Shown here: positions 1 through 64,000 of the stretch, one piece after another
Layout: each line of letters opens with the position of its first letter
Position numbering within the stretch: position 1 is the stretch's first letter
IMG/VR virus record: IMGVR_UViG_3300032245_001860
Location: 62,001-126,000 of that record
Reading direction: 5' to 3' (one strand)
Origin: a virus
DNA length: 64,000 nucleotides
Program-made: the position numbers and the translations under genes
The notes under the pieces: model-generated
What the model saw: the letters and a program-made list of their open reading frames with translations, nothing else
Database searches by the model: none
What the model was told of the DNA's origin: nothing

Positions 1-626
1 AAAACATTTCTCCAAGCAGATGAAATAACTATAGTAGGATTTACTTCTTCAACTATTTGATTTAATAGTTTGATTTTATCTTTTTGAATATATTTTGAAA
101 GTTTGCCTTGATCAAAATCTTCTGGATGTTTCATTATATGTAAATGCGGATCTGTATTTAAAACTCCATCACAATCCAAGAATAACATTTTTGTTTGAGA
201 TGCATAAAGTTTAGAAACAGCTTCTAAAATATGTTTTTTGCCATCCCATAAAATTTCAGGAAGATCATTTACATCAAACCATTTTAAAGCTTCACAATCA
301 CTATCAGCTACTGGCTCTTTGTCATCTTTGTATTTGTAAGCATAAATATCGCAAAATCTTCCGTCTGATTCTGATTTGAACGATTTTTCAATTGTGTGTA
401 GTTTTTTCTTTTTAAGCTTAAGATGAGTTTCTTCTTTGATTTCTCTGACAGCTGCTGATTCTGATGACTCTCCTGATTCTATTTTTCCACCAGGTATTGC
501 ATATTTTGTTGAAGTTTTTTGCTCTAATAAAACTTCAACTTTGTCATCTTCTTTTCTAAATACAATAACACAAGCTACTGATTTGCTGTCACTCATTGTT
601 CCACTTTGAGCTATTTTGTACCACAT
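1..626 (-). CDS. NUDIX hydrolase fused to HAD-type phosphatase, partial at window edge
   Basis: At least 208 residues are visible and the 3' end lies outside the window. The start is an ATG giving MWYKIAQ. This N-terminal tag recurs on other proteins here. Residues about 16-125 carry a Nudix box with the pattern Gx5Ex7REIxEE, in which the usual final Gly is His. Residues about 155-208 carry HAD motif I (LDCDGVL) and motif II (ISSAW). Nudix enzymes cleave nucleoside diphosphate-X compounds and HAD enzymes remove phosphates. The pair could act on modified nucleotides, NAD-type compounds or RNA ends, but the substrate is not visible. It is divergent from the Fic gene. Confidence 0.8.
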   Translation of the reverse strand, partial: MWYKIAQSGTMSDSKSVACVIVFRKEDDKVEVLLEQKTSTKYAIPGGKIESGESSESAAVREIKEETHLKLKKKKLHTIEKSFKSESDGRFCDIYAYKYKDDKEPVADSDCEALKWFDVNDLPEILWDGKKHILEAVSKLYASQTKMLFLDCDGVLNTDPHLHIMKHPEDFDQGKLSKYIQKDKIKLLNQIVEEVNPTIVISSAWRNV

Positions 627-696
627 GCTAATTTTATTCTGCCTTACTTGCTTTTTTTCTTGTTATTGTGTATTATCTAATTTGAGGTGATATAAA

Positions 697-1305
697 ATGT
701 TTGTACCAGAAAGCAGATCCTGGAAAGAATTGTTTGTTTATGAAAGCAATTTGATAGATCCACAACCAGGCTATATAGGAAACTCTCCTGGTTGTCCGAT
801 GTTTGAAAATCACATGAATGCTATTAATTTTTGCCTAAGTAATGGCTGGGAGTTAAATGAAAATACTCCACTTGACATACATAGATTTTTAACTCGTGGC
901 ATACCTTTTTTTGAAGATCATAATTCATCAGGTAAATATAGAACAGTGGATGTTTGGATTGGCCATGATTTATGTCCTAATCCTATTTTAATTCCTAATC
1001 TTATGAATCAATGGTTTAAGATTACCAATAAAATGATGAATAGTTTTATTAACAAATGTGGCAATGAATCAGAAGCTCGTAAAATAGCTTGGATTTCGCA
1101 TCATATTTTTGAAACCATACATCCTTTTATAGATGGGAATGGAAGAACTGGTAGGCTTTTATTGGCCAAAATTTTACATGATTTAGGTCATGATCCAATT
1201 GTTGTAAGATTTGATGATAGATTTGAATATTATGATGCTATTCAAAGTTTTAGAGATCAATATTGGACTGGCAAGCAATTCATAATTACTGACTTCGAAA
1301 TGTAA
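697..1305 (+). CDS. Fic domain protein (probable AMP transferase)
   Basis: This 202-aa protein has the complete Fic signature HPFIDGNGRTGR at about residues 142-153, with the catalytic His, the acidic/Asn anion-binding loop and the second Arg. An upstream SGKYR...WIG segment at about 79-89 is typical of the fold. Fic proteins transfer AMP, or other phosphate-containing groups, to hydroxyls of target proteins. No clear inhibitory (S/T)xxxE(G/N) helix is obvious, so it may be constitutively active or have a separate inhibitor. A good Shine-Dalgarno (GAGGTG) precedes the ATG. It is a single-gene unit ending in a strong terminator, which suits an accessory host-modifying effector. Confidence 0.9.
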   Translation: MFVPESRSWKELFVYESNLIDPQPGYIGNSPGCPMFENHMNAINFCLSNGWELNENTPLDIHRFLTRGIPFFEDHNSSGKYRTVDVWIGHDLCPNPILIPNLMNQWFKITNKMMNSFINKCGNESEARKIAWISHHIFETIHPFIDGNGRTGRLLLAKILHDLGHDPIVVRFDDRFEYYDAIQSFRDQYWTGKQFIITDFEM

Positions 1306-1332
1306 AAAACCGGGGTTTTTCCCCGGTTTTTT
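1304..1332. terminator. bidirectional intrinsic terminator
   Basis: A 12-bp perfect stem (AAAAAACCGGGG with its complement) and a 5-nt T loop lie between two convergent genes. A-runs and T-runs flank both sides, so it can end transcription in both directions. Confidence 0.93.
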
Positions 1333-2407
1333 ATAAGATTCTTACTGGTCCTGAAGATAAGTTGCTTGATGGTGTGCTTGGTGAAGAAATATTTTCATTT
1401 TCATTTTTTTCACCACCTGTAAAATCTTTTACTTTATCTTTGACAAATTTACCAGCTGTTCCAATTTTTTCTTCAATAGCTTGTACTAAATTTTCAAGCA
1501 TACCCTTGTCTTTATTGTCAAGATTCATTTTTTCAATTTCTTTTAATAGTTCAGAAGATTTTTCCACAAGTGTATTTGCAAGATTAATATCTATTTGCTC
1601 TAATGCATCTGACATTTTAGATATTTTATAAGATAAATCTTTTGATTGGAGATAAGCTTTTCCAGTGTTAGAAATATTTCTATACCAAAGATCTTCAGCG
1701 CCTTTTGTAAGTACATTTCCAGCCCCACCAGTTAGACTTCCAACTAATGCTCCAATTGGTCCACCTATAACACCACCAGCTGCACCCCCTGCTAAAGCAC
1801 CAGTAAAAAACTCTCTTAAGTAACCCGGCATTTCTTCTTCAATATTTCCTCTTATTGCCAGTTTTTGAGTTTTTGCATTGTAAACTTTTCTGAAATTAAT
1901 ATTACAAGCAGTTTTTACTGTTTCTTTGCCTTCATCAAACTTTTTCATTCCTTCTTTTGCCAATTCTTTAATTTGATCTGTAAGTTGAGAAACTGTTGGT
2001 GATGGTATTAATTTATTAATTACAACAAGAATTTTATCTAAATCAGTTTTATTTGATTGATAGACTTTATATGGGCCCTGTGAAGATTCAAAGAAATCTA
2101 AGGCATAATTTGCACCCATATCAACAAGCCAACCTACTCCGAAACCCTTAAGAGCAGACCCAGGATTAACTTTCACTTTGGTGGGAAATTTCTTAACCAA
2201 TTCTTCTGTTAATTTTTTGCCCCCAGCTAATTCCAAAGCTCTGTCTGCAGCTTCATCGCCAACTATTCTTTCTCCAGTTTCAATTTGAGCAGGAGTTTGA
2301 GCAAGCTTTATGTATTCTTTATTTAATAAATAAGCTTCAAGGTGATATTCTTGTGCATCCAAGTCATCAATAAGTTTTGCTAATTTTATAAGTTGTTCGT
2401 TTTTCAT
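1331..2407 (-). CDS. probable virion/membrane-active protein with glycine-zipper segment
   Basis: The function of this 358-aa protein is not recognised. Residues 1-37 form a helical leader (IKLAKLIDDLDA...) ending in IKLAQ, matching the leaders of three other proteins here. Residues about 200-232 are a Gly/Ala-rich hydrophobic stretch (GGAAGGVIGGPIGALVG), a glycine-zipper pattern seen in membrane-inserting or pore-forming proteins. The tail is Ser/Pro-rich. It lies 3 nt downstream of a gene with a similar plan, so the two are probably cotranscribed. A role as an ejected internal head protein that contacts membrane is inference. Confidence 0.6.
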   Translation of the reverse strand: MKNEQLIKLAKLIDDLDAQEYHLEAYLLNKEYIKLAQTPAQIETGERIVGDEAADRALELAGGKKLTEELVKKFPTKVKVNPGSALKGFGVGWLVDMGANYALDFFESSQGPYKVYQSNKTDLDKILVVINKLIPSPTVSQLTDQIKELAKEGMKKFDEGKETVKTACNINFRKVYNAKTQKLAIRGNIEEEMPGYLREFFTGALAGGAAGGVIGGPIGALVGSLTGGAGNVLTKGAEDLWYRNISNTGKAYLQSKDLSYKISKMSDALEQIDINLANTLVEKSSELLKEIEKMNLDNKDKGMLENLVQAIEEKIGTAGKFVKDKVKDFTGGEKNENENISSPSTPSSNLSSGPVRIL

Positions 2408-2410
2408 ATC

Positions 2411-3661
2411 TTAAAACATCTGAATGAATTTATTTATTATAGTAGTTTGATCATTAATTGGAACATTGTCTGCTTGCAATTTGTGTTTCAATTCACTTAA
2501 TGATTTATTATAGTTTTTAGTTCTTGTGTAAAGTGAATATCCATAACCCAAATACATCTTGATATCTGTAGGTTTATTTATTGTTTGTACTGGCGCTTTA
2601 CTTGACATTTGATCTGAAGTTTGTTTAGATAAATTTGTTGGCTTAGACTTTGGCTTCAATAATGATTTTTGTAACTCTTTCTTAAGTGCTCCAACAAATT
2701 GCATAAACTGCATATATTTAAATTGATTTTCAGAACTTGTAGGATTTCTCAACCAGACATATTTTTTAGTAAGGTTAGGATTATTCAATATTTCTCTATT
2801 TGAGATAAATTTATTTTGTTGCATGATTGGCTGCAAATCATTTATGGCTTTTTTTACATCGGGATCTGCAGATGCTAATAACTGATCTATATTTGCTGAT
2901 AATGAATAGTCATTCTCAGCAATTTGTGTCTTGAAATCATCTTTTTCACCAGTATATCTCAGATAAGAATCAATGCCTTGTCTCCCAAGAGAAGACAAAC
3001 TTGCTGTTGCATATAATGCACCACCAATGCCTTTAGTGATAGGAAGAGGAATAGAAACTAAAACAGCTGCAATTGCAAGTAAACAAACTTCTATAAACTT
3101 AGCTCTTTCTTCTGCATCATTCCAAATTTGATTAAACTTACCAGCAGATATCAAGTCTATATATTTTGCAATATCTTTTCTTGACTGATAGAGATTAATT
3201 ACAATTCCCAGCAAAGGTAAGAATTTTACAAATCTTGCAAGTCCTGGAATTTTTGTAGCAATTTTTGCTAAGAATCCCTCAGCTTCTGCAGCTTTGGGAC
3301 TTTTTTTAGCAATATCAGCAAAAGTCTTTAATTTTGAAAGATGTTCACGAGCATCTGCTGCACTTCCAGCTGCATCCAATACATCAAATCCTGCGAATGC
3401 TCCTGCTTCTATAGCACCTTTTGCTCCTGATGATAGATTACTTTTTTGCAGATAATTAAAAGGCATTTTGATAGCATTGCCAATTGCTGTTTCTGCAATA
3501 TCATCATTCTGAATCCATTTTTGATTACTTAGTCCCAAACCATTATTTGCTGCAAATCTTTTGTTGACTAATTTCTCATAGAAATCAGCTTGTTCATAAA
3601 ATCCGTAGGAATCACACAATTCCGCATAGGATATACAATTTTGGGCAGAAAGTCTAATCAT
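2411..3661 (-). CDS. hypothetical protein with helical leader and hydrophobic segments
   Basis: This 416-aa protein is not recognised. The N-terminus (AELCDSYGFYEQADFYEK...KRFA) matches the helical leader of neighbouring gene products. Hydrophobic stretches occur at about residues 145-165 (FLPLLGIVINLY) and about 190-225, with a Gly/Ala-rich run, so membrane interaction is possible. The C-terminal half is Lys/Ser/Gln-rich. It is the first gene of a two-gene minus-strand unit with the glycine-zipper gene. The shared plan suggests both are virion components, but no family was recognised. Confidence 0.55.
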   Translation of the reverse strand: MIRLSAQNCISYAELCDSYGFYEQADFYEKLVNKRFAANNGLGLSNQKWIQNDDIAETAIGNAIKMPFNYLQKSNLSSGAKGAIEAGAFAGFDVLDAAGSAADAREHLSKLKTFADIAKKSPKAAEAEGFLAKIATKIPGLARFVKFLPLLGIVINLYQSRKDIAKYIDLISAGKFNQIWNDAEERAKFIEVCLLAIAAVLVSIPLPITKGIGGALYATASLSSLGRQGIDSYLRYTGEKDDFKTQIAENDYSLSANIDQLLASADPDVKKAINDLQPIMQQNKFISNREILNNPNLTKKYVWLRNPTSSENQFKYMQFMQFVGALKKELQKSLLKPKSKPTNLSKQTSDQMSSKAPVQTINKPTDIKMYLGYGYSLYTRTKNYNKSLSELKHKLQADNVPINDQTTIINKFIQMF

Positions 3662-3704
3662 AATATTTCAAATATTATAAAAATAATTGCTTGGAACCTT
3701 CAAA

Positions 3705-4166
3705 ATGACACAAAGAGATGCATACGAGTTGTTTTTTCCTTTGATAGAAAATTCAGGAAAAACATTTCACAAATCTTCATTAGTTTATGCAGAATTGGCT
3801 AAGGGTGGAGAGTTTATTGAAACTTGGACTAATGATGGACTGGAAACAACTAATTATGCAAACGCTGGAGATTTTATTGTCCAAAATCTACAAACAGAAA
3901 ATCTCGAAAAATATGTTGTGCCACCTGATATGTTTAAGTCAAGGTATAAGTTTTTTTACTGGCACGATAATGGAGCTATCTGTATACCTTTAGGGAAAGT
4001 TAGAGCTATACAATATATTGGTGAAGATACACAGTTCATTGCTAAATGGGGCAGATTGATGATTTTAAAGACTGGTGATTTTATTGTATCTCCAGCGCCA
4101 GATTTTCAAGAAGTATATAGAATAGCAAGAAAAGAATTTTTTGAAACTTATGAGGAAGATTTGTAA
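3705..4166 (+). CDS. hypothetical protein
   Basis: This 153-aa protein is not recognised. ATG 3705 is preferred over an in-frame TTG at 3687 because it gives a natural N-terminus (MTQRDAYELF). The product has mixed alpha/beta character with many aromatic residues and no Cys cluster or nucleotide-binding motif. Its stop overlaps the start of the HExxH protein by one base (TAATG), so the two are translationally coupled and may act together. Confidence 0.6.
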   Translation: MTQRDAYELFFPLIENSGKTFHKSSLVYAELAKGGEFIETWTNDGLETTNYANAGDFIVQNLQTENLEKYVVPPDMFKSRYKFFYWHDNGAICIPLGKVRAIQYIGEDTQFIAKWGRLMILKTGDFIVSPAPDFQEVYRIARKEFFETYEEDL

Positions 4167-5254
4167 TGTGGTACAAAACAGCTAAATATGGCTATATTGA
4201 TGTCCAAAAATATTTTGAAGAACAATTAGGATATGAATTAAATTTCAAAATTGAAGATTATTTAGAATATATAATAAAAAAATCTTCCAAAATTGTTCAT
4301 GGTATGATGCGCATTGATTTTGATAAATTGAATAATGAACTTCAAAATTCTCCTCTTAATTTCTTAATCAAAAGATTCGGATCTATGGAAGAATTGACTG
4401 AAGGTAATAGAGAAGGTATTGGTGCTTGGATACCATCTATGAAATATTTACTTCTAATACCTCAATTTCCAGCACAAGTTTTATTTAAAATTGTTGATGT
4501 AGCTATGCACGAACTTGCACATGCTCTGGATAAAAGAGCAGGAAAATACCCAGATGATAAATATTTTCTTATACATTTCAAAGCATTAGCTCCAATTATC
4601 ACACAGTATATGACACAGTTTTATAATGATAAAAAACAATTACTTTCAAGAGAACAAGTTTGGGATATTTTTCTAAATCTTATTGTGAAAGATATGAATA
4701 TTCCAGACGACAACAAACCTTTAAGAGAATTCCAAAGGACATTTACTGAATCTCTATGGTCGCAGAAAAAAGATGAGATATTGGATCATATTTTTGCTAT
4801 CGTAAGTAATAATCTAACTGACGATGATTCAATGGAAGAATTTTTACTCAGAGAATATTATAACTTGCCTGTAGAAGCACCAGCACAATTAAACTCATTG
4901 TATAGAGAATCATTGCCTCAGAGATTATTAGAATCTGCATTTCTTGCATATATCTCACATATATATTCTCCAAACCTAATACAAAAACTCAATCTTGATC
5001 CTAATGAAAGAAACCCTGAAGTAATTTTCAAAAAATTACAAGAAATGATTCCTGGTTTTGTGAATGCTGAAATGAAAGAAGATTTTATCAACTACATAAG
5101 GATAGAAATTTTTGATGATGTTGATAATTCTAATATATTAATTGATGGAAAAAATTTCTTGAAATCAATTAGAAAGAAACACATAAGAAGACAAGCTTAT
5201 AAAATCTTAAATGAAAATTTTGCAGAGTTTAAAAAATTAGTAGAAGCTTTGTAA
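4166..5254 (+). CDS. putative zinc metallopeptidase with MWYK leader
   Basis: This 362-aa protein begins MWYKTAKYG, the same tag as the NUDIX-HAD and 42.7-kb proteins. Residues 115-119 are HELAH, the HExxH zinc-binding and catalytic motif, followed by ALDKRAG, as in many zincin peptidases. The third zinc ligand cannot be assigned by eye. The remainder is helical, with no signal peptide. A peptidase carrying a possible packaging tag could act during head maturation, infection or cell-wall passage; this is inference. It is coupled by a 1-nt overlap to the upstream gene. Confidence 0.65.
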   Translation: MWYKTAKYGYIDVQKYFEEQLGYELNFKIEDYLEYIIKKSSKIVHGMMRIDFDKLNNELQNSPLNFLIKRFGSMEELTEGNREGIGAWIPSMKYLLLIPQFPAQVLFKIVDVAMHELAHALDKRAGKYPDDKYFLIHFKALAPIITQYMTQFYNDKKQLLSREQVWDIFLNLIVKDMNIPDDNKPLREFQRTFTESLWSQKKDEILDHIFAIVSNNLTDDDSMEEFLLREYYNLPVEAPAQLNSLYRESLPQRLLESAFLAYISHIYSPNLIQKLNLDPNERNPEVIFKKLQEMIPGFVNAEMKEDFINYIRIEIFDDVDNSNILIDGKNFLKSIRKKHIRRQAYKILNENFAEFKKLVEAL

Positions 5255-5263
5255 AATATATAT

Positions 5264-5803
5264 ATGAGTTATAAAGTTCTGACATTTGAACCTAAAAAGT
5301 ATGAAAAACAAGCAAATCCTATTTTATGGAAAGCTCAAATGTTTCCGCCTTCTGAGTATCAATCTGTTGGTGTAACTTTACTAAATGATAATATTGAAGT
5401 TAATAATAGGCGCACAGAAGAAGAATGGGAAAGTCTTCTTACAGATAATGGCTTCAAATATGAATTGAATTATGACCATGAATATTGCAAAGAGTTCATT
5501 ATATTTGATACATCCTGTGTAGCTTTTTCATTTCAAATTTTTGCTTGTGATATTGATGTTTCAAATTATATGGTTCAAATAGCATCTGAATATATTCTTC
5601 CTACTTTATATATTTTAAATTTAGAAAAAGAAGGAAACATATTTCCTCAAGCTTTACTAAAAAGAATTGAAGAAGCAAACTCATCTTTGCCAAACAATAG
5701 AGTCAATAAAGATATGCTTAGAATATTGAAATCAATCGAAAAGTTAGCAGAAGAATGTCAACTTTATGAAGTAGATATTCACTACAAGCTACACAACAAT
5801 TAA
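5264..5803 (+). CDS. hypothetical protein
   Basis: This 179-aa protein is not recognised. Its N-terminus (MSYKVLTFEPKKYEKQANP) contains a K-x-A element like other tagged proteins here, though the match is weaker. It lies 9 nt after the HExxH gene in the same operon. The sequence is acidic and mixed alpha/beta, without clear catalytic motifs. Confidence 0.55.
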   Translation: MSYKVLTFEPKKYEKQANPILWKAQMFPPSEYQSVGVTLLNDNIEVNNRRTEEEWESLLTDNGFKYELNYDHEYCKEFIIFDTSCVAFSFQIFACDIDVSNYMVQIASEYILPTLYILNLEKEGNIFPQALLKRIEEANSSLPNNRVNKDMLRILKSIEKLAEECQLYEVDIHYKLHNN

Positions 5804-5808
5804 TTCTA

Positions 5809-5822
5809 TGTATAATAGAGAT
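5809..5822 (+). promoter_or_regulatory. TGTATAAT promoter element just before a start codon
   Basis: TGTATAAT at 5809-5816 lies 6 nt before ATG 5823, so a transcript starting at the usual distance would be leaderless. Only a poor -35 candidate (GCTACA) is present. The same element recurs elsewhere in the window. Confidence 0.5.
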
Positions 5823-6731
5823 ATGAAAATTCTTTATATCTCTCCAAATCAGAGAACTCAGCAATTTCCTTGGCTTATTGATTATCAAAATGACAGCCTT
5901 TTGTGCGGTCTTAAAGAATTGTATGGCGATGATGTAGTAGATTGTAACAAGAAATATAATCTTTACACAGATTATTCTGATGATGATGTCAATACAGAGT
6001 ATGGACGTGGGTTTACTTTTACCCGTTTATTAGATTCTGATAATGCTGATAGAGAAGATATTAGAAAGAAAATTGTAAATAAGTTTTTTGATTTAGTTGT
6101 TTATGGTAGTATTTGGCGTTGTCAAGACTACTTGGAGCTTGTTCAAGAACATTATGATTTCAACAAAATCATCATGGTAGATGGTGAAGATTCTCCAAAG
6201 TTCAATGAAGCTATCAAACTCAAAGGACTATATTTCAAGCGTGAACTGTTATTTGAACATAACCAAGAATTTCAAGAGCATTTCTGGAAGGTAAGTCCAA
6301 TCCAATTTGCCTTTCCTACAATGAAGGTCAACCCTGCTGCGAAGAAAGAGCGAAAGCTTGCTCACAGTGATCCAAGAGACAGAAAAACATATATTTTTGA
6401 AAAAGAATATGAATATTATCAAGACTATCAATTTTCGAAGTTTGCAATCACTATGCAAAAAGCTGGTTGGGATGCACTAAGGCATTATGAGATTATGGGT
6501 AATGGCTGCGTTCCACTATTCATTAATCTTCCTAATGCCCCAAGATACTGTATGTACAGATTTCCAAAAGCACTACTTACAAAGATGTTATTCTTTTATG
6601 AGTTTGATACAAAGTGGCTTGACAAGATGTACGATGAGTATTCGAATGACTTGAATGAACACTTCTTGAAGTTCAATACTACTAAAGCAAATGCTTCATT
6701 CTTCTTAAAAGATATTAGGAACTACAAATAA
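5823..6731 (+). CDS. glycosyltransferase-like protein (exostosin-like C-terminal motif)
   Basis: 302 aa from ATG 5823, which gives the typical MKILYISP beginning. An in-frame ATG at 5808 would add five residues but sits on the promoter element. The C-terminal half carries KAGWDALRHYEIMGNGCVP and PNAPRY...FPKALL. This pattern is typical of GT-B-like sugar transferases, where a conserved E next to GxxP binds the nucleotide sugar. It probably transfers a sugar to a phage or host glycan. Further glycosyltransferases follow on the other strand. Confidence 0.6.
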   Translation: MKILYISPNQRTQQFPWLIDYQNDSLLCGLKELYGDDVVDCNKKYNLYTDYSDDDVNTEYGRGFTFTRLLDSDNADREDIRKKIVNKFFDLVVYGSIWRCQDYLELVQEHYDFNKIIMVDGEDSPKFNEAIKLKGLYFKRELLFEHNQEFQEHFWKVSPIQFAFPTMKVNPAAKKERKLAHSDPRDRKTYIFEKEYEYYQDYQFSKFAITMQKAGWDALRHYEIMGNGCVPLFINLPNAPRYCMYRFPKALLTKMLFFYEFDTKWLDKMYDEYSNDLNEHFLKFNTTKANASFFLKDIRNYK

Positions 6732-6757
6732 AAAATCCCCCATAAGGGGGATTTTTT
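6730..6757. terminator. bidirectional intrinsic terminator
   Basis: A perfect 12-bp stem (AAAAAATCCCCC with its complement) and an ATAA loop lie between the convergent ends of the exostosin-like gene and the first minus-strand glycosyltransferase. Confidence 0.93.
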
Positions 6758-7463
6758 ATTTAAACTTGTGTTGCCATTTTTCCATAAAATTCTTTTCAAG
6801 CCCAAAAGTATGTTTGTAATATTGCTTTGACTCTGCAAGAATCTTATGACTTGATTGTCCAAAGTGATCTACATGAGATGCTGCTACCAATGCATGTTTA
6901 GATCCTTTTTCTTCTAACCTCATTGTAATATCATTGTCTTGATAGAAAAATGAAAATTGCTCATCTAATGGAAATAACCATTCTCTTACTGACTTCTTCA
7001 TAGCCCAAAACCAACCGCAGAAATGATAAGCAATCATATATCCCTCAACAACTTTATTGTTAGGTGTAAATCTGTGCTTCATTTCAACTTGCGGAATAAT
7101 ACCAACTTGTTCTCTTGGAGATCTTGGTGAAGCAGTGTCTAAATTGTGCTTTACCATAGCATCTCTAAGCTTTTCCCACCACCCCTCATGAAAATGAACA
7201 TCATTATTTGAAACAGCAGAATAATCACACACACAATGTTTTACTGCTTCATTTAAGTACACATTGTAATTGAAAGATTGTTCTGGCTTCAAGTAAAGAT
7301 CAACAGGGAATTCATAAGAAGTGTCTTTATTTGACTCAACTAAAATGATATTGTAAAGATCTTCTTTAGATGATTTTCTTAAACTATTCACTGCATCCAA
7401 AGTCATACGGTAAATATCATTATTTGCTGTATTTGTAAGCATAATAATATCAACTTGTTTCAT
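6756..7463 (-). CDS. GT2-like glycosyltransferase
   Basis: This 235-aa protein has a GT-A fold pattern. The N-terminal strand-turn is DIIMLTN, a strand carrying ILVES follows at about residue 40, and the acidic metal-binding motif SNNDVHF lies near residue 88. The second half has the aromatic W-rich acceptor region (GWWEKLRDAM, GWFWAMK) and FFYQDND near the catalytic base position. It probably transfers a sugar from a nucleotide sugar. It is a paralogue of the upstream gene, whose stop meets its start at 7463. Length is typical of minimal phage GT2 enzymes. Confidence 0.75.
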   Translation of the reverse strand: MKQVDIIMLTNTANNDIYRMTLDAVNSLRKSSKEDLYNIILVESNKDTSYEFPVDLYLKPEQSFNYNVYLNEAVKHCVCDYSAVSNNDVHFHEGWWEKLRDAMVKHNLDTASPRSPREQVGIIPQVEMKHRFTPNNKVVEGYMIAYHFCGWFWAMKKSVREWLFPLDEQFSFFYQDNDITMRLEEKGSKHALVAASHVDHFGQSSHKILAESKQYYKHTFGLEKNFMEKWQHKFK

Positions 7464-8182
7464 TATTCTATCTCCATAAAGGACATGTCATGTCCTGCCC
7501 ATTTTTTATCTAATGCTCTTTTTGTCGAAATAAGGTTTTCCATTTTTCCACCTTCTATGAAAGCAGAAGATTTGTTCCCTAAATGTTCAACCTTAGACCC
7601 GGCAACAAATCCATGTTTGACATTTTTTTGTTTTAAGACCATAATCAAATCAATATCTTGATGATAATGTGAAAATTGTTCATCTAAAGGAAACAACCAA
7701 TTTCTCACTTCTTCCGTAATTGTAAAACACCAACCAGCAAATGAATATCTTTTCAATTCCAATTTTGTAATTGCGTCTGGTGTATACATATGTTTAAAAT
7801 ATTCTTTTTGATTATTGTGAGGCTGCAAAGGTGCTGTAGATTTAGGTGAAGCTACGTCTAAATTGTGCTTTTCAATTGCTTGATGCAGTTTTGTCCACCA
7901 ATTTTTGGAAAATACAATGTCGTTATTAGAAATACATGTGTATTTAGATTTTGCAAATTCAATTCCTATATTTAGATATGCATTATAGTTAAAAGGAAAA
8001 TCAGGCTTTATGAAATGGTCAACATCATACACATAATTACTGTTTGCGTTTGATTCTAATAAGATAATATTTACATTTTCCAAACCATCTGATTTTCTTA
8101 AGCTACTTATTGTATTCAAAGTCATTTGGTAAATAGAATCATCTGCTGTATTTGTAAGCATTATTACATCTAAAATGGACAA
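7463..8182 (-). CDS. GT2-like glycosyltransferase, paralogue of neighbour
   Basis: 239 aa from a TTG start at 8182. This start has a Shine-Dalgarno (AGAGGT) and gives MSILDVIMLTN, aligning residue for residue with MKQVDIIMLTN of the downstream paralogue. An upstream TTG at 8230 would add 16 unrelated residues and lies in a terminator. It carries SNNDIVF as the acidic motif and HYHQDIDL in the later region. The tandem pair overlaps at 7463 and arose by duplication. Two diverged copies may add successive sugars. Confidence 0.75.
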   Translation of the reverse strand: MSILDVIMLTNTADDSIYQMTLNTISSLRKSDGLENVNIILLESNANSNYVYDVDHFIKPDFPFNYNAYLNIGIEFAKSKYTCISNNDIVFSKNWWTKLHQAIEKHNLDVASPKSTAPLQPHNNQKEYFKHMYTPDAITKLELKRYSFAGWCFTITEEVRNWLFPLDEQFSHYHQDIDLIMVLKQKNVKHGFVAGSKVEHLGNKSSAFIEGGKMENLISTKRALDKKWAGHDMSFMEIE

Positions 8183-8201
8183 AATTGATACCTCTAAATA
8201 A

Positions 8202-8230
8202 GTTATACCAAAATAAAAAAAGATCTTCAA
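8202..8230 (-). promoter_or_regulatory. sigma70-like promoter for the GT2 pair
   Basis: On the minus strand, TTGAAG is followed by a 17-nt spacer and TATAAC, about 20 nt before the TTG start. The -35 box lies inside the terminator hairpin of the upstream gene. Confidence 0.55.
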
Positions 8231-8245
8231 TAAGAAGATCTTTTT
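8217..8245 (-). terminator. intrinsic terminator of the 450-aa gene
   Basis: A 12-bp stem (AAAAAGATCTTC with its complement) and a 5-nt loop, with a T-run on the minus strand, lie just after the stop of the upstream 450-aa gene. Confidence 0.85.
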
Positions 8246-8263
8246 ATGATGAGTGGAAAAAAC

Positions 8264-9616
8264 TTATTCGTTGATAGCTCTTACGAATGCAAGCTCTAAT
8301 CTTGTAAGTTTATTATCATATATAGCTGCAGTAGATTGTTTCATGTTTGGTCTCAATCTATTGAATGTTTCAGATATTAATCTGAAATCAGTATTGAAGG
8401 AGTTCTTGAATAAATTTTTATCTGGCAAAGTTGCTTTTCTTTCTAAGTCTGAAATTAATAAATCTAATTCTGCTACATTGCCAGTTCTTTCACTCGGAAA
8501 CTCACTTAATGGAGCGTCAGTAGTAGTTGCAGTTGATGGCTGAGAAGTAGGCCCAGAAGTTGTTTCAGCTGCAGGTGGGTTAGTTGCAGTCTGGATAGCC
8601 ATATTTCTTGCATCTTCTATTTTTTTATCCAAAAGTTTTTTAAGCTTTTGTTTCTTTGCTGCAGAATATCTTGTCGCATCAATTGCAGCTTTAAATTCTG
8701 CTATTCTTGAAGGATCATCACCTATAAATTTATATCCAGCAAGATTTTGTTCAGGGCGTAAACTTTTATGAACATCAGAATCTGTAACAGTTGAATCCAT
8801 GCTCTTGAGTTTAGTAAAAACAATTTTTGCTAAGGCTTCATTGATAGGAGTACCAGGCATGACAGATCTTGTTGGAGGAGTACGTGCTGGAGTAGAGCTT
8901 GCAGAACCTCCTGGATATGTACCTGCTGAACCAATTGCAGCAGCAGCAGCAGCAGCAGGAGAAGCTGGAGAAGGAAGCGCAGGTGCTCCACCTCTGGGTC
9001 TTCTTGCTGTAATAGCAACAGGTGTATTAGCTATACCACCAGGTGTAAAATTAGGATTAGCTTTTTTTGTGATTTCAACTTCAGCTTCTCTCAAATAATA
9101 AATATAATTATAATATTTTGTATTGCCTACATATATTTGAGCTTGAGATTGAGACCAGTCCAAGAAGTTTCCTTGGGCATCAACATTAGAAGCCCGTGCA
9201 AGAGCTGTCATTATTGCTGGTGTTGTACCTGTAGGCGGAGTATATGCAGTGCTCCCTCTGCCAAGCATTCTTTTTGCTACAACTAAAAGCTCTTTTTTAG
9301 CTTCTTTTAATTTATTAGCAAACCCAGTAAAACCAACACCTGCAGCATAAGCGAGATATGAGTTTAAAGCCTTGAAACTTTCATCAATATATTCTTCACG
9401 ATCTTTGAATTTTGTGAGAGATATCATTGATCTATCGAGTGTTCTTCGGAATGAATTTCCAAATCCACCACCAGGTTCTTGCCCTTGCAAAGAAACATCT
9501 CTTTGAGGTTCATCTGCAGCAGTTTTCACCATATTTTTTTCAGTGACATCTGCTGCAGAATATGCTCCAATAGAGTCAAGATGCTTAGCTAATTTAATAT
9601 ACTCGTCAGTATTCAT
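8264..9616 (-). CDS. probable virion protein with helical leader and Ala/Pro-rich linker
   Basis: 450 aa, not recognised. The leader (YIKLAKHLDSIGAYSAADVTEK, ending VKTAAD) matches other proteins here. An Ala/Pro/Ser/Thr-rich low-complexity region spans about residues 205-250, including a seven-Ala run encoded by a GCT/GCA-type trinucleotide repeat, and a second lies near 345-375. Such linkers join folded domains in structural proteins. The C-terminal 75 residues look helical. It has its own terminator. A packaged internal or head protein is the most likely role, by inference from the leader. Confidence 0.55.
   Translation of the reverse strand: MNTDEYIKLAKHLDSIGAYSAADVTEKNMVKTAADEPQRDVSLQGQEPGGGFGNSFRRTLDRSMISLTKFKDREEYIDESFKALNSYLAYAAGVGFTGFANKLKEAKKELLVVAKRMLGRGSTAYTPPTGTTPAIMTALARASNVDAQGNFLDWSQSQAQIYVGNTKYYNYIYYLREAEVEITKKANPNFTPGGIANTPVAITARRPRGGAPALPSPASPAAAAAAAIGSAGTYPGGSASSTPARTPPTRSVMPGTPINEALAKIVFTKLKSMDSTVTDSDVHKSLRPEQNLAGYKFIGDDPSRIAEFKAAIDATRYSAAKKQKLKKLLDKKIEDARNMAIQTATNPPAAETTSGPTSQPSTATTTDAPLSEFPSERTGNVAELDLLISDLERKATLPDKNLFKNSFNTDFRLISETFNRLRPNMKQSTAAIYDNKLTRLELAFVRAINE
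8936..8961. repeat. GCA trinucleotide repeat
   Basis: About eight GCA units form a microsatellite inside the 450-aa gene, coding for an alanine run on the minus strand. It may vary in length between isolates. Confidence 0.8.
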
Positions 9617-9644
9617 AATTAGTATATTGCAAAAAAGTTACTGC

Positions 9645-10331
9645 TTACTCCTGCTCGTACTCAAAACCAAATTGTTTAAGATACTTCCAATAAGGGTCTT
9701 CTGCTGGCGGTTCTGGTTCTGGGCCAGCTAAAAGTGGAATAACTTCATCTTTAATAAATGATTCAAACCAATTAAGATCCAAATTGAATTTTTGCCACTT
9801 CAAATCACCAAGTAATCTTGCTTTAGAATTGTAATCAATACTAAATTCATTTGGATGGAAGACAAGAAGGCCTGGATCTGTCAAATTATTTAATGACAAA
9901 CAATTTGAATTATCTGGATGAGTCACACCGTAGCAATATGAATGCAATTGTCTGTTGTATTTACCAGCATATTTTTCATTGATTTCACTTGTTTTGAAGT
10001 CTACAATAGCAAAACTACCATCAAGATATTCTAAGTAACCGTCAATTTTACCAATTATTTGAACTGAAATGTCATACTTTGGGTTAATAATTGGCTTTGA
10101 TTTAATCCATTTATCAGAAGTTCTCAAGGTGGCAGCTGGAAGACTTGAAGATATCTTTGTAAAATCTTCATTTGCATATTTATTTTTAATAGCGCTGTCA
10201 ATGATATTAAAAATTTTAGGAAGAATCAGTGGTGGACGTTTGATGCCTGATACATACTTTTGATGAAAAGCCCAAGGAGATTCATCAAACAAGAATGCGA
10301 AATCAGAAGGAGCTATTGTTATTTCTTTCAT
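9645..10331 (-). CDS. PD-(D/E)XK nuclease, Cas4/RecB-like
   Basis: This 228-aa protein has the core GKIDGYLEYLDGS followed by FAIVDFKTS, matching the D...D/E-x-K catalytic triad, then YNRQLHSYCYG, the QxxxY motif of RecB/Cas4-family nucleases, at about residues 130-140. It lacks the four cysteines expected of an iron-sulfur Cas4. It probably cuts DNA ends or single strands in recombination, genome processing or host DNA breakdown. It stands alone beside structural genes, with no CRISPR array nearby. Confidence 0.75.
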   Translation of the reverse strand: MKEITIAPSDFAFLFDESPWAFHQKYVSGIKRPPLILPKIFNIIDSAIKNKYANEDFTKISSSLPAATLRTSDKWIKSKPIINPKYDISVQIIGKIDGYLEYLDGSFAIVDFKTSEINEKYAGKYNRQLHSYCYGVTHPDNSNCLSLNNLTDPGLLVFHPNEFSIDYNSKARLLGDLKWQKFNLDLNWFESFIKDEVIPLLAGPEPEPPAEDPYWKYLKQFGFEYEQE

Positions 10332-10388
10332 TTTGAATCCTTACAATTGGATAAACAATAATACCACACAATTGAAATACGCCATAGG

Positions 10389-10416
10389 TTTACAAAATGT
10401 TTTTTGTTTGTATAAT
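10389..10416 (+). promoter_or_regulatory. strong promoter of the 113-aa gene
   Basis: TTTACA at 10389-10394, a 16-nt spacer and TATAAT at 10411-10416 (within TGTATAAT). A 34-nt leader with TTAGAGG as ribosome site precedes ATG 10451. Confidence 0.8.
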
Positions 10417-10450
10417 AAGTTTGATCAAATGATCTTAGAGGTTAACCAAA

Positions 10451-10792
10451 ATGGATGAGACAGTAGAAGTTACAGATGGAGTTTTGGCAGATGGTGAGTC
10501 TGATCGCCCTGCTGTTACTCATGATGAATATCTTGAGTTAGTTTCAATGCGACAAACAGTGCTTGAGCTCAAGGCTCAGAAGGCTGATGTTCTTGAATTT
10601 GTAAATGTTGCTCAGCAGTACGCTGCACAGCTTCAAGGCGCAAATGAGAGACTTGGATTGATCAACGATGCAATCACTGAGAATTCTGAAGCTCTTCAAG
10701 AGCGAATGAAGGAGATTGTTGAGCCATTCAACGTCAGTGGTGAGTTTTCAATTTCTGACACTGAGCCACATTTCATCGTACCTGCAAGCTAA
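10451..10792 (+). CDS. small acidic, probably abundant protein
   Basis: This 113-aa protein is not recognised. It is helical and Glu/Gln-rich (about residues 25-90 could form a coiled coil), with a short C-terminal beta-like tail. Codon use is richer in G/C-ending codons than its neighbours. Together with a near-consensus promoter and a strong terminator, this points to high expression as a single-gene unit. It could be a scaffold, decoration or regulatory protein; nothing in the sequence decides. Confidence 0.65.
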   Translation: MDETVEVTDGVLADGESDRPAVTHDEYLELVSMRQTVLELKAQKADVLEFVNVAQQYAAQLQGANERLGLINDAITENSEALQERMKEIVEPFNVSGEFSISDTEPHFIVPAS

Positions 10793-10807
10793 GCTGCCAT
10801 TGAAAAC

Positions 10808-10835
10808 AAAAAGGTGGAGAAATCCACCTTTTTTT
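10808..10835. terminator. bidirectional intrinsic terminator
   Basis: An 11-bp stem (AAAAAGGTGGA with its complement), a GAAA loop and a T-run lie between convergent genes. Confidence 0.92.
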
Positions 10836-10837
10836 AT

Positions 10838-11116
10838 TTAACATCTTATTATTGGATAAAACTCTTCATTCGTGATCAAACCGACATTTTTTGATAAATC
10901 AATTGAGATATCCCATAATCTTGTAAACATGACTCTTTCTCTTTTGATTTCCAAATAATCAGAAACACATTCTACAAAAAAATCATTAAGTTTCCACATT
11001 TCTGGAACTTGATCTAAATAAGAAATCATATTTAAAGTTTGTTTCAAATATGAAATATATGGGTGATTTGCAAAGTCTTCATCATCTCTGAAATCAACAA
11101 TAATAATTCTGCTCAT
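10838..11116 (-). CDS. hypothetical protein
   Basis: 92 aa, not recognised. It begins MSRIIIVDFRDDEDF and is mostly helical afterwards. It is the last gene of a minus-strand run starting with the 863-aa protein, 3 nt after the RusA-like gene, so it may be part of the same transcript. Confidence 0.5.
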   Translation of the reverse strand: MSRIIIVDFRDDEDFANHPYISYLKQTLNMISYLDQVPEMWKLNDFFVECVSDYLEIKRERVMFTRLWDISIDLSKNVGLITNEEFYPIIRC

Positions 11117-11119
11117 AAA

Positions 11120-11671
11120 CTATCCCTTAATTGTTTTAGCTTTTTTCTTAGCTTCCTTTATTGCTTCCTTTTCATTTTTTTCATTTCTATAAGCTTCTTT
11201 TGGATGCTTATATCTTTTTACTTCAACTTCTATTCTTGGATTTTCTTTATCATAATGGATCATATGTTCGTCATTATCAACCCAATGGATCCACATGTCA
11301 TCCTTGATGATTCCATGAGCTTGAATGATGTCTCCATTAGCTTGTTGGTATCCACATTCATCACCAACAATCCAAGAGTCTAAATAAACTTTCAACTTGA
11401 TAGAAACACCGAAATCTAAGGGTTCTAATCCTTCATTTTTCCATACTGATTCACAGTATTCTTTGCAGTGCTTTTCATATTTTTCATAAAGCAATGAAGG
11501 TAAAATTTTAGTAAATCCACCACGTCTTACTACTCTTTGTGATGTTTTTTTAGTTGAAGGTCGGCCAGGTATTGTAAATCTCAAAATCAATTCATGATTT
11601 TCTAAGTTTTCTAAAGCCTTTTGTTTATCTTCTTGACTTGATAAATCAATTCGATATTGTAAATGTTCCAT
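11120..11671 (-). CDS. RusA-like Holliday junction resolvase
   Basis: 183 aa from ATG 11671; an upstream TTG at 11692, overlapping the previous stop, is an alternative. The N-terminal strand ends in FTIPGRPSTKKTSQR, the conserved PGxPxxKK element of RusA. The middle has NGDIIQAHGIIKDDMWIHWVD, matching the region that supplies the clustered acidic catalytic residues. The tail is Lys-rich and could bind DNA. RusA enzymes cut four-way junctions during recombination or before packaging. A TGTATAAA element 7 nt before the ATG suggests an extra internal promoter. Confidence 0.65.
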   Translation of the reverse strand: MEHLQYRIDLSSQEDKQKALENLENHELILRFTIPGRPSTKKTSQRVVRRGGFTKILPSLLYEKYEKHCKEYCESVWKNEGLEPLDFGVSIKLKVYLDSWIVGDECGYQQANGDIIQAHGIIKDDMWIHWVDNDEHMIHYDKENPRIEVEVKRYKHPKEAYRNEKNEKEAIKEAKKKAKTIKG

Positions 11672-11688
11672 TACAATATTTATACATA

Positions 11689-12570
11689 TCAATAAGTGAT
11701 AGCTGATGTTCTTCTAAACATGGTAGCGAAGTTAACTCTTGCAGTAATTGTTTGATTTGCACTAATAGATAAATCAACAGTGGGTAAGAACATAAAATCA
11801 CCCAAGTTGATTGTCTTATCAAAAATTCCAGTTGAGTTTCTGCTGAGTATTTTTACAAACAAACTATTTTTAGCAGCTGTAAAGACACCTGGAGTTTGTG
11901 CATTATAAAGCTTTAACACTTCATATTGGTCTGGAGTCAATACTAAGGTTACATCACCAGTTACTGTATATCCATGAATAGAATATAATGGATTTTGATT
12001 TCCGTAAAAATTGTTAGATCCTGGGACATAATAATTTTTATCATTTAGAACAGAAATATTAAAGTTACCCTGTTTTATAAGATAATTTTCACCAAACATT
12101 CCAAACTGCACATCATAAAATTTAACTAATCTGGCAATAAAATCATAGTTTGGAGCATATGTCTTGAAGTTGGAGGCATCATCAAAACCTTTCCAACTTT
12201 CTAAAGATGTTGTGCAACTTGATGATTCCGCAGAAAAATTTAACTGAGCCCCTTGCATAACATAATTAAATTGATCAATATCAGCAGTCCCATAAATTGG
12301 CTCTTGAATCAAACTAAGAAAGTTTAATACTAAATCAAAAGTATCATATAATAAATTTTTAGGTTCTATCAGTAATATTGGACAGTTTAAATTGTATTGA
12401 TAGTATGTTGGAGCAATATCAACAACATGATTACCAATATCTCCCTGAATATGTCTCTTATCAGATACTGCTTGATTTAATGTTTCATTGTAAGACTGCA
12501 GAATAGTTGGCAATCCTCCAATTGTGATCACATACCAAGTACTAAAATAATCTGCTGGCATTATTGGCAT
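11689..12570 (-). CDS. probable tail/baseplate protein, duplicated with upstream gene
   Basis: 293 aa. It shares a scaffold with the 345-aa upstream product: a YFSTWYV start matching YIGSWYF, the HIQGD...VVDI element matching LIQGE...VIDQ, and DFIARLVKFYDVQF...YLIKQGNFNISV matching DFIARTAKNYDVRF...YYIKNGTININV. The composition is beta-rich and Asn/Tyr-rich, as in tail tube or baseplate proteins. It abuts its paralogue with a 1-nt overlap. The specific role is unknown. Confidence 0.6.
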   Translation of the reverse strand: MPIMPADYFSTWYVITIGGLPTILQSYNETLNQAVSDKRHIQGDIGNHVVDIAPTYYQYNLNCPILLIEPKNLLYDTFDLVLNFLSLIQEPIYGTADIDQFNYVMQGAQLNFSAESSSCTTSLESWKGFDDASNFKTYAPNYDFIARLVKFYDVQFGMFGENYLIKQGNFNISVLNDKNYYVPGSNNFYGNQNPLYSIHGYTVTGDVTLVLTPDQYEVLKLYNAQTPGVFTAAKNSLFVKILSRNSTGIFDKTINLGDFMFLPTVDLSISANQTITARVNFATMFRRTSAITY

Positions 12571-13607
12571 TATGATAACTTTCCTCTTGCATAGTCTAAA
12601 AGTGGTTGCAATTCAGGCGTATTTGAATTGTGTAAATAATTAGTCAAGATTGTATTCAAACTTGCTATTGACGATGGACTTAAATTATTTATGTAATATG
12701 CCCATCTTGCAGGGGTTATTCCAGCTCCTAATCTTGCAAAAGCAGTGAATGAAATATTTATTGTATTAGTTGACATATTTGCATCAATTTTTCTTGTGTA
12801 ATTAGATTTTATAGATGCTTGCCCTAATTCTAAATATCTATCACCCACCAATAATGAACAGTTGCCCTCAACAGGAATAGAATCATAAGAATCATGTCTT
12901 GCAAATATTTCAAAGCTTCCTGTCAAGTTGTGTGTTTGTGGAGAGAAAAATGGGTATTGATATCCAGTATTTGCTATGTATACTTCTGAATAACCAACAT
13001 TGATATTTATTGTTCCGTTTTTAATATAATATTCATTGCCGTCAATATAAAATCTGACATCGTAATTTTTAGCAGTTCTTGCAATGAAATCTTCACCACT
13101 ATTATTTGTAACTGGCAAATCTATAGTGAATTTGGTGTCGTAACTACAATTATAACCTAAAGTACATGAAACATTACTTCCAATTGTTATTTGAGCAGAA
13201 GTAAGTAAATTTTTATTAGCTATTGTCAATCCAAGTTGCGCAAGAATATATTGAAGCCATTCTAAATTGTCAACATTGTAAATATCTTCTACTGGATAGA
13301 AAAAGAAATTTAACAGCAAATAATAATCATCAATTAATAAATCAAATACATCTTTATATGTAACTGTTGTAGTTTCAAGATCCTTAATTATTAAAGCATC
13401 ACCATTAACTGTAATTTTATCTTTTCTGCCAAGCTGATCTATAACTAATGTTCCAGCCTCACCTTGAATTAAGTCTTTAGGAGATATAGATAAGTCAGAA
13501 TTGTTGGTTACACTATTTGCAAGTATATAAGATGTACCAGAAACATTAGTAAGTGCTGTTTTTAGAAAATACCAAGACCCGATATATCTTGAGTCTATAA
13601 TGGCCAT
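12570..13607 (-). CDS. probable tail/baseplate protein, paralogue
   Basis: 345 aa, beta-rich, with the duplicated scaffold shared with the downstream 293-aa protein and a longer C-terminal region. Three tail-like genes (863, 345 and 293 aa) are chained by 1-nt stop/start overlaps, so they are expressed together. Side-by-side paralogues may form a hetero-oligomeric ring or successive tail layers. No enzymatic motif is visible. Confidence 0.6.
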   Translation of the reverse strand: MAIIDSRYIGSWYFLKTALTNVSGTSYILANSVTNNSDLSISPKDLIQGEAGTLVIDQLGRKDKITVNGDALIIKDLETTTVTYKDVFDLLIDDYYLLLNFFFYPVEDIYNVDNLEWLQYILAQLGLTIANKNLLTSAQITIGSNVSCTLGYNCSYDTKFTIDLPVTNNSGEDFIARTAKNYDVRFYIDGNEYYIKNGTININVGYSEVYIANTGYQYPFFSPQTHNLTGSFEIFARHDSYDSIPVEGNCSLLVGDRYLELGQASIKSNYTRKIDANMSTNTINISFTAFARLGAGITPARWAYYINNLSPSSIASLNTILTNYLHNSNTPELQPLLDYARGKLS

Positions 13608-16198
13608 TATTCTACTCCAGAGCCACGTTCTTGAATCTGAGACAACATTTCAGGACTTATATTTACAATCAATCCTCTAAGTTCAGCAAAAGATGGTCTG
13701 ATTTTTCCATTTTCAATTAATTTTTTGAGCTCTTCCAAATCATTAATTTTTCTTCCAATTTTTCCCGAAGATAATGTTTGGTCTACATGTTGTTTAAACT
13801 CATAAAGAGGTGATGAATATAAATTTTTGATTTCATTTCTTATATCTTCAAGTTTTTTTCTTGTAACTTCATCACCCTTAACAGCCAATTGTTGAGATAA
13901 AAATGTTTCTCTTTCTCTAAGCTGATTAAACCTGGTTTGATGATTCCACATAGCTTGCCTATTGAATCCATTATTGTAGAAACCTGGTTCAGCGCCATTA
14001 TCTTTTGAGACAAAATCTGTTTTAGCTTGAACTAAACCCTCTGACAATTTGATATTAACAATAGCACAATCAACTAATTTGATACATCTATTTACATGAT
14101 CATCAAAATATTCTTTGATTGCATCGATATCAGTTATTCTTTTCAACTCTGTGGTTGGTGTGCAGTTTGCTTCGATCATCTTCATAGCCTTGCAGCCAAC
14201 ATTCTCTCTGCATTCTGTGGATTTGTAGATGATGTTTGCAGCGTCAAGTTTTCTCATTAGATTAGAAGGATAGTCTAAATCAGTGTCGTCCAAAGACAAA
14301 GATCTGGTTCCAAGCATGTCAGCAATGATGTCAGTAGTGAACATCTTCCATTCAGTCTTGAGTTTATAAAATTCATATTCTCTACAAGGTCCTATAGGTG
14401 CACAAATATATCTTGCTGGACCACCTTTTGCTTTTGGATATTCATAAATTGGAAGAGTTCCAGAAGGTCTCACCCATGGTCTGCCTTTATCTTGGATTTT
14501 CTTTTCCATGGTTAAGCGAATACCAAAATATTCACCAATAAACATCACTCTACGTTCAATAATAGGTTTTCTAATTATTGTGCTTTGAACTTCTCCATTT
14601 TCATCTGGCTCTGATAATGTTTCTTCTTCTTCAAAACCAACTAAAACATCACAAGGAAGCAAAAAGTCAATTTCAAATCTATCTGTTGAAGTTGGATTAT
14701 CTACAGGACAAGGTATTTTAACTGGAAAAGGTATAGGATCTAAATTGTAAAGTTCTCTTAATACTTTACACATATTCATTTCTTCATTAGAAAGAAATTT
14801 CAAATCAAATTCTTTGTATCTTGTGTCCTCAGGTTTTTCATATGCCTTACCAAGAATTTCTGCCACTGCTGGACACCCTGCGTCTCTTAAATCTTTTCTA
14901 AATGCAGCCAATTTAGTGGATGGGTCAAAAACATCAGCAGTAGATCCAACTACCACTAATTGCTTGTAATAATATCTTATTTTAGTACCATAACTATCAT
15001 TTGCATCTCTTGTAAGTACAGGAGTTTCTTCAATAGTTTCTACTTCTTGTTGCTTATCTAATTCAATCTGCTCTCTGGTTCTTTTCTGTCTTCTTGGACC
15101 TTTTTTTATCTTAATCCCTAAGACATCAAAAATTCTTTCATTATCATAACCATTTTCAATACATTCTTTTAATTTTGATAATGCATAAATTCTTTTATCT
15201 TGATCAGTTTCAAGTTTTCTGCCATTTTCATCAGTGTCAGGATAGAAATAATAGAAGATATCATCCTTGGTAGCTCTTTCAAGTGTAGATGGTTTTTCAG
15301 TTGGCAATCCAGGATCTGAAACTTTTCTTCTTCTTAAATCCTGCGGAACATCAATAATGTCATATTCAGGAAATGATCTTAATATCAAAGCAAGATTCCA
15401 TTGTATTCTTAAATTTTCAGGAATCAAAGCTGCCCATTCTTCTCTGTTTTCAATATCAGGATGGATTTCAAGAATTCTATTCCAAATTCTATTTTTAGAA
15501 TTGAGCATCATCACTTTTGTTTCAAGTGCTGAAATTGCTTGTTTAATTTCTTGTGATTGTACTGGATTCAATACAATTTTATCATTTTGTGCTATTTCTT
15601 GTTCTGAGTTTTGTAATATGAAAATCATTTGTTCCATAGTGAAATCAGGATTAAATAATTTTGCTGCAGTGAAAATTTCATTCCACCAATTTTTAACTTC
15701 TAATTTTCTTTTTAAAACTTCAATAGAAATGAAATTTCTAATAGCCGTAATTTCTTCTGGGTTTTTATATTCTAATAAAGGAGCGACAAGTTCTGGAGAC
15801 CTTGCTTCAACTCTGTGTAATTTGATGAGTTGAGGAATGAATACAGTACCAGCTCTTTGTAGTAACTTATCTATTATGCTATTTACAACAGCATCAGTAG
15901 GAAGAGTTGATCCTTCAGCTCTGATCAGATCACCAGCTAATTTTCTGAGGTTAACAATTGCGCCTCTATAACTTTCAAGAAAAGCAAAATCTTTATCAAC
16001 TTCTATTTGTTTATCAGCAAGCAATTTGTAAACTGTTTGTTCTGATATTTGGCCCTTTGCAAATTGTTCACCAATTTTTTCATCAAGCTGTTTTGAAATA
16101 TATGCTACTTTTTCTTCTAAAGTATTGCCAGGAATTTCATTGGGCTTGGTTTTAGGATTGATATCAACAGCTAATTTGATTTTCTTATAGTTAAACAT
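13607..16198 (-). CDS. 863-aa probable virion protein with possible nuclease-like core
   Basis: Not recognised as a whole. It begins MFNYKKIKLAVD, a variant of the K-x-A leader. Residues 20-400 are helical with Arg/Lys-rich segments (RRQKRTREQ near 370). Around residues 490-580 a RFEIDFLLP segment is followed later by MFIGEYFG and conserved-looking basic residues, which resembles a PD-(D/E)XK or Vsr-like layout, but this is tentative. Cysteines cluster near 660-690 (CRENVGCKAMKMIEANC). It heads a five-gene minus-strand run including duplicated tail proteins and RusA. Confidence 0.5.
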   Translation of the reverse strand: MFNYKKIKLAVDINPKTKPNEIPGNTLEEKVAYISKQLDEKIGEQFAKGQISEQTVYKLLADKQIEVDKDFAFLESYRGAIVNLRKLAGDLIRAEGSTLPTDAVVNSIIDKLLQRAGTVFIPQLIKLHRVEARSPELVAPLLEYKNPEEITAIRNFISIEVLKRKLEVKNWWNEIFTAAKLFNPDFTMEQMIFILQNSEQEIAQNDKIVLNPVQSQEIKQAISALETKVMMLNSKNRIWNRILEIHPDIENREEWAALIPENLRIQWNLALILRSFPEYDIIDVPQDLRRRKVSDPGLPTEKPSTLERATKDDIFYYFYPDTDENGRKLETDQDKRIYALSKLKECIENGYDNERIFDVLGIKIKKGPRRQKRTREQIELDKQQEVETIEETPVLTRDANDSYGTKIRYYYKQLVVVGSTADVFDPSTKLAAFRKDLRDAGCPAVAEILGKAYEKPEDTRYKEFDLKFLSNEEMNMCKVLRELYNLDPIPFPVKIPCPVDNPTSTDRFEIDFLLPCDVLVGFEEEETLSEPDENGEVQSTIIRKPIIERRVMFIGEYFGIRLTMEKKIQDKGRPWVRPSGTLPIYEYPKAKGGPARYICAPIGPCREYEFYKLKTEWKMFTTDIIADMLGTRSLSLDDTDLDYPSNLMRKLDAANIIYKSTECRENVGCKAMKMIEANCTPTTELKRITDIDAIKEYFDDHVNRCIKLVDCAIVNIKLSEGLVQAKTDFVSKDNGAEPGFYNNGFNRQAMWNHQTRFNQLRERETFLSQQLAVKGDEVTRKKLEDIRNEIKNLYSSPLYEFKQHVDQTLSSGKIGRKINDLEELKKLIENGKIRPSFAELRGLIVNISPEMLSQIQERGSGVE

Positions 16199-16218
16199 TT
16201 TTGATTCTCGAAAGACTT

Positions 16219-16247
16219 TTGAGGTTATTCAATTTTTCTTTTATAGA
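16219..16247 (+). promoter_or_regulatory. sigma70-like promoter
   Basis: TTGAGG, a 17-nt spacer and TATAGA precede a leader of about 60 nt. The leader ends in a strong ribosome site (GGAGG) ahead of ATG 16312. Confidence 0.5.
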
Positions 16248-16311
16248 AGTGTTGCATCCTTCAAAGAAGAATAAAGAGGTACAGACGTTTGTTTTTTTGG
16301 AGGAAATAACA

Positions 16312-17160
16312 ATGACGTTATCTTTAAAATTATTGCTCACAATGAAGTCTGCAATATTAGCTATGTTTGTTTTGACAACAAGCAAACCTTCGTATTATGT
16401 TTATTTAAATAATCCAGAAACACTTACATCTACTGGAATTTTACATAAAAAAACATTTGATAAAAATTCCCATGTAAGATATTTCTTTCATTATGTAAAT
16501 GGCACTGATAAATCTCAAAAATTTACAATCAAAAACAAAGAGGTTGTCAATAATTTCAAAAAATCTATAAATACTGATGAAAGACCTGAATTTGCTGGCG
16601 CAAAATCTGTCAAGAACTTTCTAAACGCAGATACACAAAATTGCAAAATTAATATTTCTTCTAATGTAAATCCTGATGAAACTATTTCTGGTATTTTAGA
16701 GGGAGATTTTCAAAAGGGCGATTGTATTACTTATAAGTTTGGAAATGATAACTTAAATTTAGATAGTTTTGATATTTACCAAGAAAAGTATAACTTTGAT
16801 ATTCCGATTAATATTGGATATGACTCTGTTGTTCAATTTAGATTAGGTGGCGGAATAGACAATACTGTTAAAGGTCAGTACGGTTCTAATGTAAATATTG
16901 TTGTGAATCCAAAAGAAACTGGTATTTTAAAGATGTCATTTTCTCCTCGTGGCGGGGCTGGGTTGCTTGTTTTTTCCAATAGAGGTAAAATATTTATAAC
17001 AAAACTAATGCCAGCATTTAAGAAATATGATGTTTTCATGATTAGTGTTGAAAAAGGTAAAAAAGAAACATTTACTTTTATCCCCTGTGGTGGATTGAAT
17101 TATCCCATTAATCTTGATTTTTCTTTACAATCATATGAATTAAATCCTGACATTGCTTAG
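16312..17160 (+). CDS. secreted or membrane-anchored hypothetical protein
   Basis: 282 aa from ATG 16312, chosen because GGAGGAAAT lies just upstream; the open frame extends 111 nt further without a ribosome site. Residues 1-24 (two Lys, then AILAMFVLTT) resemble a signal peptide or membrane anchor. The rest is beta-rich, with Gly-rich stretches, no clear catalytic motif and few cysteines. It heads a plus-strand group with a small membrane protein and an acidic protein. An extracellular or envelope role is inferred. Confidence 0.6.
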   Translation: MTLSLKLLLTMKSAILAMFVLTTSKPSYYVYLNNPETLTSTGILHKKTFDKNSHVRYFFHYVNGTDKSQKFTIKNKEVVNNFKKSINTDERPEFAGAKSVKNFLNADTQNCKINISSNVNPDETISGILEGDFQKGDCITYKFGNDNLNLDSFDIYQEKYNFDIPINIGYDSVVQFRLGGGIDNTVKGQYGSNVNIVVNPKETGILKMSFSPRGGAGLLVFSNRGKIFITKLMPAFKKYDVFMISVEKGKKETFTFIPCGGLNYPINLDFSLQSYELNPDIA

Positions 17161-17169
17161 GAGAAAAAA

Positions 17170-17451
17170 ATGTTACCTTTGTTGGTTTTTATTGCTTTCA
17201 CAGTAGGATTGGGATTTTTGATGGGACGCTTTGCAGAATCTAAAGGCTATGGATTCTGGAATTGGTTTTTTGCTTCATCTTTACTTGGAATTATTTGGCT
17301 GGTTGTGATTCCTAATCTTGCAAAAGATATGAGCTTATCTTCAGAAGAAGCAGATCGTAAGAAATCAAGTTCAAATTTAGCTGGTATCATCCTAAGTGTC
17401 ATTGGTCAAGCATTTGCACTAATGCAACTTAGCTCAGCTTTAGGTTCATAA
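17170..17451 (+). CDS. small membrane protein
   Basis: 93 aa. Two clear hydrophobic helices (about residues 2-20 and 28-49) and a third weaker one at about 70-90 are separated by a charged SSEEADRKKSSS loop. A ribosome site (AGGAG) lies upstream. The size and two-helix plan are compatible with a holin-like or superinfection-exclusion protein. No lysin is adjacent, so the assignment stays open. Confidence 0.65.
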   Translation: MLPLLVFIAFTVGLGFLMGRFAESKGYGFWNWFFASSLLGIIWLVVIPNLAKDMSLSSEEADRKKSSSNLAGIILSVIGQAFALMQLSSALGS

Positions 17452-17454
17452 ATT

Positions 17455-17931
17455 ATGACAGAACGAAAAGTAAGTGGCACTATTGTAGATGCCAAGACAG
17501 CTCAAGAACAAACAGAAGCTGCATTACGTGAAATTGAAGAGAATAGTGGTAGCGCACACAATTTTCAATATGAAACAGTAACTATTGAACGTGATGGCAA
17601 AATGGTGGAGATTGAAGTTCCATTCGACAACATTGACCTTCTTGATGATTTTGATGATGAAGACTTAACTGAAGAAGGTGAAAGAAGTCTTGGAATCATT
17701 TTTGCTGACCATGACACTACTTCTGGAAATGAAGCAGTCAAGAATGAGAGAGATAGATTGCCATTAGGTAAAATTGACCTCAATAGTCTGAGTGATTATG
17801 TTATTACTTGTCCATTTACAGGAAGCACAGAGGTTTATCAAGTTAGTACTGGAGTTTTTGCCAGTTACAAAACAGATCAACCTTTTAGAGTTGAATTTAA
17901 TTTAGCTGATACAAATCCCGATCATTCTTGA
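17455..17931 (+). CDS. acidic hypothetical protein
   Basis: 158 aa, strongly acidic (DDFDDEDLTEEGE near residues 62-75), not recognised. The C-terminal part reads TCPFTGSTEVYQVSTG and is beta-like. It sits 3 nt after the small membrane protein gene and its 3' end overlaps the convergent minus-strand gene by 10 nt within a shared terminator. Confidence 0.6.
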   Translation: MTERKVSGTIVDAKTAQEQTEAALREIEENSGSAHNFQYETVTIERDGKMVEIEVPFDNIDLLDDFDDEDLTEEGERSLGIIFADHDTTSGNEAVKNERDRLPLGKIDLNSLSDYVITCPFTGSTEVYQVSTGVFASYKTDQPFRVEFNLADTNPDHS

Positions 17932-17938
17932 TCGGGAT
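17915..17938. terminator. bidirectional terminator-like hairpin inside two gene ends
   Basis: A perfect 10-bp stem (ATCCCGATCA with its complement) and a TTCT loop overlap the last codons of both convergent genes. The T-runs are weak. Confidence 0.65.
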
Positions 17939-18170
17939 CTTCCATATCAGAGATAATTCCAAATGCTGGACTTGATAAATCTTTTATCGAGTCCATATTT
18001 TTTTCAATTTCATCAAATCTTTTTTCTAATGTTGACAATCTATTTTTAATATCTTTTGAATGTCTACTGGTAGATTGCAGCACAGCACCACAAATCTCAG
18101 CCAGGTCATTTAGGTCAATTTCTTTTCTGGCAACTTTTTCCATTAATTCATCTAATCTGTTTTGTGTCAT
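17922..18170 (-). CDS. small coiled-coil protein
   Basis: 82 aa, not recognised. The central part (about residues 35-65, KNRLSTLEKRFDEIEKNMD) has a heptad-like pattern suggesting a coiled coil. The start overlaps the upstream stop (TAATG). It forms a short minus-strand island with the next small gene inside a plus-strand region. Confidence 0.5.
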   Translation of the reverse strand: MTQNRLDELMEKVARKEIDLNDLAEICGAVLQSTSRHSKDIKNRLSTLEKRFDEIEKNMDSIKDLSSPAFGIISDMEDPDQE

Positions 18171-18364
18171 TATTTTCTCAATCTTGGTCTTGGAAAATTA
18201 GAATTGTTTCCTGATTCTGGAGCAACACTAATTAATTGTATTAGGTTATCTATTTTTTGTTTGGCTTCAGCAGCTTCATCATATTCTGTTGCAGCTTCAG
18301 CAATTTTAGCTCTAATAGCGTATAATTCGACTAATAACATATCTCTGTCAATATTTATATTCAA
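18170..18364 (-). CDS. small helical protein
   Basis: 64 aa from a TTG start with AAAGGGA upstream, or 56 aa from ATG 18340. Helical, with an Ala/Glu-rich core (EAATEYDEAAEAKQK) and a basic tail (FPRPRLRK). Not recognised. The start lies 3 nt from the divergent plus-strand gene, so their promoters must overlap the coding regions. Confidence 0.45.
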   Translation of the reverse strand: MNINIDRDMLLVELYAIRAKIAEAATEYDEAAEAKQKIDNLIQLISVAPESGNNSNFPRPRLRK

Positions 18365-18366
18365 TT

Positions 18367-18858
18367 ATGTCCCTTTCTTTACCCAATTTATTTAAGATTG
18401 ATTCATGGAAAAATCAGCTTGTTAGTACTATTATTCAAAAGAATATAGTTGCACCTAACAAATTTTATTTTACAGATGATTGCAAGATAGAAATTCCAAG
18501 ATTGATTGAAGTTGTCAATAAAGATACTACAATCAAAAAAACTTGCACATATTCTAAAAACTTCACAGATTCTTATCTTTTATCAATATCCAACAATAAT
18601 TTAGATTATTCAAGTAAGTTTCTCATACCTTATTTTTCATCAAATAAATTTAAGTGTCTATCATGCAACAAACTTCATGATGGAAAAACAGACAAATGTT
18701 GTTCTATGGAAAAGTCTGTGGTTTTATTAGAACAAGCAAAATTGTACAAAGTTGAAATTCCAATATTGTCAGATATAGAAAAAACTCTTCAAGAATCAAA
18801 AGAAGAATTTGTCAGATTGCATTTTGTAGATTTTTTAGATACAATAATGTTGAGATGA
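18367..18858 (+). CDS. hypothetical protein with possible zinc site
   Basis: 163 aa, not recognised. Residues about 98-112 read CLSCNKLHDGKTDKCC, which could bind one zinc. It is Lys/Ser-rich. Its end overlaps the SbcC N-half start (ATGA), placing it at the head of the recombination operon and suggesting early expression. Confidence 0.55.
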   Translation: MSLSLPNLFKIDSWKNQLVSTIIQKNIVAPNKFYFTDDCKIEIPRLIEVVNKDTTIKKTCTYSKNFTDSYLLSISNNNLDYSSKFLIPYFSSNKFKCLSCNKLHDGKTDKCCSMEKSVVLLEQAKLYKVEIPILSDIEKTLQESKEEFVRLHFVDFLDTIMLR

Positions 18859-20021
18859 GTGAATCAAGACCAAATAGAAAAGTTAAAACTCTATATATTA
18901 AAAATGTAAACAACCATGAAGAATCAGAATATGAATTTCATGAGCACATGAATCTTATTGTTGGTTCTTCAGAAACTGGCAAATCAGCCTCAATCAGAGC
19001 ATTGACATTTGCTCTTTACAACAAATACAATGGTGATCTTGTCAACTGGGACGAAAAGTTTGCACAAGTAAAAGTTGTGTTTTTTGATGGGGCTGTAATT
19101 GTCAGAACCAAAGGCAAAGATATCAACCGCGTAGAGTTCAAATATGCTGGTCAAAAAGAATTTACAGTATATAAATCTTTTGGCTCAGATTATCCGGAAG
19201 AGGTTTGGAAATTTTTAGGAGATCCTCCACGTCTCCCTGATTCAGAACCTATTGCATATGCTGATCAACAAACCAAATTGTTTTTAGTTGATCAAAAACC
19301 AACACAACTTCCTACTACATTTTCTCAACTCACTGGCGTCGAAGACCTTGAAGATTGTTCATCCGCTTGTAATTCTAAAATCAAAGGTTATGAAAAATCA
19401 AATAAAGCTCTTGAAAATGAAATAAAAGATTTAGAAAATGAACTTGAAAATAACTTTTCCTCTCTTGATCAAGAAGTAGCTTTGCTTGAAGAATTTGAAG
19501 TTTTGCTTTCTGAAATTTCTGATATTGAAAAAGACATAACAAATTTACAAACTTATTTGAGAGACTACAATAGAATTGTAAAAGCTGGTAAAGAAGCTCA
19601 AAGCGAAATATCTAAGTGTAAAAAGCTACTTGATGTTTTACCTAATGTTAATTCATTGACAAAAGATTTCAATGATCTTCAGTCAATGCACAATTTGTTT
19701 GAAAATGCTGAAAAGTTATCTGCTAAAATTACTAAATACGAAAATAAAATTAAAATTGACAGAGCGATAACAGAAGGCGAATTTTCCACTTCAATTACTA
19801 ATTGTGACTTATTGCTTAACACACTATTGGATATGAGTGCAATGTTAGAAAAAGGTATAGATATAAATGATAAAATTTCTAAAAAGAATGAGATTATTTC
19901 GAAGCTTAATAAATCTATTAAAGAGAATACTGATGATTTAGAATCTACAATAAGTGAAGCTATTGAAAAGGGTGCTATTTGTTCAGCGTGTATGAAAATT
20001 GGTGGTGAATATGTCAGATAA
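18855..20021 (+). CDS. SbcC/Rad50/gp46-like recombination ATPase, N-terminal half
   Basis: 388 aa. The N-terminal lobe has the Walker A motif GSSETGKS (37-44) after the typical NHEESEYEF strand. A Q-loop-like region (YADQQTKLF) lies near 137-145. A coiled coil runs from about 165 to 370. The protein stops just after CSAC (376-379), which looks like the CxxC zinc hook where two Rad50 molecules join. No Walker B, signature or return coil is present; these are supplied by downstream genes. With SbcD it should process DNA ends for recombination-dependent replication. Confidence 0.85.
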   Translation: MSESRPNRKVKTLYIKNVNNHEESEYEFHEHMNLIVGSSETGKSASIRALTFALYNKYNGDLVNWDEKFAQVKVVFFDGAVIVRTKGKDINRVEFKYAGQKEFTVYKSFGSDYPEEVWKFLGDPPRLPDSEPIAYADQQTKLFLVDQKPTQLPTTFSQLTGVEDLEDCSSACNSKIKGYEKSNKALENEIKDLENELENNFSSLDQEVALLEEFEVLLSEISDIEKDITNLQTYLRDYNRIVKAGKEAQSEISKCKKLLDVLPNVNSLTKDFNDLQSMHNLFENAEKLSAKITKYENKIKIDRAITEGEFSTSITNCDLLLNTLLDMSAMLEKGIDINDKISKKNEIISKLNKSIKENTDDLESTISEAIEKGAICSACMKIGGEYVR

Positions 20022-21003
20022 GAAGAAAGTATTATTTGTTGGTGATAATCATATAAGTGGAAAAACACCATCAAATAGAATTGGGAGCTATCTTGAAGAC
20101 ACTGTTAACAAACTCAAAGATTGCTTGAATATAAGCAGAAGCGAGAAGGTTGATGCTATGGTGTTGTTAGGTGATCTTTTCGATGTAAGAGAAGTTACAC
20201 CAGAAGCAAGAAATGTCACCTTAGCAGCATTAAGAAGCCAGGATGATGGAAAACCTTGGCCTTTTCCTGTTTATATTACTGTTGGAAATCATGACATACA
20301 ATCTTCATATCCTTTAGACAAATCAAGTTTAGGTACTTTAATTGCTGCTGGTGTTTTACTTAAAGAAGATTATGTTCCTGAGCTTGGAATTGCTTTCGCT
20401 CACTTTAATCCTGATCTTGATAAAAACATTCAAGAGGGATATTTGGCTTCACATCATGCAATTATTTGGTCTTGTCATGCTTCTATTGGAGATAAACCAG
20501 ACCGATTTGAAGAATACATTATACCTTTTGATAATATTCCAGTTCACCCTAACAATAGTTTAATAATTTCTGGACACATCCACCATCCTATGTCTTGTGA
20601 AAGAAAAGATGGCAAAAGGTTTATAAATCCAGGTGCGATAGGGCGTACATCAGCTACTAAAGACAATTTAAATCGCACATTGAAAGTTTTTCTTTTGGAA
20701 TATGACCTTGATGGCAAAATCTACAGTGAAAAATATTTAGATTTACCATCTGCAAAACCAGCGCATTTAGTTTTTAAATTGGATGAAATTGAAACAAAAA
20801 AGCAGTCCAAAACAGAGGTCAAAGAGTTTATCAAATCTATATCTGCATTGAAAACAAGCAATTGGTTGCATTTGCATGATGAAGATAAGTTGAAGATTTT
20901 AGTTACTGATGCTAAAGAAGATGGATTGAATGATGATACAATCGCAATCATTTCTGACACTTTCCAATCAGTGAAGAATGTATCTAAAGAGGAATCAAAT
21001 TAA
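20011..21003 (+). CDS. sbcD: SbcD/Mre11/gp47-like nuclease
   Basis: 330 aa from ATG 20011, which has GGTGGTGA upstream and overlaps the SbcC-N stop. Metallophosphoesterase motifs are all present in order: GDNH (11-14), GDLFD (about 54-58), GNHD (about 88-91), and GHIHHP near 190 for the two-metal centre. It would be the 3'-5' exonuclease and endonuclease partner of the SbcC pieces. It lies between the two halves of SbcC. The C-terminal third is charged and probably contacts the coiled coil. Confidence 0.9.
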   Translation: MSDKKKVLFVGDNHISGKTPSNRIGSYLEDTVNKLKDCLNISRSEKVDAMVLLGDLFDVREVTPEARNVTLAALRSQDDGKPWPFPVYITVGNHDIQSSYPLDKSSLGTLIAAGVLLKEDYVPELGIAFAHFNPDLDKNIQEGYLASHHAIIWSCHASIGDKPDRFEEYIIPFDNIPVHPNNSLIISGHIHHPMSCERKDGKRFINPGAIGRTSATKDNLNRTLKVFLLEYDLDGKIYSEKYLDLPSAKPAHLVFKLDEIETKKQSKTEVKEFIKSISALKTSNWLHLHDEDKLKILVTDAKEDGLNDDTIAIISDTFQSVKNVSKEESN

Positions 21004-21281
21004 TGGAAGAAAATTTAGTTGACCAATACTCAGAAAGAATTGAAGTTTTGAAGAATGCTATTTCAAAAGCACAAGCTACTCTTGAAGTCAGAGAAACTGA
21101 AAAGAATAGCCTTAAAGTCGAATATGCAAATTTAGAAAAAGATTGCAAAGAAAAATACAATATTTCGCTTAAAAATCTGAGTAAAGAAATTTCTGACAAA
21201 GAAGCTTTAGTCTTGGAAAAGCTTGAAGAGGCTGAATCTAAATACAAATCTCTTACGGATCCAAAAAATGAATCGGAATGA
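21003..21281 (+). CDS. coiled-coil protein, probable return arm of split SbcC
   Basis: 92 aa, almost entirely Lys/Glu/Leu heptads (about residues 8-85), with no catalytic motif. Its position between SbcD and the SbcC C-terminal half fits the antiparallel return coil of Rad50. It ends 14 nt inside the next gene, in another frame. A +1 slip on the A-rich stretch at 21263-21268 could fuse it to the C-half, or the two may be separate chains. Confidence 0.65.
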   Translation: MEENLVDQYSERIEVLKNAISKAQATLEVRETEKNSLKVEYANLEKDCKEKYNISLKNLSKEISDKEALVLEKLEEAESKYKSLTDPKNESE

Positions 21282-21981
21282 CTTAGAAAGACAATTTAAA
21301 GCTTTAGAAAAAGAAATCAATCAAAGAGTGTATACAAGAGATACCTTAATTAGAACTATATCTGATAAAAAGAGTGTGCTTGAATCTGATATAGCAGAAA
21401 AAGGTCATTTAAGTAAAGCAAGTTTATTTTTCAAATCTAAGGCCCAAGACACCAGAGAATATCATTTACAAATAATTAATTACCATTTAACTCCGCTAAT
21501 AAAGAGAATGTATGGTGATGATTATGAATTTGGGTTTCTTTACAATGAAAAGGCACAAGAAAAGGGTGAAAAGATTGGCTTTAATCTTTACCCCACAATA
21601 ACAAATACAGTCAATGGAAAAAGAGTTACCACATACTCTATGGATTCAAGAGGTGGTGGTATCTTAGAAACCATTAGTGTATTTCTAAGGTGGGTTTTTA
21701 TCCGTTTAGATGGATATATTGGCCCTTTAATTTTAGATGAGTCTTGGTCTGCAGTTTCTGCTGATGATAAAATGATACAGCTCATTGAATTCTTGGTTGA
21801 ATATGTTAAAGAAACTGATTCTCAAATTGTGTTTGTCACCCATAGAGGAGAGATTTTTGGTAAAGCAGCTGATAAAATTTTTCTTGTTCAAAAAGAAGAT
21901 GGTGTTGCTAAATCATCAGAAACAACCTATCAGGAAATTGTTGAGAGACAATTGTCATTTGTAAATAAAAATGAAAACTAA
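21268..21981 (+). CDS. SbcC/Rad50/gp46-like ATPase, C-terminal half
   Basis: 237 aa from ATG 21268. A longer frame to 21223 lacks an ATG. Residues 1-60 are coil. The lobe has SRGGG (127-131) at the ABC signature position, Walker B LILDES (154-159) and the switch Thr-His (191-192). It lacks Walker A, which is in the 18855 gene. The ATPase must therefore assemble from two polypeptides. It overlaps both neighbours. Confidence 0.85.
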   Translation: MNRNDLERQFKALEKEINQRVYTRDTLIRTISDKKSVLESDIAEKGHLSKASLFFKSKAQDTREYHLQIINYHLTPLIKRMYGDDYEFGFLYNEKAQEKGEKIGFNLYPTITNTVNGKRVTTYSMDSRGGGILETISVFLRWVFIRLDGYIGPLILDESWSAVSADDKMIQLIEFLVEYVKETDSQIVFVTHRGEIFGKAADKIFLVQKEDGVAKSSETTYQEIVERQLSFVNKNEN

Positions 21982-22801
21982 AGACGAAACATACGAAATG
22001 ATACTTGAAGTGTACAAAAAAGATGTCCCTTTGCAGTCTGAAATTGCCAATCCATTTTCGGCCAATAAAAGGCAACGTAAAAAGACTTTGGTTCCTAAAG
22101 CTCCTAATGGATTGCCTGAAGATGTAAATACTTGGAATAGTCGAAATTTTGTGGATTATTTTGCCGAAGAATATCATAAACACTTTTCTGGTACTTACAA
22201 AAAAACATATTCTTCTGATTGCTCTTTTGTAAATCAAATATTTGAATTTATGGAAGCAAATGATTTAGATAGAAATGAAAACACCAAGAAATTTATTGAT
22301 TGGAGTTTTGTTAATTCTCAAGTTGTTGCAAACAAGAATGGTGTATTTTTGCTTGGAACTATTAAGAATCATTTGAATAGCTATTTCCAGCAAGCTATAT
22401 TAGATAAAAGAGAAAAGTCAATTCAAATTGATATCTTCAATGACATTGTCAAGTTAGATAAAAATGGCAAAACAAGAGAAGTATTTATCACTTATGGCAT
22501 TCCTCTTGCTGCTACTTATTTTGTGAATCATAAAAATATTTCACTTAAAAATGTTATTGCTGGTTTACAACAATTATTCACCACTTTTGCTAATGGTGAC
22601 AGTGAACAAAAATTATTCATAAGCAAAGTTATCCAAAGATCAATTAGTAGAGGCCCGTATATTGAAGGTTTTGAACTTATTGACTGGAGAGATGTTTTTA
22701 AAGAAGTTGTTGAGCCCTTCAAGAGTGAACTATGGTATAGAGAGGAAGATTTTTCCAGTAAACCACAATACAAGCTTGAAAAATTCTTAAATGAAAACTA
22801 A
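21971..22801 (+). CDS. hypothetical protein in replication operon
   Basis: 276 aa, not recognised. A basic patch (KRQRKK, about residues 32-37) near the N-terminus is followed by a helical region rich in aromatic residues. It overlaps the SbcC C-half by 11 nt and the Ycf46-like gene by 1 nt. Co-translation with both suggests a DNA-metabolism role, but no motif supports a specific one. Confidence 0.55.
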   Translation: MKTKDETYEMILEVYKKDVPLQSEIANPFSANKRQRKKTLVPKAPNGLPEDVNTWNSRNFVDYFAEEYHKHFSGTYKKTYSSDCSFVNQIFEFMEANDLDRNENTKKFIDWSFVNSQVVANKNGVFLLGTIKNHLNSYFQQAILDKREKSIQIDIFNDIVKLDKNGKTREVFITYGIPLAATYFVNHKNISLKNVIAGLQQLFTTFANGDSEQKLFISKVIQRSISRGPYIEGFELIDWRDVFKEVVEPFKSELWYREEDFSSKPQYKLEKFLNEN

Positions 22802-24411
22802 TGTATGGAATCAAATACCAGAATGTAATAGAAGAACTTGAACTGCTCATAAGATCAAAACGTACAGTTTTGAGTATTGTTTGCCATGAGGAAAATAAAG
22901 TTTTATCGGCTTTGGAGGAAATATGCTCCAAGGCCGATACTTCTTGGGATTTGATTAAGTGGGATATAGTTACAGGATTACACTCCACCTTTCCTGAGTT
23001 TTTACCTACCAAAGATTCTGAAAAACAACTTGATCAAGAAGAAGTATTGAGCTGGTTTGAACAACTCATAGTACCTAAAAATAAATTTGTCATTTTAGTT
23101 ATGAAAGATTTTAATAAATTTTTAGGATCAAACAATTATAGAGGACAAGTAGAAAATAAAGTTGTCAGACACATCAAGAATCTTTCTCAAAATTTTACAA
23201 CTCAAAATAAAACTATTATTTTCCTATCTTCCAATTATGATATTCCTTCAGATTTAGATAAATATATTCATTTTTTAGATTGGCCTCTTCCTGAAAAGAC
23301 TGATATTGAAAATAAACTAAAAGATCTTTTGACAAGAGCTTCTAAAAGAAAAGATTTAGCTGAAAAATTTCAGGTTGCGTATACCAATGAAGACTTTGAA
23401 CTGATTGTAAATTCATTTAGAGGATTGACTTTATCTGAATGTGAGCAAATTTGTGCCTATTGTATGATTAAGTATCCTAAGCTCATGCCTGATGTTATTT
23501 CTATGCAAAAGAAAGAAATCATTCGAAAATCAGGCTTATTGGAATGGATTTCTTCTGACATTGACATGGAATCTATTGGTGGCCTTGAAAATCTTAAACA
23601 ATGGCTTGGCAAAAGAAAAGATGCATTTTCTCAAGATGCCATAGATTACGGACTGCCCTCAAACCCTAAAGGCCTTATGCTTGTAGGAATACAAGGAGCT
23701 GGTAAGAGCCTATTTGCAAAAGGTATTTCTTCTTTTTGGAATTTCCCATTGATAAGATTAGACATGGGTAAAGTGTTTTCGGGAATTGTTGGGTCTTCTG
23801 AACAAAATATGCGACAGGTTTTTAAAGTTGTTGAATCTGTAGCCCCATGCATCCTTTGGTGTGATGAAATTGACAAGGGAATGTCTGGTGGTAGAAGTTC
23901 TGGTCATACTGATGGTGGGACAACTTCAAGAGTTTTAGGATCTTGGCTAACCTGGATGCAAGAAAAAACAGCACCTGTATTTGTAGTGGCTACCGCTAAT
24001 GATGTTTCAAACCTTCCACCTGAGTTATTGAGAAAAGGTAGGTTTGATGAAATATTCTTTGTTGATTTGCCTAATGAAAGTGAAAGAGAGAAAATATTTA
24101 TGATTCACTTAACGCAAAGAAATAGAGACTATAAAAAATTTGACATTCATTCTTTAGTCAAAGAATCACAAAACTTTACTGGAGCTGAAATAGAATCCTC
24201 AATAGAAGCCGCAATGTATGAAGCATTTAGTGATAATAAAAGAGATATCACAACTAAGGATATACTACTGAGCTTGAAAAACTCTGTTCCTATCGCTATA
24301 ATCATGAAAGAAGAAATTAACGCTCTAAGGCAATGGGCTTCTGAAAGAGCCCGAAGCGCATCAATATCTCAAACTTATGCACGGCCTTCTTATGATGAGG
24401 ATGATTTGTAA
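22801..24411 (+). CDS. Ycf46-like AAA+ ATPase
   Basis: 536 aa. The N-terminal 250 residues are a family-type regulatory region. The AAA+ module has Walker A GIQGAGKS (296-303), Walker B ILWCDEID (about 351-358), then [19 protein letters not shown], sensor-1 VVATAND and the [16 protein letters not shown] second-region motif with its Arg finger. The closing [10 protein letters not shown] tail also matches. This motif string is characteristic of the Ycf46 family of cyanobacteria, algal plastids and some bacteria. Its placement between SbcC and DnaC suggests remodelling of replication or repair complexes. Confidence 0.85.
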
Positions 24412-25226
24412 TGGAAGAAAAAAATGATTTTGCTGCTATGCTTGGTTTGAATGTAACAGTAGAAGATTTAAGAAATTCTGCTCGTGAGATGCGGAAAAGA
24501 AGTGGCAATGGCTGTGTAAACTGCAACTATTTAGGATACTCAGTAAATTACCAAGGCAAACATATTTTTTGTGATTGTGTCAAAAACAAAATGCTGGCTT
24601 CTATATATCAAAAAGCCGATGTTCCTGAAATCTATTTTCATAAAACTATTGAAGAATGGAACACTAAAACAGATGGAAATTACAATGATTTAGGTGTTCA
24701 TTCAGAGAGAAGCGAATTTATTTATGCACTATTGAGATTTTATTGCAAAAGTATCCTTAAGATTTGCCAGGGTTCAAAAATTACGATCAAACATTCTAAA
24801 AACCAAAAAGACAATTTGCATTCATTGTTGTTTATGGGTGGAAACAATTCAGGCAAAACATTTATTGCCAGTGTTGTTGTTCAAGAAGCTATAAAAAATA
24901 ATCTTTCAGCAAAATATTATGATTGGTCAAATCTTGTTGACATACTCTCTAATTTCTCAAGAAAAGAAGAGCTCAATGAAACCATTGAAACATTTAAAGA
25001 TTATGATTTCATTGCAATTGATGACATTCAAAATTATGACATCTCACAATCTAATTTCATCTTGCAATTAGATAGACTTTGCAAATCAAGATTACATTCT
25101 GGCAAACCTATTTTCTTAATGGCTTCTGCTGGATACGAAAATACAATCAACTGTTCAGGTTGGAAGTCTTTACTGAGGTCCTGCTTGACGATACAACTCC
25201 CATATGCTATAAAGAACTTAACATGA
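24411..25226 (+). CDS. DnaC/DnaI-like helicase loader ATPase
   Basis: 271 aa. Cysteine pairs CVNC (about 36-39) and CDC (about 55-57) could bind zinc, as in DnaI/DnaC-type loaders. The AAA+ core has Walker A GGNNSGKT (about 142-149) and Walker B FIAIDDI. It overlaps the DnaB start by ATGA, the usual operon order for a loader and its helicase. It should load the DnaB-like hexamer onto single-stranded DNA. Confidence 0.8.
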   Translation: MEEKNDFAAMLGLNVTVEDLRNSAREMRKRSGNGCVNCNYLGYSVNYQGKHIFCDCVKNKMLASIYQKADVPEIYFHKTIEEWNTKTDGNYNDLGVHSERSEFIYALLRFYCKSILKICQGSKITIKHSKNQKDNLHSLLFMGGNNSGKTFIASVVVQEAIKNNLSAKYYDWSNLVDILSNFSRKEELNETIETFKDYDFIAIDDIQNYDISQSNFILQLDRLCKSRLHSGKPIFLMASAGYENTINCSGWKSLLRSCLTIQLPYAIKNLT

Positions 25227-26806
25227 AGCTTGATAATTATGACCTTGAAATTCTAACTCTTGCACACATTACAAGAAGTGTAAAGAGCATGGACAAACTT
25301 TTGTCTCGTGGAATTACCAAGGAACACTTTGACCATAAAGATGAAAACGAAGAACAATCCTACACCAAAGGATTGTTTCAACTTGTCTTAGGTTATTGGA
25401 AGTCAAGTGGTGGAAGCTTATTTACATCATTTGTTCTTGAATCTAAGCTAAATGAGAAAAAAGCATCAGATAAAGTTAGAGCCAAACTATTAAATATTTG
25501 GGCTGATATTGAAGATACTGAAATAGATGACAATGACTTTCATGAAATAGTTTCAAGTCTCAAAAACAAAAGATGCCATCAAATTCTCACTGACATGCTT
25601 TCTGATATAAATGAAAATTACAGTGAGGGTGGTACAGATTATGCTGTTAAAGTTATTCAGGAAAATCTTGACAAAATACAGACTGAAAAATCTGAGTTTG
25701 GAGCAGATAGACATAACTTTGACGTATTTGAATCTTCTAACTTTTTCCAAGATGAATACAATAAAAGAATTAATCACCCCGAATTGTTTAAGGGTATCAA
25801 CTGTGGATTGAGCAATATTGATTCTAAAACTTTTGGATGGTTGCCAGGTCAAATTATTGTCTTCCTTGCTCCTTCATCTGGTGGAAAGTCTGTAATGCTC
25901 TTGAATTCTGCTGTTCATGCAAATAAAGCTTGTGGCAAAAAAGTGTTGTACATGTCTTTTGAAATGAACTCCTGGCTTTGTTTGCTTAGGCATGTATCTT
26001 TGCAATTTGAAATTCCTTACAGTCAATTAAAAGACAATAATCTTTCTCCTGATGAACTTAAGTCTGTCATTAGTGGTTTGAGTTCTCAGGATGGCGCATA
26101 TTTTGAATATGATGTCAACATGGAAGATCCTACACCTGAATACATTGACTCAAGAATTAGAGATCTTATTGCTACTAAAGGAAAGCCAGATTTACTTGTT
26201 GTTGACTATATTGGAAACATGACAGTTAGAAATCCGCCAAATGGTGCAAAAGATTATGAAGTTCAAACTAAAGCTGTCCAAGAACTTTTCCGAATGGCTA
26301 AAAGATATGGCATTCCAATTATCACTGCTCAACAGATTAACCGTGAAACTATTAGAGATGCCAGAAAAGCAAAAGAATCAAACAAGTTTATGTCTTATGA
26401 CCAAGCAGCAGTATCTGGTGGTCAGGTGCTGATGCACCTTTGCACTTACGCAATTGCAATGGAACCTAATAAAGAGCATAAATATTGTGTCTTTCATCCT
26501 GTGAAGATGCGTGATGCTTGGTTTCATCCTTTTCCTGTTGCTATGGATTCTGAGTTTAATAAAGTAAGAGAATTAGATGAAGTAGAACAACAGCAGATTA
26601 TGGCTATGCATGCTTTGTCATCAGGAGCTACACCTACGACTACATCTTCTGTCACTGCTGAGAACAAAACTACTAAAACACCTTTGTCAAGCCATAAACC
26701 AAAGCACCAAGAAGAAGATGATGATGAAATAATACTTACAAAAGATGATTTTGAAGATGAAGAGATAGATCTTGCTCCTTGGATGTTGTCTAATGCAAAA
26801 AATTAA
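25223..26806 (+). CDS. dnaB: DnaB-type replicative helicase
   Basis: 527 aa from ATG 25223, which overlaps the loader stop. The frame opens at 25079 but that part is a shadow of the loader gene. It has a helical N-terminal domain of about 170 residues, then a RecA-like motor with Walker A APSSGGKS (216-223), Walker B LLVVDY (D328) and a QQINRE arginine-region motif. The acidic C-terminal tail (EEDDDE...DDFEDEEID) is unusual for DnaB and could bind partners. It unwinds DNA at the fork ahead of the DnaE polymerase. Confidence 0.9.
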   Translation: MKLDNYDLEILTLAHITRSVKSMDKLLSRGITKEHFDHKDENEEQSYTKGLFQLVLGYWKSSGGSLFTSFVLESKLNEKKASDKVRAKLLNIWADIEDTEIDDNDFHEIVSSLKNKRCHQILTDMLSDINENYSEGGTDYAVKVIQENLDKIQTEKSEFGADRHNFDVFESSNFFQDEYNKRINHPELFKGINCGLSNIDSKTFGWLPGQIIVFLAPSSGGKSVMLLNSAVHANKACGKKVLYMSFEMNSWLCLLRHVSLQFEIPYSQLKDNNLSPDELKSVISGLSSQDGAYFEYDVNMEDPTPEYIDSRIRDLIATKGKPDLLVVDYIGNMTVRNPPNGAKDYEVQTKAVQELFRMAKRYGIPIITAQQINRETIRDARKAKESNKFMSYDQAAVSGGQVLMHLCTYAIAMEPNKEHKYCVFHPVKMRDAWFHPFPVAMDSEFNKVRELDEVEQQQIMAMHALSSGATPTTTSSVTAENKTTKTPLSSHKPKHQEEDDDEIILTKDDFEDEEIDLAPWMLSNAKN

Positions 26807-27407
26807 TAGAGCTTTTATTGATCAACTTTTATCCACTGTAAGTATCCTAAACTTCATGGAAAGTGAGTATGATAGCGACTTTATAATTGGTAAAAATGGC
26901 TGGGCTAATACAAATTGCCCTATGCCAAACCATGATGATTCCAGTCCATCTTTTGGTGTGAATATGGACGACAATAAATACAATTGCTTTGGATGTGGTC
27001 AAACAGGAGATATCATAAAGTTAGTTCAGCAAGTAGAAGGACTAAATTTTGTTGAGTCTATCCAAAGATTGTCTGATTATGCTGGAGTAGATATTGAAAT
27101 TGTCAATCTTGACATAAAGTATTTATTGAGAGAACTTTCATCAACTATAAATGATTATTTTTCCAAAGATAACATTTCACAATTCCCTGGAGGATTATCT
27201 GAAGGGGCTTTTTTAATTGCGTTTGCTGAAAGAACTAAAAAATATGAAAAATCATGTTTTTATGATGAAACTGAATGTGTTTGGATTGAAGAAATATACA
27301 AAAGTTTAGAAAAGGATATTGATGTTCAAAATTTTAAGAACATTGACAAGTTATGGAAAAATTTCTCAAAAATGACTAAAGAAAGAAAAGCTATAAATGA
27401 ATATTAA
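26793..27407 (+). CDS. DnaG-type primase zinc-binding domain, stand-alone
   Basis: 204 aa from ATG 26793, overlapping the dnaB stop. CHC2-type zinc site: C42, H47, C65 and C68 in CPMPNH...CFGCGQTGD, followed by helices IIKLVQQVEGLNFVESIQRL as in DnaG. The catalytic TOPRIM core is absent and is found in a gene 8 kb downstream. The zinc domain reads the priming site. About 110 further residues are not recognisable. Here it is next to the helicase with which it should interact. Confidence 0.85.
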   Translation: MQKINRAFIDQLLSTVSILNFMESEYDSDFIIGKNGWANTNCPMPNHDDSSPSFGVNMDDNKYNCFGCGQTGDIIKLVQQVEGLNFVESIQRLSDYAGVDIEIVNLDIKYLLRELSSTINDYFSKDNISQFPGGLSEGAFLIAFAERTKKYEKSCFYDETECVWIEEIYKSLEKDIDVQNFKNIDKLWKNFSKMTKERKAINEY

Positions 27408-27636
27408 TCCAAGTGAAGTTCTAAATAAAATAAATTCAGAATTACAAAGTTCACCAGATGAAATTTCAATCAATGTTATACTAACAGGAATTGGAGCTAA
27501 AAAATTTCATCTTGTTAAAACCATTATATCTACTACTAATCCTGAATTTGACGAAGAAGAAATTTGCAAGTATATTATAAGATCAGGCATAGAAAGAGAA
27601 ATGGAAAAGATTTCTAAAATTTGGAAAAATGATTAA
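27397..27636 (+). CDS. small hypothetical protein
   Basis: 79 aa, acidic and helical, not recognised. It overlaps the primase zinc-domain gene by 11 nt and the next gene by 8 nt, inside the replication operon. Tight coupling argues that it is a real gene. Confidence 0.55.
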   Translation: MNINPSEVLNKINSELQSSPDEISINVILTGIGAKKFHLVKTIISTTNPEFDEEEICKYIIRSGIEREMEKISKIWKND

Positions 27637-28417
27637 GAGCATAATTGTAAATCCTGAAATTGCCGCAAGTGTATTGAAAAATAAAGAAGATGATCTTTAT
27701 ATTTTATGGTTGCTTGCTAAAAAGGTTGATACAAATGGTTCTGGAATTGTTTCATTAAAAGAAATATTCAATTTCGCTAAGATTGTTCTAAATATACAAT
27801 CAAATTATATTTACGAAAAAATTGAAAAAGGGGTAGGCAAATATTGGAGAAAGCCTTTTGGAAAATATGGAAATAAGAATGTTTGTTTACTATCTCCCGG
27901 TAAAATTATTCAAAGATTAAAACCAGATATTACAAGAAGCAAACCAGTTGTAGTGCCTTTATCTTATATTCAATCCTCTGACAAAAAAACTATCAGAGGT
28001 TTATTAATTTCTATAGTTGCTGGAAGATACACCGATAACAAGCCTTTATCAATGTATTCTCTGATCCACAATATTGGATTGTCTGAATCAACAATAAGAA
28101 ATGCATTGTATGATTCAAAATGCTTAAAAATAAAGAGTAATTTTCTTATTTTAGCTACTGATATAAACAGAACTTCATTAGCCAAATTGCTTCAAAGTGA
28201 CAAAGAGCCTTGGGCATGTAAGATTGTAAATAACAATGGTGTTTTTCAACTAATTAAACAACAAGCTAACTCTTATGATTTAGACTTTTACAGGTTGTCA
28301 TTAAAGTCAAGACCAACTGAATTGAAGAAGAATGATAAGAGGCTCTTTGCAATATTAGAGCCAGCAAGATATAATAATTCAAATGATTTAATATCATTTA
28401 AGACCTATCAACAATAA
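27629..28417 (+). CDS. putative winged-helix DNA-binding protein
   Basis: 262 aa, not recognised by family. Residues about 138-156 (LSMYSLIHNIGLSESTIRNAL) look like a helix-turn-helix, and the earlier LKEIFNFAKIVLNIQSN stretch could be a second one. This two-wHTH plan resembles phage replication initiators, so origin binding is conceivable, but no repeat iteron was seen. It lies directly upstream of dnaE. Confidence 0.5.
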   Translation: MIKSIIVNPEIAASVLKNKEDDLYILWLLAKKVDTNGSGIVSLKEIFNFAKIVLNIQSNYIYEKIEKGVGKYWRKPFGKYGNKNVCLLSPGKIIQRLKPDITRSKPVVVPLSYIQSSDKKTIRGLLISIVAGRYTDNKPLSMYSLIHNIGLSESTIRNALYDSKCLKIKSNFLILATDINRTSLAKLLQSDKEPWACKIVNNNGVFQLIKQQANSYDLDFYRLSLKSRPTELKKNDKRLFAILEPARYNNSNDLISFKTYQQ

Positions 28418-28458
28418 GTGTATTACTGTCTTAAGATGGCGCTTATAAAGGGGACTAT

Positions 28459-31400
28459 ATGTGTAATAATAAAGACTTTGTGCATCTTCACGCGCACACT
28501 CATTTCTCAATACAAGATGCTTTACCATCTCCAAAAAACTATGCTTTAAAAGCAAGAGAAATGGGATTTAGAGCTGCAGCAATTACTGACCACGGAAAAA
28601 TGGGTGGGGCAGTAGAATTTGCTGAAAACTGCAAACTTCCAGGCACAAATGATTCTATTAAACCAATTGTAGGCATTGAGGTTTACACATGTCCAGATCG
28701 TTTTGATAAATCTAAAACAGAAGAAGGAAGGCGTCAAAAACTTAATCATTTGACATTATTAGCACAAAATGAGACTGGATATAAGAATCTCTTATCGCTT
28801 TCTGCTTTGGGCAATGACCCTGATGCTTTTTATTATTCTCCTCGTGTTGACTGGGGATGTATTGAAAAGCATAGTGAAGGAGTCATTGCTCTTTCTGGTT
28901 GCTTGGCTTCTGAGCTTAATCAAGCCTTCATCAAAGAGCAACATGATACTGCGAATTCTGTTGTGGATAGGTTTAAGTCTGTCTTTGATGACCGATATTT
29001 CATAGAACTTCAATATCATGGAATTGAAGAGCAAAAACACAATATGAATTTGCTGTTAGACATAGCAAAAAAATACAATGTTCCAGTTGCAGCATCCAAT
29101 GATGTTCATTATCTTGAAAAAGTTGACTGGGAACTTCATGATGTCTTAATTCAGATGAGAGACCAAAGAGATGCAAGGTCTGGGGAAACTAAAAAAGGTG
29201 GCAAGAAAGAAGCTTATTCTTCACATCAATTTTTCTTAAAATCATTTGATGAAATGAATAAGATATTCTCCACTGTTCCTGATGCGTTGAAAAATACAGT
29301 CCATATTGCTGACATGGTGGACGATTTCTTCAAGTTAGATGTGCCTCACCTTTTACCACCAGCAAGATTGCCAGAAAACAATGAAGAGTTTAATTCTTTT
29401 TGGAAATTAAAACTTCCTTACCATAAAAAGAATGAAGCCTATCTTGCATTTCTTGCATTAAAAGGTCTTCGTCAGCTTGGATTTGGTAATAACAAAAAAT
29501 ATTTAGCCAGACTTGATTCAGAAATCAAACAGATCTGGTATATGGGTGTAACTGACTACTTTTTGATTCAAAGAGAAATGGTTGAGTTTATGAAAGGTAA
29601 ACAAATCCATTTCGGTATTCGTGGATCTGGAGTTGGAAGTTTAGTAAATTTCTGCCTTGAAGTCTGTGGTGTAGATCCTGTGCGTTGGAATCTCATGTTT
29701 GAAAGATTCTTAAACCCAGGTCGTGGAACTCAATACAAGGTTGACATTTCAGAATATCCAGTCAAACAATGGATGGAAAAATACAGTCATGTTGATCCAA
29801 TTTCTTTCTCTCATAAACTAAAAAAGATTGCTTCTAATTGGCTTGCAGAAAACCCTAAATACTTAGAGTTTGAACCTGATATTGAAAAAGAATTATGGGT
29901 GCTTGAAAATCAGGGTCTTTCAGCATACATTTATAGTCTTGGCAAAATGAATATCAAGACTAAAAATAATGATTGTCAATTATGGACTGCTGTAATGATG
30001 GGTATTACTAAACAAGTACCTGAGCAATCCTTGAAAGTATCTAAGGTTGCTGCTCTTCCCGATGTTGACACTGACATTGACGACTCTAAAAGATCTGAAG
30101 TTATTGATTGGACAAAAAGTAGATTTGGTGATGATCATGTAGCTCAGATTGGAACTTGGGGTAGATATGGTGCAAAAGCTGCTGTTGTTGGTTGTTTAAA
30201 AGCAAGCTCAAGATTTCAAGAAACATATCCTGAAACATATCATAATGAAGCTCTCAAGATTTCTGCTTTGATTTCTAAAAAGCCAGGATCTACTATTGAA
30301 GATACTATTTTAGAAAGTCAAGAGTTTGCAGTTTACTATGGTTTGTGGAAAGCTGAAATTGATAATGCTATCCATCTTGTTGGAACCATTTCAAACTTTG
30401 GAGTTCATGCAAGTGGTGTATTAGTATCAAGTGAGCCTGTTTATTTACATACACCAATTGAAAACTCAAAAGGTAACTTGTGTTCAGCTTACGACATGAA
30501 AAATGTTGAAAGAATGGGCTTGGTTAAATATGACTTCTTGGGTCTTGCTGCGTTTCAACAGATTTCTATTTGTCTGCAGCATATCAAGAGACTGTATGGG
30601 AAAGATATTAATTTTATTGATATTGACCTTGAAGACTCTAAGATTTTTAAAAATATTTACGCTAAAGGAAAAACAGCCTCAGTATTTCAATTTGCATCAA
30701 GGGGAATGCAACAAGCTTTGAAAGAAGTTGAAGCTTCTACTATTGAAGACTTAATTGCTGTTGCTGCTTTATATCGTCCTGGGCCTATGGAGTTCATTTC
30801 TCAATATGCTGAAGGTAAAAGAAATCCTGAATCAGTGAAGTATGCTCACCCTATCATAGAAAAGCATTTATCAGTTACTTTTGGAATTATGGTTTATCAA
30901 GAACAAGCAATGTTCTTAGCTCGTGATATGGCAAGTTTTACTTGGGCAGAAGTTGATAAGTTGAGAAAAGCTATTTCTAAAAAATCAGGAAAAGATTTTG
31001 ATGAGGCTTGTAACCTTTTCAAAACTAAAAGCTTAGCTAATGGAGTTACTGAAGAAGTAGTTGATGAAGTGCTTGGATTGATGGCTAAGTTTGGAGGTTA
31101 TGCCTTCAATAGATCTCATGCTTGTTCTTATGCATTGCTATCATATTACACAGCTTTTCTACGATATTATTATCCTTCAGAGTGGTTAGCTTCTTGTATC
31201 CAAATTGACAGACTTGATGAAGACAAAATTTCTATATTGAGAAAAGAATGTCATATGGATAAAATTTCTGTCAAAGAACCTGATATTAATGAGTCTGGTT
31301 TAGAAACAACAGTAAATAAAAAAGGTGAAATTATTTTACCTTTGTCCACTGTCAAAGGAGTTGGAGCAAGAGCAGAAGATATTATTAAGTGTCAGCCATT

Positions 31401-31713
31401 TGCAGACTTAAATGATTTAGCTACAAGAGCAAGACCTAACAGAATGATGGTTAGTGCTTTAGCTGAAGCCAATGCATTGAATTGCTTATCTGAAATTGCA
31501 GATTTTGAATTTCTTGAAGATTTCATGGAACATTGGGATAATCTTGTTGCTGAAAGAAACAGGCTTGAAAAACACGCCCTTAGACTAAAAAAATTAGAAG
31601 AAAACAACTCACTATCTATTGATAAAATTGTTAGCACAAACAAAACTTCTGGGGTAAGATCTACAAAATCTGAGAAGATTACAAAATTATTAAGCGACGA
31701 ATTATTTGATTGA
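28459..31713 (+). CDS. dnaE: DNA polymerase III alpha subunit (DnaE-like)
   Basis: 1084 aa. The N-terminal PHP domain keeps metal ligands (HLHAHTHFS at 9-17, ITDHGKM). The palm has GSGVGSLV, FERFLNP (414-420), the catalytic pair in PDVDTD (534-539) and the third Asp in LVKYDFLGL (D692). Fingers carry ALYRPGPMEF and AISKKSGKD. A helix-hairpin-helix (VKGVGARAED) follows near residue 960. The C-terminal OB and tau-binding regions seem short or missing. About 105 extra residues sit between FERFLNP and the catalytic pair. A ribosome site (AAAGGGG) precedes the ATG. Confidence 0.93.
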   Translation: MCNNKDFVHLHAHTHFSIQDALPSPKNYALKAREMGFRAAAITDHGKMGGAVEFAENCKLPGTNDSIKPIVGIEVYTCPDRFDKSKTEEGRRQKLNHLTLLAQNETGYKNLLSLSALGNDPDAFYYSPRVDWGCIEKHSEGVIALSGCLASELNQAFIKEQHDTANSVVDRFKSVFDDRYFIELQYHGIEEQKHNMNLLLDIAKKYNVPVAASNDVHYLEKVDWELHDVLIQMRDQRDARSGETKKGGKKEAYSSHQFFLKSFDEMNKIFSTVPDALKNTVHIADMVDDFFKLDVPHLLPPARLPENNEEFNSFWKLKLPYHKKNEAYLAFLALKGLRQLGFGNNKKYLARLDSEIKQIWYMGVTDYFLIQREMVEFMKGKQIHFGIRGSGVGSLVNFCLEVCGVDPVRWNLMFERFLNPGRGTQYKVDISEYPVKQWMEKYSHVDPISFSHKLKKIASNWLAENPKYLEFEPDIEKELWVLENQGLSAYIYSLGKMNIKTKNNDCQLWTAVMMGITKQVPEQSLKVSKVAALPDVDTDIDDSKRSEVIDWTKSRFGDDHVAQIGTWGRYGAKAAVVGCLKASSRFQETYPETYHNEALKISALISKKPGSTIEDTILESQEFAVYYGLWKAEIDNAIHLVGTISNFGVHASGVLVSSEPVYLHTPIENSKGNLCSAYDMKNVERMGLVKYDFLGLAAFQQISICLQHIKRLYGKDINFIDIDLEDSKIFKNIYAKGKTASVFQFASRGMQQALKEVEASTIEDLIAVAALYRPGPMEFISQYAEGKRNPESVKYAHPIIEKHLSVTFGIMVYQEQAMFLARDMASFTWAEVDKLRKAISKKSGKDFDEACNLFKTKSLANGVTEEVVDEVLGLMAKFGGYAFNRSHACSYALLSYYTAFLRYYYPSEWLASCIQIDRLDEDKISILRKECHMDKISVKEPDINESGLETTVNKKGEIILPLSTVKGVGARAEDIIKCQPFADLNDLATRARPNRMMVSALAEANALNCLSEIADFEFLEDFMEHWDNLVAERNRLEKHALRLKKLEENNSLSIDKIVSTNKTSGVRSTKSEKITKLLSDELFD

Positions 31714-31722
31714 GGATATAAT

Positions 31723-32457
31723 ATGTTTATGTATGAAGATTCAGAAGAAGAAGATGTCGATTTAGAATCTGATGTCGCTGATAATACAATTCTTATAGCT
31801 GACATAGAATGGTCACCATTAATTGATTATGTTCCATGGACTGATCCAAACTTTGCACAAGATATTGCTGCAAGAATTAAAGGTATTACTATTGAAAGTT
31901 TTGCAAAAGAAGTGGATCTTTGGCAGCAAAATATTAGTGTTTTGCCTCATTATGATGAGCTGAAAATAAGACAAGAAGTAAGATCATGGGATATTTCAAT
32001 TCCAGGAAAAGACGAGTTTAATTTTGAGACTCATGCAATGTTCTATTCCCTACAAGTTCAGTATAGGAATAGACTAACAGAGATTGTATCAGTTGTGAAT
32101 GCTCACCACGAAATGCTTTCTCAAGCCTCTAAAGCCTTATCGGCAATGGCTACAAAATTAGCTTCAGGTACTGCAGTTGAAAAACAAGGTATTGGGGCTT
32201 TTACTGTGCATCCTTTTACAATAGCTCAAACAAACTGTAAAAGATTGCTCACTTATTTGGAAGCAGTAATGAAAAATATTGAATTTGCTTCTTACCAAAT
32301 GGACAGATTATTAAAGGAGCATCAAGCTCTTTCAAGGATTAACATGAACTTCCATAATGAAGGAATGTCAGCTATGTTAAACCAGGACAGACCAGGCTTG
32401 AAATCGAACTTTAATAATAGCACTGAAATAAGAACACGTAATAGACGAATTAATTAG
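31723..32457 (+). CDS. hypothetical protein in replication block
   Basis: 244 aa, not recognised. It has an acidic N-terminus (EDSEEEDVDLESD), a helical middle (about 95-195) and a basic Asn/Arg-rich tail (TRNRRIN). The layout could fit a recombination mediator or DNA-binding accessory protein, but only its place between dnaE and the SSB-like gene supports this. Confidence 0.55.
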   Translation: MFMYEDSEEEDVDLESDVADNTILIADIEWSPLIDYVPWTDPNFAQDIAARIKGITIESFAKEVDLWQQNISVLPHYDELKIRQEVRSWDISIPGKDEFNFETHAMFYSLQVQYRNRLTEIVSVVNAHHEMLSQASKALSAMATKLASGTAVEKQGIGAFTVHPFTIAQTNCKRLLTYLEAVMKNIEFASYQMDRLLKEHQALSRINMNFHNEGMSAMLNQDRPGLKSNFNNSTEIRTRNRRIN

Positions 32458-32466
32458 TCTCAAGTG

Positions 32467-32494
32467 TTGCATCAGTCAAAAAACCTGATAAACT
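32467..32494 (+). promoter_or_regulatory. promoter of the SSB-like gene
   Basis: TTGCAT, a 16-nt spacer and TAAACT with an extended -10 (TGATAAACT) precede a leader of about 35 nt and ATG 32535. The 12-mer AAGTGTTGCATC around the -35 also occurs at 16248-16259. Confidence 0.5.
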
Positions 32495-32534
32495 AAAAAT
32501 AGAGGGACGAAGTTCCCCAGAAAGAGAGTAAACA

Positions 32535-33524
32535 ATGGTTAGAAAATACGCTTCTTCCCAGCAGATTCTTGCTGGAGCAACACCAAAGCCACAGGGTAAC
32601 AACTACCCAAAGTGGTCTGACATGATGGTAAATCTGTCTGTCAAGGAACAGAAGAGAGTTACTCGTAAACTCAAGCTTGTTGGTGATCCTTATGAGTTCA
32701 CTGAGTACGTAGACAAGCAGTATGTTCCAAATCCAACAAATGATCCTGCTTTGAAGGGCAAGACTGTCCGTGTTCCATTCCCTGACGCAGATGTTAAGAA
32801 GTCTTTCACTCGTATTGGAAATGATGAAGATCCTGCTAACTGCCCATGGAAGAAGCTTGGGTATATCTCAACCACTCAATATGCTCAGAATTGCTTAGAA
32901 AAGCAAGATGATGGCACTTGGGTTGTCAAGATTCTTAAGAAGGGCAAGTCTATCTTCCGTGACATTGCTAAGGAACAAATCAATCGCTACAATGATCCAG
33001 AGTTGGATGATGATGATCCTAAGCACTTCGGTGTTAGAACCTCTCCTTGTGTTCGAATCACTGCTGAAGCTACTGGATATGAAGGTCCAAAGTCTGTTGA
33101 GTATTCTGTTGGATTTGATCCAAAGTCTACTTATATTTCGGATGAAATGATTGAGATGCTTCGCAAGGTTGGTGAACCTACTGCAGAAGATTTAGCAGAA
33201 GAGAGAGCTAACTACAATCGCTGTCGCAAATCAGATCCTTCAATGCCAGAATGGGAAGACTTCTTCCTTTATGGTTACCCTCTTCACAAGATTTTCAAGC
33301 ATACTCCTATTGCTGGAACTGAAACTGAAACTGTCAAGGCTGCTACAAAGCATGTTGAAGAGGATATGGAACCTGATGTAAAGGGATACCATGTTTCTCC
33401 TCCTAAGTCTCAGCCAGTAGAAGATGTTGTTGAAAAGAAGACTGTTCGCAAGCCTACTCCTCCTCCACCACCAGTTGATGAAGATGAAGATGATTCAATT
33501 GGCTGGATGAACGAAGAAGATTAA
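32535..33524 (+). CDS. probable single-stranded DNA-binding protein
   Basis: 329 aa. The core (about residues 60-220) is beta-rich with aromatic and basic residues, as in OB folds. It is followed by a flexible Pro-rich linker (TPPPPPVDEDEDD) and an acidic tip DDSIGWMNEED, the hallmark tail through which SSB and gp32 recruit partners. G/C-ending codons, an own promoter and an own terminator indicate abundant product. It lies directly upstream of recA. The OB fold itself is inferred from pattern, not a clear motif. Confidence 0.65.
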   Translation: MVRKYASSQQILAGATPKPQGNNYPKWSDMMVNLSVKEQKRVTRKLKLVGDPYEFTEYVDKQYVPNPTNDPALKGKTVRVPFPDADVKKSFTRIGNDEDPANCPWKKLGYISTTQYAQNCLEKQDDGTWVVKILKKGKSIFRDIAKEQINRYNDPELDDDDPKHFGVRTSPCVRITAEATGYEGPKSVEYSVGFDPKSTYISDEMIEMLRKVGEPTAEDLAEERANYNRCRKSDPSMPEWEDFFLYGYPLHKIFKHTPIAGTETETVKAATKHVEEDMEPDVKGYHVSPPKSQPVEDVVEKKTVRKPTPPPPPVDEDEDDSIGWMNEED

Positions 33525-33531
33525 CATATCA

Positions 33532-33561
33532 GGGACAGCCTTTTTGGGCTGTCCCTTTTTT
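33532..33561 (+). terminator. intrinsic terminator after SSB-like gene
   Basis: A 9-bp GC-rich stem (GGGACAGCC with its complement), a T loop and a 7-nt T-run. It ends the SSB-like transcript 11 nt before the recA start. Confidence 0.93.
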
Positions 33562-33572
33562 AGGAGAAGATA

Positions 33573-34793
33573 ATGGCAAAAGAAGTAAAAAATAGTATTC
33601 AAGATATTGTGGATAAAGACCAAGAGCGTCTGTTAAAGCAAAAACTTAAAGCATTAGGTATTGATGAAAAATGTATCAAACCTGGTGATGTTGATAATGT
33701 GGAATTTATTCCTACAGGTGTATTTGAAGTAGATTCAATTCTTGGTGCTGGAATGGGAATTCCGACAGGTACGCTAATTGAATTTTGTGGAGAATCTCAA
33801 TCAGGTAAGACTTGGTTAGGTTATAAACTAATTGCAGAAGCACAAAAGCAAGGCAAGAAATGTGCTTTCTTTAACATTGAGAACTCATATTATCCCCAGA
33901 GAGCAATTTCATGTGGTGTCAATGTATCTCAACTTTTATTAGTAGAAAATGTTGGTTCTGCTGAAAAGTATGGTGAGTTGCTCAAGTACATGGTTGAAAC
34001 AGGCGATTATGCGATAATTGTAGTTGATTCTATTTCAGCTATGATTCCAAATGATGAATTAGAAAAATCACTTGAGCAAGTTCAAACAATTGGCCTTCAT
34101 GCACGATTTGTCAAGCGTTTGACTAAAGACTTGACTGCAAAAACAGCTGCTACTGGAACAATAGTTGTTCTCATTAACCAGCTTTATATGGGTGCTGGTG
34201 TGATGCCTGGAACTATGACTAAAACAGCTTCAGGTGGTAATGCAATGAACTACTTCACCCATATGCGCCTATGGATTAATAAGATTAATGGTGCTGCTGG
34301 GCAAGTAACCAAAAAAGACGCAGAAGGCAAAGATGTGGTTATTGGTGGCAAAAGCAAAGTTCTTGTTATGAAGACTCGCTATGGCCAACCTAATGTTACT
34401 GGTGAATTCAAAATTATGTTCACTGATGATGAAACCACCAATCCTGTTGATGAATTTCTTTACAAGGCTAAGGCAAAGGGTTTCGAATATATTAAGGAAA
34501 TCCGTAAGAAATTTATTTACACGAATATTGACACTGGTGAAGTTGTTGAGTCAAAGGATGCATATGAATTTTGCAAACTATTAATGGCTCAACCAGCTCC
34601 TGAAAAGCGTACCCGTGGAGATATGTCAACCACTGCTTTTGAATATATCTGTGGACGATTAAAGGTTCTTGGCAAACCTCTTACTGATCTTTTAGAAGCA
34701 ATTAGTAAGGGTCCAGCAACGGACGAACTTGATGATGATGACGATGACGATGGTGGTATTTCTTTTGAAGAAGCTGCTAAAATAATGTTATAG
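33573..34793 (+). CDS. recA: RecA recombinase
   Basis: 406 aa. Walker A is GESQSGKT (73-80), Walker B IIVVDSISAM lies near residue 150, and INQLYMGAGVMPGT near 206-219 corresponds to the L1/DNA-binding region. An acidic C-terminal stretch (DELDDDDDDDGG) modulates DNA binding in many RecAs. It is longer than host RecA (about 350 aa) because of its C-terminal part. It would catalyse strand exchange with SbcCD, RecJ and RusA for recombination-dependent replication. Confidence 0.93.
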   Translation: MAKEVKNSIQDIVDKDQERLLKQKLKALGIDEKCIKPGDVDNVEFIPTGVFEVDSILGAGMGIPTGTLIEFCGESQSGKTWLGYKLIAEAQKQGKKCAFFNIENSYYPQRAISCGVNVSQLLLVENVGSAEKYGELLKYMVETGDYAIIVVDSISAMIPNDELEKSLEQVQTIGLHARFVKRLTKDLTAKTAATGTIVVLINQLYMGAGVMPGTMTKTASGGNAMNYFTHMRLWINKINGAAGQVTKKDAEGKDVVIGGKSKVLVMKTRYGQPNVTGEFKIMFTDDETTNPVDEFLYKAKAKGFEYIKEIRKKFIYTNIDTGEVVESKDAYEFCKLLMAQPAPEKRTRGDMSTTAFEYICGRLKVLGKPLTDLLEAISKGPATDELDDDDDDDGGISFEEAAKIML

Positions 34794-34823
34794 AATAAAG
34801 GTCTCGCAAGAGACCTTTATTGT
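34794..34823 (+). terminator. intrinsic terminator after recA
   Basis: A 12-bp stem (AATAAAGGTCTC with its complement) and a GCAA loop. The 3' side is only moderately T-rich. Confidence 0.85.
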
Positions 34824-34827
34824 TTTA

Positions 34828-34842
34828 TGATAAAATAAGATC
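34828..34842 (+). promoter_or_regulatory. extended -10 promoter, leaderless
   Basis: TGATAAAAT at 34828-34836 is an extended -10 box 6 nt before ATG 34843. No Shine-Dalgarno is present, so the mRNA is probably leaderless. Confidence 0.5.
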
Positions 34843-35598
34843 ATGGAAAATAAAGAAATATCTTTCCAACAATTCATAAGAAATCTCAATGAAAATACTC
34901 ATGCTCAAAAGTATTTTAAGTCAAGAGGTTTATCAAAGAATATTGTCAAAGAAGGATTGGTAGGTTTTTGTCCTACTTACTCAAGATATTCTTTTCCTTT
35001 ATTGAGAGGAAGGTTGATAGTTCCCATAAGAGATGTATATGGGAAAACTATTGCTCTCGCTGGCAGACAAATACCAGATATTAAGGATGACTTAATAACT
35101 TCTTTTTGGGAATCTTTTGGAAGCGAACCATCAAAATGTCAAGATCGTATTTCGAAATGGTCAAAAGGCAAATGGATTAATGAACCTTATGTTAAGGCTA
35201 AAAATTTGTTTTTTCTTGATCAGTCTAAAAAATATGTACGAGAGAAAAATTACATTATCTTAGTTGAAGGATATTTTGATGTTTATTCACTTTATGACAA
35301 TGGGATTAAGAATGTTGCAGCTATATGCGGAACATCTATTTCTGAATATCAAATTGCATTAGCTTCAAGGTTTTGCGATAATATTGTTACTCTTATGGAT
35401 TCAGATTTTGCTGGAAAAACTGCAGCTAACAAAATTGTTTCCAAGGTAGAAGATTTAGGTTTAAAAGCTTTTAAGGTTTATTTACCTGTTGGAATGGATC
35501 CAGATGATTTTGCTAAGAATTATGACACTTCATTTTTAAATGAATCTATTAGCAACATGATAGCAGATTCAAAAAAAGAACTATATATTGGGATTTAA
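34843..35598 (+). CDS. DnaG-type primase catalytic (TOPRIM) domain, stand-alone
   Basis: 251 aa. The N-terminal part has the YFKSRGLS and GRLIVPIRD motifs of the DnaG core. The TOPRIM part has E142 in LVEGYFDVYSL and D186/D188 in LMDSDFAG, plus GTSIS. No zinc domain (it is in the 26.8-kb gene) and no helicase-binding C-terminal domain are present. It makes RNA primers, presumably together with the separate zinc-domain protein. A leaderless promoter precedes it and recJ follows 1 nt after its stop. Confidence 0.88.
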   Translation: MENKEISFQQFIRNLNENTHAQKYFKSRGLSKNIVKEGLVGFCPTYSRYSFPLLRGRLIVPIRDVYGKTIALAGRQIPDIKDDLITSFWESFGSEPSKCQDRISKWSKGKWINEPYVKAKNLFFLDQSKKYVREKNYIILVEGYFDVYSLYDNGIKNVAAICGTSISEYQIALASRFCDNIVTLMDSDFAGKTAANKIVSKVEDLGLKAFKVYLPVGMDPDDFAKNYDTSFLNESISNMIADSKKELYIGI

Positions 35599-35599
35599 T

Positions 35600-37393
35600 A
35601 TGGAAGAAATAAGCACTGTTTGGCAAATGAAACCTTGTGATACTCAAATCATGAGAGAAATAGCTTACGAGTTGGAACTACCTTTGTCTGTTGCTCAAGT
35701 TATGGTAACAAGAGGTATTGATTCTATAAGCAAAGCACAAAAATTCTTCAAGTTAGATATCAACAAACTTCATAATCCTTTTTTACTTCCAGATGCCCAA
35801 AAAGCAGTAGATAGATTAAATAAAGCTATAGACGATCAAGAGAAGATTTTTGTATGGGGTGACTATGATGTTGACGGTATTACATCAACAGCTATAGTTG
35901 TTACAGCGCTCAAGAAAATGGGTGCTAATTTTGAATTTAAAGTTCCTCATAGAATGGAAGATGGATATGACATCAAAGTTCATTCTGTTGATGAAGCAAT
36001 CTCAAGAGAAGCAAAGCTTTTGATGTCTGTAGACTGCGGTATCGTTGCTTTTGAAACTGCTGAGTATGCAAAGAAGTGTGGCTTAGACTTGATAATCACT
36101 GATCACCACCACCCTTCTGATGATGGAAGAATTCCTGACTGTATTGCTGTAGTAAATCCTAATAGGGACGATCCTTACTATCCTGGTGAACATTTCAAAG
36201 AGCATTTGCAGGAAGGCTTTAAGAGATATCCATTTGATCATCTTGCTGGCTGTGGCATTGCAATGAAGCTGATGTTAGGACTTGCCAAAAGTAGGAAGCT
36301 TAATGTCATGGATTTTGTAAATGACTTAGTCGAATTTGCAGCACTTGGAACTGTTGCTGACGTTGCTCCTATGTATGACGAAAACAGAATAATTGTTTCA
36401 TATGGTTGTCAAATTTTATCAAGAAGTGTAAAGCCTGGAGTTGCTGAGTTACTTAGAATTGCAAATGTCAAAGAAGTGACAACTACTTCTATCGGCTTTC
36501 AAATTGGCCCAAGAATTAATGCCATAGGAAGACTTGCAGATTCTGGCACTGCATTAGCTTTACTGTTAGCTGAAAATGACATCATTGCTGCAAATTTAGC
36601 GCAAAAATTAGAAAGTGCAAACAGAAAAAGACAAGAGCAACAAGAAAAAGCTATTGCCGAAGCTATTGAGTTTGTAGAAAAAACCGTTGACCTCGAAAAT
36701 GAACATATTGTTGTGTTAGGTCAAGAAGATTGGCATCCAGGTTTGATAGGTTTGATAGCTGGAAAAATTGCAGAAATGTATCATAAGCCTACATTGATTT
36801 GTTCTTTCAAAAATGATGGATATGCTAAAGGTTCTTGTAGGTCTGTAAGAGATTTCAACATTCTTGATGCTTTAAAATCTGAAGAAGCATGGGCCTTATT
36901 TAAGAAAAGAGCGGATGGTTCTACTGTTTGTGGTGGACATGCCTTTGCTGCTGGATTTGAATTAGCAATAGAAAACATTCCAGCAATGAGAAAAGCTTTG
37001 AACAAATATGCTCAAGATAAAATGGGAGAGCCTGTCAAAGAAAAGGTTATTGATATTGATGCAAAATTGCCTTTTTATGAGTTGAACATGAAAACATATA
37101 TCAACCTCATGAAACTTTCTCCATTTGGTTCAGGAAACAATAATCCAATATTTGTTACAAGAGGACTAAAGGTTGTAGAAGCTAAACCACTCTCAAAAGG
37201 CAAACATCTCAAGTTAAGGCTATCAGACGGAGATAAAACTTGGGTTCCTGCTAATGCTTGGAGAAAGGGCCATCTTGGTGAAAAAATTAAAGCTGGTTCT
37301 ACAGTTGATGTTGCATATACTCTTGATTTGGACTCTTGGTCTGGAAATAATAATTTAGTTATGATTATTGAAGATATTACTAATATCAAGTAG
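35600..37393 (+). CDS. recJ: RecJ single-stranded DNA exonuclease
   Basis: 597 aa from ATG 35600; an in-frame TTG at 35588 is less likely. DHH-family motifs: GDYDVDG (87-93), SVDCGI, ITDHHHP, VVNPNRDDP. The DHHA1 motif GGHAFAAGFE is near residue 440 and the C-terminal OB domain follows. RecJ degrades 5' ends to load RecA. Length is close to the bacterial enzyme. It completes a SbcCD-RecA-RecJ recombination set. Confidence 0.93.
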   Translation: MEEISTVWQMKPCDTQIMREIAYELELPLSVAQVMVTRGIDSISKAQKFFKLDINKLHNPFLLPDAQKAVDRLNKAIDDQEKIFVWGDYDVDGITSTAIVVTALKKMGANFEFKVPHRMEDGYDIKVHSVDEAISREAKLLMSVDCGIVAFETAEYAKKCGLDLIITDHHHPSDDGRIPDCIAVVNPNRDDPYYPGEHFKEHLQEGFKRYPFDHLAGCGIAMKLMLGLAKSRKLNVMDFVNDLVEFAALGTVADVAPMYDENRIIVSYGCQILSRSVKPGVAELLRIANVKEVTTTSIGFQIGPRINAIGRLADSGTALALLLAENDIIAANLAQKLESANRKRQEQQEKAIAEAIEFVEKTVDLENEHIVVLGQEDWHPGLIGLIAGKIAEMYHKPTLICSFKNDGYAKGSCRSVRDFNILDALKSEEAWALFKKRADGSTVCGGHAFAAGFELAIENIPAMRKALNKYAQDKMGEPVKEKVIDIDAKLPFYELNMKTYINLMKLSPFGSGNNNPIFVTRGLKVVEAKPLSKGKHLKLRLSDGDKTWVPANAWRKGHLGEKIKAGSTVDVAYTLDLDSWSGNNNLVMIIEDITNIK

Positions 37394-37422
37394 TTTACAT
37401 ATTTTTAAATTTTACACATAAT
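37394..37422 (+). promoter_or_regulatory. sigma70-like promoter
   Basis: TTTACA, a 17-nt spacer and CATAAT precede a leader of about 20 nt with CTGGAG and a GTG start at 37448. The segment after the -10 (ACTTACAT) resembles the one at 43249. Confidence 0.65.
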
Positions 37423-37447
37423 ACTTACATCCTCTGGAGTAAGCATT

Positions 37448-38416
37448 GTGAATAATGATTTAAAGATTGCTAACAGTAAAGTACAAGAAAGTTTAGAAGC
37501 TGCAATATTAAGGTATCAAAAAAGCTTATTATCGAATAATAAGAATTTAATTGATAAGTATTACAAAGAGATTTGTAAACTTTATCCACCATATCTACAC
37601 ATGCAAGAATGGTGGAATCAATATCATTATTTATATGATTCACAAGAAGACTTTGCTTCAGATTACATTAAGATATTTTGCAATGTTTTATCAAATTGGA
37701 AACCCAGATCCACACGTAAAAAATCAAGATATGGTGGGTCTGGAGAATTCAAAAACTATTTTATTGGCGCATTGCAGCATAACTATATTAATTTAGTTAA
37801 GGCTGATAATGCTGGTAAAAGAAATCCATCTCAAAAATGTCCAATATGTGAAAAATGGGTAAATCCTTTGTCCACCCATGTTTTACATCATCATACAAAT
37901 TTATTATGGGACTATCTAAAATTGCAAGGATACATTTTAGAAGTATTAGAAAAATGCCCATTCTGTAAATCTCACAAAATGCCCAGAACTTTTACTTGTG
38001 ATGAAAAATGTGAAAATCAAGTTGAAAATGGTTGCGAAAAATGCATAATAGATAAGAGGACATTAGCTATCAAGAAACATCTTTTATCAAAACATTCATC
38101 AATGCTTTTTCAAAGATTTAATGAATTGTATCCAAATCATCAAACAGTATCGCCAAGAGCTTTGAGTGTATATTTGTCAGAAGAAGATGATTCCGATGAA
38201 AATTGCTATTATGACCAAATAAAGGACGAAAGTAAAATTGACAGCTTTCTTGAAGTTGAAATGTCTGATTTGGAAAATAGAATAATTCAAAATGCACTCA
38301 ATGGATCTTCAAGTGTAAAATTTGACGCAAAGCTTTATAATTGCTCAATGGAAGAGTTCAATGGAGCTCTTGAAAGCATAAAGAATAAGATGTCCCTTTT
38401 TGGGTTGGAAGGATAA
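37448..38416 (+). CDS. divergent sigma-factor-like protein with zinc-binding insertion
   Basis: 322 aa, GTG start. Residues about 60-118 follow the sigma region 2 plan: an acidic SQEDFASDYIKIF helix, then GGSGEFKNYFIGALQHNYINLVK. Instead of the usual linker, residues about 124-215 hold five Cys/His pairs (CPIC, CPFC, CDEKC, CEKC and HVLHHH/KKHLLSKH), probably binding zinc. Residues about 268-315 (LENRIIQNALNG...CSMEEFNGALESIKNKM) resemble region 4. It may direct host RNA polymerase to phage promoters. The sigma assignment is pattern-based. Confidence 0.55.
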   Translation: MNNDLKIANSKVQESLEAAILRYQKSLLSNNKNLIDKYYKEICKLYPPYLHMQEWWNQYHYLYDSQEDFASDYIKIFCNVLSNWKPRSTRKKSRYGGSGEFKNYFIGALQHNYINLVKADNAGKRNPSQKCPICEKWVNPLSTHVLHHHTNLLWDYLKLQGYILEVLEKCPFCKSHKMPRTFTCDEKCENQVENGCEKCIIDKRTLAIKKHLLSKHSSMLFQRFNELYPNHQTVSPRALSVYLSEEDDSDENCYYDQIKDESKIDSFLEVEMSDLENRIIQNALNGSSSVKFDAKLYNCSMEEFNGALESIKNKMSLFGLEG

Positions 38417-38418
38417 TT

Positions 38419-38805
38419 ATGATCGAAAATTTAGACGAACCAAGTATTGTTGCTGAAAAAGAACCTAAAGCAAGAGTCAAGAATGACCCAAGAATTCTTA
38501 AAGCCAGAGGAGGAGATCCAAATGACCCTGATGAAAACAGAAGGCCTACAGATCCAGTTGGCCTTTCAAGAAGTATTTTACATGTCCTAAAGGATCATGA
38601 ATATGTAAGAGTTTTGTCAGTTGGACCAACCGCTTTAGCCTCAGTTATGTCAGCTTTCAGGTTGGCTTCAAGAGAAATTGAATCACTTACAAATGGCTCT
38701 GTTTTAGTATGCAGACAGTCAGAATACAGTGCAGAAATTGGTGGTAAGAAGGCAAAGGGAGTTTCAACTCGTATCTTTGCTATTGATATTAAATACGCTT
38801 TGTAA
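38419..38805 (+). CDS. SpoVS-like (Alba-superfamily) protein
   Basis: 128 aa. After a 45-residue disordered, charged N-terminus (PKARVKNDPRILKARGGDP), residues about 48-128 match the SpoVS plan: VGLSRSILHVLKDHEYVRVLSVG, an Ala-rich helix (TALASVMSAFRLAS), then a hydrophobic strand (VLVCRQ) and an ending I-x-A-I-D-I strand. SpoVS is a small nucleic-acid-binding-type protein known from Bacillus sporulation. It sits 2 nt after the sigma-like gene, suggesting a joint role in gene expression. Confidence 0.65.
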   Translation: MIENLDEPSIVAEKEPKARVKNDPRILKARGGDPNDPDENRRPTDPVGLSRSILHVLKDHEYVRVLSVGPTALASVMSAFRLASREIESLTNGSVLVCRQSEYSAEIGGKKAKGVSTRIFAIDIKYAL

Positions 38806-38809
38806 AACT

Positions 38810-39256
38810 ATGGAAAAGAATGCTTGGATCAGTAAGAAAAAGGAACTACTTTCTAAAATTTTTGTTTCTAAAACTGCTGAAAAAAAGTTAGATTGGGGGT
38901 TTTTATCTCAGGAAACCCCTAATGAAAAACAGAATAAGTATAGTGTCAAAATTGATAGCTGGACAGACTTAATGTACGCAAGTTCAGATATCAATCCTAC
39001 AGTTGAACCTACTTCATTTAACATACATCCTTGTGGTTTTATAGTGAATGATGAATTAGGTCAAGCAGTATTGAATAAGGCGTTTGATAAAGCTGTATTT
39101 TATATAAATCAGCAAACTGATACAGATGAAGATATAGTCAAGGACGCAATTCATGATTATATTTCTAATAACAAATTAAGCACCAAAGGTTTTTATTATT
39201 TGATTAAGAAACTCAAGAATTTGCAACTCGAAGACTTGCCAGACTTACAAGCATAA
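38810..39256 (+). CDS. hypothetical protein
   Basis: 148 aa from ATG 38810; the frame extends upstream only over the SpoVS-like gene. Not recognised. It has a basic N-terminus (KKKELLSKIF) and an acidic C-terminal half with helices. It ends in front of a strong terminator, closing the sigma/SpoVS transcript. Confidence 0.55.
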   Translation: MEKNAWISKKKELLSKIFVSKTAEKKLDWGFLSQETPNEKQNKYSVKIDSWTDLMYASSDINPTVEPTSFNIHPCGFIVNDELGQAVLNKAFDKAVFYINQQTDTDEDIVKDAIHDYISNNKLSTKGFYYLIKKLKNLQLEDLPDLQA

Positions 39257-39279
39257 CGCATAATAACAAAGGAAAGGAT

Positions 39280-39315
39280 AAAAAATATCTGATAGATTTC
39301 TTTCAGGTATTTTTT
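39280..39315. terminator. intrinsic terminator before nrdB
   Basis: A 13-bp stem (AAAAAATATCTGA with its complement, one G-T pair) and a 10-nt loop end in a T-run. Confidence 0.88.
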
Positions 39316-39328
39316 ATTGTCAAAAAAT

Positions 39329-40285
39329 ATGGAAAAGATACTCGAAGAGAATAAGAATAGGTTTGTTTTGTTCCCGCTACAGCACCACGATATATGGGAT
39401 TATTATAAGAAAGCACAGCAAGTTTTCTGGACAGCTGAGGAAATTGACCTACAACAAGATCTCACTGACTGGGAAAAATTGAATGAGGGTGAGAAGCATT
39501 TTGTCAAGCATGTTTTGGCATTCTTCGCTGCTTCTGATGGAATTGTAAATGAGAACTTAGCAGAAAACTTTGTTGCTGAAGTACAGTACACAGAAGCTAA
39601 ATTCTTCTATGGTTTTCAGATCATGATGGAGAATATTCACTCCGAGACATATTCCCTTCTTATTGACACATATATCAAAGACAAAGAAGAGCAAAATCAT
39701 CTCTTCAACGCTATTGATACAGTTCCAGCAGTCCAAAAGAAAGCAGAATGGGCACTTAAGTGGATTGGTTCTGAATCATTTGTTGAAAGATTAATTGCCT
39801 TTGCTGCTGTTGAGGGAATTTTCTTCTCTGGTTCTTTCTGTAGTATTTTCTGGCTCAAGAAGCGTGGTTTGATGCCAGGTCTCTCCTTCTCGAATGAATT
39901 AATTTCCCGTGATGAGGGTCTTCATACAGACTTTGCTGTTCATCTATACAACAATCATATTGAAAATAAATTATCAAGAGAAAGATTGATTGAGATTATT
40001 GATTCAGCACTTGTAATTGAAAAAGAGTTTATTACCGAAGCTCTTCCTGTATCTTTGATCGGCATGAATTCTAATTTAATGAAGCAATATCTTGAATATG
40101 TTTCTGATAGACTTTTGATGGATCTTGGCGTTGGCAAGGTGTATAATGCCGAGAACCCATTTGACTTTATGCAGAATATTGCTATGGCTAATAAAACCAA
40201 TTTCTTTGAAAAGAGAGTAGCTGATTATGTCAAGAGTGGTGTTGGTGAAGTGAAAGAACAAATCTCATTTGACGAGGATTTTTAA
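39329..40285 (+). CDS. nrdB: ribonucleotide reductase small subunit, eukaryote-like class Ia
   Basis: 318 aa from ATG 39329 (TTG 39317 is an alternative). It matches the eukaryotic R2 type: [20 protein letters not shown] with iron ligands and the radical Tyr in the FYGFQ segment, then [14 protein letters not shown] and [12 protein letters not shown] with the remaining ligands. The C-terminal peptide FDEDF resembles the R1-docking tail. It builds the tyrosyl radical for dNTP synthesis. It is followed 2 nt later by nrdA. Confidence 0.93.
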
Positions 40286-40287
40286 GT

Positions 40288-42720
40288 ATGGATATTTTAA
40301 AGCGTAATGGATTTAAAGAACCACTTAAGCTTGAAAAGATTGGTTCCAGAATCAAAAAACTTACTTATGGCTTACATGATATGGTTGACCCTGATCTTGT
40401 CAGTACAAAGGTTGTTTCTGGCCTGTATGATGGTGTTTCAAGCACCGAACTTGATCAGTTAAGTGCTGAGACTGCTGCTTCTATGATCACCACTCATCCT
40501 GATTATGGTAAGTTGGCTGCTCGTATTGCTATCACAGCTTTATATAAGGACGTTGCAAAAGATTTTTCTGGAATTGCAACTAAACTATATGAATACATCA
40601 ATCCTAAGACTGGCGAAAAAGCTGGGATGATTTCAGATGAAGTCTATTCTGTAATTCAAAAGCATGCAGATGAATTGGATGCCATGATTGTGCATGATCG
40701 TGATTTCAATTTTGATTATTTTGGATTCATGACTCTTAAGAAATCATATCTTTTGAAGGTCAATGGCCAAGCAGCAGAAACTCCTCAACATCTTTATATG
40801 AGAGTAGCTGTTGGAATCTGGCGTGAAAATTTAGAGATGGTTCAAAAGACTTACGATATGTTGTCTCAGGGTCTTTTTACACACGCTACTCCAACACTTT
40901 TTAACGCTGGTACAAATCGCCCTCAGTTATCCTCTTGTTTCTTGCTTGATATTGATGATGATTCTATTCCAGGTATTTACAAGACTCTTTCTGATTGTGC
41001 GAAAATTTCACAATCAGCTGGTGGGATTGGCATAAACATTCATAAGATTCGTGCTAAAGGTTCTTATATTAAGGGAACCAATGGATATTCCAATGGCATT
41101 ATCCCTATGCTTCGTGTCTTTAATGAAACTGCCAGATATGTAGATCAAGGCGGTGGTAAGCGTAAGGGTTCAATTGCTGTTTACCTTGAGCCTTGGCATG
41201 GTGACGTTTATGACTTCTTAGATCTTCGTAAAAACCAAGGCAAAGAAGAAATGAGAGCAAGAGATTTATTCTTAGCCTTATGGATTCCTGACTTATTCAT
41301 GCAAAGAGTTGAAGAAAATGGAAACTGGTCATTATTTTCACCTGAACAAGTTCCAGGGTTGATTGATGCATACGATTCCCCTGACAACAAAGCGTTTACA
41401 GCTCTATATGAAAGATATGAAGCTGAAGGAAAAGCACTTAAAGTTGTCAAGGCTCGTGAATTATGGGAAAAGATTCTTGATTCACAAATTGAAACTGGCA
41501 CACCTTACATGCTTTACAAGGACTCATGTAATTATAAGTCAAATCAAAAGAATCTTGGAACTATCAAGTCTTCAAATCTCTGTACTGAAATAATTGAATA
41601 TACAGACAAAAATGAGACTGCCGTGTGTAACCTTGCTTCTATCGCTTTACCGAAATATGTATCAATTCCATCAGGTAAAGTCAGAGAGAAGGATAAGAAG
41701 CTACGCAAGTTTGATTTTAAGAGCTTGTATGAAGTCACTTACCAAGCTACTGTAAACTTGAATCAAGTCATTGATATCAATTATTATCCAACTGCAGAAA
41801 CATCAGTATCTAATTTTAAGCATCGCCCAATTGGTTTAGGTGTTCAAGGATTAGCTGATACTTTTGCTATTATGGGTCTCCCTTTTGATAGTGAAGAAGC
41901 TCGAAAACTGAATAAGGATATTTTTGAAACTATCTACTTTGCAGCATTGACAGCATCAAAGGATTTGGCAAAAACCCATGGGTCTTATTCGTCTTTTGAA
42001 GGATCTCCAGCATCTCAAGGCTCATTACAATATGACCTATGGGGACTTACTGAGAATGATCTTTCCGGTATGTGGGATTTTGCAGCACTTAAAGAAGAAA
42101 TTAAGCAATTTGGTTTAAGAAATTCTTTATTAGTTGCTCCAATGCCCACTGCTTCTACTGCACAAATTCTTGGAAACAATGAATGTTTTGAGCCTTTCAC
42201 AGCAAACATTTACAAGAGAAACACTTTGAGTGGTGAGTATGCAATTATCAACAAGCATTTAGTTGAAGATCTTGTCAATCTTGGTATTTGGAGTGACAAT
42301 ATCAGAATGAAGCTTATTATTGATAATGGGTCAGTTCAAGGAATTGATGAAATTCCAGCTGACATCAAAGAAGTTTATAAGACAGTTTGGGAAATCAAGG
42401 GTAAGTCTATTCTTGAAATGGCAAGAGATCGCAATTATTTTATTGATCAATCTCAGTCTTTGAATATGTTTATGGCTGAACCAACTGTATCTAAGCTTTC
42501 TTCTGCTCACTTCTATGGATGGAAGATTGGTTTGAAGACAGGCATGTACTATCTTCGCACTAAACCAAAGGCGCAAGCTTTGAAGGGCTTAGGAATTGAT
42601 GTATCTTCAATTCAACAAGTAGAAAAGAAGCCCGAAATTGAAATAAAACCTATGGAAGAAGAACCAGATATTCCACAATGTAGACTTGATAATCCAGATT
42701 GTGAAGCTTGCGGATCATAA
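40288..42720 (+). CDS. nrdA: ribonucleotide reductase large subunit, eukaryote-like class Ia
   Basis: 810 aa, close in length to eukaryotic R1. An N-terminal ATP cone (MDILKRNGFKEPLKLEKI) allows dATP control. Active-site segments LSSCFLLDIDDDSI, NLCTEI and APMPTASTAQILGNNE are intact, and the C-terminal CEACGS carries the redox cysteine pair. It reduces ribonucleoside diphosphates with NrdB. The near-identity of many blocks to eukaryotic R1 is notable for a phage gene. Confidence 0.95.
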   Translation: MDILKRNGFKEPLKLEKIGSRIKKLTYGLHDMVDPDLVSTKVVSGLYDGVSSTELDQLSAETAASMITTHPDYGKLAARIAITALYKDVAKDFSGIATKLYEYINPKTGEKAGMISDEVYSVIQKHADELDAMIVHDRDFNFDYFGFMTLKKSYLLKVNGQAAETPQHLYMRVAVGIWRENLEMVQKTYDMLSQGLFTHATPTLFNAGTNRPQLSSCFLLDIDDDSIPGIYKTLSDCAKISQSAGGIGINIHKIRAKGSYIKGTNGYSNGIIPMLRVFNETARYVDQGGGKRKGSIAVYLEPWHGDVYDFLDLRKNQGKEEMRARDLFLALWIPDLFMQRVEENGNWSLFSPEQVPGLIDAYDSPDNKAFTALYERYEAEGKALKVVKARELWEKILDSQIETGTPYMLYKDSCNYKSNQKNLGTIKSSNLCTEIIEYTDKNETAVCNLASIALPKYVSIPSGKVREKDKKLRKFDFKSLYEVTYQATVNLNQVIDINYYPTAETSVSNFKHRPIGLGVQGLADTFAIMGLPFDSEEARKLNKDIFETIYFAALTASKDLAKTHGSYSSFEGSPASQGSLQYDLWGLTENDLSGMWDFAALKEEIKQFGLRNSLLVAPMPTASTAQILGNNECFEPFTANIYKRNTLSGEYAIINKHLVEDLVNLGIWSDNIRMKLIIDNGSVQGIDEIPADIKEVYKTVWEIKGKSILEMARDRNYFIDQSQSLNMFMAEPTVSKLSSAHFYGWKIGLKTGMYYLRTKPKAQALKGLGIDVSSIQQVEKKPEIEIKPMEEEPDIPQCRLDNPDCEACGS

Positions 42721-42748
42721 AAAAAGAGGGGAGAAATCCCCTCTTTTT
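42721..42748. terminator. bidirectional intrinsic terminator
   Basis: An 11-bp stem (AAAAAGAGGGG with its complement) and a 6-nt loop lie between convergent nrdA and the MWYK-tagged gene. Confidence 0.93.
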
Positions 42749-43217
42749 ACGTATTTGATAAACCTTTTCTAATCTCTCTTAATTTATTGGCTACAGCATC
42801 TTGAGTTGCATTTTCTAAAGTACCATTCATATCAAGTGGATCAACTTCAAAATGAAAATCTCTACCATTAATATGATTTCTCGCAATAGCTGTAATTTGT
42901 TCAGGTGTAGGAGGAGAATGTATATCAACGCTCCATTCTCCATAATTAGAAACTCTTATAGCTCCAGTCAAAGACATAAATGGAACAACATAATCAGAAT
43001 ATCTACTTCCTTGAGATTCTTCTGGTTCATCCATAACAGATTCAATATTTCTATGATCTAATGATCTTTCATATCCACCCTCAGAATAATCAAGAAATTT
43101 ACCAGAGCTTAAGACATATCCAGCTTTGACTGGATCATTTGTTTCACCATAAAACTCTAAAGCTTCTTTTTCTTTGGGATGAATGCCAAAATATGATTGA
43201 GCTAATTTGTACCACAT
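42747..43217 (-). CDS. MWYK-tagged hypothetical protein
   Basis: 156 aa, not recognised beyond the leader MWYKLAQSYFG, which is shared with the NUDIX-HAD and HExxH proteins. The remainder is soluble, with no transmembrane segment or Cys motif. It is a single-gene minus-strand unit inserted between nrdA and the dUTPase operon, which suits a mobile accessory cargo gene. Confidence 0.6.
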   Translation of the reverse strand: MWYKLAQSYFGIHPKEKEALEFYGETNDPVKAGYVLSSGKFLDYSEGGYERSLDHRNIESVMDEPEESQGSRYSDYVVPFMSLTGAIRVSNYGEWSVDIHSPPTPEQITAIARNHINGRDFHFEVDPLDMNGTLENATQDAVANKLREIRKGLSNT

Positions 43218-43219
43218 AC

Positions 43220-43248
43220 TTTACATTTCTAAAAAGATGCAATATAAT
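43220..43248 (+). promoter_or_regulatory. near-consensus promoter, probably leaderless
   Basis: TTTACA at 43220-43225, a 17-nt spacer and TATAAT at 43243-43248. ATG 43255 lies 6 nt after the -10, at the expected transcription start. Confidence 0.8.
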
Positions 43249-43254
43249 CCTTAC

Positions 43255-43575
43255 ATGGGAAAGCCAATTGTACGTGAAGTAAAAATTCTTGATGCAGTTC
43301 TTAAGGAAGACGAAGGAACTGAAGATGAGCCAAAAGTTGTTCAATATATTTGGCTACAGTTACAAGATACAAAAACAGATAGAGTATATACATCTCAATT
43401 GTCACTTGATGATATCAAAGACATAACTGGTATGGATAGATATTTAGAAGGCAGAGAGCTAATTAATTTTACCATTGCACTGAAAGCAAGAGAGACACCT
43501 TTGTCTTTAGTTTTCAATCCTGATGCAGAAGAAATTACAGCTGATATGATAAAGAATGAAGAGGAAATAAATTAA
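43255..43575 (+). CDS. hypothetical protein at head of dUTPase operon
   Basis: 106 aa from ATG 43255, chosen because the near-consensus promoter covers the upstream ATG and TTG-type alternatives. Not recognised. It is acidic and alternates beta-like strands (VVQYIWLQLQD) with short helices. The dut start overlaps its last base (TAATG), so the two genes are coupled. Confidence 0.6.
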   Translation: MGKPIVREVKILDAVLKEDEGTEDEPKVVQYIWLQLQDTKTDRVYTSQLSLDDIKDITGMDRYLEGRELINFTIALKARETPLSLVFNPDAEEITADMIKNEEEIN

Positions 43576-44075
43576 TGGATATTGTAGCTAAGGTTGAAAT
43601 TAAGGCTTTTCGTGAAGGTGCAGTGATTCCTAAGAAGGCCACTCAAGGTGCTGCAGGATATGACTTGTGTGCTTGTATTCCTGATTATTCAAGTGGAATG
43701 ATGATTCATCCAGGCAATTCTTTGATTGTTCCAACGGGCTTGAATGTAAATATTCCAGAAGGTTACGAAATTCAAATTCGTCCAAGATCAGGTTTAGCTG
43801 CAAAGCATGGCGTTACAGTTCTAAACACACCAGGGACAATTGATTGCGATTATACTGGCGATGGTGAAGATTTTGAGTTGAAAGTTATTCTTTTCAATCA
43901 TAACAGAATGCCTTTTAGTATTAATCATGGAGATAGAATTGCTCAAATGGTTGTTGCTAAGTTAGCAGCACATGAACTTGTTGAAGTTGAAGAGTTCAAC
44001 AAGCAAGTAAAGTCTTCTCGCAAGGGCGGATTGGGAAGTACTGGCAAAGGAGCAATAGCTATCAATGGATCATAA
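43575..44075 (+). CDS. dut: dUTP diphosphatase
   Basis: 166 aa, trimeric-type dUTPase. Motif 1 is AAGYDLCA (about 26-33), motif 2 contains IRPRSGLAAKHG, motif 3 GTIDCDYTGD, motif 4 NHGDRIAQMV, and motif 5, RKGGLGSTGKG, is near the C-terminus. All catalytic regions are intact. It converts dUTP to dUMP, preventing uracil incorporation and feeding dTMP synthesis. It overlaps the HAD gene by 11 nt. Confidence 0.95.
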   Translation: MDIVAKVEIKAFREGAVIPKKATQGAAGYDLCACIPDYSSGMMIHPGNSLIVPTGLNVNIPEGYEIQIRPRSGLAAKHGVTVLNTPGTIDCDYTGDGEDFELKVILFNHNRMPFSINHGDRIAQMVVAKLAAHELVEVEEFNKQVKSSRKGGLGSTGKGAIAINGS

Positions 44076-44442
44076 TATTGATCAAGCTACAAAAAACTAT
44101 ACTATTTTTTGTGATTTAGATGGAACACTTTGGGAACAAGGTGATCCTACTGAAATTGCTAAGCCTGGATATCAACCAAAAATTATTCATGGTACTGTAA
44201 ACAAGATTCGTGAATGGGATAGCAAAGGTTATAAGATTATTTTAACCACTGGTAGAAAAGAAAGCTTGCGTGACGTCACAATCAAACAACTTTCTTTTGC
44301 TGGGATTGTTTATGATCAATTGGTTATGGGAATTGGTGGCGGTTCCAGAGTTCTCATTAATGATTTGAGAGCTAACGGTGATAAATCTGGATTCGTTTTT
44401 CAGCCTAAGCGTAATGAAGGCATAGGTGGTATTGAATTATAA
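44065..44442 (+). CDS. HAD-superfamily phosphatase
   Basis: 125 aa. Motif I FCDLDGTLW (about 13-21) supplies the nucleophile and acid/base Asp pair. Motif II ILTTGRKE is near residue 57 and RVLINDLRAN near residue 95 fits motif IV. There is no cap domain, so it is a small C0-type HAD. Its neighbours suggest a nucleotide or deoxynucleotide phosphatase, although related small HADs also act on sugars. Confidence 0.8.
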   Translation: MDHNIDQATKNYTIFCDLDGTLWEQGDPTEIAKPGYQPKIIHGTVNKIREWDSKGYKIILTTGRKESLRDVTIKQLSFAGIVYDQLVMGIGGGSRVLINDLRANGDKSGFVFQPKRNEGIGGIEL

Positions 44443-44774
44443 TGTATCCAGAATTTAAAAAATTGGTAAATTTAATTGGTCATGAAATTACAATTGCTGG
44501 ATATGCTACTTTACCTAAAGCAGATAAGCCTTGTTATGTAAAAACAAATCAAATAATTATCGGCAAGATAGATGGTATTCCAATTGCTAAAACTGAATTT
44601 GATTCAATTGTAAATTTACCCGATCCAGAAGATGGTGTTTACTATATTGTGAGCAGAATCTCCATGGATTATGTTCCTTTCAATCGTGAAGATGTATTTT
44701 GTGTTGATACAGGCCCTTCAGCAGTACGAGATGAAAATGGTCAAGTAGTAGCTGTAACTCAACTAAGTATATAA
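44442..44774 (+). CDS. hypothetical protein
   Basis: 110 aa, not recognised. Alternating strands and Pro/Asp-rich loops suggest a small beta protein. Its start overlaps the HAD gene by 1 nt, and it ends the dUTPase operon at a strong terminator. Confidence 0.55.
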   Translation: MYPEFKKLVNLIGHEITIAGYATLPKADKPCYVKTNQIIIGKIDGIPIAKTEFDSIVNLPDPEDGVYYIVSRISMDYVPFNREDVFCVDTGPSAVRDENGQVVAVTQLSI

Positions 44775-44805
44775 AAATAAACCCCTCATAAAGAGGGGTT
44801 TATTT
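44775..44805. terminator. bidirectional intrinsic terminator
   Basis: A 13-bp stem (AAATAAACCCCTC with its complement) and a 5-nt loop separate the dUTPase operon from the three convergent glycosyltransferase genes. Confidence 0.93.
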
Positions 44806-45631
44806 AATTCATCTCTGAAAGTTTTTTGAAGTAATTCAATACTTCAGGTTGAGCATCAAGTTTATCTCTTTGTGTATTGAAAGCATAGTGGACAACTATG
44901 AAACCACCATAAATACAATTAGGCATTTCTCTTTCTGCAGGTTTAACTTCACTCAGCCATGGTTCATCTTGTATTCCAACTTTTTCGAATTTAGCAAACT
45001 CAGAGCCTAACCAACACATAAAATTAATACTATGTCTTTCATATCCTGCCAAGACCCACTCTTTGAATTTTAATTTATCTAAGTTGTTTTCTTTTCTATA
45101 TGACTCAAAATGATAAAAAGCACTCATTGCATATCTATAATCTGACCAAGCATGATTAGTTGAATCATAAGTAACTGCTGGAAAATTTCTAACACTCATA
45201 GCACCAATTCTTTGAAGAACAAAATGATTGAGTGGATTGTTTATTGTATTAGCAAATGTAATAAAATACTGAGGATTTTCAATTCTATGTCTTATAAAGC
45301 CTTCAAAAGCATCAGTCTCCATGTAAACAATATCATCATCAATTTTGCAATAGACAGTATTTGGGTCATTGAATAAACAGTAAAACCTATGTACATTTTG
45401 AGTTGAATATCCAATTAGTGGTTCATAATCTAAAACTACTTTTTTAAAAAAATCTGGATACTGTTCAATCAAGCTATCGAAATATTCTAAGTCTTCTTTT
45501 TTATCAGTATTAATCCAAAAATAATGTTCATCAATAATATGTCTCAGCTTTAGAAGATAATTGACTTGTATTTCAAAATATCTTTTTCTTCCTACAGGTC
45601 CACCAGTTACAACACGATAATTATCAACCAT
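44804..45631 (-). CDS. glycosyltransferase-like protein, tandem paralogue 3
   Basis: 275 aa. A GT-A-like plan: RKRYFEI near residues 15-21, FWINT near 38-42, and YCKIDDDIVY with the metal-binding acidic triad D98-D100. Conserved TFANTINN, WLGSEFAKF and PNCIYGGFIVVHY follow. It is closest to the third copy (46480). Its start overlaps the previous stop by 8 nt (ATGGTTGA). It probably attaches sugars to a phage or host acceptor; the substrate is unknown. Confidence 0.65.
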   Translation of the reverse strand: MVDNYRVVTGGPVGRKRYFEIQVNYLLKLRHIIDEHYFWINTDKKEDLEYFDSLIEQYPDFFKKVVLDYEPLIGYSTQNVHRFYCLFNDPNTVYCKIDDDIVYMETDAFEGFIRHRIENPQYFITFANTINNPLNHFVLQRIGAMSVRNFPAVTYDSTNHAWSDYRYAMSAFYHFESYRKENNLDKLKFKEWVLAGYERHSINFMCWLGSEFAKFEKVGIQDEPWLSEVKPAEREMPNCIYGGFIVVHYAFNTQRDKLDAQPEVLNYFKKLSEMN

Positions 45632-46487
45632 TGTTTTCCCCTTGCATTGAAATATTATTAAAAAGTTTTAAGAAAAATCCATTGTTATACTTATCTACAT
45701 GAAGAACAAAATTGTCAAATGAATAATGAACAACGATAAAATTGCCATACACACAATTTTTCATTGATCTTTCTCTTGGTTTATAATCCGTAAGCCATGG
45801 TTCTTCATCCATTCCAACTTTGTCAAACTTATTAAATTCAGAACCTAACCATGAAACACAATTTAAGTGACATCTTTCATAATTGTGAAAAATCCATTTA
45901 TTGAATTTAAACTTTGAAATATTGCCAGAGTTCACTGATACAAAAAAATCAAAAAAAGATTTCAAGGTATAGTTTGGATCTTGAACCACTTGATTATTGA
46001 ATTTGTAATCAACAAGAGGCAATTGATTTAGTTCTTTATGTTCACCAACTCCTACAGCACCAAGCATTTGATGAATAAATGTACAGTAATTGTTGTTTAT
46101 AGTATTAGCATAAACAAGAAAATATTCAGGGTTTTCAATTCTAAACTTTATAAAATTTTCAAACTCGGATTTTTCAACAAATACAATGTCATCATCAAAT
46201 CTGACATAAACAGTTTTATCATCTTTGCATTCATCATAAAATTTGTGAATGTCTAAATGGTTAAAATTATAATTAGGGTGATCTGGTAAATATTTGATAC
46301 TGTAAAATTCTGGGTATTTTTTAGATAATAATTCTAAATAGTCAATATCAGCTTGGTCATTTGTATTGATCCACCAAACATGATTGTCTATAATATGCCT
46401 CATATTGATTAGATAATTATGAAGAATCTCTACAAATCTCTGTCTACCTGAAGGCGTTACAGAAACTACTTTGTGCCCATCAACCAT
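45624..46487 (-). CDS. glycosyltransferase-like protein, tandem paralogue 2
   Basis: 287 aa, the most diverged of the three copies. It keeps RQRFVEI, WWINTND, YVRFDDDIVF (acidic motif), YANTINN, WLGSEFNKF and NCVYGNFIVVHY. It overlaps both neighbours by 8 nt with the same ATGGTTGA junction, which was duplicated with the gene. Divergence in the middle third may reflect a different acceptor. Confidence 0.65.
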   Translation of the reverse strand: MVDGHKVVSVTPSGRQRFVEILHNYLINMRHIIDNHVWWINTNDQADIDYLELLSKKYPEFYSIKYLPDHPNYNFNHLDIHKFYDECKDDKTVYVRFDDDIVFVEKSEFENFIKFRIENPEYFLVYANTINNNYCTFIHQMLGAVGVGEHKELNQLPLVDYKFNNQVVQDPNYTLKSFFDFFVSVNSGNISKFKFNKWIFHNYERCHLNCVSWLGSEFNKFDKVGMDEEPWLTDYKPRERSMKNCVYGNFIVVHYSFDNFVLHVDKYNNGFFLKLFNNISMQGENNG

Positions 46488-47319
46488 TTTTTAATTCCCT
46501 ACTTAATGTTTGGAATAATTCTAAAATCTGAGGTTGGGCGTCAAGGTCTTTTCTTTGAGTGTAGTATGCGTAATGAACTGCTATAAAACCACCATAAATA
46601 CAATTGGGCTTTTCTCTTTCTGCTGGCTTTATTTGAGAAAGCCACTTTTCATCATCTTTTCCACAATGAACAAATTGGGCAAACTCAGACCCCATCCAAG
46701 AAAAAAAGTTTATACTATATCTTTCGAAATCAGTAAGAACCCATTTATTAAACTTCATCAAGTGAAGAGTTCCATTCTTCAAATGATTATAAAAACACAT
46801 AAAATGTCTGACAGCATACGAATAATTGTACCAAGCAGCACTGACAGAACTATAATCAACTGCTGGAAAATCTTCATGCATATTTAAAGCACCAATCTTG
46901 TCATGTATATAATAATTTATGGCATTATTGACAGTATTGGCAAAGACTAAGAAATACTGAGGATTATTAATTCTGAATCTAATGAAATTTTCAAATTCTT
47001 TATGTTCAAACCATACAATATCGTCATCTATTTTGCAGTACACAGTATTGGGGTCTATACAATATTCATAAAATCTTGCAACATTTTTACTTGTATACTT
47101 AAATTCTTCAATGTAAGGTAATTGAATGACCTCAAAAAAATCAGGATATTGGTTTACAAGAGATTCAAGGTAAAGCAAATCTTCTTCAACATTAGTGTTC
47201 AACCAAAAAACATGCTTATCAATTATTGGTCTACTTGCCAAAAGATACTCTACTAAAATTTCAACATATCTTTTTCTACCATATGGAGAATTGGTAACAA
47301 CTCTATAATTATCAACCAT
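46480..47319 (-). CDS. glycosyltransferase-like protein, tandem paralogue 1
   Basis: 279 aa, first gene of the array on the minus strand. Motifs RKRYVEI, FWLNTN, YCKIDDDIVW, VFANTVNN, WMGSEFAQF and PNCIYGGFIAVHY match the other copies. Two TGTATAA-type elements lie 11 and 37 nt upstream on the minus strand and could drive the array. Confidence 0.65.
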   Translation of the reverse strand: MVDNYRVVTNSPYGRKRYVEILVEYLLASRPIIDKHVFWLNTNVEEDLLYLESLVNQYPDFFEVIQLPYIEEFKYTSKNVARFYEYCIDPNTVYCKIDDDIVWFEHKEFENFIRFRINNPQYFLVFANTVNNAINYYIHDKIGALNMHEDFPAVDYSSVSAAWYNYSYAVRHFMCFYNHLKNGTLHLMKFNKWVLTDFERYSINFFSWMGSEFAQFVHCGKDDEKWLSQIKPAEREKPNCIYGGFIAVHYAYYTQRKDLDAQPQILELFQTLSRELKNG

Positions 47320-47355
47320 TGCAAAATATCCTTATACAATCTACAATACATTAGG

Positions 47356-47363
47356 ATTATACA
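47356..47363 (-). promoter_or_regulatory. TGTATAAT element for the glycosyltransferase array
   Basis: TGTATAAT on the minus strand lies 36 nt before the start at 47319. A second, TGTATAAG, is at 47331-47338. No matching -35 box was seen. Confidence 0.4.
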
Positions 47364-47364
47364 A

Positions 47365-47847
47365 ATGAATAATGTCGATTTTGAAGATGCTCCAGATATT
47401 CTTTCTATAGCTAAACAACTACAAGAAAAATACTATGCTTTTATTGGATCGGTAAATTTAGATTCTATTTACTTTACCAAAATGATAGGTTATAAATCAA
47501 GAAATGCCCCAGTGTATGTGATGAGTGGTTTGACTCAGGCTTGGGCAAGATCTGTTTTAAATAGTCTCCAAACAAGAAAAAACTATTGCTTAGGTGTTTG
47601 GGCTGATGAATGGGATGAACTTGAAAAATCCAAAAAAGAATGGATAGTTTTCAGATGTTTATATTCTATTAGTCCAGCTGATGATGGTAAATTAAGACCA
47701 TTTGATGTTAATGATTATGGTTTTATTGTTGAGTATTTTGTCAGAGTAGGAATAGGACCTTACTGGGAAAGTAAAGAAAATTTACCTTCTTTGCTTGATG
47801 GAAATGATATACTTCCTTTGATAATTCCAATGGATGATAACGAATAA
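47365..47847 (+). CDS. phage metallopeptidase-like protein with lost active site
   Basis: 160 aa. The C-terminal segment KKEWIVFRCLYSISPADDGKLRPFDVNDYG follows the plan of the putative phage metallopeptidase family (HExxH, then GKL, HDV and D-Y/F). The HExxH position reads FRCLY and the His of HDV is Phe, so zinc catalysis looks lost. It could serve as a structural or regulatory homologue. It abuts dnaX (1-nt overlap). The family match is by eye only. Confidence 0.4.
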   Translation: MNNVDFEDAPDILSIAKQLQEKYYAFIGSVNLDSIYFTKMIGYKSRNAPVYVMSGLTQAWARSVLNSLQTRKNYCLGVWADEWDELEKSKKEWIVFRCLYSISPADDGKLRPFDVNDYGFIVEYFVRVGIGPYWESKENLPSLLDGNDILPLIIPMDDNE

Positions 47848-48890
47848 TGAGTTTTTACAATAAATATAGACCAAGCTCTTTCAAAGATATTTATGGTTAT
47901 TCTGCTTCTATTTTACAAAAACAAATAGAACTGGGTAAAACTTCTCATGCATATATTTTGTCAGGTCCTCCTGGTACGGGTAAAACAACTCTTGCCAGAG
48001 TAGCTTCTATAGCACTTTTATCTCAAGGTAATGACACAAATACTAAAAAACTTATATTAGATGACTCACACCCTGATGTTTACGAAATTAATTGTGCTGT
48101 AAATAATGGTGTTGATCATGTAAGAGACAACATTGTTCAACTTGCAAGGTTAGCTCCAATATCAGGAAAATATAAAATTTTCATTCTTGATGAATGTCAT
48201 ATGTTGACTACACAAGCTCAAACATCATTAATTAAGCTTACTGAAGAACCACCACCTTATGTGAAGTTCTTTTTTTGCACAACTGAACCTAATAAAATAT
48301 TACGAGCAATTAAGACAAGGTGTCAGACTTTCAATCTTAAAAAAATATCAGAATTAGATTTGTTATCAATTCTTGAAAATGTTTGTGATAGTGAAGATAT
48401 AGAATATGAAGAATCTGCTTTATCAATAATTGCTAAAGAAGCAAATGGAAGTGCAAGAACAGCATTGTCTATTTTAGAACAAGCTTCAATTCAAGATATT
48501 TCAGAAGATTTTGTGCGTACTATTCTTGATAGATCTCCAAAACAAGTTTCTATTGATCTTTGCTTTAGCATATTGAACAAAGACAGATCAAATGCTTGTA
48601 GAATTATTCAAGCTGCTCATATTGAAGGAAGAGATATAGGAAATTTATTTCTTGAATCTTCTACAATATTCATGGAAGCTTTTAAATATATAGCATTCAA
48701 ATATAAAAAGGTGGATAGAGACCCTGATATAGAAGAAATAGCTAAGACTGTACCTACTATTCAAATAGTTGAATTAACAGAACAGTTGTATAACATATCA
48801 AGTAATATAAGGCAAACTGTATCTGAGGACTTAGTAGCTATGACTGGTGTTCTCAAAACTATTGATTGGTACGCTAAAATAAATGCGTAA
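47847..48890 (+). CDS. dnaX: clamp-loader ATPase, DnaX-like
   Basis: 347 aa. It begins with the NKYRPSSFKDIYG motif of clamp loaders. Walker A is GPPGTGKT (40-47), the DEAD-type Walker B is ILDECHML, and TTEPNKI...IKTRCQTFNLKKI carries sensor 1 and the SRC-like motif. The four-Cys zinc module of bacterial DnaX is absent, and the protein is as short as the gamma form, without tau domains. With HolA it loads the phage DnaN clamp. Confidence 0.9.
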   Translation: MSFYNKYRPSSFKDIYGYSASILQKQIELGKTSHAYILSGPPGTGKTTLARVASIALLSQGNDTNTKKLILDDSHPDVYEINCAVNNGVDHVRDNIVQLARLAPISGKYKIFILDECHMLTTQAQTSLIKLTEEPPPYVKFFFCTTEPNKILRAIKTRCQTFNLKKISELDLLSILENVCDSEDIEYEESALSIIAKEANGSARTALSILEQASIQDISEDFVRTILDRSPKQVSIDLCFSILNKDRSNACRIIQAAHIEGRDIGNLFLESSTIFMEAFKYIAFKYKKVDRDPDIEEIAKTVPTIQIVELTEQLYNISSNIRQTVSEDLVAMTGVLKTIDWYAKINA

Positions 48891-48928
48891 AATTGTTCAA
48901 ATAAAGCTTCTTGCCTTCGGTAATATAA

Positions 48929-49624
48929 ATGGCGACCGAAGATCCAAAAATTGTAAGAATAGTTCAAAAAGCAAAAAAAGGTGACGAAAAATCTTTTAAA
49001 ATGCTGCTTAAGATGGTAGATGGTGACTTGCGTAAAATCGCAGGTCATTATTTTATTCTTGGCGGTGACCGTGAAGATGTCATGCAAGAGTTGAGACTTG
49101 GAGTTTACAAAGCAGTAAATTCATATGACCCAACAAAAGACACCACTTTTAAAAACTTTTGTGTTAATTTAGTTTGTAAGAGACATTTAGCAACAGCCAT
49201 TTCGTCTGCAAAAAGAATGAAAAATTCAGTGTTGAATGATTCTATTTCTTTAGATGCTCCAATTATTTTAGGAGATGACGGCAATTTACAAACTCTTGCA
49301 GACTTTATTCCAGAAAAACAAAACCCATACGATGAATCACCAGAAGTTAATCTTGTTGAAGATATCATAATCAAAGAAGAATATGAAATCAATACACAAA
49401 AACTATTAACAAGACTTACTCCATTAGAAGCTGAAATTTTTAATGAGTATGGACTTAATTCATCATATAAAGAAATTTCAATTACTCTTAATGTTCCTGC
49501 CAAATGCGTTGACAATGCACTTACAAGAATTAGAAAAAAAGCTAATGAAGTGTATATTCAATACAGAAAAGATGATGAAAAGAAGGAACCATATGGAGAA
49601 ATTGATAAAAACCCTAACAAGTAA
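48929..49624 (+). CDS. RNA polymerase sigma factor, SigH-like
   Basis: 231 aa. Region 2 reads GDREDVMQELRLGVYKAVNSYDPTK (about 46-70), then TFKNFCVNLVCKRHL, which strongly resembles Firmicutes SigH. Region 4 LTPLEAEIFNEYGLN...YKEISITLNVPAKCVDNALTRIRKKA (about 160-205) has the -35-binding helix-turn-helix. The N-terminus lacks region 1. It probably redirects host RNA polymerase. It lies between dnaX and the PurA-like gene. Confidence 0.9.
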   Translation: MATEDPKIVRIVQKAKKGDEKSFKMLLKMVDGDLRKIAGHYFILGGDREDVMQELRLGVYKAVNSYDPTKDTTFKNFCVNLVCKRHLATAISSAKRMKNSVLNDSISLDAPIILGDDGNLQTLADFIPEKQNPYDESPEVNLVEDIIIKEEYEINTQKLLTRLTPLEAEIFNEYGLNSSYKEISITLNVPAKCVDNALTRIRKKANEVYIQYRKDDEKKEPYGEIDKNPNK

Positions 49625-49634
49625 TATCTAACCC

Positions 49635-49666
49635 TTGCCAAATATTCTACGATGAAGTAGAATATT
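49635..49666 (+). promoter_or_regulatory. promoter with overlapping 10-bp inverted repeat
   Basis: TTGCCA at 49635-49640, a 17-nt spacer and TAGAAT at 49658-49663, 7 nt before ATG 49671. A perfect inverted repeat (AATATTCTAC, 6 nt, complement) at 49641-49666 covers the spacer and the -10, like an operator. Confidence 0.6.
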
Positions 49667-49670
49667 TATT

Positions 49671-50666
49671 ATGGAAACTTCAAATGTTGACGTTGTAATC
49701 GGCATGCAATATGGCGATGAAGGCAAGGGAAAGATAGCCAATCAAATGGCTTCAACTGGTGAATATGACTATGTTATCCGCTTCAATGGTGGAGGCAATG
49801 CTGGTCATACAATTTACCTCAATGGAGAGAAAATTGTTACACATCTTGTTCCTTGCGGGATTATGCATGGTGTTACTTCTGTCATCGGTAATGGTTGTGT
49901 TATCAATACACAAAAATTATTTGACGAACTTGAGTATCTTAAAGGATTTGGATTCGATACATCGCTTCTAAAGATTGCAAAAAACGCACACATAATTACT
50001 CAAGAACATATTGACGAAGATTCCAAAGATACTAAAATTGGAACAACTCGCACTGGTAATGGCCCTTGTTATAGAGACAAAGTGGCTCGTACTGGAATTC
50101 GTGCCGAGTATATTCCTGAATTAGAACCTTTTTTGATTGATATGCATAGTCTAATTCATGCAGAACCAAAGAAGTTTTTAGCTGAAGGTGCTCAAGGATA
50201 TTGGCTTGATATTGACTTTGGCGACTATCCTTTTGTCACATCTTCAAACACTGGTGTAGGAGCAGTACTAAATAATGGTTTCAATTTTAAGCAAGTACGG
50301 GATGTTGTCGGGGTTATCAAGTGTTATTCTACCTATGTTGGAGCTAAAGGATATCAAAAAGATGACGAGAGATTTGAACAACTCAGAGAAATTGGTCAAG
50401 AGTATGGAGCTACGACAGGAAGACCAAGACAAATCGACTGGCTAAATATTGATGAAGTGATAACAGCTTGCCAAATGAATGGCATAACTAAATTGATTGT
50501 CAATAAGATGGATGTTCTTAGTAAAGTAAATAATGGATGGAATTGGTACCAAGAAGGAAAGTTGCATTCAGTTGAAGATGAAGGTACATTTACACTTTGT
50601 CTGATGAGCAAAATCATGCAAAGCATTCCAAATATCAAATTTGAATTCCAAGGGCAACTACATTGA
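49671..50666 (+). CDS. short adenylosuccinate synthetase homologue (PurA/PurZ0-like)
   Basis: 331 aa against about 430 for bacterial PurA. The GTP-loop GMQYGDEGKGK (11-21) keeps the catalytic Asp (D16), and NGGGNAGHT keeps the catalytic His (H46). TSSNTGVG and YGATTGRPRQIDW follow; the last differs from the usual TGRRRRxGW of PurA. It lacks the C-terminal ~100 residues. It would join aspartate to a purine nucleotide (IMP, or dGMP in the PurZ-type pathway). The retained Asp argues against a typical PurZ. It probably has a leaderless mRNA. Confidence 0.75.
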   Translation: METSNVDVVIGMQYGDEGKGKIANQMASTGEYDYVIRFNGGGNAGHTIYLNGEKIVTHLVPCGIMHGVTSVIGNGCVINTQKLFDELEYLKGFGFDTSLLKIAKNAHIITQEHIDEDSKDTKIGTTRTGNGPCYRDKVARTGIRAEYIPELEPFLIDMHSLIHAEPKKFLAEGAQGYWLDIDFGDYPFVTSSNTGVGAVLNNGFNFKQVRDVVGVIKCYSTYVGAKGYQKDDERFEQLREIGQEYGATTGRPRQIDWLNIDEVITACQMNGITKLIVNKMDVLSKVNNGWNWYQEGKLHSVEDEGTFTLCLMSKIMQSIPNIKFEFQGQLH

Positions 50667-51784
50667 AATTTAAACTCAAAAAGTCAGATTATTTAAGCAA
50701 ATTTTCTTTAATGAGCAAGCTTGATAAGATGAAAATTTCTTTGAATGAAAATAAAACAACAGGCTCTGATAGCCTGTTGTTTTATACCAATGATGGCATA
50801 TTAAATATTTTCCTAAGCAATGGTTTATCTTCTATAAATTTCAAGATGAATATTTCTGTAGATGAAGAAAAGAATTTTGCAGTGGATGCTAATCTTTTTT
50901 ATAATGCTTTTTCAAATTTTCCAACAGATGAAGTGCAATTTGCATATCTTGAAGATGACCATTCTCTTGTTTTTGGTAATAAGAAAACAAGAGTATCGCT
51001 TAGAACTTCTTTAGTTCCAAATATTGATGATTTGCTTTTCAATTCTTTTGATATTTCATCAGATGTAAAGTTTGACAATCTAAACTATTCAAATTTTTCA
51101 GATGCCTTGAGATTGACTTCTTTTTCATGTGCTCCTGATATAGATGAATACCCATATACTTCAATCTTAATGTTTGTTGAAAAAAATGAGTTCAATTGTT
51201 GTTCTTCTGACAAACATAGAATTTCTATATATGGCAAAAAATATACAAACCAAAGTTCTCATCTTCTTCCAAAATCTTCAGCAGATTTACTTTTAAATTT
51301 TGTAAATAAAAATGATGAATTTAAATTTACTATTTATAAAAGTAAACTATTTTTGAAGTGGGATTATAATATTTTTACAACGGCTCTTGAAAATAATTCT
51401 TATCAGAGTGTATTTGAAAATTACAATAAGTTTTTTTCAGAATCGAATCATGTATTGTCTACTAAAGTTGACAAACAACAAATACTTCAATCTATCAAGT
51501 TCATTGGAAACATCTCATCTTCACATACTATAACCATGCATTTTGAAGCTGATCAACTCATTATCACAGGCTCAAGTGCAGACAAAGGAACTATAGTTGA
51601 TAAGATACAACTTGAGGAAGAAGTGGAGAGCTTAGAAGTTGTATATCTTGCAAACCATCTTCTTAAAGTTATTGAAATTCTTCCGCAAGATCAAATAACC
51701 TTAAATGTCAAAGAATACAATGGATTTTACTTGCTCATGGTTGAAACATTAAGTTATAATCACATTGTTTTTCCAATGGGTTAA
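50663..51784 (+). CDS. dnaN: sliding clamp, DnaN-like
   Basis: 373 aa, the length of bacterial beta clamps, from a TTG start that overlaps the previous stop (TTGA). It has a three-repeat pattern with TTGSDSLLFY in repeat 1, a repeat-2 region with the diagnostic SFSCAPDIDEYPYTSILM...SSDKHRIS motif (about 150-190), and a repeat-3 SSHTITMHFEADQLIITGSS. The C-terminal HIVFPMG matches the conserved beta C-terminus. It tethers DnaE to DNA. Confidence 0.85.
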   Translation: MKFKLKKSDYLSKFSLMSKLDKMKISLNENKTTGSDSLLFYTNDGILNIFLSNGLSSINFKMNISVDEEKNFAVDANLFYNAFSNFPTDEVQFAYLEDDHSLVFGNKKTRVSLRTSLVPNIDDLLFNSFDISSDVKFDNLNYSNFSDALRLTSFSCAPDIDEYPYTSILMFVEKNEFNCCSSDKHRISIYGKKYTNQSSHLLPKSSADLLLNFVNKNDEFKFTIYKSKLFLKWDYNIFTTALENNSYQSVFENYNKFFSESNHVLSTKVDKQQILQSIKFIGNISSSHTITMHFEADQLIITGSSADKGTIVDKIQLEEEVESLEVVYLANHLLKVIEILPQDQITLNVKEYNGFYLLMVETLSYNHIVFPMG

Positions 51785-51785
51785 T

Positions 51786-52784
51786 ATGTCAAGAATTTAT
51801 ATTGGATCAAAAGTAGCTGCAATAGATTCTGTCAAGAAAGAATTTCCTGACAGAATTCTTGTTTTATGTGATAATCCAGAAAATCAAGCAAAGAATTATT
51901 CTGTGTTCTTTGATCAAAATAAACTTTTTTTACATGATAACCCAAATGTAGAAAAGCTTAAGATTATTCAAACTCAGATTTCAACAAATAAAGGCACACA
52001 TTTTTTATTTTACGATGATGAGAGTTTTGATGGTCGAAACTCCTTAATTCAATCTATTAAGAAATCCAACCTTATATTTGATCATTCATATCCTTTGTAT
52101 GGTGATTATGCTGGCTTGAGAAGAGCTATTAATAGTTACTTAAATACATCTAAAAAATCAATAGATACAAATTGTTATGACTGGTTGTATAAAAATTGCC
52201 CCACTGTCAAAGTAAAATCTAAAACAACCGGATCTAAAAAAGAATCAATTTGCTATGATGTTGATTTATTGAACAAAGAGTTTGAAAAAATACTTTCAAT
52301 CAATAACAATATTAGCATTGAGGATTTACAAAACTCATCATTTGTAACTGACGCTGACATATTCGAATTTATTGAATATGTCTTGAATAACAATATTGAA
52401 GAAGCTTTTCTTTTATCAGAAAAGTTAATTGATTCTATTGGCGAACAAGCTTTATTGCTTATTCTTCTTTCACAACTTATCTTTGTTCTTGAAATAGTTT
52501 CATGTAAAGAAAATAATATTTACAACTTGGATGAAGTGACTAAGATTGTGGAGAAGAAAGATTTACTTGGAAAATACTTCAGTAATGATTGGCAAGAGTG
52601 TATTTTTACAACTAAAACTCAAAACCCTATTCGCATAAAAATTGAAATGTCAAAGAATAGACCAAGTTCTGACAAAATTTCACAGATGATAAGTTATGTG
52701 ATAGATTCTATTACGCACTTGAGAAATAATGGCAAGGTAGAACAAAGTATGTTTTTGCTTTTGAATAAAATGTTATCTGTATAA
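51786..52784 (+). CDS. clamp-loader delta subunit, HolA-like
   Basis: 332 aa from ATG 51786; the frame opens at 51765 inside dnaN. The N-terminal 110 residues show a degenerate RecA/AAA fold without Walker A, with THFLFYDDESFDGRNSL in place of an ATPase core. The C-terminal helical part (about 160-330) fits the delta collar. It sits directly after dnaN. Sequence similarity is weak, so the call rests on size, layout and context. Confidence 0.6.
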   Translation: MSRIYIGSKVAAIDSVKKEFPDRILVLCDNPENQAKNYSVFFDQNKLFLHDNPNVEKLKIIQTQISTNKGTHFLFYDDESFDGRNSLIQSIKKSNLIFDHSYPLYGDYAGLRRAINSYLNTSKKSIDTNCYDWLYKNCPTVKVKSKTTGSKKESICYDVDLLNKEFEKILSINNNISIEDLQNSSFVTDADIFEFIEYVLNNNIEEAFLLSEKLIDSIGEQALLLILLSQLIFVLEIVSCKENNIYNLDEVTKIVEKKDLLGKYFSNDWQECIFTTKTQNPIRIKIEMSKNRPSSDKISQMISYVIDSITHLRNNGKVEQSMFLLLNKMLSV

Positions 52785-52791
52785 TTTATGA

Positions 52792-53355
52792 ATGCAAGAT
52801 AACTATGAACATATTAATAAGCTTGTAGAGTTGTGTAAAAATGATGACTCTGATGCATTATTTCAACTATACGATTTCTACAAGCCATTATTGCTTTCAT
52901 CAGTAAGTCGTTGCATATATAAAAATCCAAAGCTTTCAAGATATAGAGAAGATATCTTCAGAGAGTCAGTGTTTGTACTGAAAAAGTTGATTGATCAATA
53001 CGATCCAACTCTTACTTATTTTTCTTACTTTTTATCAACCAGAATAGATATTAATCTTTTTAGATATGTAACTGACAAATACCAAACAGATGAATACTTT
53101 ATTGAAGACTATTGCCCAGACGAAGATTCATATGATCCGTTTAATAAAATAAATAGTGCAATTTCAATTCATGCAGCTTTGACAAAATTGAATGAAAAGC
53201 AACGTGAAGCTATTGAATTGTATTTTTTTGAAGGATTAGATCAAGAACAAGCATCAATTAAATTAAATATCACCCAAAGTTCTTTTTCAAAAAGATTGCA
53301 ACGAGGCTTATCTAAGATGAAAGAACTACTGGGTGATGATTTCTTACTTGACTAA
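52792..53355 (+). CDS. RNA polymerase sigma-factor-like protein
   Basis: 187 aa. The region 2-like part is YREDIFRESVFVLKKLIDQYDPT, then TYFSYFLSTRIDINLFRYV. Region 4 LNEKQREAIELYFFEGLDQEQASIKLNITQSSFSKRLQRG (about 132-172) is a clear helix-turn-helix of the ECF/sigma70 type. It is smaller than the SigH-like protein and diverged from it. Two close sigma genes around PurA-DnaN-HolA suggest staged transcription. Confidence 0.85.
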   Translation: MQDNYEHINKLVELCKNDDSDALFQLYDFYKPLLLSSVSRCIYKNPKLSRYREDIFRESVFVLKKLIDQYDPTLTYFSYFLSTRIDINLFRYVTDKYQTDEYFIEDYCPDEDSYDPFNKINSAISIHAALTKLNEKQREAIELYFFEGLDQEQASIKLNITQSSFSKRLQRGLSKMKELLGDDFLLD

Positions 53356-56160
53356 TCTTCTGTGATTATATACTGATGCTTTTTTGTCAGATGTAAATGG
53401 ATCTTTAATATCATCAGGCTGTTCTGTTTCCATTTTTATATTGGAACCAGGTTGAGGTTTAGTAGGTTCAAGCCCAGGAAAATGTCCAGGAGCTCTTTTT
53501 CTACTATTAGGATCATTAGGATCTTCGCCTTCTTTCCAAGTCCAAGTGCCTTCTGGAATTTGCTTACCAGTATAAACAGGCATCATTTCATCAAACTTTC
53601 TTCCGCCAGGTATTTTTTCAGTATAGCCAATTAATGATTTAGTGATATCAGCAATATCTTCAGCTGTTGGTTTTTCCGGTTTAGCATCATCATCTTTCTT
53701 TTGTTGTTTTGCTCTTGTAGGATCATCTAAATCAAGAACATCACTTGTCAATAAACCATTAGCCACTGCATCAGCAACCTTGCCAAAATAATCTTTCAAG
53801 TATCCTTCTAAAACTGAGTCAGAAACATCACTAACATCAAATATCATCATTGTTCCAGATTTAATTAAATCTTCTTCAACTCTTTTGAGTTCATTTTCTA
53901 ATTCAATTTTCTTTGAATAATTAAGATCTCCTAATGACTCTAATTCCTTCTTGATTTGATTTTTTCTTTTAATCAAGCCTCTTCTAAAATCTCTTTTACC
54001 AGCGACAGTAAATATTTCATGGAATATAATTTCCAGTCTGTTTCTTTGTCTTTCAAGAATTTTTAATACAGCTTCTTGTGGATCAGGAATATCAATAGTA
54101 GTTCCATCTGGCTTTCTAATTTTACCAAAATTTTCTTTTTTGAATTCTGCTGAGGCATCTTCCATCATCAATCTTCGAACATTTGTACCGCCAGACATAA
54201 GATGGATTTTTTGATTGACAATATCTTGAAGCCATTGTTCTTTTGCTGCTTCGTAAACTGTTTTAGAAACCATTAAATTTGAAAGTCTATTTCTAAATAT
54301 TTCAGATAGATAAGGGATGTCACCGTGAACTCTTGCATACATTTCAGAAGGATTAATTAAGTAAGCTTCTTCTTTTGTAACTTCTGGATTAAGTTCTTCA
54401 GATGGAGCCATTATAAGATCGCCAGATGCAAGATAATGAAGAGCGTGAGCAATTTCATGTCTTCTTGTTGCTTCTGTAAATTTGGTATGTGAAATGCCCA
54501 AGTTTTCAGCTAATTGCTTGTGATGTTCTAATGAGTCATATGAATCAGTTCTTATGATGATTGCTGGCACATTTTCTCCAGATTGAGTTGGAAATCTTGG
54601 AACAAATAAGCCTCGCCATAGACCATCAACAAAATCAATGTCATTAATTTGCAATTTTGTAATTTTGTTTTTGTTTAAGAATGACTTGAGAGTATTGCTA
54701 TCAAATTCGAGTAAAGTTAATTTTTCAGCGTATTTTATAAGATCTTCTTTTGAAATAGTTGTATATTGTCTTTCTTGCTCCATTTTATCAAGATAACTTG
54801 TTGCAAATTGAGTGAACATTTGCTTAGATGATTTTTGTATTTCAAGTTCTCTTCTTTCAAAATCTGAAGCGTTGGCAGGTATGGATACAGATTCTACTGA
54901 TGGATCATAATCATTATTCCAAGTCTTTTCAATAGGATCTATTTTCTTAATCACACCCTCTTTAATTGCTTTAGATATGACATCTAACCCACTACTCAAG
55001 ATAGTATTCTTTGCTTGATTGCTTTTTGACGTTAGGGCGGCTAAATTAGGAAGTTGATTTCTTGCACCTGCTTTGAAATTATCTAATTTTTCAGGATTTT
55101 CTTCAAGATATTTCAACATGGTATCAACAGTAGCAAATCCTTGGTATAACCACAAATCCCTAATTTCATCTCCTTGTTTTTCACAGTATTCCTTAAATTC
55201 AGGATCTTGTCTTAATTGCTCAATATGAAAATCTTTGATATCCCAATCATATGAATATGTGTAAATTAAATATATAAATGATTCTAATAAAAATTGTTGT
55301 TCAGGATTTGTCTTCTTGATATAAAAATAAGTTTCAACTTGGCTGTAAGTATCAGAGTAATTAAATAGTTCCTTGACTGTGTATTCATCAAAAATACCAA
55401 TACAAGCTTCTATCAATGACATAAATTGATCAGGCTTGAGTCCACTTCTTGCATATGACACCATAAATGGTCTCAATCTGTTAGCAAAATCTGTATTTAT
55501 ATCAGTGTTATTAAGAAAATTTATTACGCCTTGATGGCTTTGGAATCTTTCCAAAAGTGGTTTTTCTGAAATTGCTCTATCAAGAATTTCTTTTCTGTCA
55601 ACATCATTAGGATTTACCCCAAATTTCTTAACATCACCATCTCTTATCATATACATCAAGGTGGATTCATTGATTTCTACACCTTTTGAGGAAAGTAAAT
55701 TTAATGTCTTAAAGCCTATTGAAGCTAAACTCTGGAAGCCATACTCCATTACTGTAGCACTTCCAGCCCCATCGCCTATCTCAATTGATCCATTATCTTT
55801 TTCTTTTAATAATTGAGTTATTTTGCCTAAGTAATCTAATATAAGAAAAGTTTCTGAATCTGGCGTACCAATCTTCTTCAAGTGGTTATCCACAAACTTT
55901 ACAATTGATTTTCCAAAAAATTCTAAATCTGAATGATATTTTGATATGTTGCCTTCACACATTTTAAGATAATTGATTTGCGTGACATATTTAATAAGCT
56001 GCGACATAGAGTAAACTGTAGGCATTTTATTAGGATCATTAAAGTTAGCACCTTTTAGTGTTTCTTTGAATGATCCACCCCATTCAAACTTAGGAGATGA
56101 CAATACATCCCATGCATCAGCTGCTTCTACTATTCTTTTTGATCGTTTGTAGTTCCACAT
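53344..56160 (-). CDS. 938-aa probable virion protein with HExxH motif
   Basis: The largest minus-strand gene near the packaging genes. The start MWNYKRSKRIVEAADAW is a variant of the tag. Residues about 570-590 read RRHEIAHALHYL, a zinc-peptidase HExxH, followed by PSEMYARVHGD that may give the third ligand. A coiled region lies near 690-760 and a Pro/Lys/Gln-rich tail near 870-938. It overlaps the convergent sigma gene by 12 nt. It may be a tail or internal protein with peptidase activity; the role is inferred. Confidence 0.6.
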   Translation of the reverse strand: MWNYKRSKRIVEAADAWDVLSSPKFEWGGSFKETLKGANFNDPNKMPTVYSMSQLIKYVTQINYLKMCEGNISKYHSDLEFFGKSIVKFVDNHLKKIGTPDSETFLILDYLGKITQLLKEKDNGSIEIGDGAGSATVMEYGFQSLASIGFKTLNLLSSKGVEINESTLMYMIRDGDVKKFGVNPNDVDRKEILDRAISEKPLLERFQSHQGVINFLNNTDINTDFANRLRPFMVSYARSGLKPDQFMSLIEACIGIFDEYTVKELFNYSDTYSQVETYFYIKKTNPEQQFLLESFIYLIYTYSYDWDIKDFHIEQLRQDPEFKEYCEKQGDEIRDLWLYQGFATVDTMLKYLEENPEKLDNFKAGARNQLPNLAALTSKSNQAKNTILSSGLDVISKAIKEGVIKKIDPIEKTWNNDYDPSVESVSIPANASDFERRELEIQKSSKQMFTQFATSYLDKMEQERQYTTISKEDLIKYAEKLTLLEFDSNTLKSFLNKNKITKLQINDIDFVDGLWRGLFVPRFPTQSGENVPAIIIRTDSYDSLEHHKQLAENLGISHTKFTEATRRHEIAHALHYLASGDLIMAPSEELNPEVTKEEAYLINPSEMYARVHGDIPYLSEIFRNRLSNLMVSKTVYEAAKEQWLQDIVNQKIHLMSGGTNVRRLMMEDASAEFKKENFGKIRKPDGTTIDIPDPQEAVLKILERQRNRLEIIFHEIFTVAGKRDFRRGLIKRKNQIKKELESLGDLNYSKKIELENELKRVEEDLIKSGTMMIFDVSDVSDSVLEGYLKDYFGKVADAVANGLLTSDVLDLDDPTRAKQQKKDDDAKPEKPTAEDIADITKSLIGYTEKIPGGRKFDEMMPVYTGKQIPEGTWTWKEGEDPNDPNSRKRAPGHFPGLEPTKPQPGSNIKMETEQPDDIKDPFTSDKKASVYNHRRLVK

Positions 56161-56221
56161 AATACTTATTATGTTTTGTAAAAGAACTAAAAAATCCTAT
56201 GGAATAAAATTTCTAATTTTA

Positions 56222-56229
56222 TGTAATAT
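56222..56229 (+). promoter_or_regulatory. TGTAATAT promoter element
   Basis: TGTAATAT, followed by ACTTATAT, resembles the TGTATAAT element seen at other genes. A start about 7 nt downstream would give a leader of about 75 nt to GTG 56310, containing a terminator-like hairpin. Confidence 0.4.
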
Positions 56230-56247
56230 ACTTATATGTTCCAAGAA

Positions 56248-56294
56248 ATCCCTTAAGACACGCTATAACTACGTCTGAGGGATATTTTTCTTTT
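56248..56294 (+). promoter_or_regulatory. leader hairpin with T-run (attenuator-like)
   Basis: The arms at 56248-56259 and 56273-56283 form 11 pairs with one bulge and one G-T pair around a 13-nt loop, and a run of TTTTTCTTTT follows. It lies in the leader, just before the ribosome site AGGGGAG of the next gene. Confidence 0.55.
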
Positions 56295-56309
56295 AAGGGG
56301 AGAATCACT

Positions 56310-57023
56310 GTGGTTGAAAAAAATACATCCGATGACATGATTTATAATTGGCGCAATGAATTGCGTTCACATAAAGATGGCGTAGTTGTTGTAGCCAGTT
56401 CCCAAGCAGCTCAATATAAAGCTCAAGGTTACAATAAATCCGAAGTGGTTGAACTTCTTGCAGCAGACAATTTTGATATTGATGTTGCAAACAGAGTGGC
56501 TTCTAAGTTGTTTGATTCACCAACTGTTGCCATTAAGGAAACAGTTCAAGTTGCAGTAGTTCCAACAAAGTATGATGATTGTGTTCCAGTGATTGAAAGA
56601 TCCTTGGAAAAATACAGCGCAAAAGAATTTGTAAAGAGACTTTGTACTGGACCTCATTCTATTGTAAAAACAGATGATAAAGGTATTCAAACTTGGCTCA
56701 GAGCTGCAGAATTAGCAAAGACTAATTCAAATGGCAGAACAAATTTACATGCTGCACTTAAACCTTGGGTAGAAGAAGCATTATTAAATTCTGTTTTAGT
56801 TGCACAATCCGAAAAGCCTCAAGTAAAAACTGCTTCTAAAAATAAGTATGTTGTAAGTAACAGAAAAGGCACTGCAGAAGTTGACCTTGCAAATGCTACT
56901 TCAACCAGCGAAAAATTTACAAAAGGCAACTATGCTGATTTTGGTTTAGCTGACGAATATATGGTAGGTGCAGCAGATTCTGTTTCCCCTTATCAAAGAT
57001 TGAAAAGAGCCTTAAAAGACTAA
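56310..57023 (+). CDS. hypothetical protein upstream of terminase genes
   Basis: 237 aa from a GTG start with AAGGGGAG upstream. Not recognised. It is helical, with an Ala/Lys-rich C-terminal half and a segment PQVKTASKNKYVV containing a K-x-A element internally. Codon use and an own leader hairpin and terminator suggest a regulated, well-expressed single gene. A role in packaging or head assembly is possible from position only. Confidence 0.6.
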   Translation: MVEKNTSDDMIYNWRNELRSHKDGVVVVASSQAAQYKAQGYNKSEVVELLAADNFDIDVANRVASKLFDSPTVAIKETVQVAVVPTKYDDCVPVIERSLEKYSAKEFVKRLCTGPHSIVKTDDKGIQTWLRAAELAKTNSNGRTNLHAALKPWVEEALLNSVLVAQSEKPQVKTASKNKYVVSNRKGTAEVDLANATSTSEKFTKGNYADFGLADEYMVGAADSVSPYQRLKRALKD

Positions 57024-57041
57024 TCATATAAAACTTAAACT

Positions 57042-57069
57042 AAACAAGCCGCTATATGCGGCTTGTTTT
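57042..57069 (+). terminator. intrinsic terminator
   Basis: An 11-bp stem (AAACAAGCCGC with its complement) and a 5-nt loop followed by T residues. It ends the 237-aa gene. Confidence 0.9.
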
Positions 57070-57074
57070 GCTTT

Positions 57075-57089
57075 TGTATAAAATTTACT
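57075..57089 (+). promoter_or_regulatory. TGTATAAAAT element just before TerS-like start
   Basis: TGTATAAAAT at 57075-57084 is 5 nt before ATG 57090. No Shine-Dalgarno is present, so the transcript is probably leaderless. Confidence 0.5.
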
Positions 57090-57776
57090 ATGTCAGATAA
57101 AAATGAAGAAATTGTTGATGTAATTGTACCTGCGTCAGAAAAAGTAGTAACTGGGCCTGCTAAGTTATTCAGAGAATTGAAGGAAACAGATAAACCATAT
57201 CACCCTTTACCTCCTGACAACATGAATGACATTTCTTATCCTCAATTTTTAGAACCAAGGTGCTCAATTTGTTCTTCCCCATTTAGAGATTTAGCAGAAC
57301 ATGTATTTCTTGAAAGTGGTAAGAAACCCCAGTCTGTCATTCAATTCTTTGCTCATTATTTTGATGCTAAACTAAATTGGATGCAGATTAACACTCATAT
57401 GGAGCAACATTGTGATTTCAAAAAAATCTCAACATCTGGTTTAAAAAATTATGAGCAAAGAGAAGAACTTATTGCTCCTTGGATTTTTAGAGAACACCAG
57501 TTAGCTCTCACTGCTCTTTTAGTTGAACTTGATGATGTAAGGGGCATGGATTGTTCCAAAAACAATGACTTAAAGCTTAAAAGAGCATCTATGGTTGAAA
57601 AGTTAATTAGTAAAATCTTATATGTAAAAGAACAAAGAGATAATCAAGGTGTTTTTGCTATAAACATATTTGAAATTCTTGTCAAATTGCACGAACAAAT
57701 GGAAAGTGAAGCAGATAAGAAAATTATCAGAGATGAGATGCAATTTTTAAGACAAAAAATACAAGCTGATAACTAA
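57090..57776 (+). CDS. putative terminase small subunit
   Basis: 228 aa from ATG 57090; a TTG at 57063 lies in the terminator. Residues about 50-100 hold CSICSSPFRDLAEHVFLESG and NTHMEQHC. This C-x2-C...H-x3-H-C arrangement, with a helical recognition unit between, is seen in many phage small terminases. The C-terminal half is helical and suits oligomerisation. It overlaps the large terminase by 1 nt, the usual gene pair. It would bind the packaging site. Confidence 0.6.
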   Translation: MSDKNEEIVDVIVPASEKVVTGPAKLFRELKETDKPYHPLPPDNMNDISYPQFLEPRCSICSSPFRDLAEHVFLESGKKPQSVIQFFAHYFDAKLNWMQINTHMEQHCDFKKISTSGLKNYEQREELIAPWIFREHQLALTALLVELDDVRGMDCSKNNDLKLKRASMVEKLISKILYVKEQRDNQGVFAINIFEILVKLHEQMESEADKKIIRDEMQFLRQKIQADN

Positions 57777-59893
57777 TGAGAAAACCTAACCTTCAAAAAA
57801 CTCAACAAAATGATGCCAAATCTCAACTTCTTCTACAAGCATCTGAAGTTGAGAAGTTTTTTAAGGAATCAGAATATGCTGGAGAATTTTCTGATGATAT
57901 TGTTCCTGCAACAAGAGCTGAAGTAATTCCTCCACCAGCACCTGAAAAATCAAGATTCAATCCTGATAAAATTGTTGATATCATCACATTTATTGAGCAT
58001 CCTTATTTTTGCAACCTCAAGCCTTATCCTTGGCAGAAACTTATCCTTAAGTGTTTTTATATGGGTCAAGAGGGTAATACAAATCTTGTAATAAATAATG
58101 TCAAGCAAGAAACAGGATGCGATGGTTGTGTGTGGAGTTATATCAAGGAAAATGAAGATCTTTTTTATAAATCCAGAAAGAACCAGAAACAAATAAAAAC
58201 AATCTTTTCAGTAGTTAATTCTCCCTGTCTAACATGTAACCGCTTGAATGATGAAGTAAGAAACGAAAGATATGAAGCTGCTAAAGAAGAAGCCACAAAT
58301 CCAGATGCCGAAAGACAAGTAGAAGAATTATCTCAAAGAGCAATACTTGATAATTTTGAAACAGAAAATGATCTTTTATACTCTGATGAATTTGATCCAA
58401 AGTTAAGAGTTCAAGTAAATGAAAAAAGCTCAAAAAGATACAAATTTCAAGAGTTAGTGTTAGTGCTTGGCAGACGTTCAGGAAAATCATTCTTAGTGTC
58501 TGCTATGGCTCTTTATGAACTATATAGGCTTATTTCTATGGGACATCCTCAATCAAGATATGGGCTGATGGAATTTGATGAAATAGTATTACTTAATGTA
58601 GCTCGTAATGAAGAACAGGCAAAGAAAGCAATCTTCTCTAAAATCAAACAAACGGTTTTAGCTTCTCCTTTTTTTCAACCTTACATTGGAAAAGATACAG
58701 AACTCGAAATGAGATTCTATACTGAAAATGATGTCAAAGAAAATGAAAGAAGAGCATCGAGAAACTTAAATCCTTTTGCTGGCTCTTTAGTTTTAAGATG
58801 TGGTTCAAGTAATGCTTCTGGTCTTGTAGGTCTTACTTGTTGGTGTATCATTATGGACGAAGTTGCAGCTATGGCAGGAGATAATCCTGACTCTGGTGTT
58901 GACTATGCTCTATATGATGATCTGAAGCCATCACTTGCTACATTTGGTAAAGATGGAAAGATGATGATGCTTTCCAACCCTAAAGGTCCGCTTGGATTGC
59001 TTTATGATTTACATGAAAATAGATTAGAAGACCCTGCAACTCTTGTAATGAGATTGCCCACTTGGTTAACTAATCCGAACATTGATAAAGCTTGGCTTGA
59101 TGATCAAAAAAAGAAAAATCCAGTTGAGTTTACTATGCAATATGGTGCTGAGTTTGGAGCTGCATCTTCAGACCCAATGTTTGATCAAGATTCTATCAAA
59201 AGAATGTTTTCTTCAATGAGAATGACACCAAGATTAGAATTTGCACAACCACAAGTTGATTATTACTGTCACTTGGATCCTGCAAGAACTTCAGACTACT
59301 ATGCCTTAGCTGTATCTCACACTGAAGAAATATATGGAACTGTGGGTCCCGATTTCAAACCACTTAAAAGAGTGGTTATTGATCACATTCATTTTTGGAA
59401 TCCGCAAACAAAAAATCAACCTATTTCTGAAAGAGAAGTTGAAAATTATGTAATTGATTTACATAGAAGATTTAAATTTAAACAAGTTAGTATTGATCAA
59501 TGGAATTCTCAGTCTTCTGTAATAACTCTTCAAAGCAGAGGTGTGCCAATTATTGAAAGACAGTTCAATAAAGAATACAAAGAAAAGATTTACACAGAAC
59601 TGACACAGCTTATCAGAGAAGATAGAATAGATATTTATGACCTTTCAAGTGGTGCATATTTAGATGCGCAAAACAATAAACATAATTTGAATGAAATAGA
59701 AGAAGCTAAAATTCAATTTTTATTCTTACAAAAGAAATGGAAAGGTAAAAGATACTACATTGAAGCTTTATCGGGATACAAAGATGATATTTGTGATGCT
59801 ATAGCTGCTGTCAGTTATGAAGCCTTAACAAATAAAATTATCACAAGATCTCCAAGAAATAGAATGGTCAGTTTGGGTGGCAGGTATAGATAG
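57776..59893 (+). CDS. terminase large subunit
   Basis: 705 aa. Walker A is GRRSGKS (232-238) and Walker B CIIMDEV (D361, E362). The nuclease has its three acidic sites in HLDPARTSDYYAL (D501), SIDQWNS (D574) and YKDDICDA near residue 670. An N-terminal addition with two CxxC pairs (CDGC near 119, CLTC near 151) looks like a zinc finger and is uncommon in the family. The motor pumps DNA into heads and cuts it. It follows the TerS-like gene. Confidence 0.93.
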   Translation: MRKPNLQKTQQNDAKSQLLLQASEVEKFFKESEYAGEFSDDIVPATRAEVIPPPAPEKSRFNPDKIVDIITFIEHPYFCNLKPYPWQKLILKCFYMGQEGNTNLVINNVKQETGCDGCVWSYIKENEDLFYKSRKNQKQIKTIFSVVNSPCLTCNRLNDEVRNERYEAAKEEATNPDAERQVEELSQRAILDNFETENDLLYSDEFDPKLRVQVNEKSSKRYKFQELVLVLGRRSGKSFLVSAMALYELYRLISMGHPQSRYGLMEFDEIVLLNVARNEEQAKKAIFSKIKQTVLASPFFQPYIGKDTELEMRFYTENDVKENERRASRNLNPFAGSLVLRCGSSNASGLVGLTCWCIIMDEVAAMAGDNPDSGVDYALYDDLKPSLATFGKDGKMMMLSNPKGPLGLLYDLHENRLEDPATLVMRLPTWLTNPNIDKAWLDDQKKKNPVEFTMQYGAEFGAASSDPMFDQDSIKRMFSSMRMTPRLEFAQPQVDYYCHLDPARTSDYYALAVSHTEEIYGTVGPDFKPLKRVVIDHIHFWNPQTKNQPISEREVENYVIDLHRRFKFKQVSIDQWNSQSSVITLQSRGVPIIERQFNKEYKEKIYTELTQLIREDRIDIYDLSSGAYLDAQNNKHNLNEIEEAKIQFLFLQKKWKGKRYYIEALSGYKDDICDAIAAVSYEALTNKIITRSPRNRMVSLGGRYR

Positions 59894-59916
59894 AGTTAGA
59901 TTTATAATATACAAAT

Positions 59917-60945
59917 ATGTCTTCAAAGAATATTAAAACTGCTCAATTTGGTGGCGTTGGTGGAGGTGGAAATGGTTCACCTTTTGCACCTGGAAAAAGC
60001 CCGATTGGATCTGGTGGAAAAAACCCAGGAGGTTATGAAGTTAACTCTGACTGGGACGAAAACAAAACGCTTGAAAAAATGCTGTCAAAAACCCATGAAG
60101 ATATGGATCTGTCTGATAGAAATTTCGAATCAAGATTAACACCACAACATAAATTTTTTGAAGAAAACAAAGCTTATGTCTTAACTCCAGCTGAAAGATT
60201 GAAAGAAAAGTTCAGAGCTGAATTACACGCTTACAAAAAATCTTTAGAAGAGCATGCTGACAGTTTACATAAAAATTCAGTCAAATATATTCAAGAACAT
60301 TACAAACTGACTGACGATGACTTACAAACAATGGAACAAAGATTACATCAAAGAAGACATTTTGATGATTCCAAGAAAAGACAATTCAAATATGAAGATC
60401 AAGTTCCAGATCAAATAAAGCCAGAAAGAGCACATCCAGTTTTATCAGATACACAAATGAATCGTATTGCTACCATTGTCATGAGAGACAAAATTACTCA
60501 AGAAAATGACGAAGATGTAGAACAAAGAAACATTTTTGATAAAAAGAGATTTACTTACCCTCCTATTGGAAGAACACCAGTGCTTACTCGTGGTGATGAA
60601 TTAGGTCAATATTTTGAAGATGTGTTACATGAATACACCCCAGAGTCAAATGGTGCTATGGAAGTCGGAGATCTTGTAACAGATGAAACCAATCCTGATT
60701 ACGAACCAAATATTCATCCTCGTAATGAAATAGCCAATGAACCGGCTGATGATGAATTAGATGGCATAAATGTATTTCAAACATTAGAAGGCAATTTGCA
60801 TAATAAAAAAGCACCTGATAATCAATTTGACAGAAATAATATGTCATCAGATAAAGAAAAATTTGGTGACGAAGATATGGGTGTTGAAGATGTTTACAAA
60901 GGTTCTGCTTGGTTTGGGTCTCATACTCCAGCTTCATTTGGATAA
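59917..60945 (+). CDS. probable head protein with KTAQ leader
   Basis: 342 aa, not recognised. It begins MSSKNIKTAQFGG and continues with a Gly-rich stretch (about 11-35), like a processed leader followed by a linker. The middle is Lys/Glu/His-rich and helical and the C-terminal third acidic. It lies where a portal or head protein is expected after the terminase but does not look like a portal. A TATAAT sits 8 nt before its ATG. Confidence 0.5.
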   Translation: MSSKNIKTAQFGGVGGGGNGSPFAPGKSPIGSGGKNPGGYEVNSDWDENKTLEKMLSKTHEDMDLSDRNFESRLTPQHKFFEENKAYVLTPAERLKEKFRAELHAYKKSLEEHADSLHKNSVKYIQEHYKLTDDDLQTMEQRLHQRRHFDDSKKRQFKYEDQVPDQIKPERAHPVLSDTQMNRIATIVMRDKITQENDEDVEQRNIFDKKRFTYPPIGRTPVLTRGDELGQYFEDVLHEYTPESNGAMEVGDLVTDETNPDYEPNIHPRNEIANEPADDELDGINVFQTLEGNLHNKKAPDNQFDRNNMSSDKEKFGDEDMGVEDVYKGSAWFGSHTPASFG

Positions 60946-60947
60946 TC

Positions 60948-60961
60948 TGTAAAATAATCAT
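60948..60961 (+). promoter_or_regulatory. TGTAAAAT element just before glf
   Basis: TGTAAAAT at 60948-60955 is 6 nt before ATG 60962, with no Shine-Dalgarno, suggesting a leaderless transcript. Confidence 0.45.
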
Positions 60962-62083
60962 ATGAAATATGATTATTTGATTATTGGAGCAGGTTTATTT
61001 GGATCTATATTTGCACATGAAGCTAATAAACTGGGCAAAAAAGTATTAGTTATAGAGAAAAGAAATCATATTGGTGGAAATTGTTACACTGAACAATATG
61101 AAGACTATCATATACACACTTACGGTCCACATATTTTCCATACTTCTCAAAAATATATTTGGGATTATATAAATCAATTCACAGAATTCAATAATTATTC
61201 GCATAGAGTAAAGTCAAATTATCAAGGCAAGCTTTATTCTATGCCTATCAACTTAATGACTTTGCATCAAGTATGGCCTGAAATTATTACGCCAGAAGAT
61301 GCTAAAAAGAAAATAGAATTAGAAATTATTCCTTGTGAAAATCCTAAAAACTTAGAAGAACATATATTGAGCATGGTTGGACCTACTTTGTATCAATATT
61401 TTATTCATGGATATACAAAGAAACAATGGGGCACAGATCCTAAAAATCTTCCAGCATCGATCATAAAAAGATTGCCAATTAGATATAATTTCAATGATAG
61501 ATGGTTTCATGACCATGATATTTATGAAGGCATTCCTGTTAATGGATATACTCCTATTTTTCACAAGCTCTTAGAAGGCATAGAAACTATTACTAATATT
61601 GATTATTTTGCAGATAGAACATACTGGGATTCAAAAGCCAATAAAGTTGTTTTTTCAGGTCAAATTCAACAATATTTTGATTACATGTTTGGCGATTTAG
61701 AATACAGAACATTAGAATTTCATAGTTACAAAATTCCTAATTCTGATTTTCAAGGATGTTCTATAATTAATTATCCCGATCCAGAAACAAGATGGACAAG
61801 AATAACTCAACACAGACACTTTACAAACTCAAAATCTACAAATGATTATGTTACATACGAATATTCTAAAAACTATGACAAAAATAATCCAGAGCATATT
61901 CCTTATTACCCTGTAAACACACCAACAAACAATGAAACTTACAACAAATACAAAGAATATTTAGAAATAAATCATTCTAACATTATTGTTGGTGGAAGAT
62001 TAGGCAATTACAGGTACTACGATATGGATATGACAATAGGTAACGCATTAGCTACAGTAAAAAAAGAATTTGCAGGAAAATAA
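60962..62083 (+). CDS. glf: UDP-galactopyranose mutase
   Basis: 373 aa, family length. The FAD-binding GAGLFGS motif (9-15) and KRNHIGGNCY at 36-45 are present, with HTYGPHIFHT and the substrate-loop region TKKQWGTDPKNLP, and the C-terminal GGRLGNYRYYDMD that contacts flavin and substrate. It converts UDP-galactopyranose to UDP-galactofuranose. In a phage it may supply galactofuranose to the six glycosyltransferase-like genes in this window. Confidence 0.93.
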   Translation: MKYDYLIIGAGLFGSIFAHEANKLGKKVLVIEKRNHIGGNCYTEQYEDYHIHTYGPHIFHTSQKYIWDYINQFTEFNNYSHRVKSNYQGKLYSMPINLMTLHQVWPEIITPEDAKKKIELEIIPCENPKNLEEHILSMVGPTLYQYFIHGYTKKQWGTDPKNLPASIIKRLPIRYNFNDRWFHDHDIYEGIPVNGYTPIFHKLLEGIETITNIDYFADRTYWDSKANKVVFSGQIQQYFDYMFGDLEYRTLEFHSYKIPNSDFQGCSIINYPDPETRWTRITQHRHFTNSKSTNDYVTYEYSKNYDKNNPEHIPYYPVNTPTNNETYNKYKEYLEINHSNIIVGGRLGNYRYYDMDMTIGNALATVKKEFAGK

Positions 62084-62169
62084 TATAACGAATGCAAAAA
62101 ACATATTATGTCTGTCTCTTCAATGAACCTAAAAATAAAAGAAGACAAATATTTTAATGGAACAATATA

Positions 62170-62622
62170 ATGCCACAAAAAATATCTTCAGAAATTAACA
62201 ATCTAATTAAAAAAGCAAAAATTTTAGATTCATTAGGAAAATTTAAAGAGTCAGATAATATTTTTGTAAAGTTATCCCAATATTACGTAGAGCAATCAGT
62301 CACCAAAGTTCCATCTGTTCAATATTTTGAAATGGATGAAATTGCTGATGAGTACGAAGAAAATGAAAAAAACTATCGTACTAAAAAACCCAATCTTCGT
62401 GTCCCTCAATATTTTGATTTAGGTGTTGGTGAAGATGAAGAAAACTTAGAGGGTAAACTCAACGGTCCTGATAGTGTTCCTGGTCCTGCTTATATAGACC
62501 CAGGTAATCTTGCCTCAAGCCCATCAATGGCTGGAGATGTTGATTGCTTTACTTGGGAAGAAACTTACGAAAAGAATGTTGATGAAGGCAATGGATGGAA
62601 AAATAGAATTCCATTGAGATAG
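62170..62622 (+). CDS. hypothetical protein with helical leader
   Basis: 150 aa, not recognised. The N-terminus (NNLIKKAKILDSLGKFKESD...KLSQYYV) matches the helical leader of the three minus-strand proteins. The rest is Glu/Asn/Pro-rich and probably extended, with a Gly/Pro-rich middle. It sits between glf and the probable head genes, so a virion role is likely. The TAG stop is followed at once by the ribosome site of the next gene. Confidence 0.55.
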   Translation: MPQKISSEINNLIKKAKILDSLGKFKESDNIFVKLSQYYVEQSVTKVPSVQYFEMDEIADEYEENEKNYRTKKPNLRVPQYFDLGVGEDEENLEGKLNGPDSVPGPAYIDPGNLASSPSMAGDVDCFTWEETYEKNVDEGNGWKNRIPLR

Positions 62623-62630
62623 GAGAAATT

Positions 62631-63122
62631 ATGCCAATTCCAATTAAACCAGTTCATTCATTAGATTTGCATGCTGAAATTTTTGATTCACCCTCAATGG
62701 AAGGCTTAGGACTGTCAGACATCCAAATCCAACTTTTGGGTATGACCGCAGCACCTAAAAAAGAAGCATCTGTAAAATTAAGCGAAAGATACATTTCTAT
62801 GCTTAAGGATATTGATAAAAACATTAACGAAGTTGTTACTGCTGCAAATGCTGCTGTTAATAACAAAGATGGAAAAGTTTGCACAGTTCCAGGTGAAATC
62901 TCAGACAATGATCTTTTAGCACTTAAAACTGCAGGATTGATCAGTGGTTATGGCAGATCTGTTTCCTTGACAGATAAAGCAAAATTAGCTTTGAGAGATT
63001 TTTATCTTAGCACAGATACAACTAATGAATTCAGAAAATCAAGAACAAAAGAAAAATTTGATTTAAATGAAGCAAGAACAGTGAAGGTTTCAAACACAAA
63101 ATTTATACGTGTTGCAACTTGA
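62631..63122 (+). CDS. probable structural protein ending at UGA-C
   Basis: 163 aa, not recognised. It has a strong ribosome site (AGGAGAAATT) and well-used codons. It is helical, with basic patches (RKSRTKEK near 143-150). It ends ...KFIRVAT-TGA, and the same frame continues directly as a DUF192 domain with no start codon between. Position in the head-gene region suggests a structural or assembly protein. Confidence 0.65.
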   Translation: MPIPIKPVHSLDLHAEIFDSPSMEGLGLSDIQIQLLGMTAAPKKEASVKLSERYISMLKDIDKNINEVVTAANAAVNNKDGKVCTVPGEISDNDLLALKTAGLISGYGRSVSLTDKAKLALRDFYLSTDTTNEFRKSRTKEKFDLNEARTVKVSNTKFIRVAT

Positions 63123-63506
63123 CTGAGCAAATCTGACGAACTGGATGTTCGCTTTATAGCAAAAGATGATCATTCAAGGGCAAAAGGCTTAATGCATGCA
63201 AAGCCCTTAAATGAACTTGAAGTAGCATATTTTATATTTCCAACAGAAGATTGTCATTCATTTTGGAATAAAAATGTAGATTTTTCATTAACTTTAGCTT
63301 TTTTAGATAAAGATAATGAGATTGTTGATTTCAAAGACTTAGAAAAGCAAAGTCCTAAACTTGTTAGCCCAGATTCAAACAGAGTTAAATTTGTTGTAGA
63401 AGCTAATAAAGGATTATTCGAAAAACTTGGAATTAAAACTGGGGATAAGCTTATCCTTAAAAATAATAAACTTATAGTTGAAAAAAACCACAAAACAAAA
63501 CCTTAA
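63123..63506 (+). CDS. DUF192-like domain, possible readthrough extension
   Basis: 128 codons including the stop, in frame with the upstream gene's TGA. The first ATG is 63192, but the DUF192 pattern (VRFIAKDDHSRAKGLM, then FPTEDCHSFWNKNVDFSLTLAFLD, VKFVVEANKG and LGIKTGDKLIL) begins about 15 codons earlier, where there is no ATG, GTG or TTG. Synthesis must use readthrough, a CTG or other non-standard start, or a shortened domain from 63192. DUF192 proteins are small beta-barrels of unclear function. Confidence 0.6.
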   Translation: MSKSDELDVRFIAKDDHSRAKGLMHAKPLNELEVAYFIFPTEDCHSFWNKNVDFSLTLAFLDKDNEIVDFKDLEKQSPKLVSPDSNRVKFVVEANKGLFEKLGIKTGDKLILKNNKLIVEKNHKTKP

Positions 63507-63538
63507 AGGAAATTGAGCCTTTTTTTTAGAAGGTTTTA
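63499..63538 (+). terminator. weak terminator candidate
   Basis: AAAACCTT and AAGGTTTT form an 8-bp outer stem enclosing AAAGG...CCTTT followed by eight T residues. It lies just after the DUF192 frame and before the next ribosome site. Confidence 0.45.
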
Positions 63539-63596
63539 ATAAACCCCGACTATGTATTTAGGGTGCTGTTTGAAATCTTGAGGAGAAAAAATAATT

Positions 63597-64000
63597 ATGG
63601 CTGATAGAATTTTCCCAAACAGATATCAAGAGGAACCTCTTGATTCTGACTTGGTCTACCAAGCAATTAACTGGGATAACTTTAACACCAAACTCGCAGA
63701 AGTTCAAAATGGTGTCAACGTACCAGAACTTCCAGCTGAGTTCAAAGAAGTTCTTGCTAAAAAGAAATCTGAAGACATGCCAGAAGAAGTTGAAGAAATG
63801 TTCAAAAACAAGAACAAAAGAGATGATGCAGATGCTGATGATCTTTCTGATGTTCCTGAGCAACTTCGTGAATTTGTAAAGAAGAAGCAAGACAAATCTA
63901 AGGGCAAGAAGTCCGAAGTAAAAGATGAAGAAGTCAAACCAGTTGAAACTGAAGAAGCTGGTTGGAAAAATGGCAAAAATATGAAGAAAGCTAATACTTT
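63597..64000 (+). CDS. charged head-assembly-type protein, partial
   Basis: 134 codons are visible and the gene runs off the window. ATG 63597 follows a strong ribosome site (GAGGAG). The product is Lys/Glu/Asp-rich and probably mostly helical or disordered (NKNKRDDADADD; KKKQDKSKGKKS). C/G-ending codons (AAC, GAC, AAG) are commoner than in neighbours, a sign of high expression. Composition and place suit a scaffold or prohead core protein, but nothing is decisive. Confidence 0.55.
   Translation, partial: MADRIFPNRYQEEPLDSDLVYQAINWDNFNTKLAEVQNGVNVPELPAEFKEVLAKKKSEDMPEEVEEMFKNKNKRDDADADDLSDVPEQLREFVKKKQDKSKGKKSEVKDEEVKPVETEEAGWKNGKNMKKANT

Follow-up and report, generated by a model that had tools for sequence, protein, structure and literature searches.

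The question raised by this locus is why proteins with unrelated bodies begin with almost the same seven residues. The window, i.e. the whole stretch of 64,000 nucleotides analysed here, corresponds to bases 62001 to 126000 of a virus record of 315,852 bases. An earlier note on this DNA had named five N-termini as possible members of one series, and all five were found where it had placed them (start codons at 626 -, 4166 +, 43217 -, 56160 - and 16198 -).

A heptapeptide at the start of unrelated proteins

Three of the five N-termini carry the heptapeptide itself:

Window 606..626, minus strand: MWYKIAQ tag of a NUDIX + HAD_SAK_2 protein
Window 1..626, minus strand: body of this tagged NUDIX-HAD protein, which continues beyond the window edge and has 300 aa in the complete record
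Window 4166..4186, plus strand: MWYKTAK tag
Window 4166..5254, plus strand: tagged 362-aa putative metallopeptidase, with HELAH at residues 115-119
Window 43197..43217, minus strand: MWYKLAQ tag
Window 42747..43217, minus strand: tagged 156-aa protein, function not assigned by matches

The gene calls of the record were a greedy ORF set made without a trained gene finder (331 ORFs). A genome-wide motif search returned nine ATG-initiated MWY[KR]x[AS] ORFs, more than the earlier note had listed; the NUDIX gene, cut in two by the window edge, is one of the nine. Besides the window start codons at 626 -, 4166 + and 43217 -, the record contains:

Record 45868 -, 47680 -, 56680 +, 147687 +, 240331 + and 242323 -: start codons of the other MWY[KR]x[AS] ORFs
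Record 130051, plus strand: variant start MWYRKVLAS, beside the portal gene
Record 290962, plus strand: variant start MSWYRLAQ

About 3% of the ORFs bear the tag. From composition, 0.0026 such starts were expected among the 331 ORFs as compared to the nine observed, while the same pattern inside proteins of the record was found once against 0.76 expected. The protein at 626 matched the Pfam families NUDIX (1e-16) and HAD_SAK_2 (1e-24). The HELAH protein at 4166 gave no Pfam match; a distant homolog in another record, starting MWYKFAAYGTIDLQKY, keeps the tag as MWYKFAA. The family of the 156-aa protein occurs in several related contigs and every fetched member is tagged, with M1, W2, Y3, A6 and Q7 invariant among seven homologs; no match to it was obtained in the cultured-phage collection.

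In viral contigs, MWY[KR][ILFM]AQ was present in 47 stretches and 49 of the 51 matches open ORFs of at least 50 aa, whereas the letter-permuted control MYW[KR][ILFM]AQ gave 4 stretches, none of them with an ORF longer than 27 aa. The pattern was present in 34 stretches from bacterial and archaeal genomes (257 Gb), mostly not at gene starts; eight matches open ORFs of at least 50 aa, several of those inside longer genes. In 26 tag-bearing records, 78 tags were counted as compared to no match for the reversed pattern. The codons for Tyr (TAT/TAC) and Lys/Arg (AAA/AAG/AGA/CGA) differ between families, several GCN codons are used, and the residues are kept. This synonymous variation points to selection on the peptide and not on the DNA. 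The objection, raised in the earlier note itself, that start context or codon bias might produce the motif therefore fails (9 vs 0.0026 at starts, 1 vs 0.76 internally, 4 stretches for the permuted control vs 47); chance, start context and codon bias are rejected by the permuted and reversed controls, the composition expectation, the bacterial genomes and the codon variation.

As read from these sequences, one heptapeptide precedes about 30 unrelated protein families in related contigs of a giant-phage clade distantly related to Bacillus phage G. That the bodies of the tagged proteins are otherwise unrelated, as had been noted before, was borne out, since the families gave no BLAST matches to each other; homology of the bodies was rejected on this ground. 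Residues 1-4 and 6 have a high information content and residues 5 and 7 a moderate one; the search patterns had preselected positions 2-4 and 6 and partly 5 and 7. At residues 8-16 it is no higher than the null, so that conservation ends at residue 7 and a common domain behind the tag was rejected as well. Residue 6, preselected as A or S, is Ala in 29 of 30 families, and Ser replaces it in tags such as MWYRISA. Position 4 allowed an unselected check: each of the nine MWY ORFs in the record's ORF set has K or R there, as do all 46 MWY starts found before the portal gene in independently fetched loci. Among cultured phages no carrier of the MWY tag was found, Bacillus phage G and Tunturi_5 being without it, and a literature search covering mainly openly accessible papers returned no report of an MWY tag or of a KxA prohead-protease motif.

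Head genes and the protease-scaffold polyprotein

The terminase gene lies within the window, and the portal, protease-scaffold and major capsid genes follow outside it (record 130575-140611):

Window 57776..59893, plus strand: terminase large subunit
Window 59917..60945, plus strand: 342-aa protein encoded immediately after the terminase, with MSSKNIKTAQ as a short KxA leader
Record 130575-132917: portal gene
Record 133072-137289: protease-scaffold protein, with an N-terminal head-maturation protease domain (phrog_18299, 3e-16)
Record 139757-140611: major capsid gene

The major capsid protein is 47% identical to gp27 of Bacillus phage G, and the major head protein of Tunturi_5 is a relative of it too. 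The C-terminal part of the portal protein holds a DUF559 / MTES_1575-type nuclease domain.

In 48 of the 49 contigs that include the portal gene together with its upstream DNA, the gene immediately before the portal encodes a protein with an M(S)WY start. A tagged protein is, on this reading of the contigs, a member of the head operon. In the portal-adjacent proteins the spacing from MWY[KR] to A[QS] varies, with A[QS] two or three residues further on in MWYKQVLAQ and MWYRIVKAS than in MWYRFAQ. Because of this shift, the sequences suggest that the tag is made of two elements, MWY[KR] and an Ala-containing end, and the targeting and cleavage elements may differ.

The protease-scaffold protein matches records annotated as prohead or capsid maturation protease, and in its protease domain His126, His174 and Ser177 are invariant in aligned homologs. 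Its tail of about 1,100 residues is read as a scaffold. A match to the protein is present in 13 of 16 tag-bearing records and covers most of it in 11; the other three records are shorter contigs (86-166 kb). A PDB profile search with the protease domain gave nothing credible. The structure models predicted for the protease domain (mean pLDDT 57) and the 156-aa tagged protein (mean pLDDT 64) were of low quality, and Foldseek found no match to either at E <= 0.001. The protease is fused to the tail in the tag clade; it stands alone in phage G (gp19, 300 aa) and in Tunturi_5 (gp331, 287 aa).

When all gapped residue pairs were counted in seven protease-scaffold tails, [KR]-x-A came out on top, with 167 occurrences as compared to 95 after local shuffling of the tails (z 8.7, a value inflated by the homology of the tails). 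The pairs A-S, A-Q and K..Q were also enriched. DNA-metabolism proteins showed no [KR]xA enrichment (54 vs 49 +/- 6). In an alignment of 12 homologs, [KR]xA is kept in all 12 at residues 304, 551, 970 and 1162 while the flanks drift, and in 11 at residues 1029 and 1327, the latter swapping Ala and Ser. Conserved sites amid drifting flanks would be the behaviour of protease sites, and they appear to carry the same motif as the tag end: by sequence comparison, the last four tag residues match the motif for which enrichment and conservation were seen in the protease-scaffold proteins of these phages. That the protease cuts at KxA, and between which residues, is our inference. The motif is so short that many single sites will be there by chance.

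KxA is also over-represented at N-termini of the record, where 39 of 207 ORFs carry it; internal windows gave 18.1 +/- 3.4. The protease and neighbouring head proteins of phage G and Tunturi_5 carry KxA sites and no MWY, and the KxA motif may therefore be older than the MWY tag.

Cargo and other leaders

Behind the tag we found, in addition to the NUDIX + HAD_SAK_2 pair of the window, NlpC/P60 and M23 peptidase domains, a P-loop kinase (AAA_33), a D-2-hydroxyacid dehydrogenase, a poly(A)-polymerase-type nucleotidyltransferase, ART-PolyVal (3e-12), InPase (1e-44), PcfJ (1e-12) and GNAT (3e-7); a SprT-like match was weak (0.009). Many tagged proteins gave no domain match, and those with a Pfam match are mostly single-domain, the NUDIX + HAD protein having two. 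Some of the cargo is not effector-like, such as the 2-hydroxyacid dehydrogenase and many proteins that have no assigned function.

ART-PolyVal, InPase, GNAT, NUDIX and metallopeptidase domains were described by Iyer et al. 2017 (PMC5512222) in polyvalent proteins, whose injection along with the phage DNA is predicted. The tagged cargo has domain kinds typical of this class, but here the domains are mostly separate proteins with a common tag instead of one multidomain polypeptide. The fused, polyvalent form is seen in two cultured phages, Tunturiibacter phage Tunturi_5 and Myxococcus phage Mx1, whose proteins are matched by the ART of the tagged family:

PP885688.1 261501-265589: Tunturi_5 gp321, 1362 aa, with SprT-like, Acb1/2'-5' RNA ligase-like, three ART-PolyVal and GNAT domains
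WNM70333.1: Mx1 protein, 1479 aa, with GNAT, ART and NUDIX domains

Both lie within structural gene clusters, and their content indicates that domains fused in some phages are separate but commonly tagged here. The annotation of gp321 is merely that of a MutT/NUDIX hydrolase.

The other two N-termini of the series had been thought to be related to the tag:

Window 53344..56160, minus strand: 938-aa protein, start MWNYKRS
Window 13607..16198, minus strand: 863-aa protein, start MFNYKKIKLAV

Judged by the starts of their homologs, this is plausible for the first and not for the second. Homologs of the MWNYKRS protein begin with MWYS[RK]IIESATAWDV or MWNFSIHKKTV, and because of the MWYS[RK]IIESA starts MWNYKRS is probably a degenerate, weaker variant of the tag. 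Homologs of the MFNYKKIKLA protein begin with MFNLKKYVLSADL, MFNFKNFKTAADL or MKFNLSKLKTAAK, i.e. with MFN[LF] and an end in LSA, LAA or TAA; by these starts MFNYKKIKLA is a different leader, with only the KxA-like end in common with the tag.

A further leader was detected in about 15 proteins of the record, which begin with a helical module of about 35 residues ending in KxA. This second leader, with the consensus LxKIAxxLDxxGxxxEADxLxxxIxKxA, is a two-helix module found on many unrelated proteins, and three giant ORFs bear it C-terminally (e.g. SIKLMVKVAQKLDLKKKYKLADKFTNILRKY):

Window 1331..2407, minus strand: 358-aa protein, second leader ending EYIKLAQ
Window 2411..3661, minus strand: 416-aa protein, second leader
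Window 8264..9616, minus strand: 450-aa protein, second leader ending MVKTAAD
Window 62170..62622, plus strand: 150-aa protein, weak second-leader match
Record 34141-37134, 37124-39853 and 40326-42563: second leader, C-terminal
Record 28879-33894, 42976-43938, 60138-61436, 239438-240331 and 301321-305702: second leader, other loci

As traced in this record, the second leader likely belongs to the same system as the tag. Its carriers include a glucosaminidase-domain protein, and in record 304170-305702 it is followed by an apparent Hint/intein domain. Tagged genes lie beside other leader genes in 4 of 10 cases, a clustering that is not significant (p = 0.08).

Two other loci of the window were noted by eye. 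The gene at window 49671-50666 (plus strand) is adenylosuccinate-synthetase-like, with a GDEGKGK motif, and is a possible PurZ-type gene for modified DNA bases. Window 44804-47319 (minus strand) holds three tandem paralogous, glycosyltransferase-like genes with similar N-termini (MVDxxxVV..GR.R).

A candidate packaging leader

The sequence evidence is best read as the earlier note had proposed, namely with the tagged enzymes as packaged and injected cargo. The near-constant portal neighbour (48 of 49) and the match to the scaffold KxA point in this direction, and so do the domain kinds of Iyer et al. and the fused counterparts in structural clusters of two cultured phages. We give a probability of roughly 70% to MWY[KR]-x-A-[Q/S/K] being a portable N-terminal capsid-targeting leader, probably a cleavable one. 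The links of the tag to the head, by portal neighbour and scaffold motif, are new. Cleavage of the tag at KxA is somewhat favoured by the shared motif. The scheme as a whole, in which MWY[KR]xA[QS] loads dozens of effectors into heads and is cut at K/R-x-A by the protease-scaffold protein, so that the injected set of a whole phage clade is readable from genomes, could equally well prove right or wrong.

Given the portal neighbour and the T4 precedent, the aromatic-basic start M-W-Y-K/R would bind the scaffold or protease core during prohead assembly and draw the tagged enzyme inside. The head-maturation protease would then cut at K/R-x-A, next to Ala, since tag and scaffold have this motif in common, freeing the mature enzyme as the scaffold degrades. 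The cargo kinds and the fused counterparts suggest that the enzymes would be ejected into the host with the DNA, where their targets may be host defences, RNA, signalling nucleotides or the cell wall. With the tag, many effectors could be loaded as single proteins, in contrast to some relatives, in which domains of this kind are joined in one large polypeptide.

The comparison with the leaders of T4 internal proteins, drawn in the earlier note, holds as an analogy; tag and T4 leaders differ in sequence, and the cut predicted here does not follow a Glu. Like the T4 capsid-targeting sequence (CTS) of IPI, IPII and IPIII, the tag is short, lies at the extreme N-terminus and is carried by otherwise unrelated proteins (PMC9026906, PMC3012670), and, as in T4, a head-maturation protease is encoded in the same genome. 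The CTS has about 10 residues and sits on defence or takeover proteins. In IPIII the first 10 residues suffice for targeting, and the residues for targeting and processing are separate (PMC9026906). In contrast to the T4 case, no sequence similarity between tag and CTS was recognised, the capsid protein of this lineage is closest to that of phage G, and packaging is here a prediction. The prohead proteases of T4, phiKZ-type phages and SPN3US cut after Glu (PMC9026906, PMC10052503), whereas the tag ends in K/R-x-A-[QSK] and not in Glu as gp21 sites of T4 do; for this reason we do not class it as a T4-type CTS and regard it as analogous, not homologous. The ejection proteins of SPN3US and phiKZ, which lie inside the head, carry N-terminal propeptides with several redundant sites each, cut by gp245/gp175 (PMC10052503, PMC9026906). 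The SPN3US propeptides have 20-254 residues and are cut after AXE, unlike the tag leader with its some seven residues and its KxA motif. Herpesvirus assemblin cuts at Ala-Ser, and its resemblance to the tag motif is taken as a lead only. As in assemblin, the protease is N-terminal on a scaffold polyprotein (PMC4498786), and phage prohead and herpes proteases have been reported as homologous (Cheng et al. 2004, as cited in PMC10052503).

It is conceivable, if unlikely, that the tag is solely a maturation (cleavage) signal, head entry depending on other contacts and the heptapeptide being trimmed with no role in targeting. The tag does contain the full [KR]xA[QS] motif of the scaffold sites, and other proteins of the record carry the N-terminal KxA excess described above with no MWY in front. 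However, all tags keep the W-Y pair, which the scaffold sites lack, and MWY[KR] is still there in proteins whose KxA part has moved or disappeared, which argues for a role of MWY in its own right.

Similarly doubtful is a docking function towards some other common partner, e.g. a host or phage membrane, a replication or RNA-processing complex or a phage compartment, with the capsid not involved. Short terminal peptides often mediate docking and several of the cargo enzymes could act late in infection, but no hydrophobic signal-like stretch was seen behind the tag, a tagged protein is fixed beside the portal, the end motif is common to the scaffold, and the cargo overlaps predicted injected effectors.

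A recombining 5' cassette of promoter, leader and first codons, spread by DNA exchange under little peptide constraint, would account for tags in front of unrelated genes and for the small groups in which tagged genes occur; it is very improbable, as the 15 bases upstream of tagged genes, compared by eye, are not shared between families, and the codons differ while the peptide is retained across divergent phages. Finally, a translation-start or mRNA-level effect, or chance, in place of a peptide signal fits the position of the copies found at start codons and is refuted at the sequence level by varying synonymous codons with kept residues, by the low share of tagged ORFs with permuted and reversed controls near zero, and by the end of conservation at residue 7, leaving it next to no probability.

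The injected proteins of giant phages are mostly unknown and hard to determine. If the tag is a packaging ticket, the injected effectors of this uncultured lineage, including proteins with no assigned function, could be listed from sequence alone, and the head protease would be predicted to have its specificity at Ala and not at Glu. If true, a very large capsid might be filled with enzymes of choice by means of the short tag. The system would also offer a comparative case of one function built in two ways, by fused effectors in some phages and by effectors with a common ticket in others.

Follow-up and report, generated by a model that had tools for sequence, protein, structure and literature searches.

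Gene organization of the locus

The DNA analysed here (64,000 nucleotides, hereafter the window) corresponds to bases 62001-126000 of a 315,852-bp virus record, which represents a large phage. Four plus-strand genes, each overlapping the next by 1-14 nt, encode the N-terminal half of a Rad50/SbcC-type ATPase (N-half), the nuclease subunit SbcD/Mre11, a small coiled-coil protein (K), and the C-terminal half of the ATPase (C-half). The following features were assigned:

18855..20021, plus strand: Rad50/SbcC N-half (388 aa), with the N-lobe of the ABC head, a helical arm and a terminal hook
18963..18986, plus strand: Walker A motif GSSETGKS, residues 37-44, from the sequence
19338..19979, plus strand: helical arm, residues 162-375, from the AF2 model (helices 162-200, 204-302 and 311-371)
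19980..19991, plus strand: zinc-hook motif CSAC (residues 376-379), with nine more residues before the stop
20011..21003, plus strand: SbcD/Mre11 nuclease subunit (330 aa; PF00149, E 2e-10)
21003..21281, plus strand: K, a small, separate coiled-coil protein (92 aa) encoded just upstream of the C-half
21268..21981, plus strand: Rad50/SbcC C-half (237 aa), with one long helix (residues 3-82) followed by the C-lobe of the ABC head
21646..21660, plus strand: residues 127-131, a degenerate ABC signature (SRGGG instead of LSGGE), from the alignment to 3qkr_B
21724..21741, plus strand: Walker B motif PLILDE with the catalytic Glu, ending in D157-E158
21841..21843, plus strand: H-loop histidine H192 (His in 33 of 35 C-halves)

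The stop region of the N-half gene overlaps the start of the SbcD gene (20021 versus 20011), the end of the SbcD gene and the start of the K gene share position 21003, and the K and C-half genes overlap by 14 nt (21281 versus 21268). Overlaps of a few bases continue into the genes on either side of the complex; the flanking proteins (18367-18858 and 21971-22801) had no Pfam match and a weak PHROG match or none. Downstream of the complex lie an AAA ATPase (22801-24411, phrog_8638), a DnaC-like loader and a DnaB-like helicase. Full-length relatives of this AAA ATPase, about 30% identical and annotated as AAA-ATPase, were found in mycobacteriophages such as Firecracker. The complex sits in a replication gene cluster, and a role in recombination and replication would be in line with this setting.

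The N-half ends in a zinc-hook motif

The N-half matched PF13476 (E 7e-10) and phrog_16465 (E 1e-23), and a family profile of 38 dereplicated N-halves (that of the window and 37 from other contigs) matched Rad50 5f3w (E 1e-19). Its AF2 model consisted of an ABC N-lobe and arm helices, with a mean pLDDT of 79 and a poorly modelled outer arm (block pLDDT of 42-53 over residues 261-310). The best Foldseek match to this model was Rad50 of P. furiosus (9a9j_A/1ii8_A, E 2e-6). Residues G37, G42 and K43 of the Walker A motif were nearly invariant across the 38 sequences.

An earlier note on this DNA had described an N-terminal piece that stops nine residues after CSAC, and this is indeed the case (residues 376-379 of 388). 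Both cysteines of the CxxC motif were invariant in the 38 N-halves, and among distinct N-half tails the motif lay 2-17 residues from the C-terminus. A terminal hook was also present in three further N-halves, as well as in those of Tunturi_5 and Mvi-JY20; the sole exception was the N-half of phage Magritte, outside the 38-sequence set, which had no CxxC. A profile of the last ~58 N-half residues matched two solved structures of the Rad50 hook, 1l8d (E 2e-4) and 6zff (E 3e-4), with CPxC placed on CPxC, and the alignment of CSAC with known hooks was thereby supported. In one-chain SbcC proteins, the motif is found mid-chain (288/560 in T4, 324/637 in SPO1 and 506/1048 in E. coli), whereas in the N-halves it is terminal. 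A CxxC zinc hook is present at the tip of the arm, zinc binding itself being predicted from the sequence. Beyond the CxxC, the hook of the window offers no Cys or His, and the expectation is therefore still that a single zinc would be shared between two N-chains, just as in ordinary Rad50.

The C-half retains Walker B and carries a degenerate signature

The C-half matched phrog_15167 (E 6e-17), and a profile of 35 C-halves matched Rad50 3qkr_B (E 1e-17). In the AF2 model (pLDDT 91), helix 3-82 was followed by the C-lobe, for which Foldseek returned SMC C-lobes first and then Rad50 1ii8_B. The Rad50 heads 9a9j and 1ii8 were deposited as separate chains, A (matching the N-half) and B (matching the C-half).

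Walker A and Walker B are located on separate chains, the first and the last, as had been noted earlier. Residues D157 and E158 of Walker B were invariant (35 out of 35 C-halves). The earlier note had placed the ABC signature on the same chain; Walker B is there, but the signature is degenerate, which the note had not seen. In the window, SRGGG is found instead of LSGG(E/Q), and the profile alignment to 3qkr_B puts an Arg on the signature Ser. At this position, 20 of the 35 C-halves had Arg and three had Ser. In P. furiosus Rad50, the S793R mutant is reportedly deficient in ATP binding and in ATP-dependent dimer formation (PMC7247530), so the split protein may have a different or weak ATP cycle. 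Because it keeps Walker A, Walker B and the H-loop, we think that ATP is still used and that head engagement is altered, a view that rests on one profile alignment.

The absence of the signature Ser from 32 of the 35 C-halves would also fit a structural, largely ATP-independent relative, the heads of which skip the normal ATP-driven dimer cycle and which mainly tethers DNA or holds SbcD. The reported deficiency of S793R (PMC7247530) points the same way, as does the yeast equivalent of this mutant, which reportedly still tethers DNA ends (PMC7049730). However, the family shows hardly any departures from the Walker A Gly and Lys, the Walker B Asp-Glu pair and the H-loop, which suggests that ATP binding and hydrolysis are under selection, and we consider an ATP-independent role unlikely.

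Arm length varies in steps of about 47 residues

N-arm length, taken from the equivalent of residue 162 to the hook, fell into classes of 147-153, 187-202, 245-254, 301-302 and 347-349 residues, with a few arms in between, including that of the window (214 residues). Across the family, these lengths step by about 47 residues, which matches an internal 47-residue repeat, a module that the earlier note had not seen. In arm self-comparisons scored against shuffles that keep heptad composition, the combined Z was 19.5 for a period of 47 and 16.0 for 94; because the sequences are related, these values are not probabilities.

Against N-arms of 147-349 residues, the C-half offers a single helix of ~80 residues, partly inside the head, which therefore cannot pair along the whole N-arm. 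The arms are thus unmatched and belong to two chains, which bears out the earlier statement that the topology must differ from that of the normal enzyme. From these lengths we infer that the N-chain provides most of the arm, and dimerisation may be altered as well.

K is a separate conserved component

K proteins were 77-108 aa long and were characterized by a coiled coil with a short conserved turn; their genes usually adjoined that of the C-half. Most of them matched PHROG 18563, for which no function is listed. K was detected in 49 out of the 53 distinct loci, in one of which (L013) it lay 6 kb away and was doubtful. This count leans on seed choice, because it used a second HMM built from members missed by the first, with seeds picked by position. 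In Microcystis phage Mvi-JY20, a 94-aa coil ORF occupies the K position and was assigned to K by position and coil character, as the K profile did not reach it.

The 92-aa coil that the earlier note had seen ahead of the C-lobe is therefore present, but it was not simply the remainder of the return arm: K is, as far as its sequence tells, a conserved separate fourth component. We rejected the idea that K supplies the missing return arm, because K stays nearly constant in size and the N-arm varies more than twofold. A single frameshifted gene comprising K and the C-half was also rejected, since relatives have a gap or a clamp gene between the two. A sliding clamp gene (DNA polymerase III beta-type) was located between K and the C-half in L006 (10300-11433), and a clamp gene of the same type occupied this position in L012, L018, L032, L054, L055 and L058. 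In L034 and L063, a gene of similar size, with no Pfam match, was found there.

The SbcD/Mre11 subunit

A profile of 32 SbcD sequences matched Mre11 4hd0 (E 6.5e-16), and D12, H14, D55, H94, D95, H156 and H191, which belong to the Mre11 motifs and metal site, were invariant. In L009 (7129-9447), one 772-aa frame contains both SbcD and the Rad50 N-half, and K and the C-half follow directly downstream as genes of their own. For Bacillus phage vB_BboS-125, the record (NC_048735.1) has no annotation of the SbcD gene (L003 6656-7636).

The split is conserved, whereas gene order is not

When alignments of the C-half and the N-half, as well as the C-half of vB_BboS-125, were used as queries, about 80 viral loci were retrieved. 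Small alignments were needed, as a single-sequence scan of viral contigs with the C-half of the window gave no matches. A smaller C-half profile run on genome contigs matched only Peptoniphilus obesi, plus one weak match. Further split loci were those of vB_BboS-125, Magritte, the uncultured phage LR745208, Mvi-JY20, Tunturi_5 and P. obesi. Counts were made over 53 loci with distinct C-halves.

The N- and C-halves were in one reading frame in none of the 53 distinct loci, so that conservation of the split, a check proposed in the earlier note, was borne out. Based on these sequences, the split Rad50 is a trait of a phage clade and not a one-off. With the genes abbreviated as N, D (SbcD), K and C, the order was NKCD in 27 loci, NDKC in 18 and DNKC in two, the remainder being partial or unresolved. 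NDKC is the order of the window, common to 17 other loci; one of the 18 has a broken C gene. In a tree of the N-lobe, C-half and SbcD, the orders were separated, with supports of 0.929 for the NKCD side, 0.995 for NDKC and 0.971 for DNKC, and the window stood by itself at the end of a long branch on the NDKC side. The same compact arrangement was found in Mvi-JY20, where the four genes are annotated as 'hypothetical proteins'.

In three other genomes (Tunturi_5, G002 and G004), the halves were separated by roughly 40-110 kb. Tunturi_5, whose genome is complete and circular, carries its N-half at 126949-128406 and its C-half at 19077-19658; gp179, which we had taken for the C-half from its size and position, was the wrong gene. 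The N-half and the C-half locus lay at ~28 kb and ~69 kb in G002, and at ~64 kb and ~25 kb in G004. In Magritte, the N-half, the C-half and Mre11 were all at different places. Such distances indicate independent genes and not one frameshifted gene. The position of SbcD between the halves, which the earlier note had stressed, is thus true of the window, but it is one of several gene orders and not a defining feature, given the NKCD and DNKC loci and halves lying tens of kb apart. In vB_BboS-125, an AP2-domain (homing-endonuclease-like) gene lies between the N-half and K (L003 4816-5388); it may be left over from the process by which genes become separated.

These distributions bear on whether the split is an assembly error, a sequencing frameshift or a decaying gene. 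In phages, SbcC is usually a single chain (T4 gp46, SPO1 gp21.9), and in the relative L055 the C-half itself occupies two consecutive frames (14560-15178; a sequencing error or a further break), as an artefact or pseudogene might. However, the same split recurs in vB_BboS-125, Magritte, Mvi-JY20 and many independently assembled contigs, which excludes an assembly error that would hide a joined frame; moreover, a whole gene lies between the halves, which can be up to ~109 kb apart, and the catalytic and hook residues are invariant. The probability left for an artefact is negligible.

That the halves end up as a single Rad50 chain after all, through programmed frameshifting, RNA splicing or split inteins, appeared scarcely more probable. 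The 14-nt overlap makes a frameshift from K into the C-half conceivable in the window; elsewhere, K and C do not overlap (vB_BboS-125) or have a clamp gene between them, and in most loci N and C have SbcD or other genes between them. Furthermore, the N-half stops right after the hook, and no intein-like stretch was noticed, outside any dedicated search, between hook and stop.

The distances between the genes could instead mean that the halves work apart, the N-half and the C-half each pairing with another protein. Neither lobe has a complete ATP site, however; both halves were found in nearly all sufficiently long records, usually close together and on the same strand, and the window's own record contained no other Rad50 N-lobe. 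We regard separate functions as quite improbable.

Comparison with known systems

The best profile matches for the N-lobe, C-lobe, hook and Mre11 were all to archaeal Mre11-Rad50 (Pyrococcus, Methanocaldococcus). The archaeal complex differs in having one Rad50 chain, a long antiparallel arm, a mid-chain hook and a signature Ser; we know of no K protein in archaeal Mre11-Rad50. The E. coli SbcCD, T4 gp46/gp47 and SPO1 gp21.9/gp21.3 complexes share the ATPase-nuclease design and the CxxC, and those of T4 and SPO1 also share the replication/recombination setting. Their SbcC is one chain, whereas the split phage Rad50 is two, and the C-half profile did not match the C-lobes of E. coli, T4 or SPO1 SbcC.

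Mre11/Rad50 fusions of the Mimivirus R555 type join SbcD to Rad50, as in L009, according to the sections of PMC3175470 consulted. The same sections describe SbcD/SbcC fusions of Bacillus phage 0305phi8-36 and Anaerostipes that lack one P-loop segment; in our view, these two could be the same kind of split. The sections report no separate C-half or split at the hook, and Rad50 is more complete in most of the fusions described. No Rad50/SbcC split at the hook was found in the open-licence literature, and the parts consulted of a jumbo phage review, which describes SbcC and SbcD as near-universal, do not mention one. PHROG 16465 ('exonuclease'), 15167 ('ATPase') and 18563 (no function) match the N-half, the C-half and most K proteins, respectively; they are separate families and were not recognised as one complex.

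A proposed Mre11-Rad50 complex with a two-chain Rad50

The frames and the profile matches to the N-lobe, C-lobe, hook and Mre11 confirm the central claim of the earlier note, a Rad50/SbcC split at the hook, which is the metal-binding tip at which the arms of two Rad50 molecules normally come together. We propose, with a probability of roughly 0.78, that the locus encodes a functional phage Mre11-Rad50 (SbcCD-type) complex for DNA-end processing, the Rad50 of which is permanently two polypeptides cut at the hook. The system is, by its sequence features, a variant of Mre11-Rad50, as it lacks two defining features, the single chain and LSGG.

In the proposed complex, the N- and C-lobes would assemble non-covalently into one ABC head, and two such heads would sit on a SbcD dimer. 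Two N-arms, each contributing one CxxC motif, would be joined at their tips by a shared zinc. The arm would be built mainly from the N-chain, as ~47-residue helical modules, with the short C-half helix and K bracing only its base. The complex may then act on the ends of phage DNA in recombination and replication. More tentatively, and with the odds somewhat against it, these genes might define a four-subunit class of Mre11-Rad50, with a modular one-chain arm, a free C-terminal hook, a dropped return arm, a K brace and head engagement through an Arg signature.

In the textbook view, a Rad50 or SMC protein consists of one polypeptide that turns back on itself at a hook or hinge. With its split at the hook and an extra coil protein, this Rad50 machine must be assembled in an unusual way, and three separately annotated phage families (PHROG) are joined into one complex. 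The phage clade with the split Rad50 is long-lived and has apparently dropped most of the return strand; a clade that cuts Rad50 at the hook in this manner is a natural experiment on the purpose of the arm and hook. Moreover, this clade breaks the signature Ser held to be essential for ATP-driven dimerisation, and thus offers a direct test of that need.
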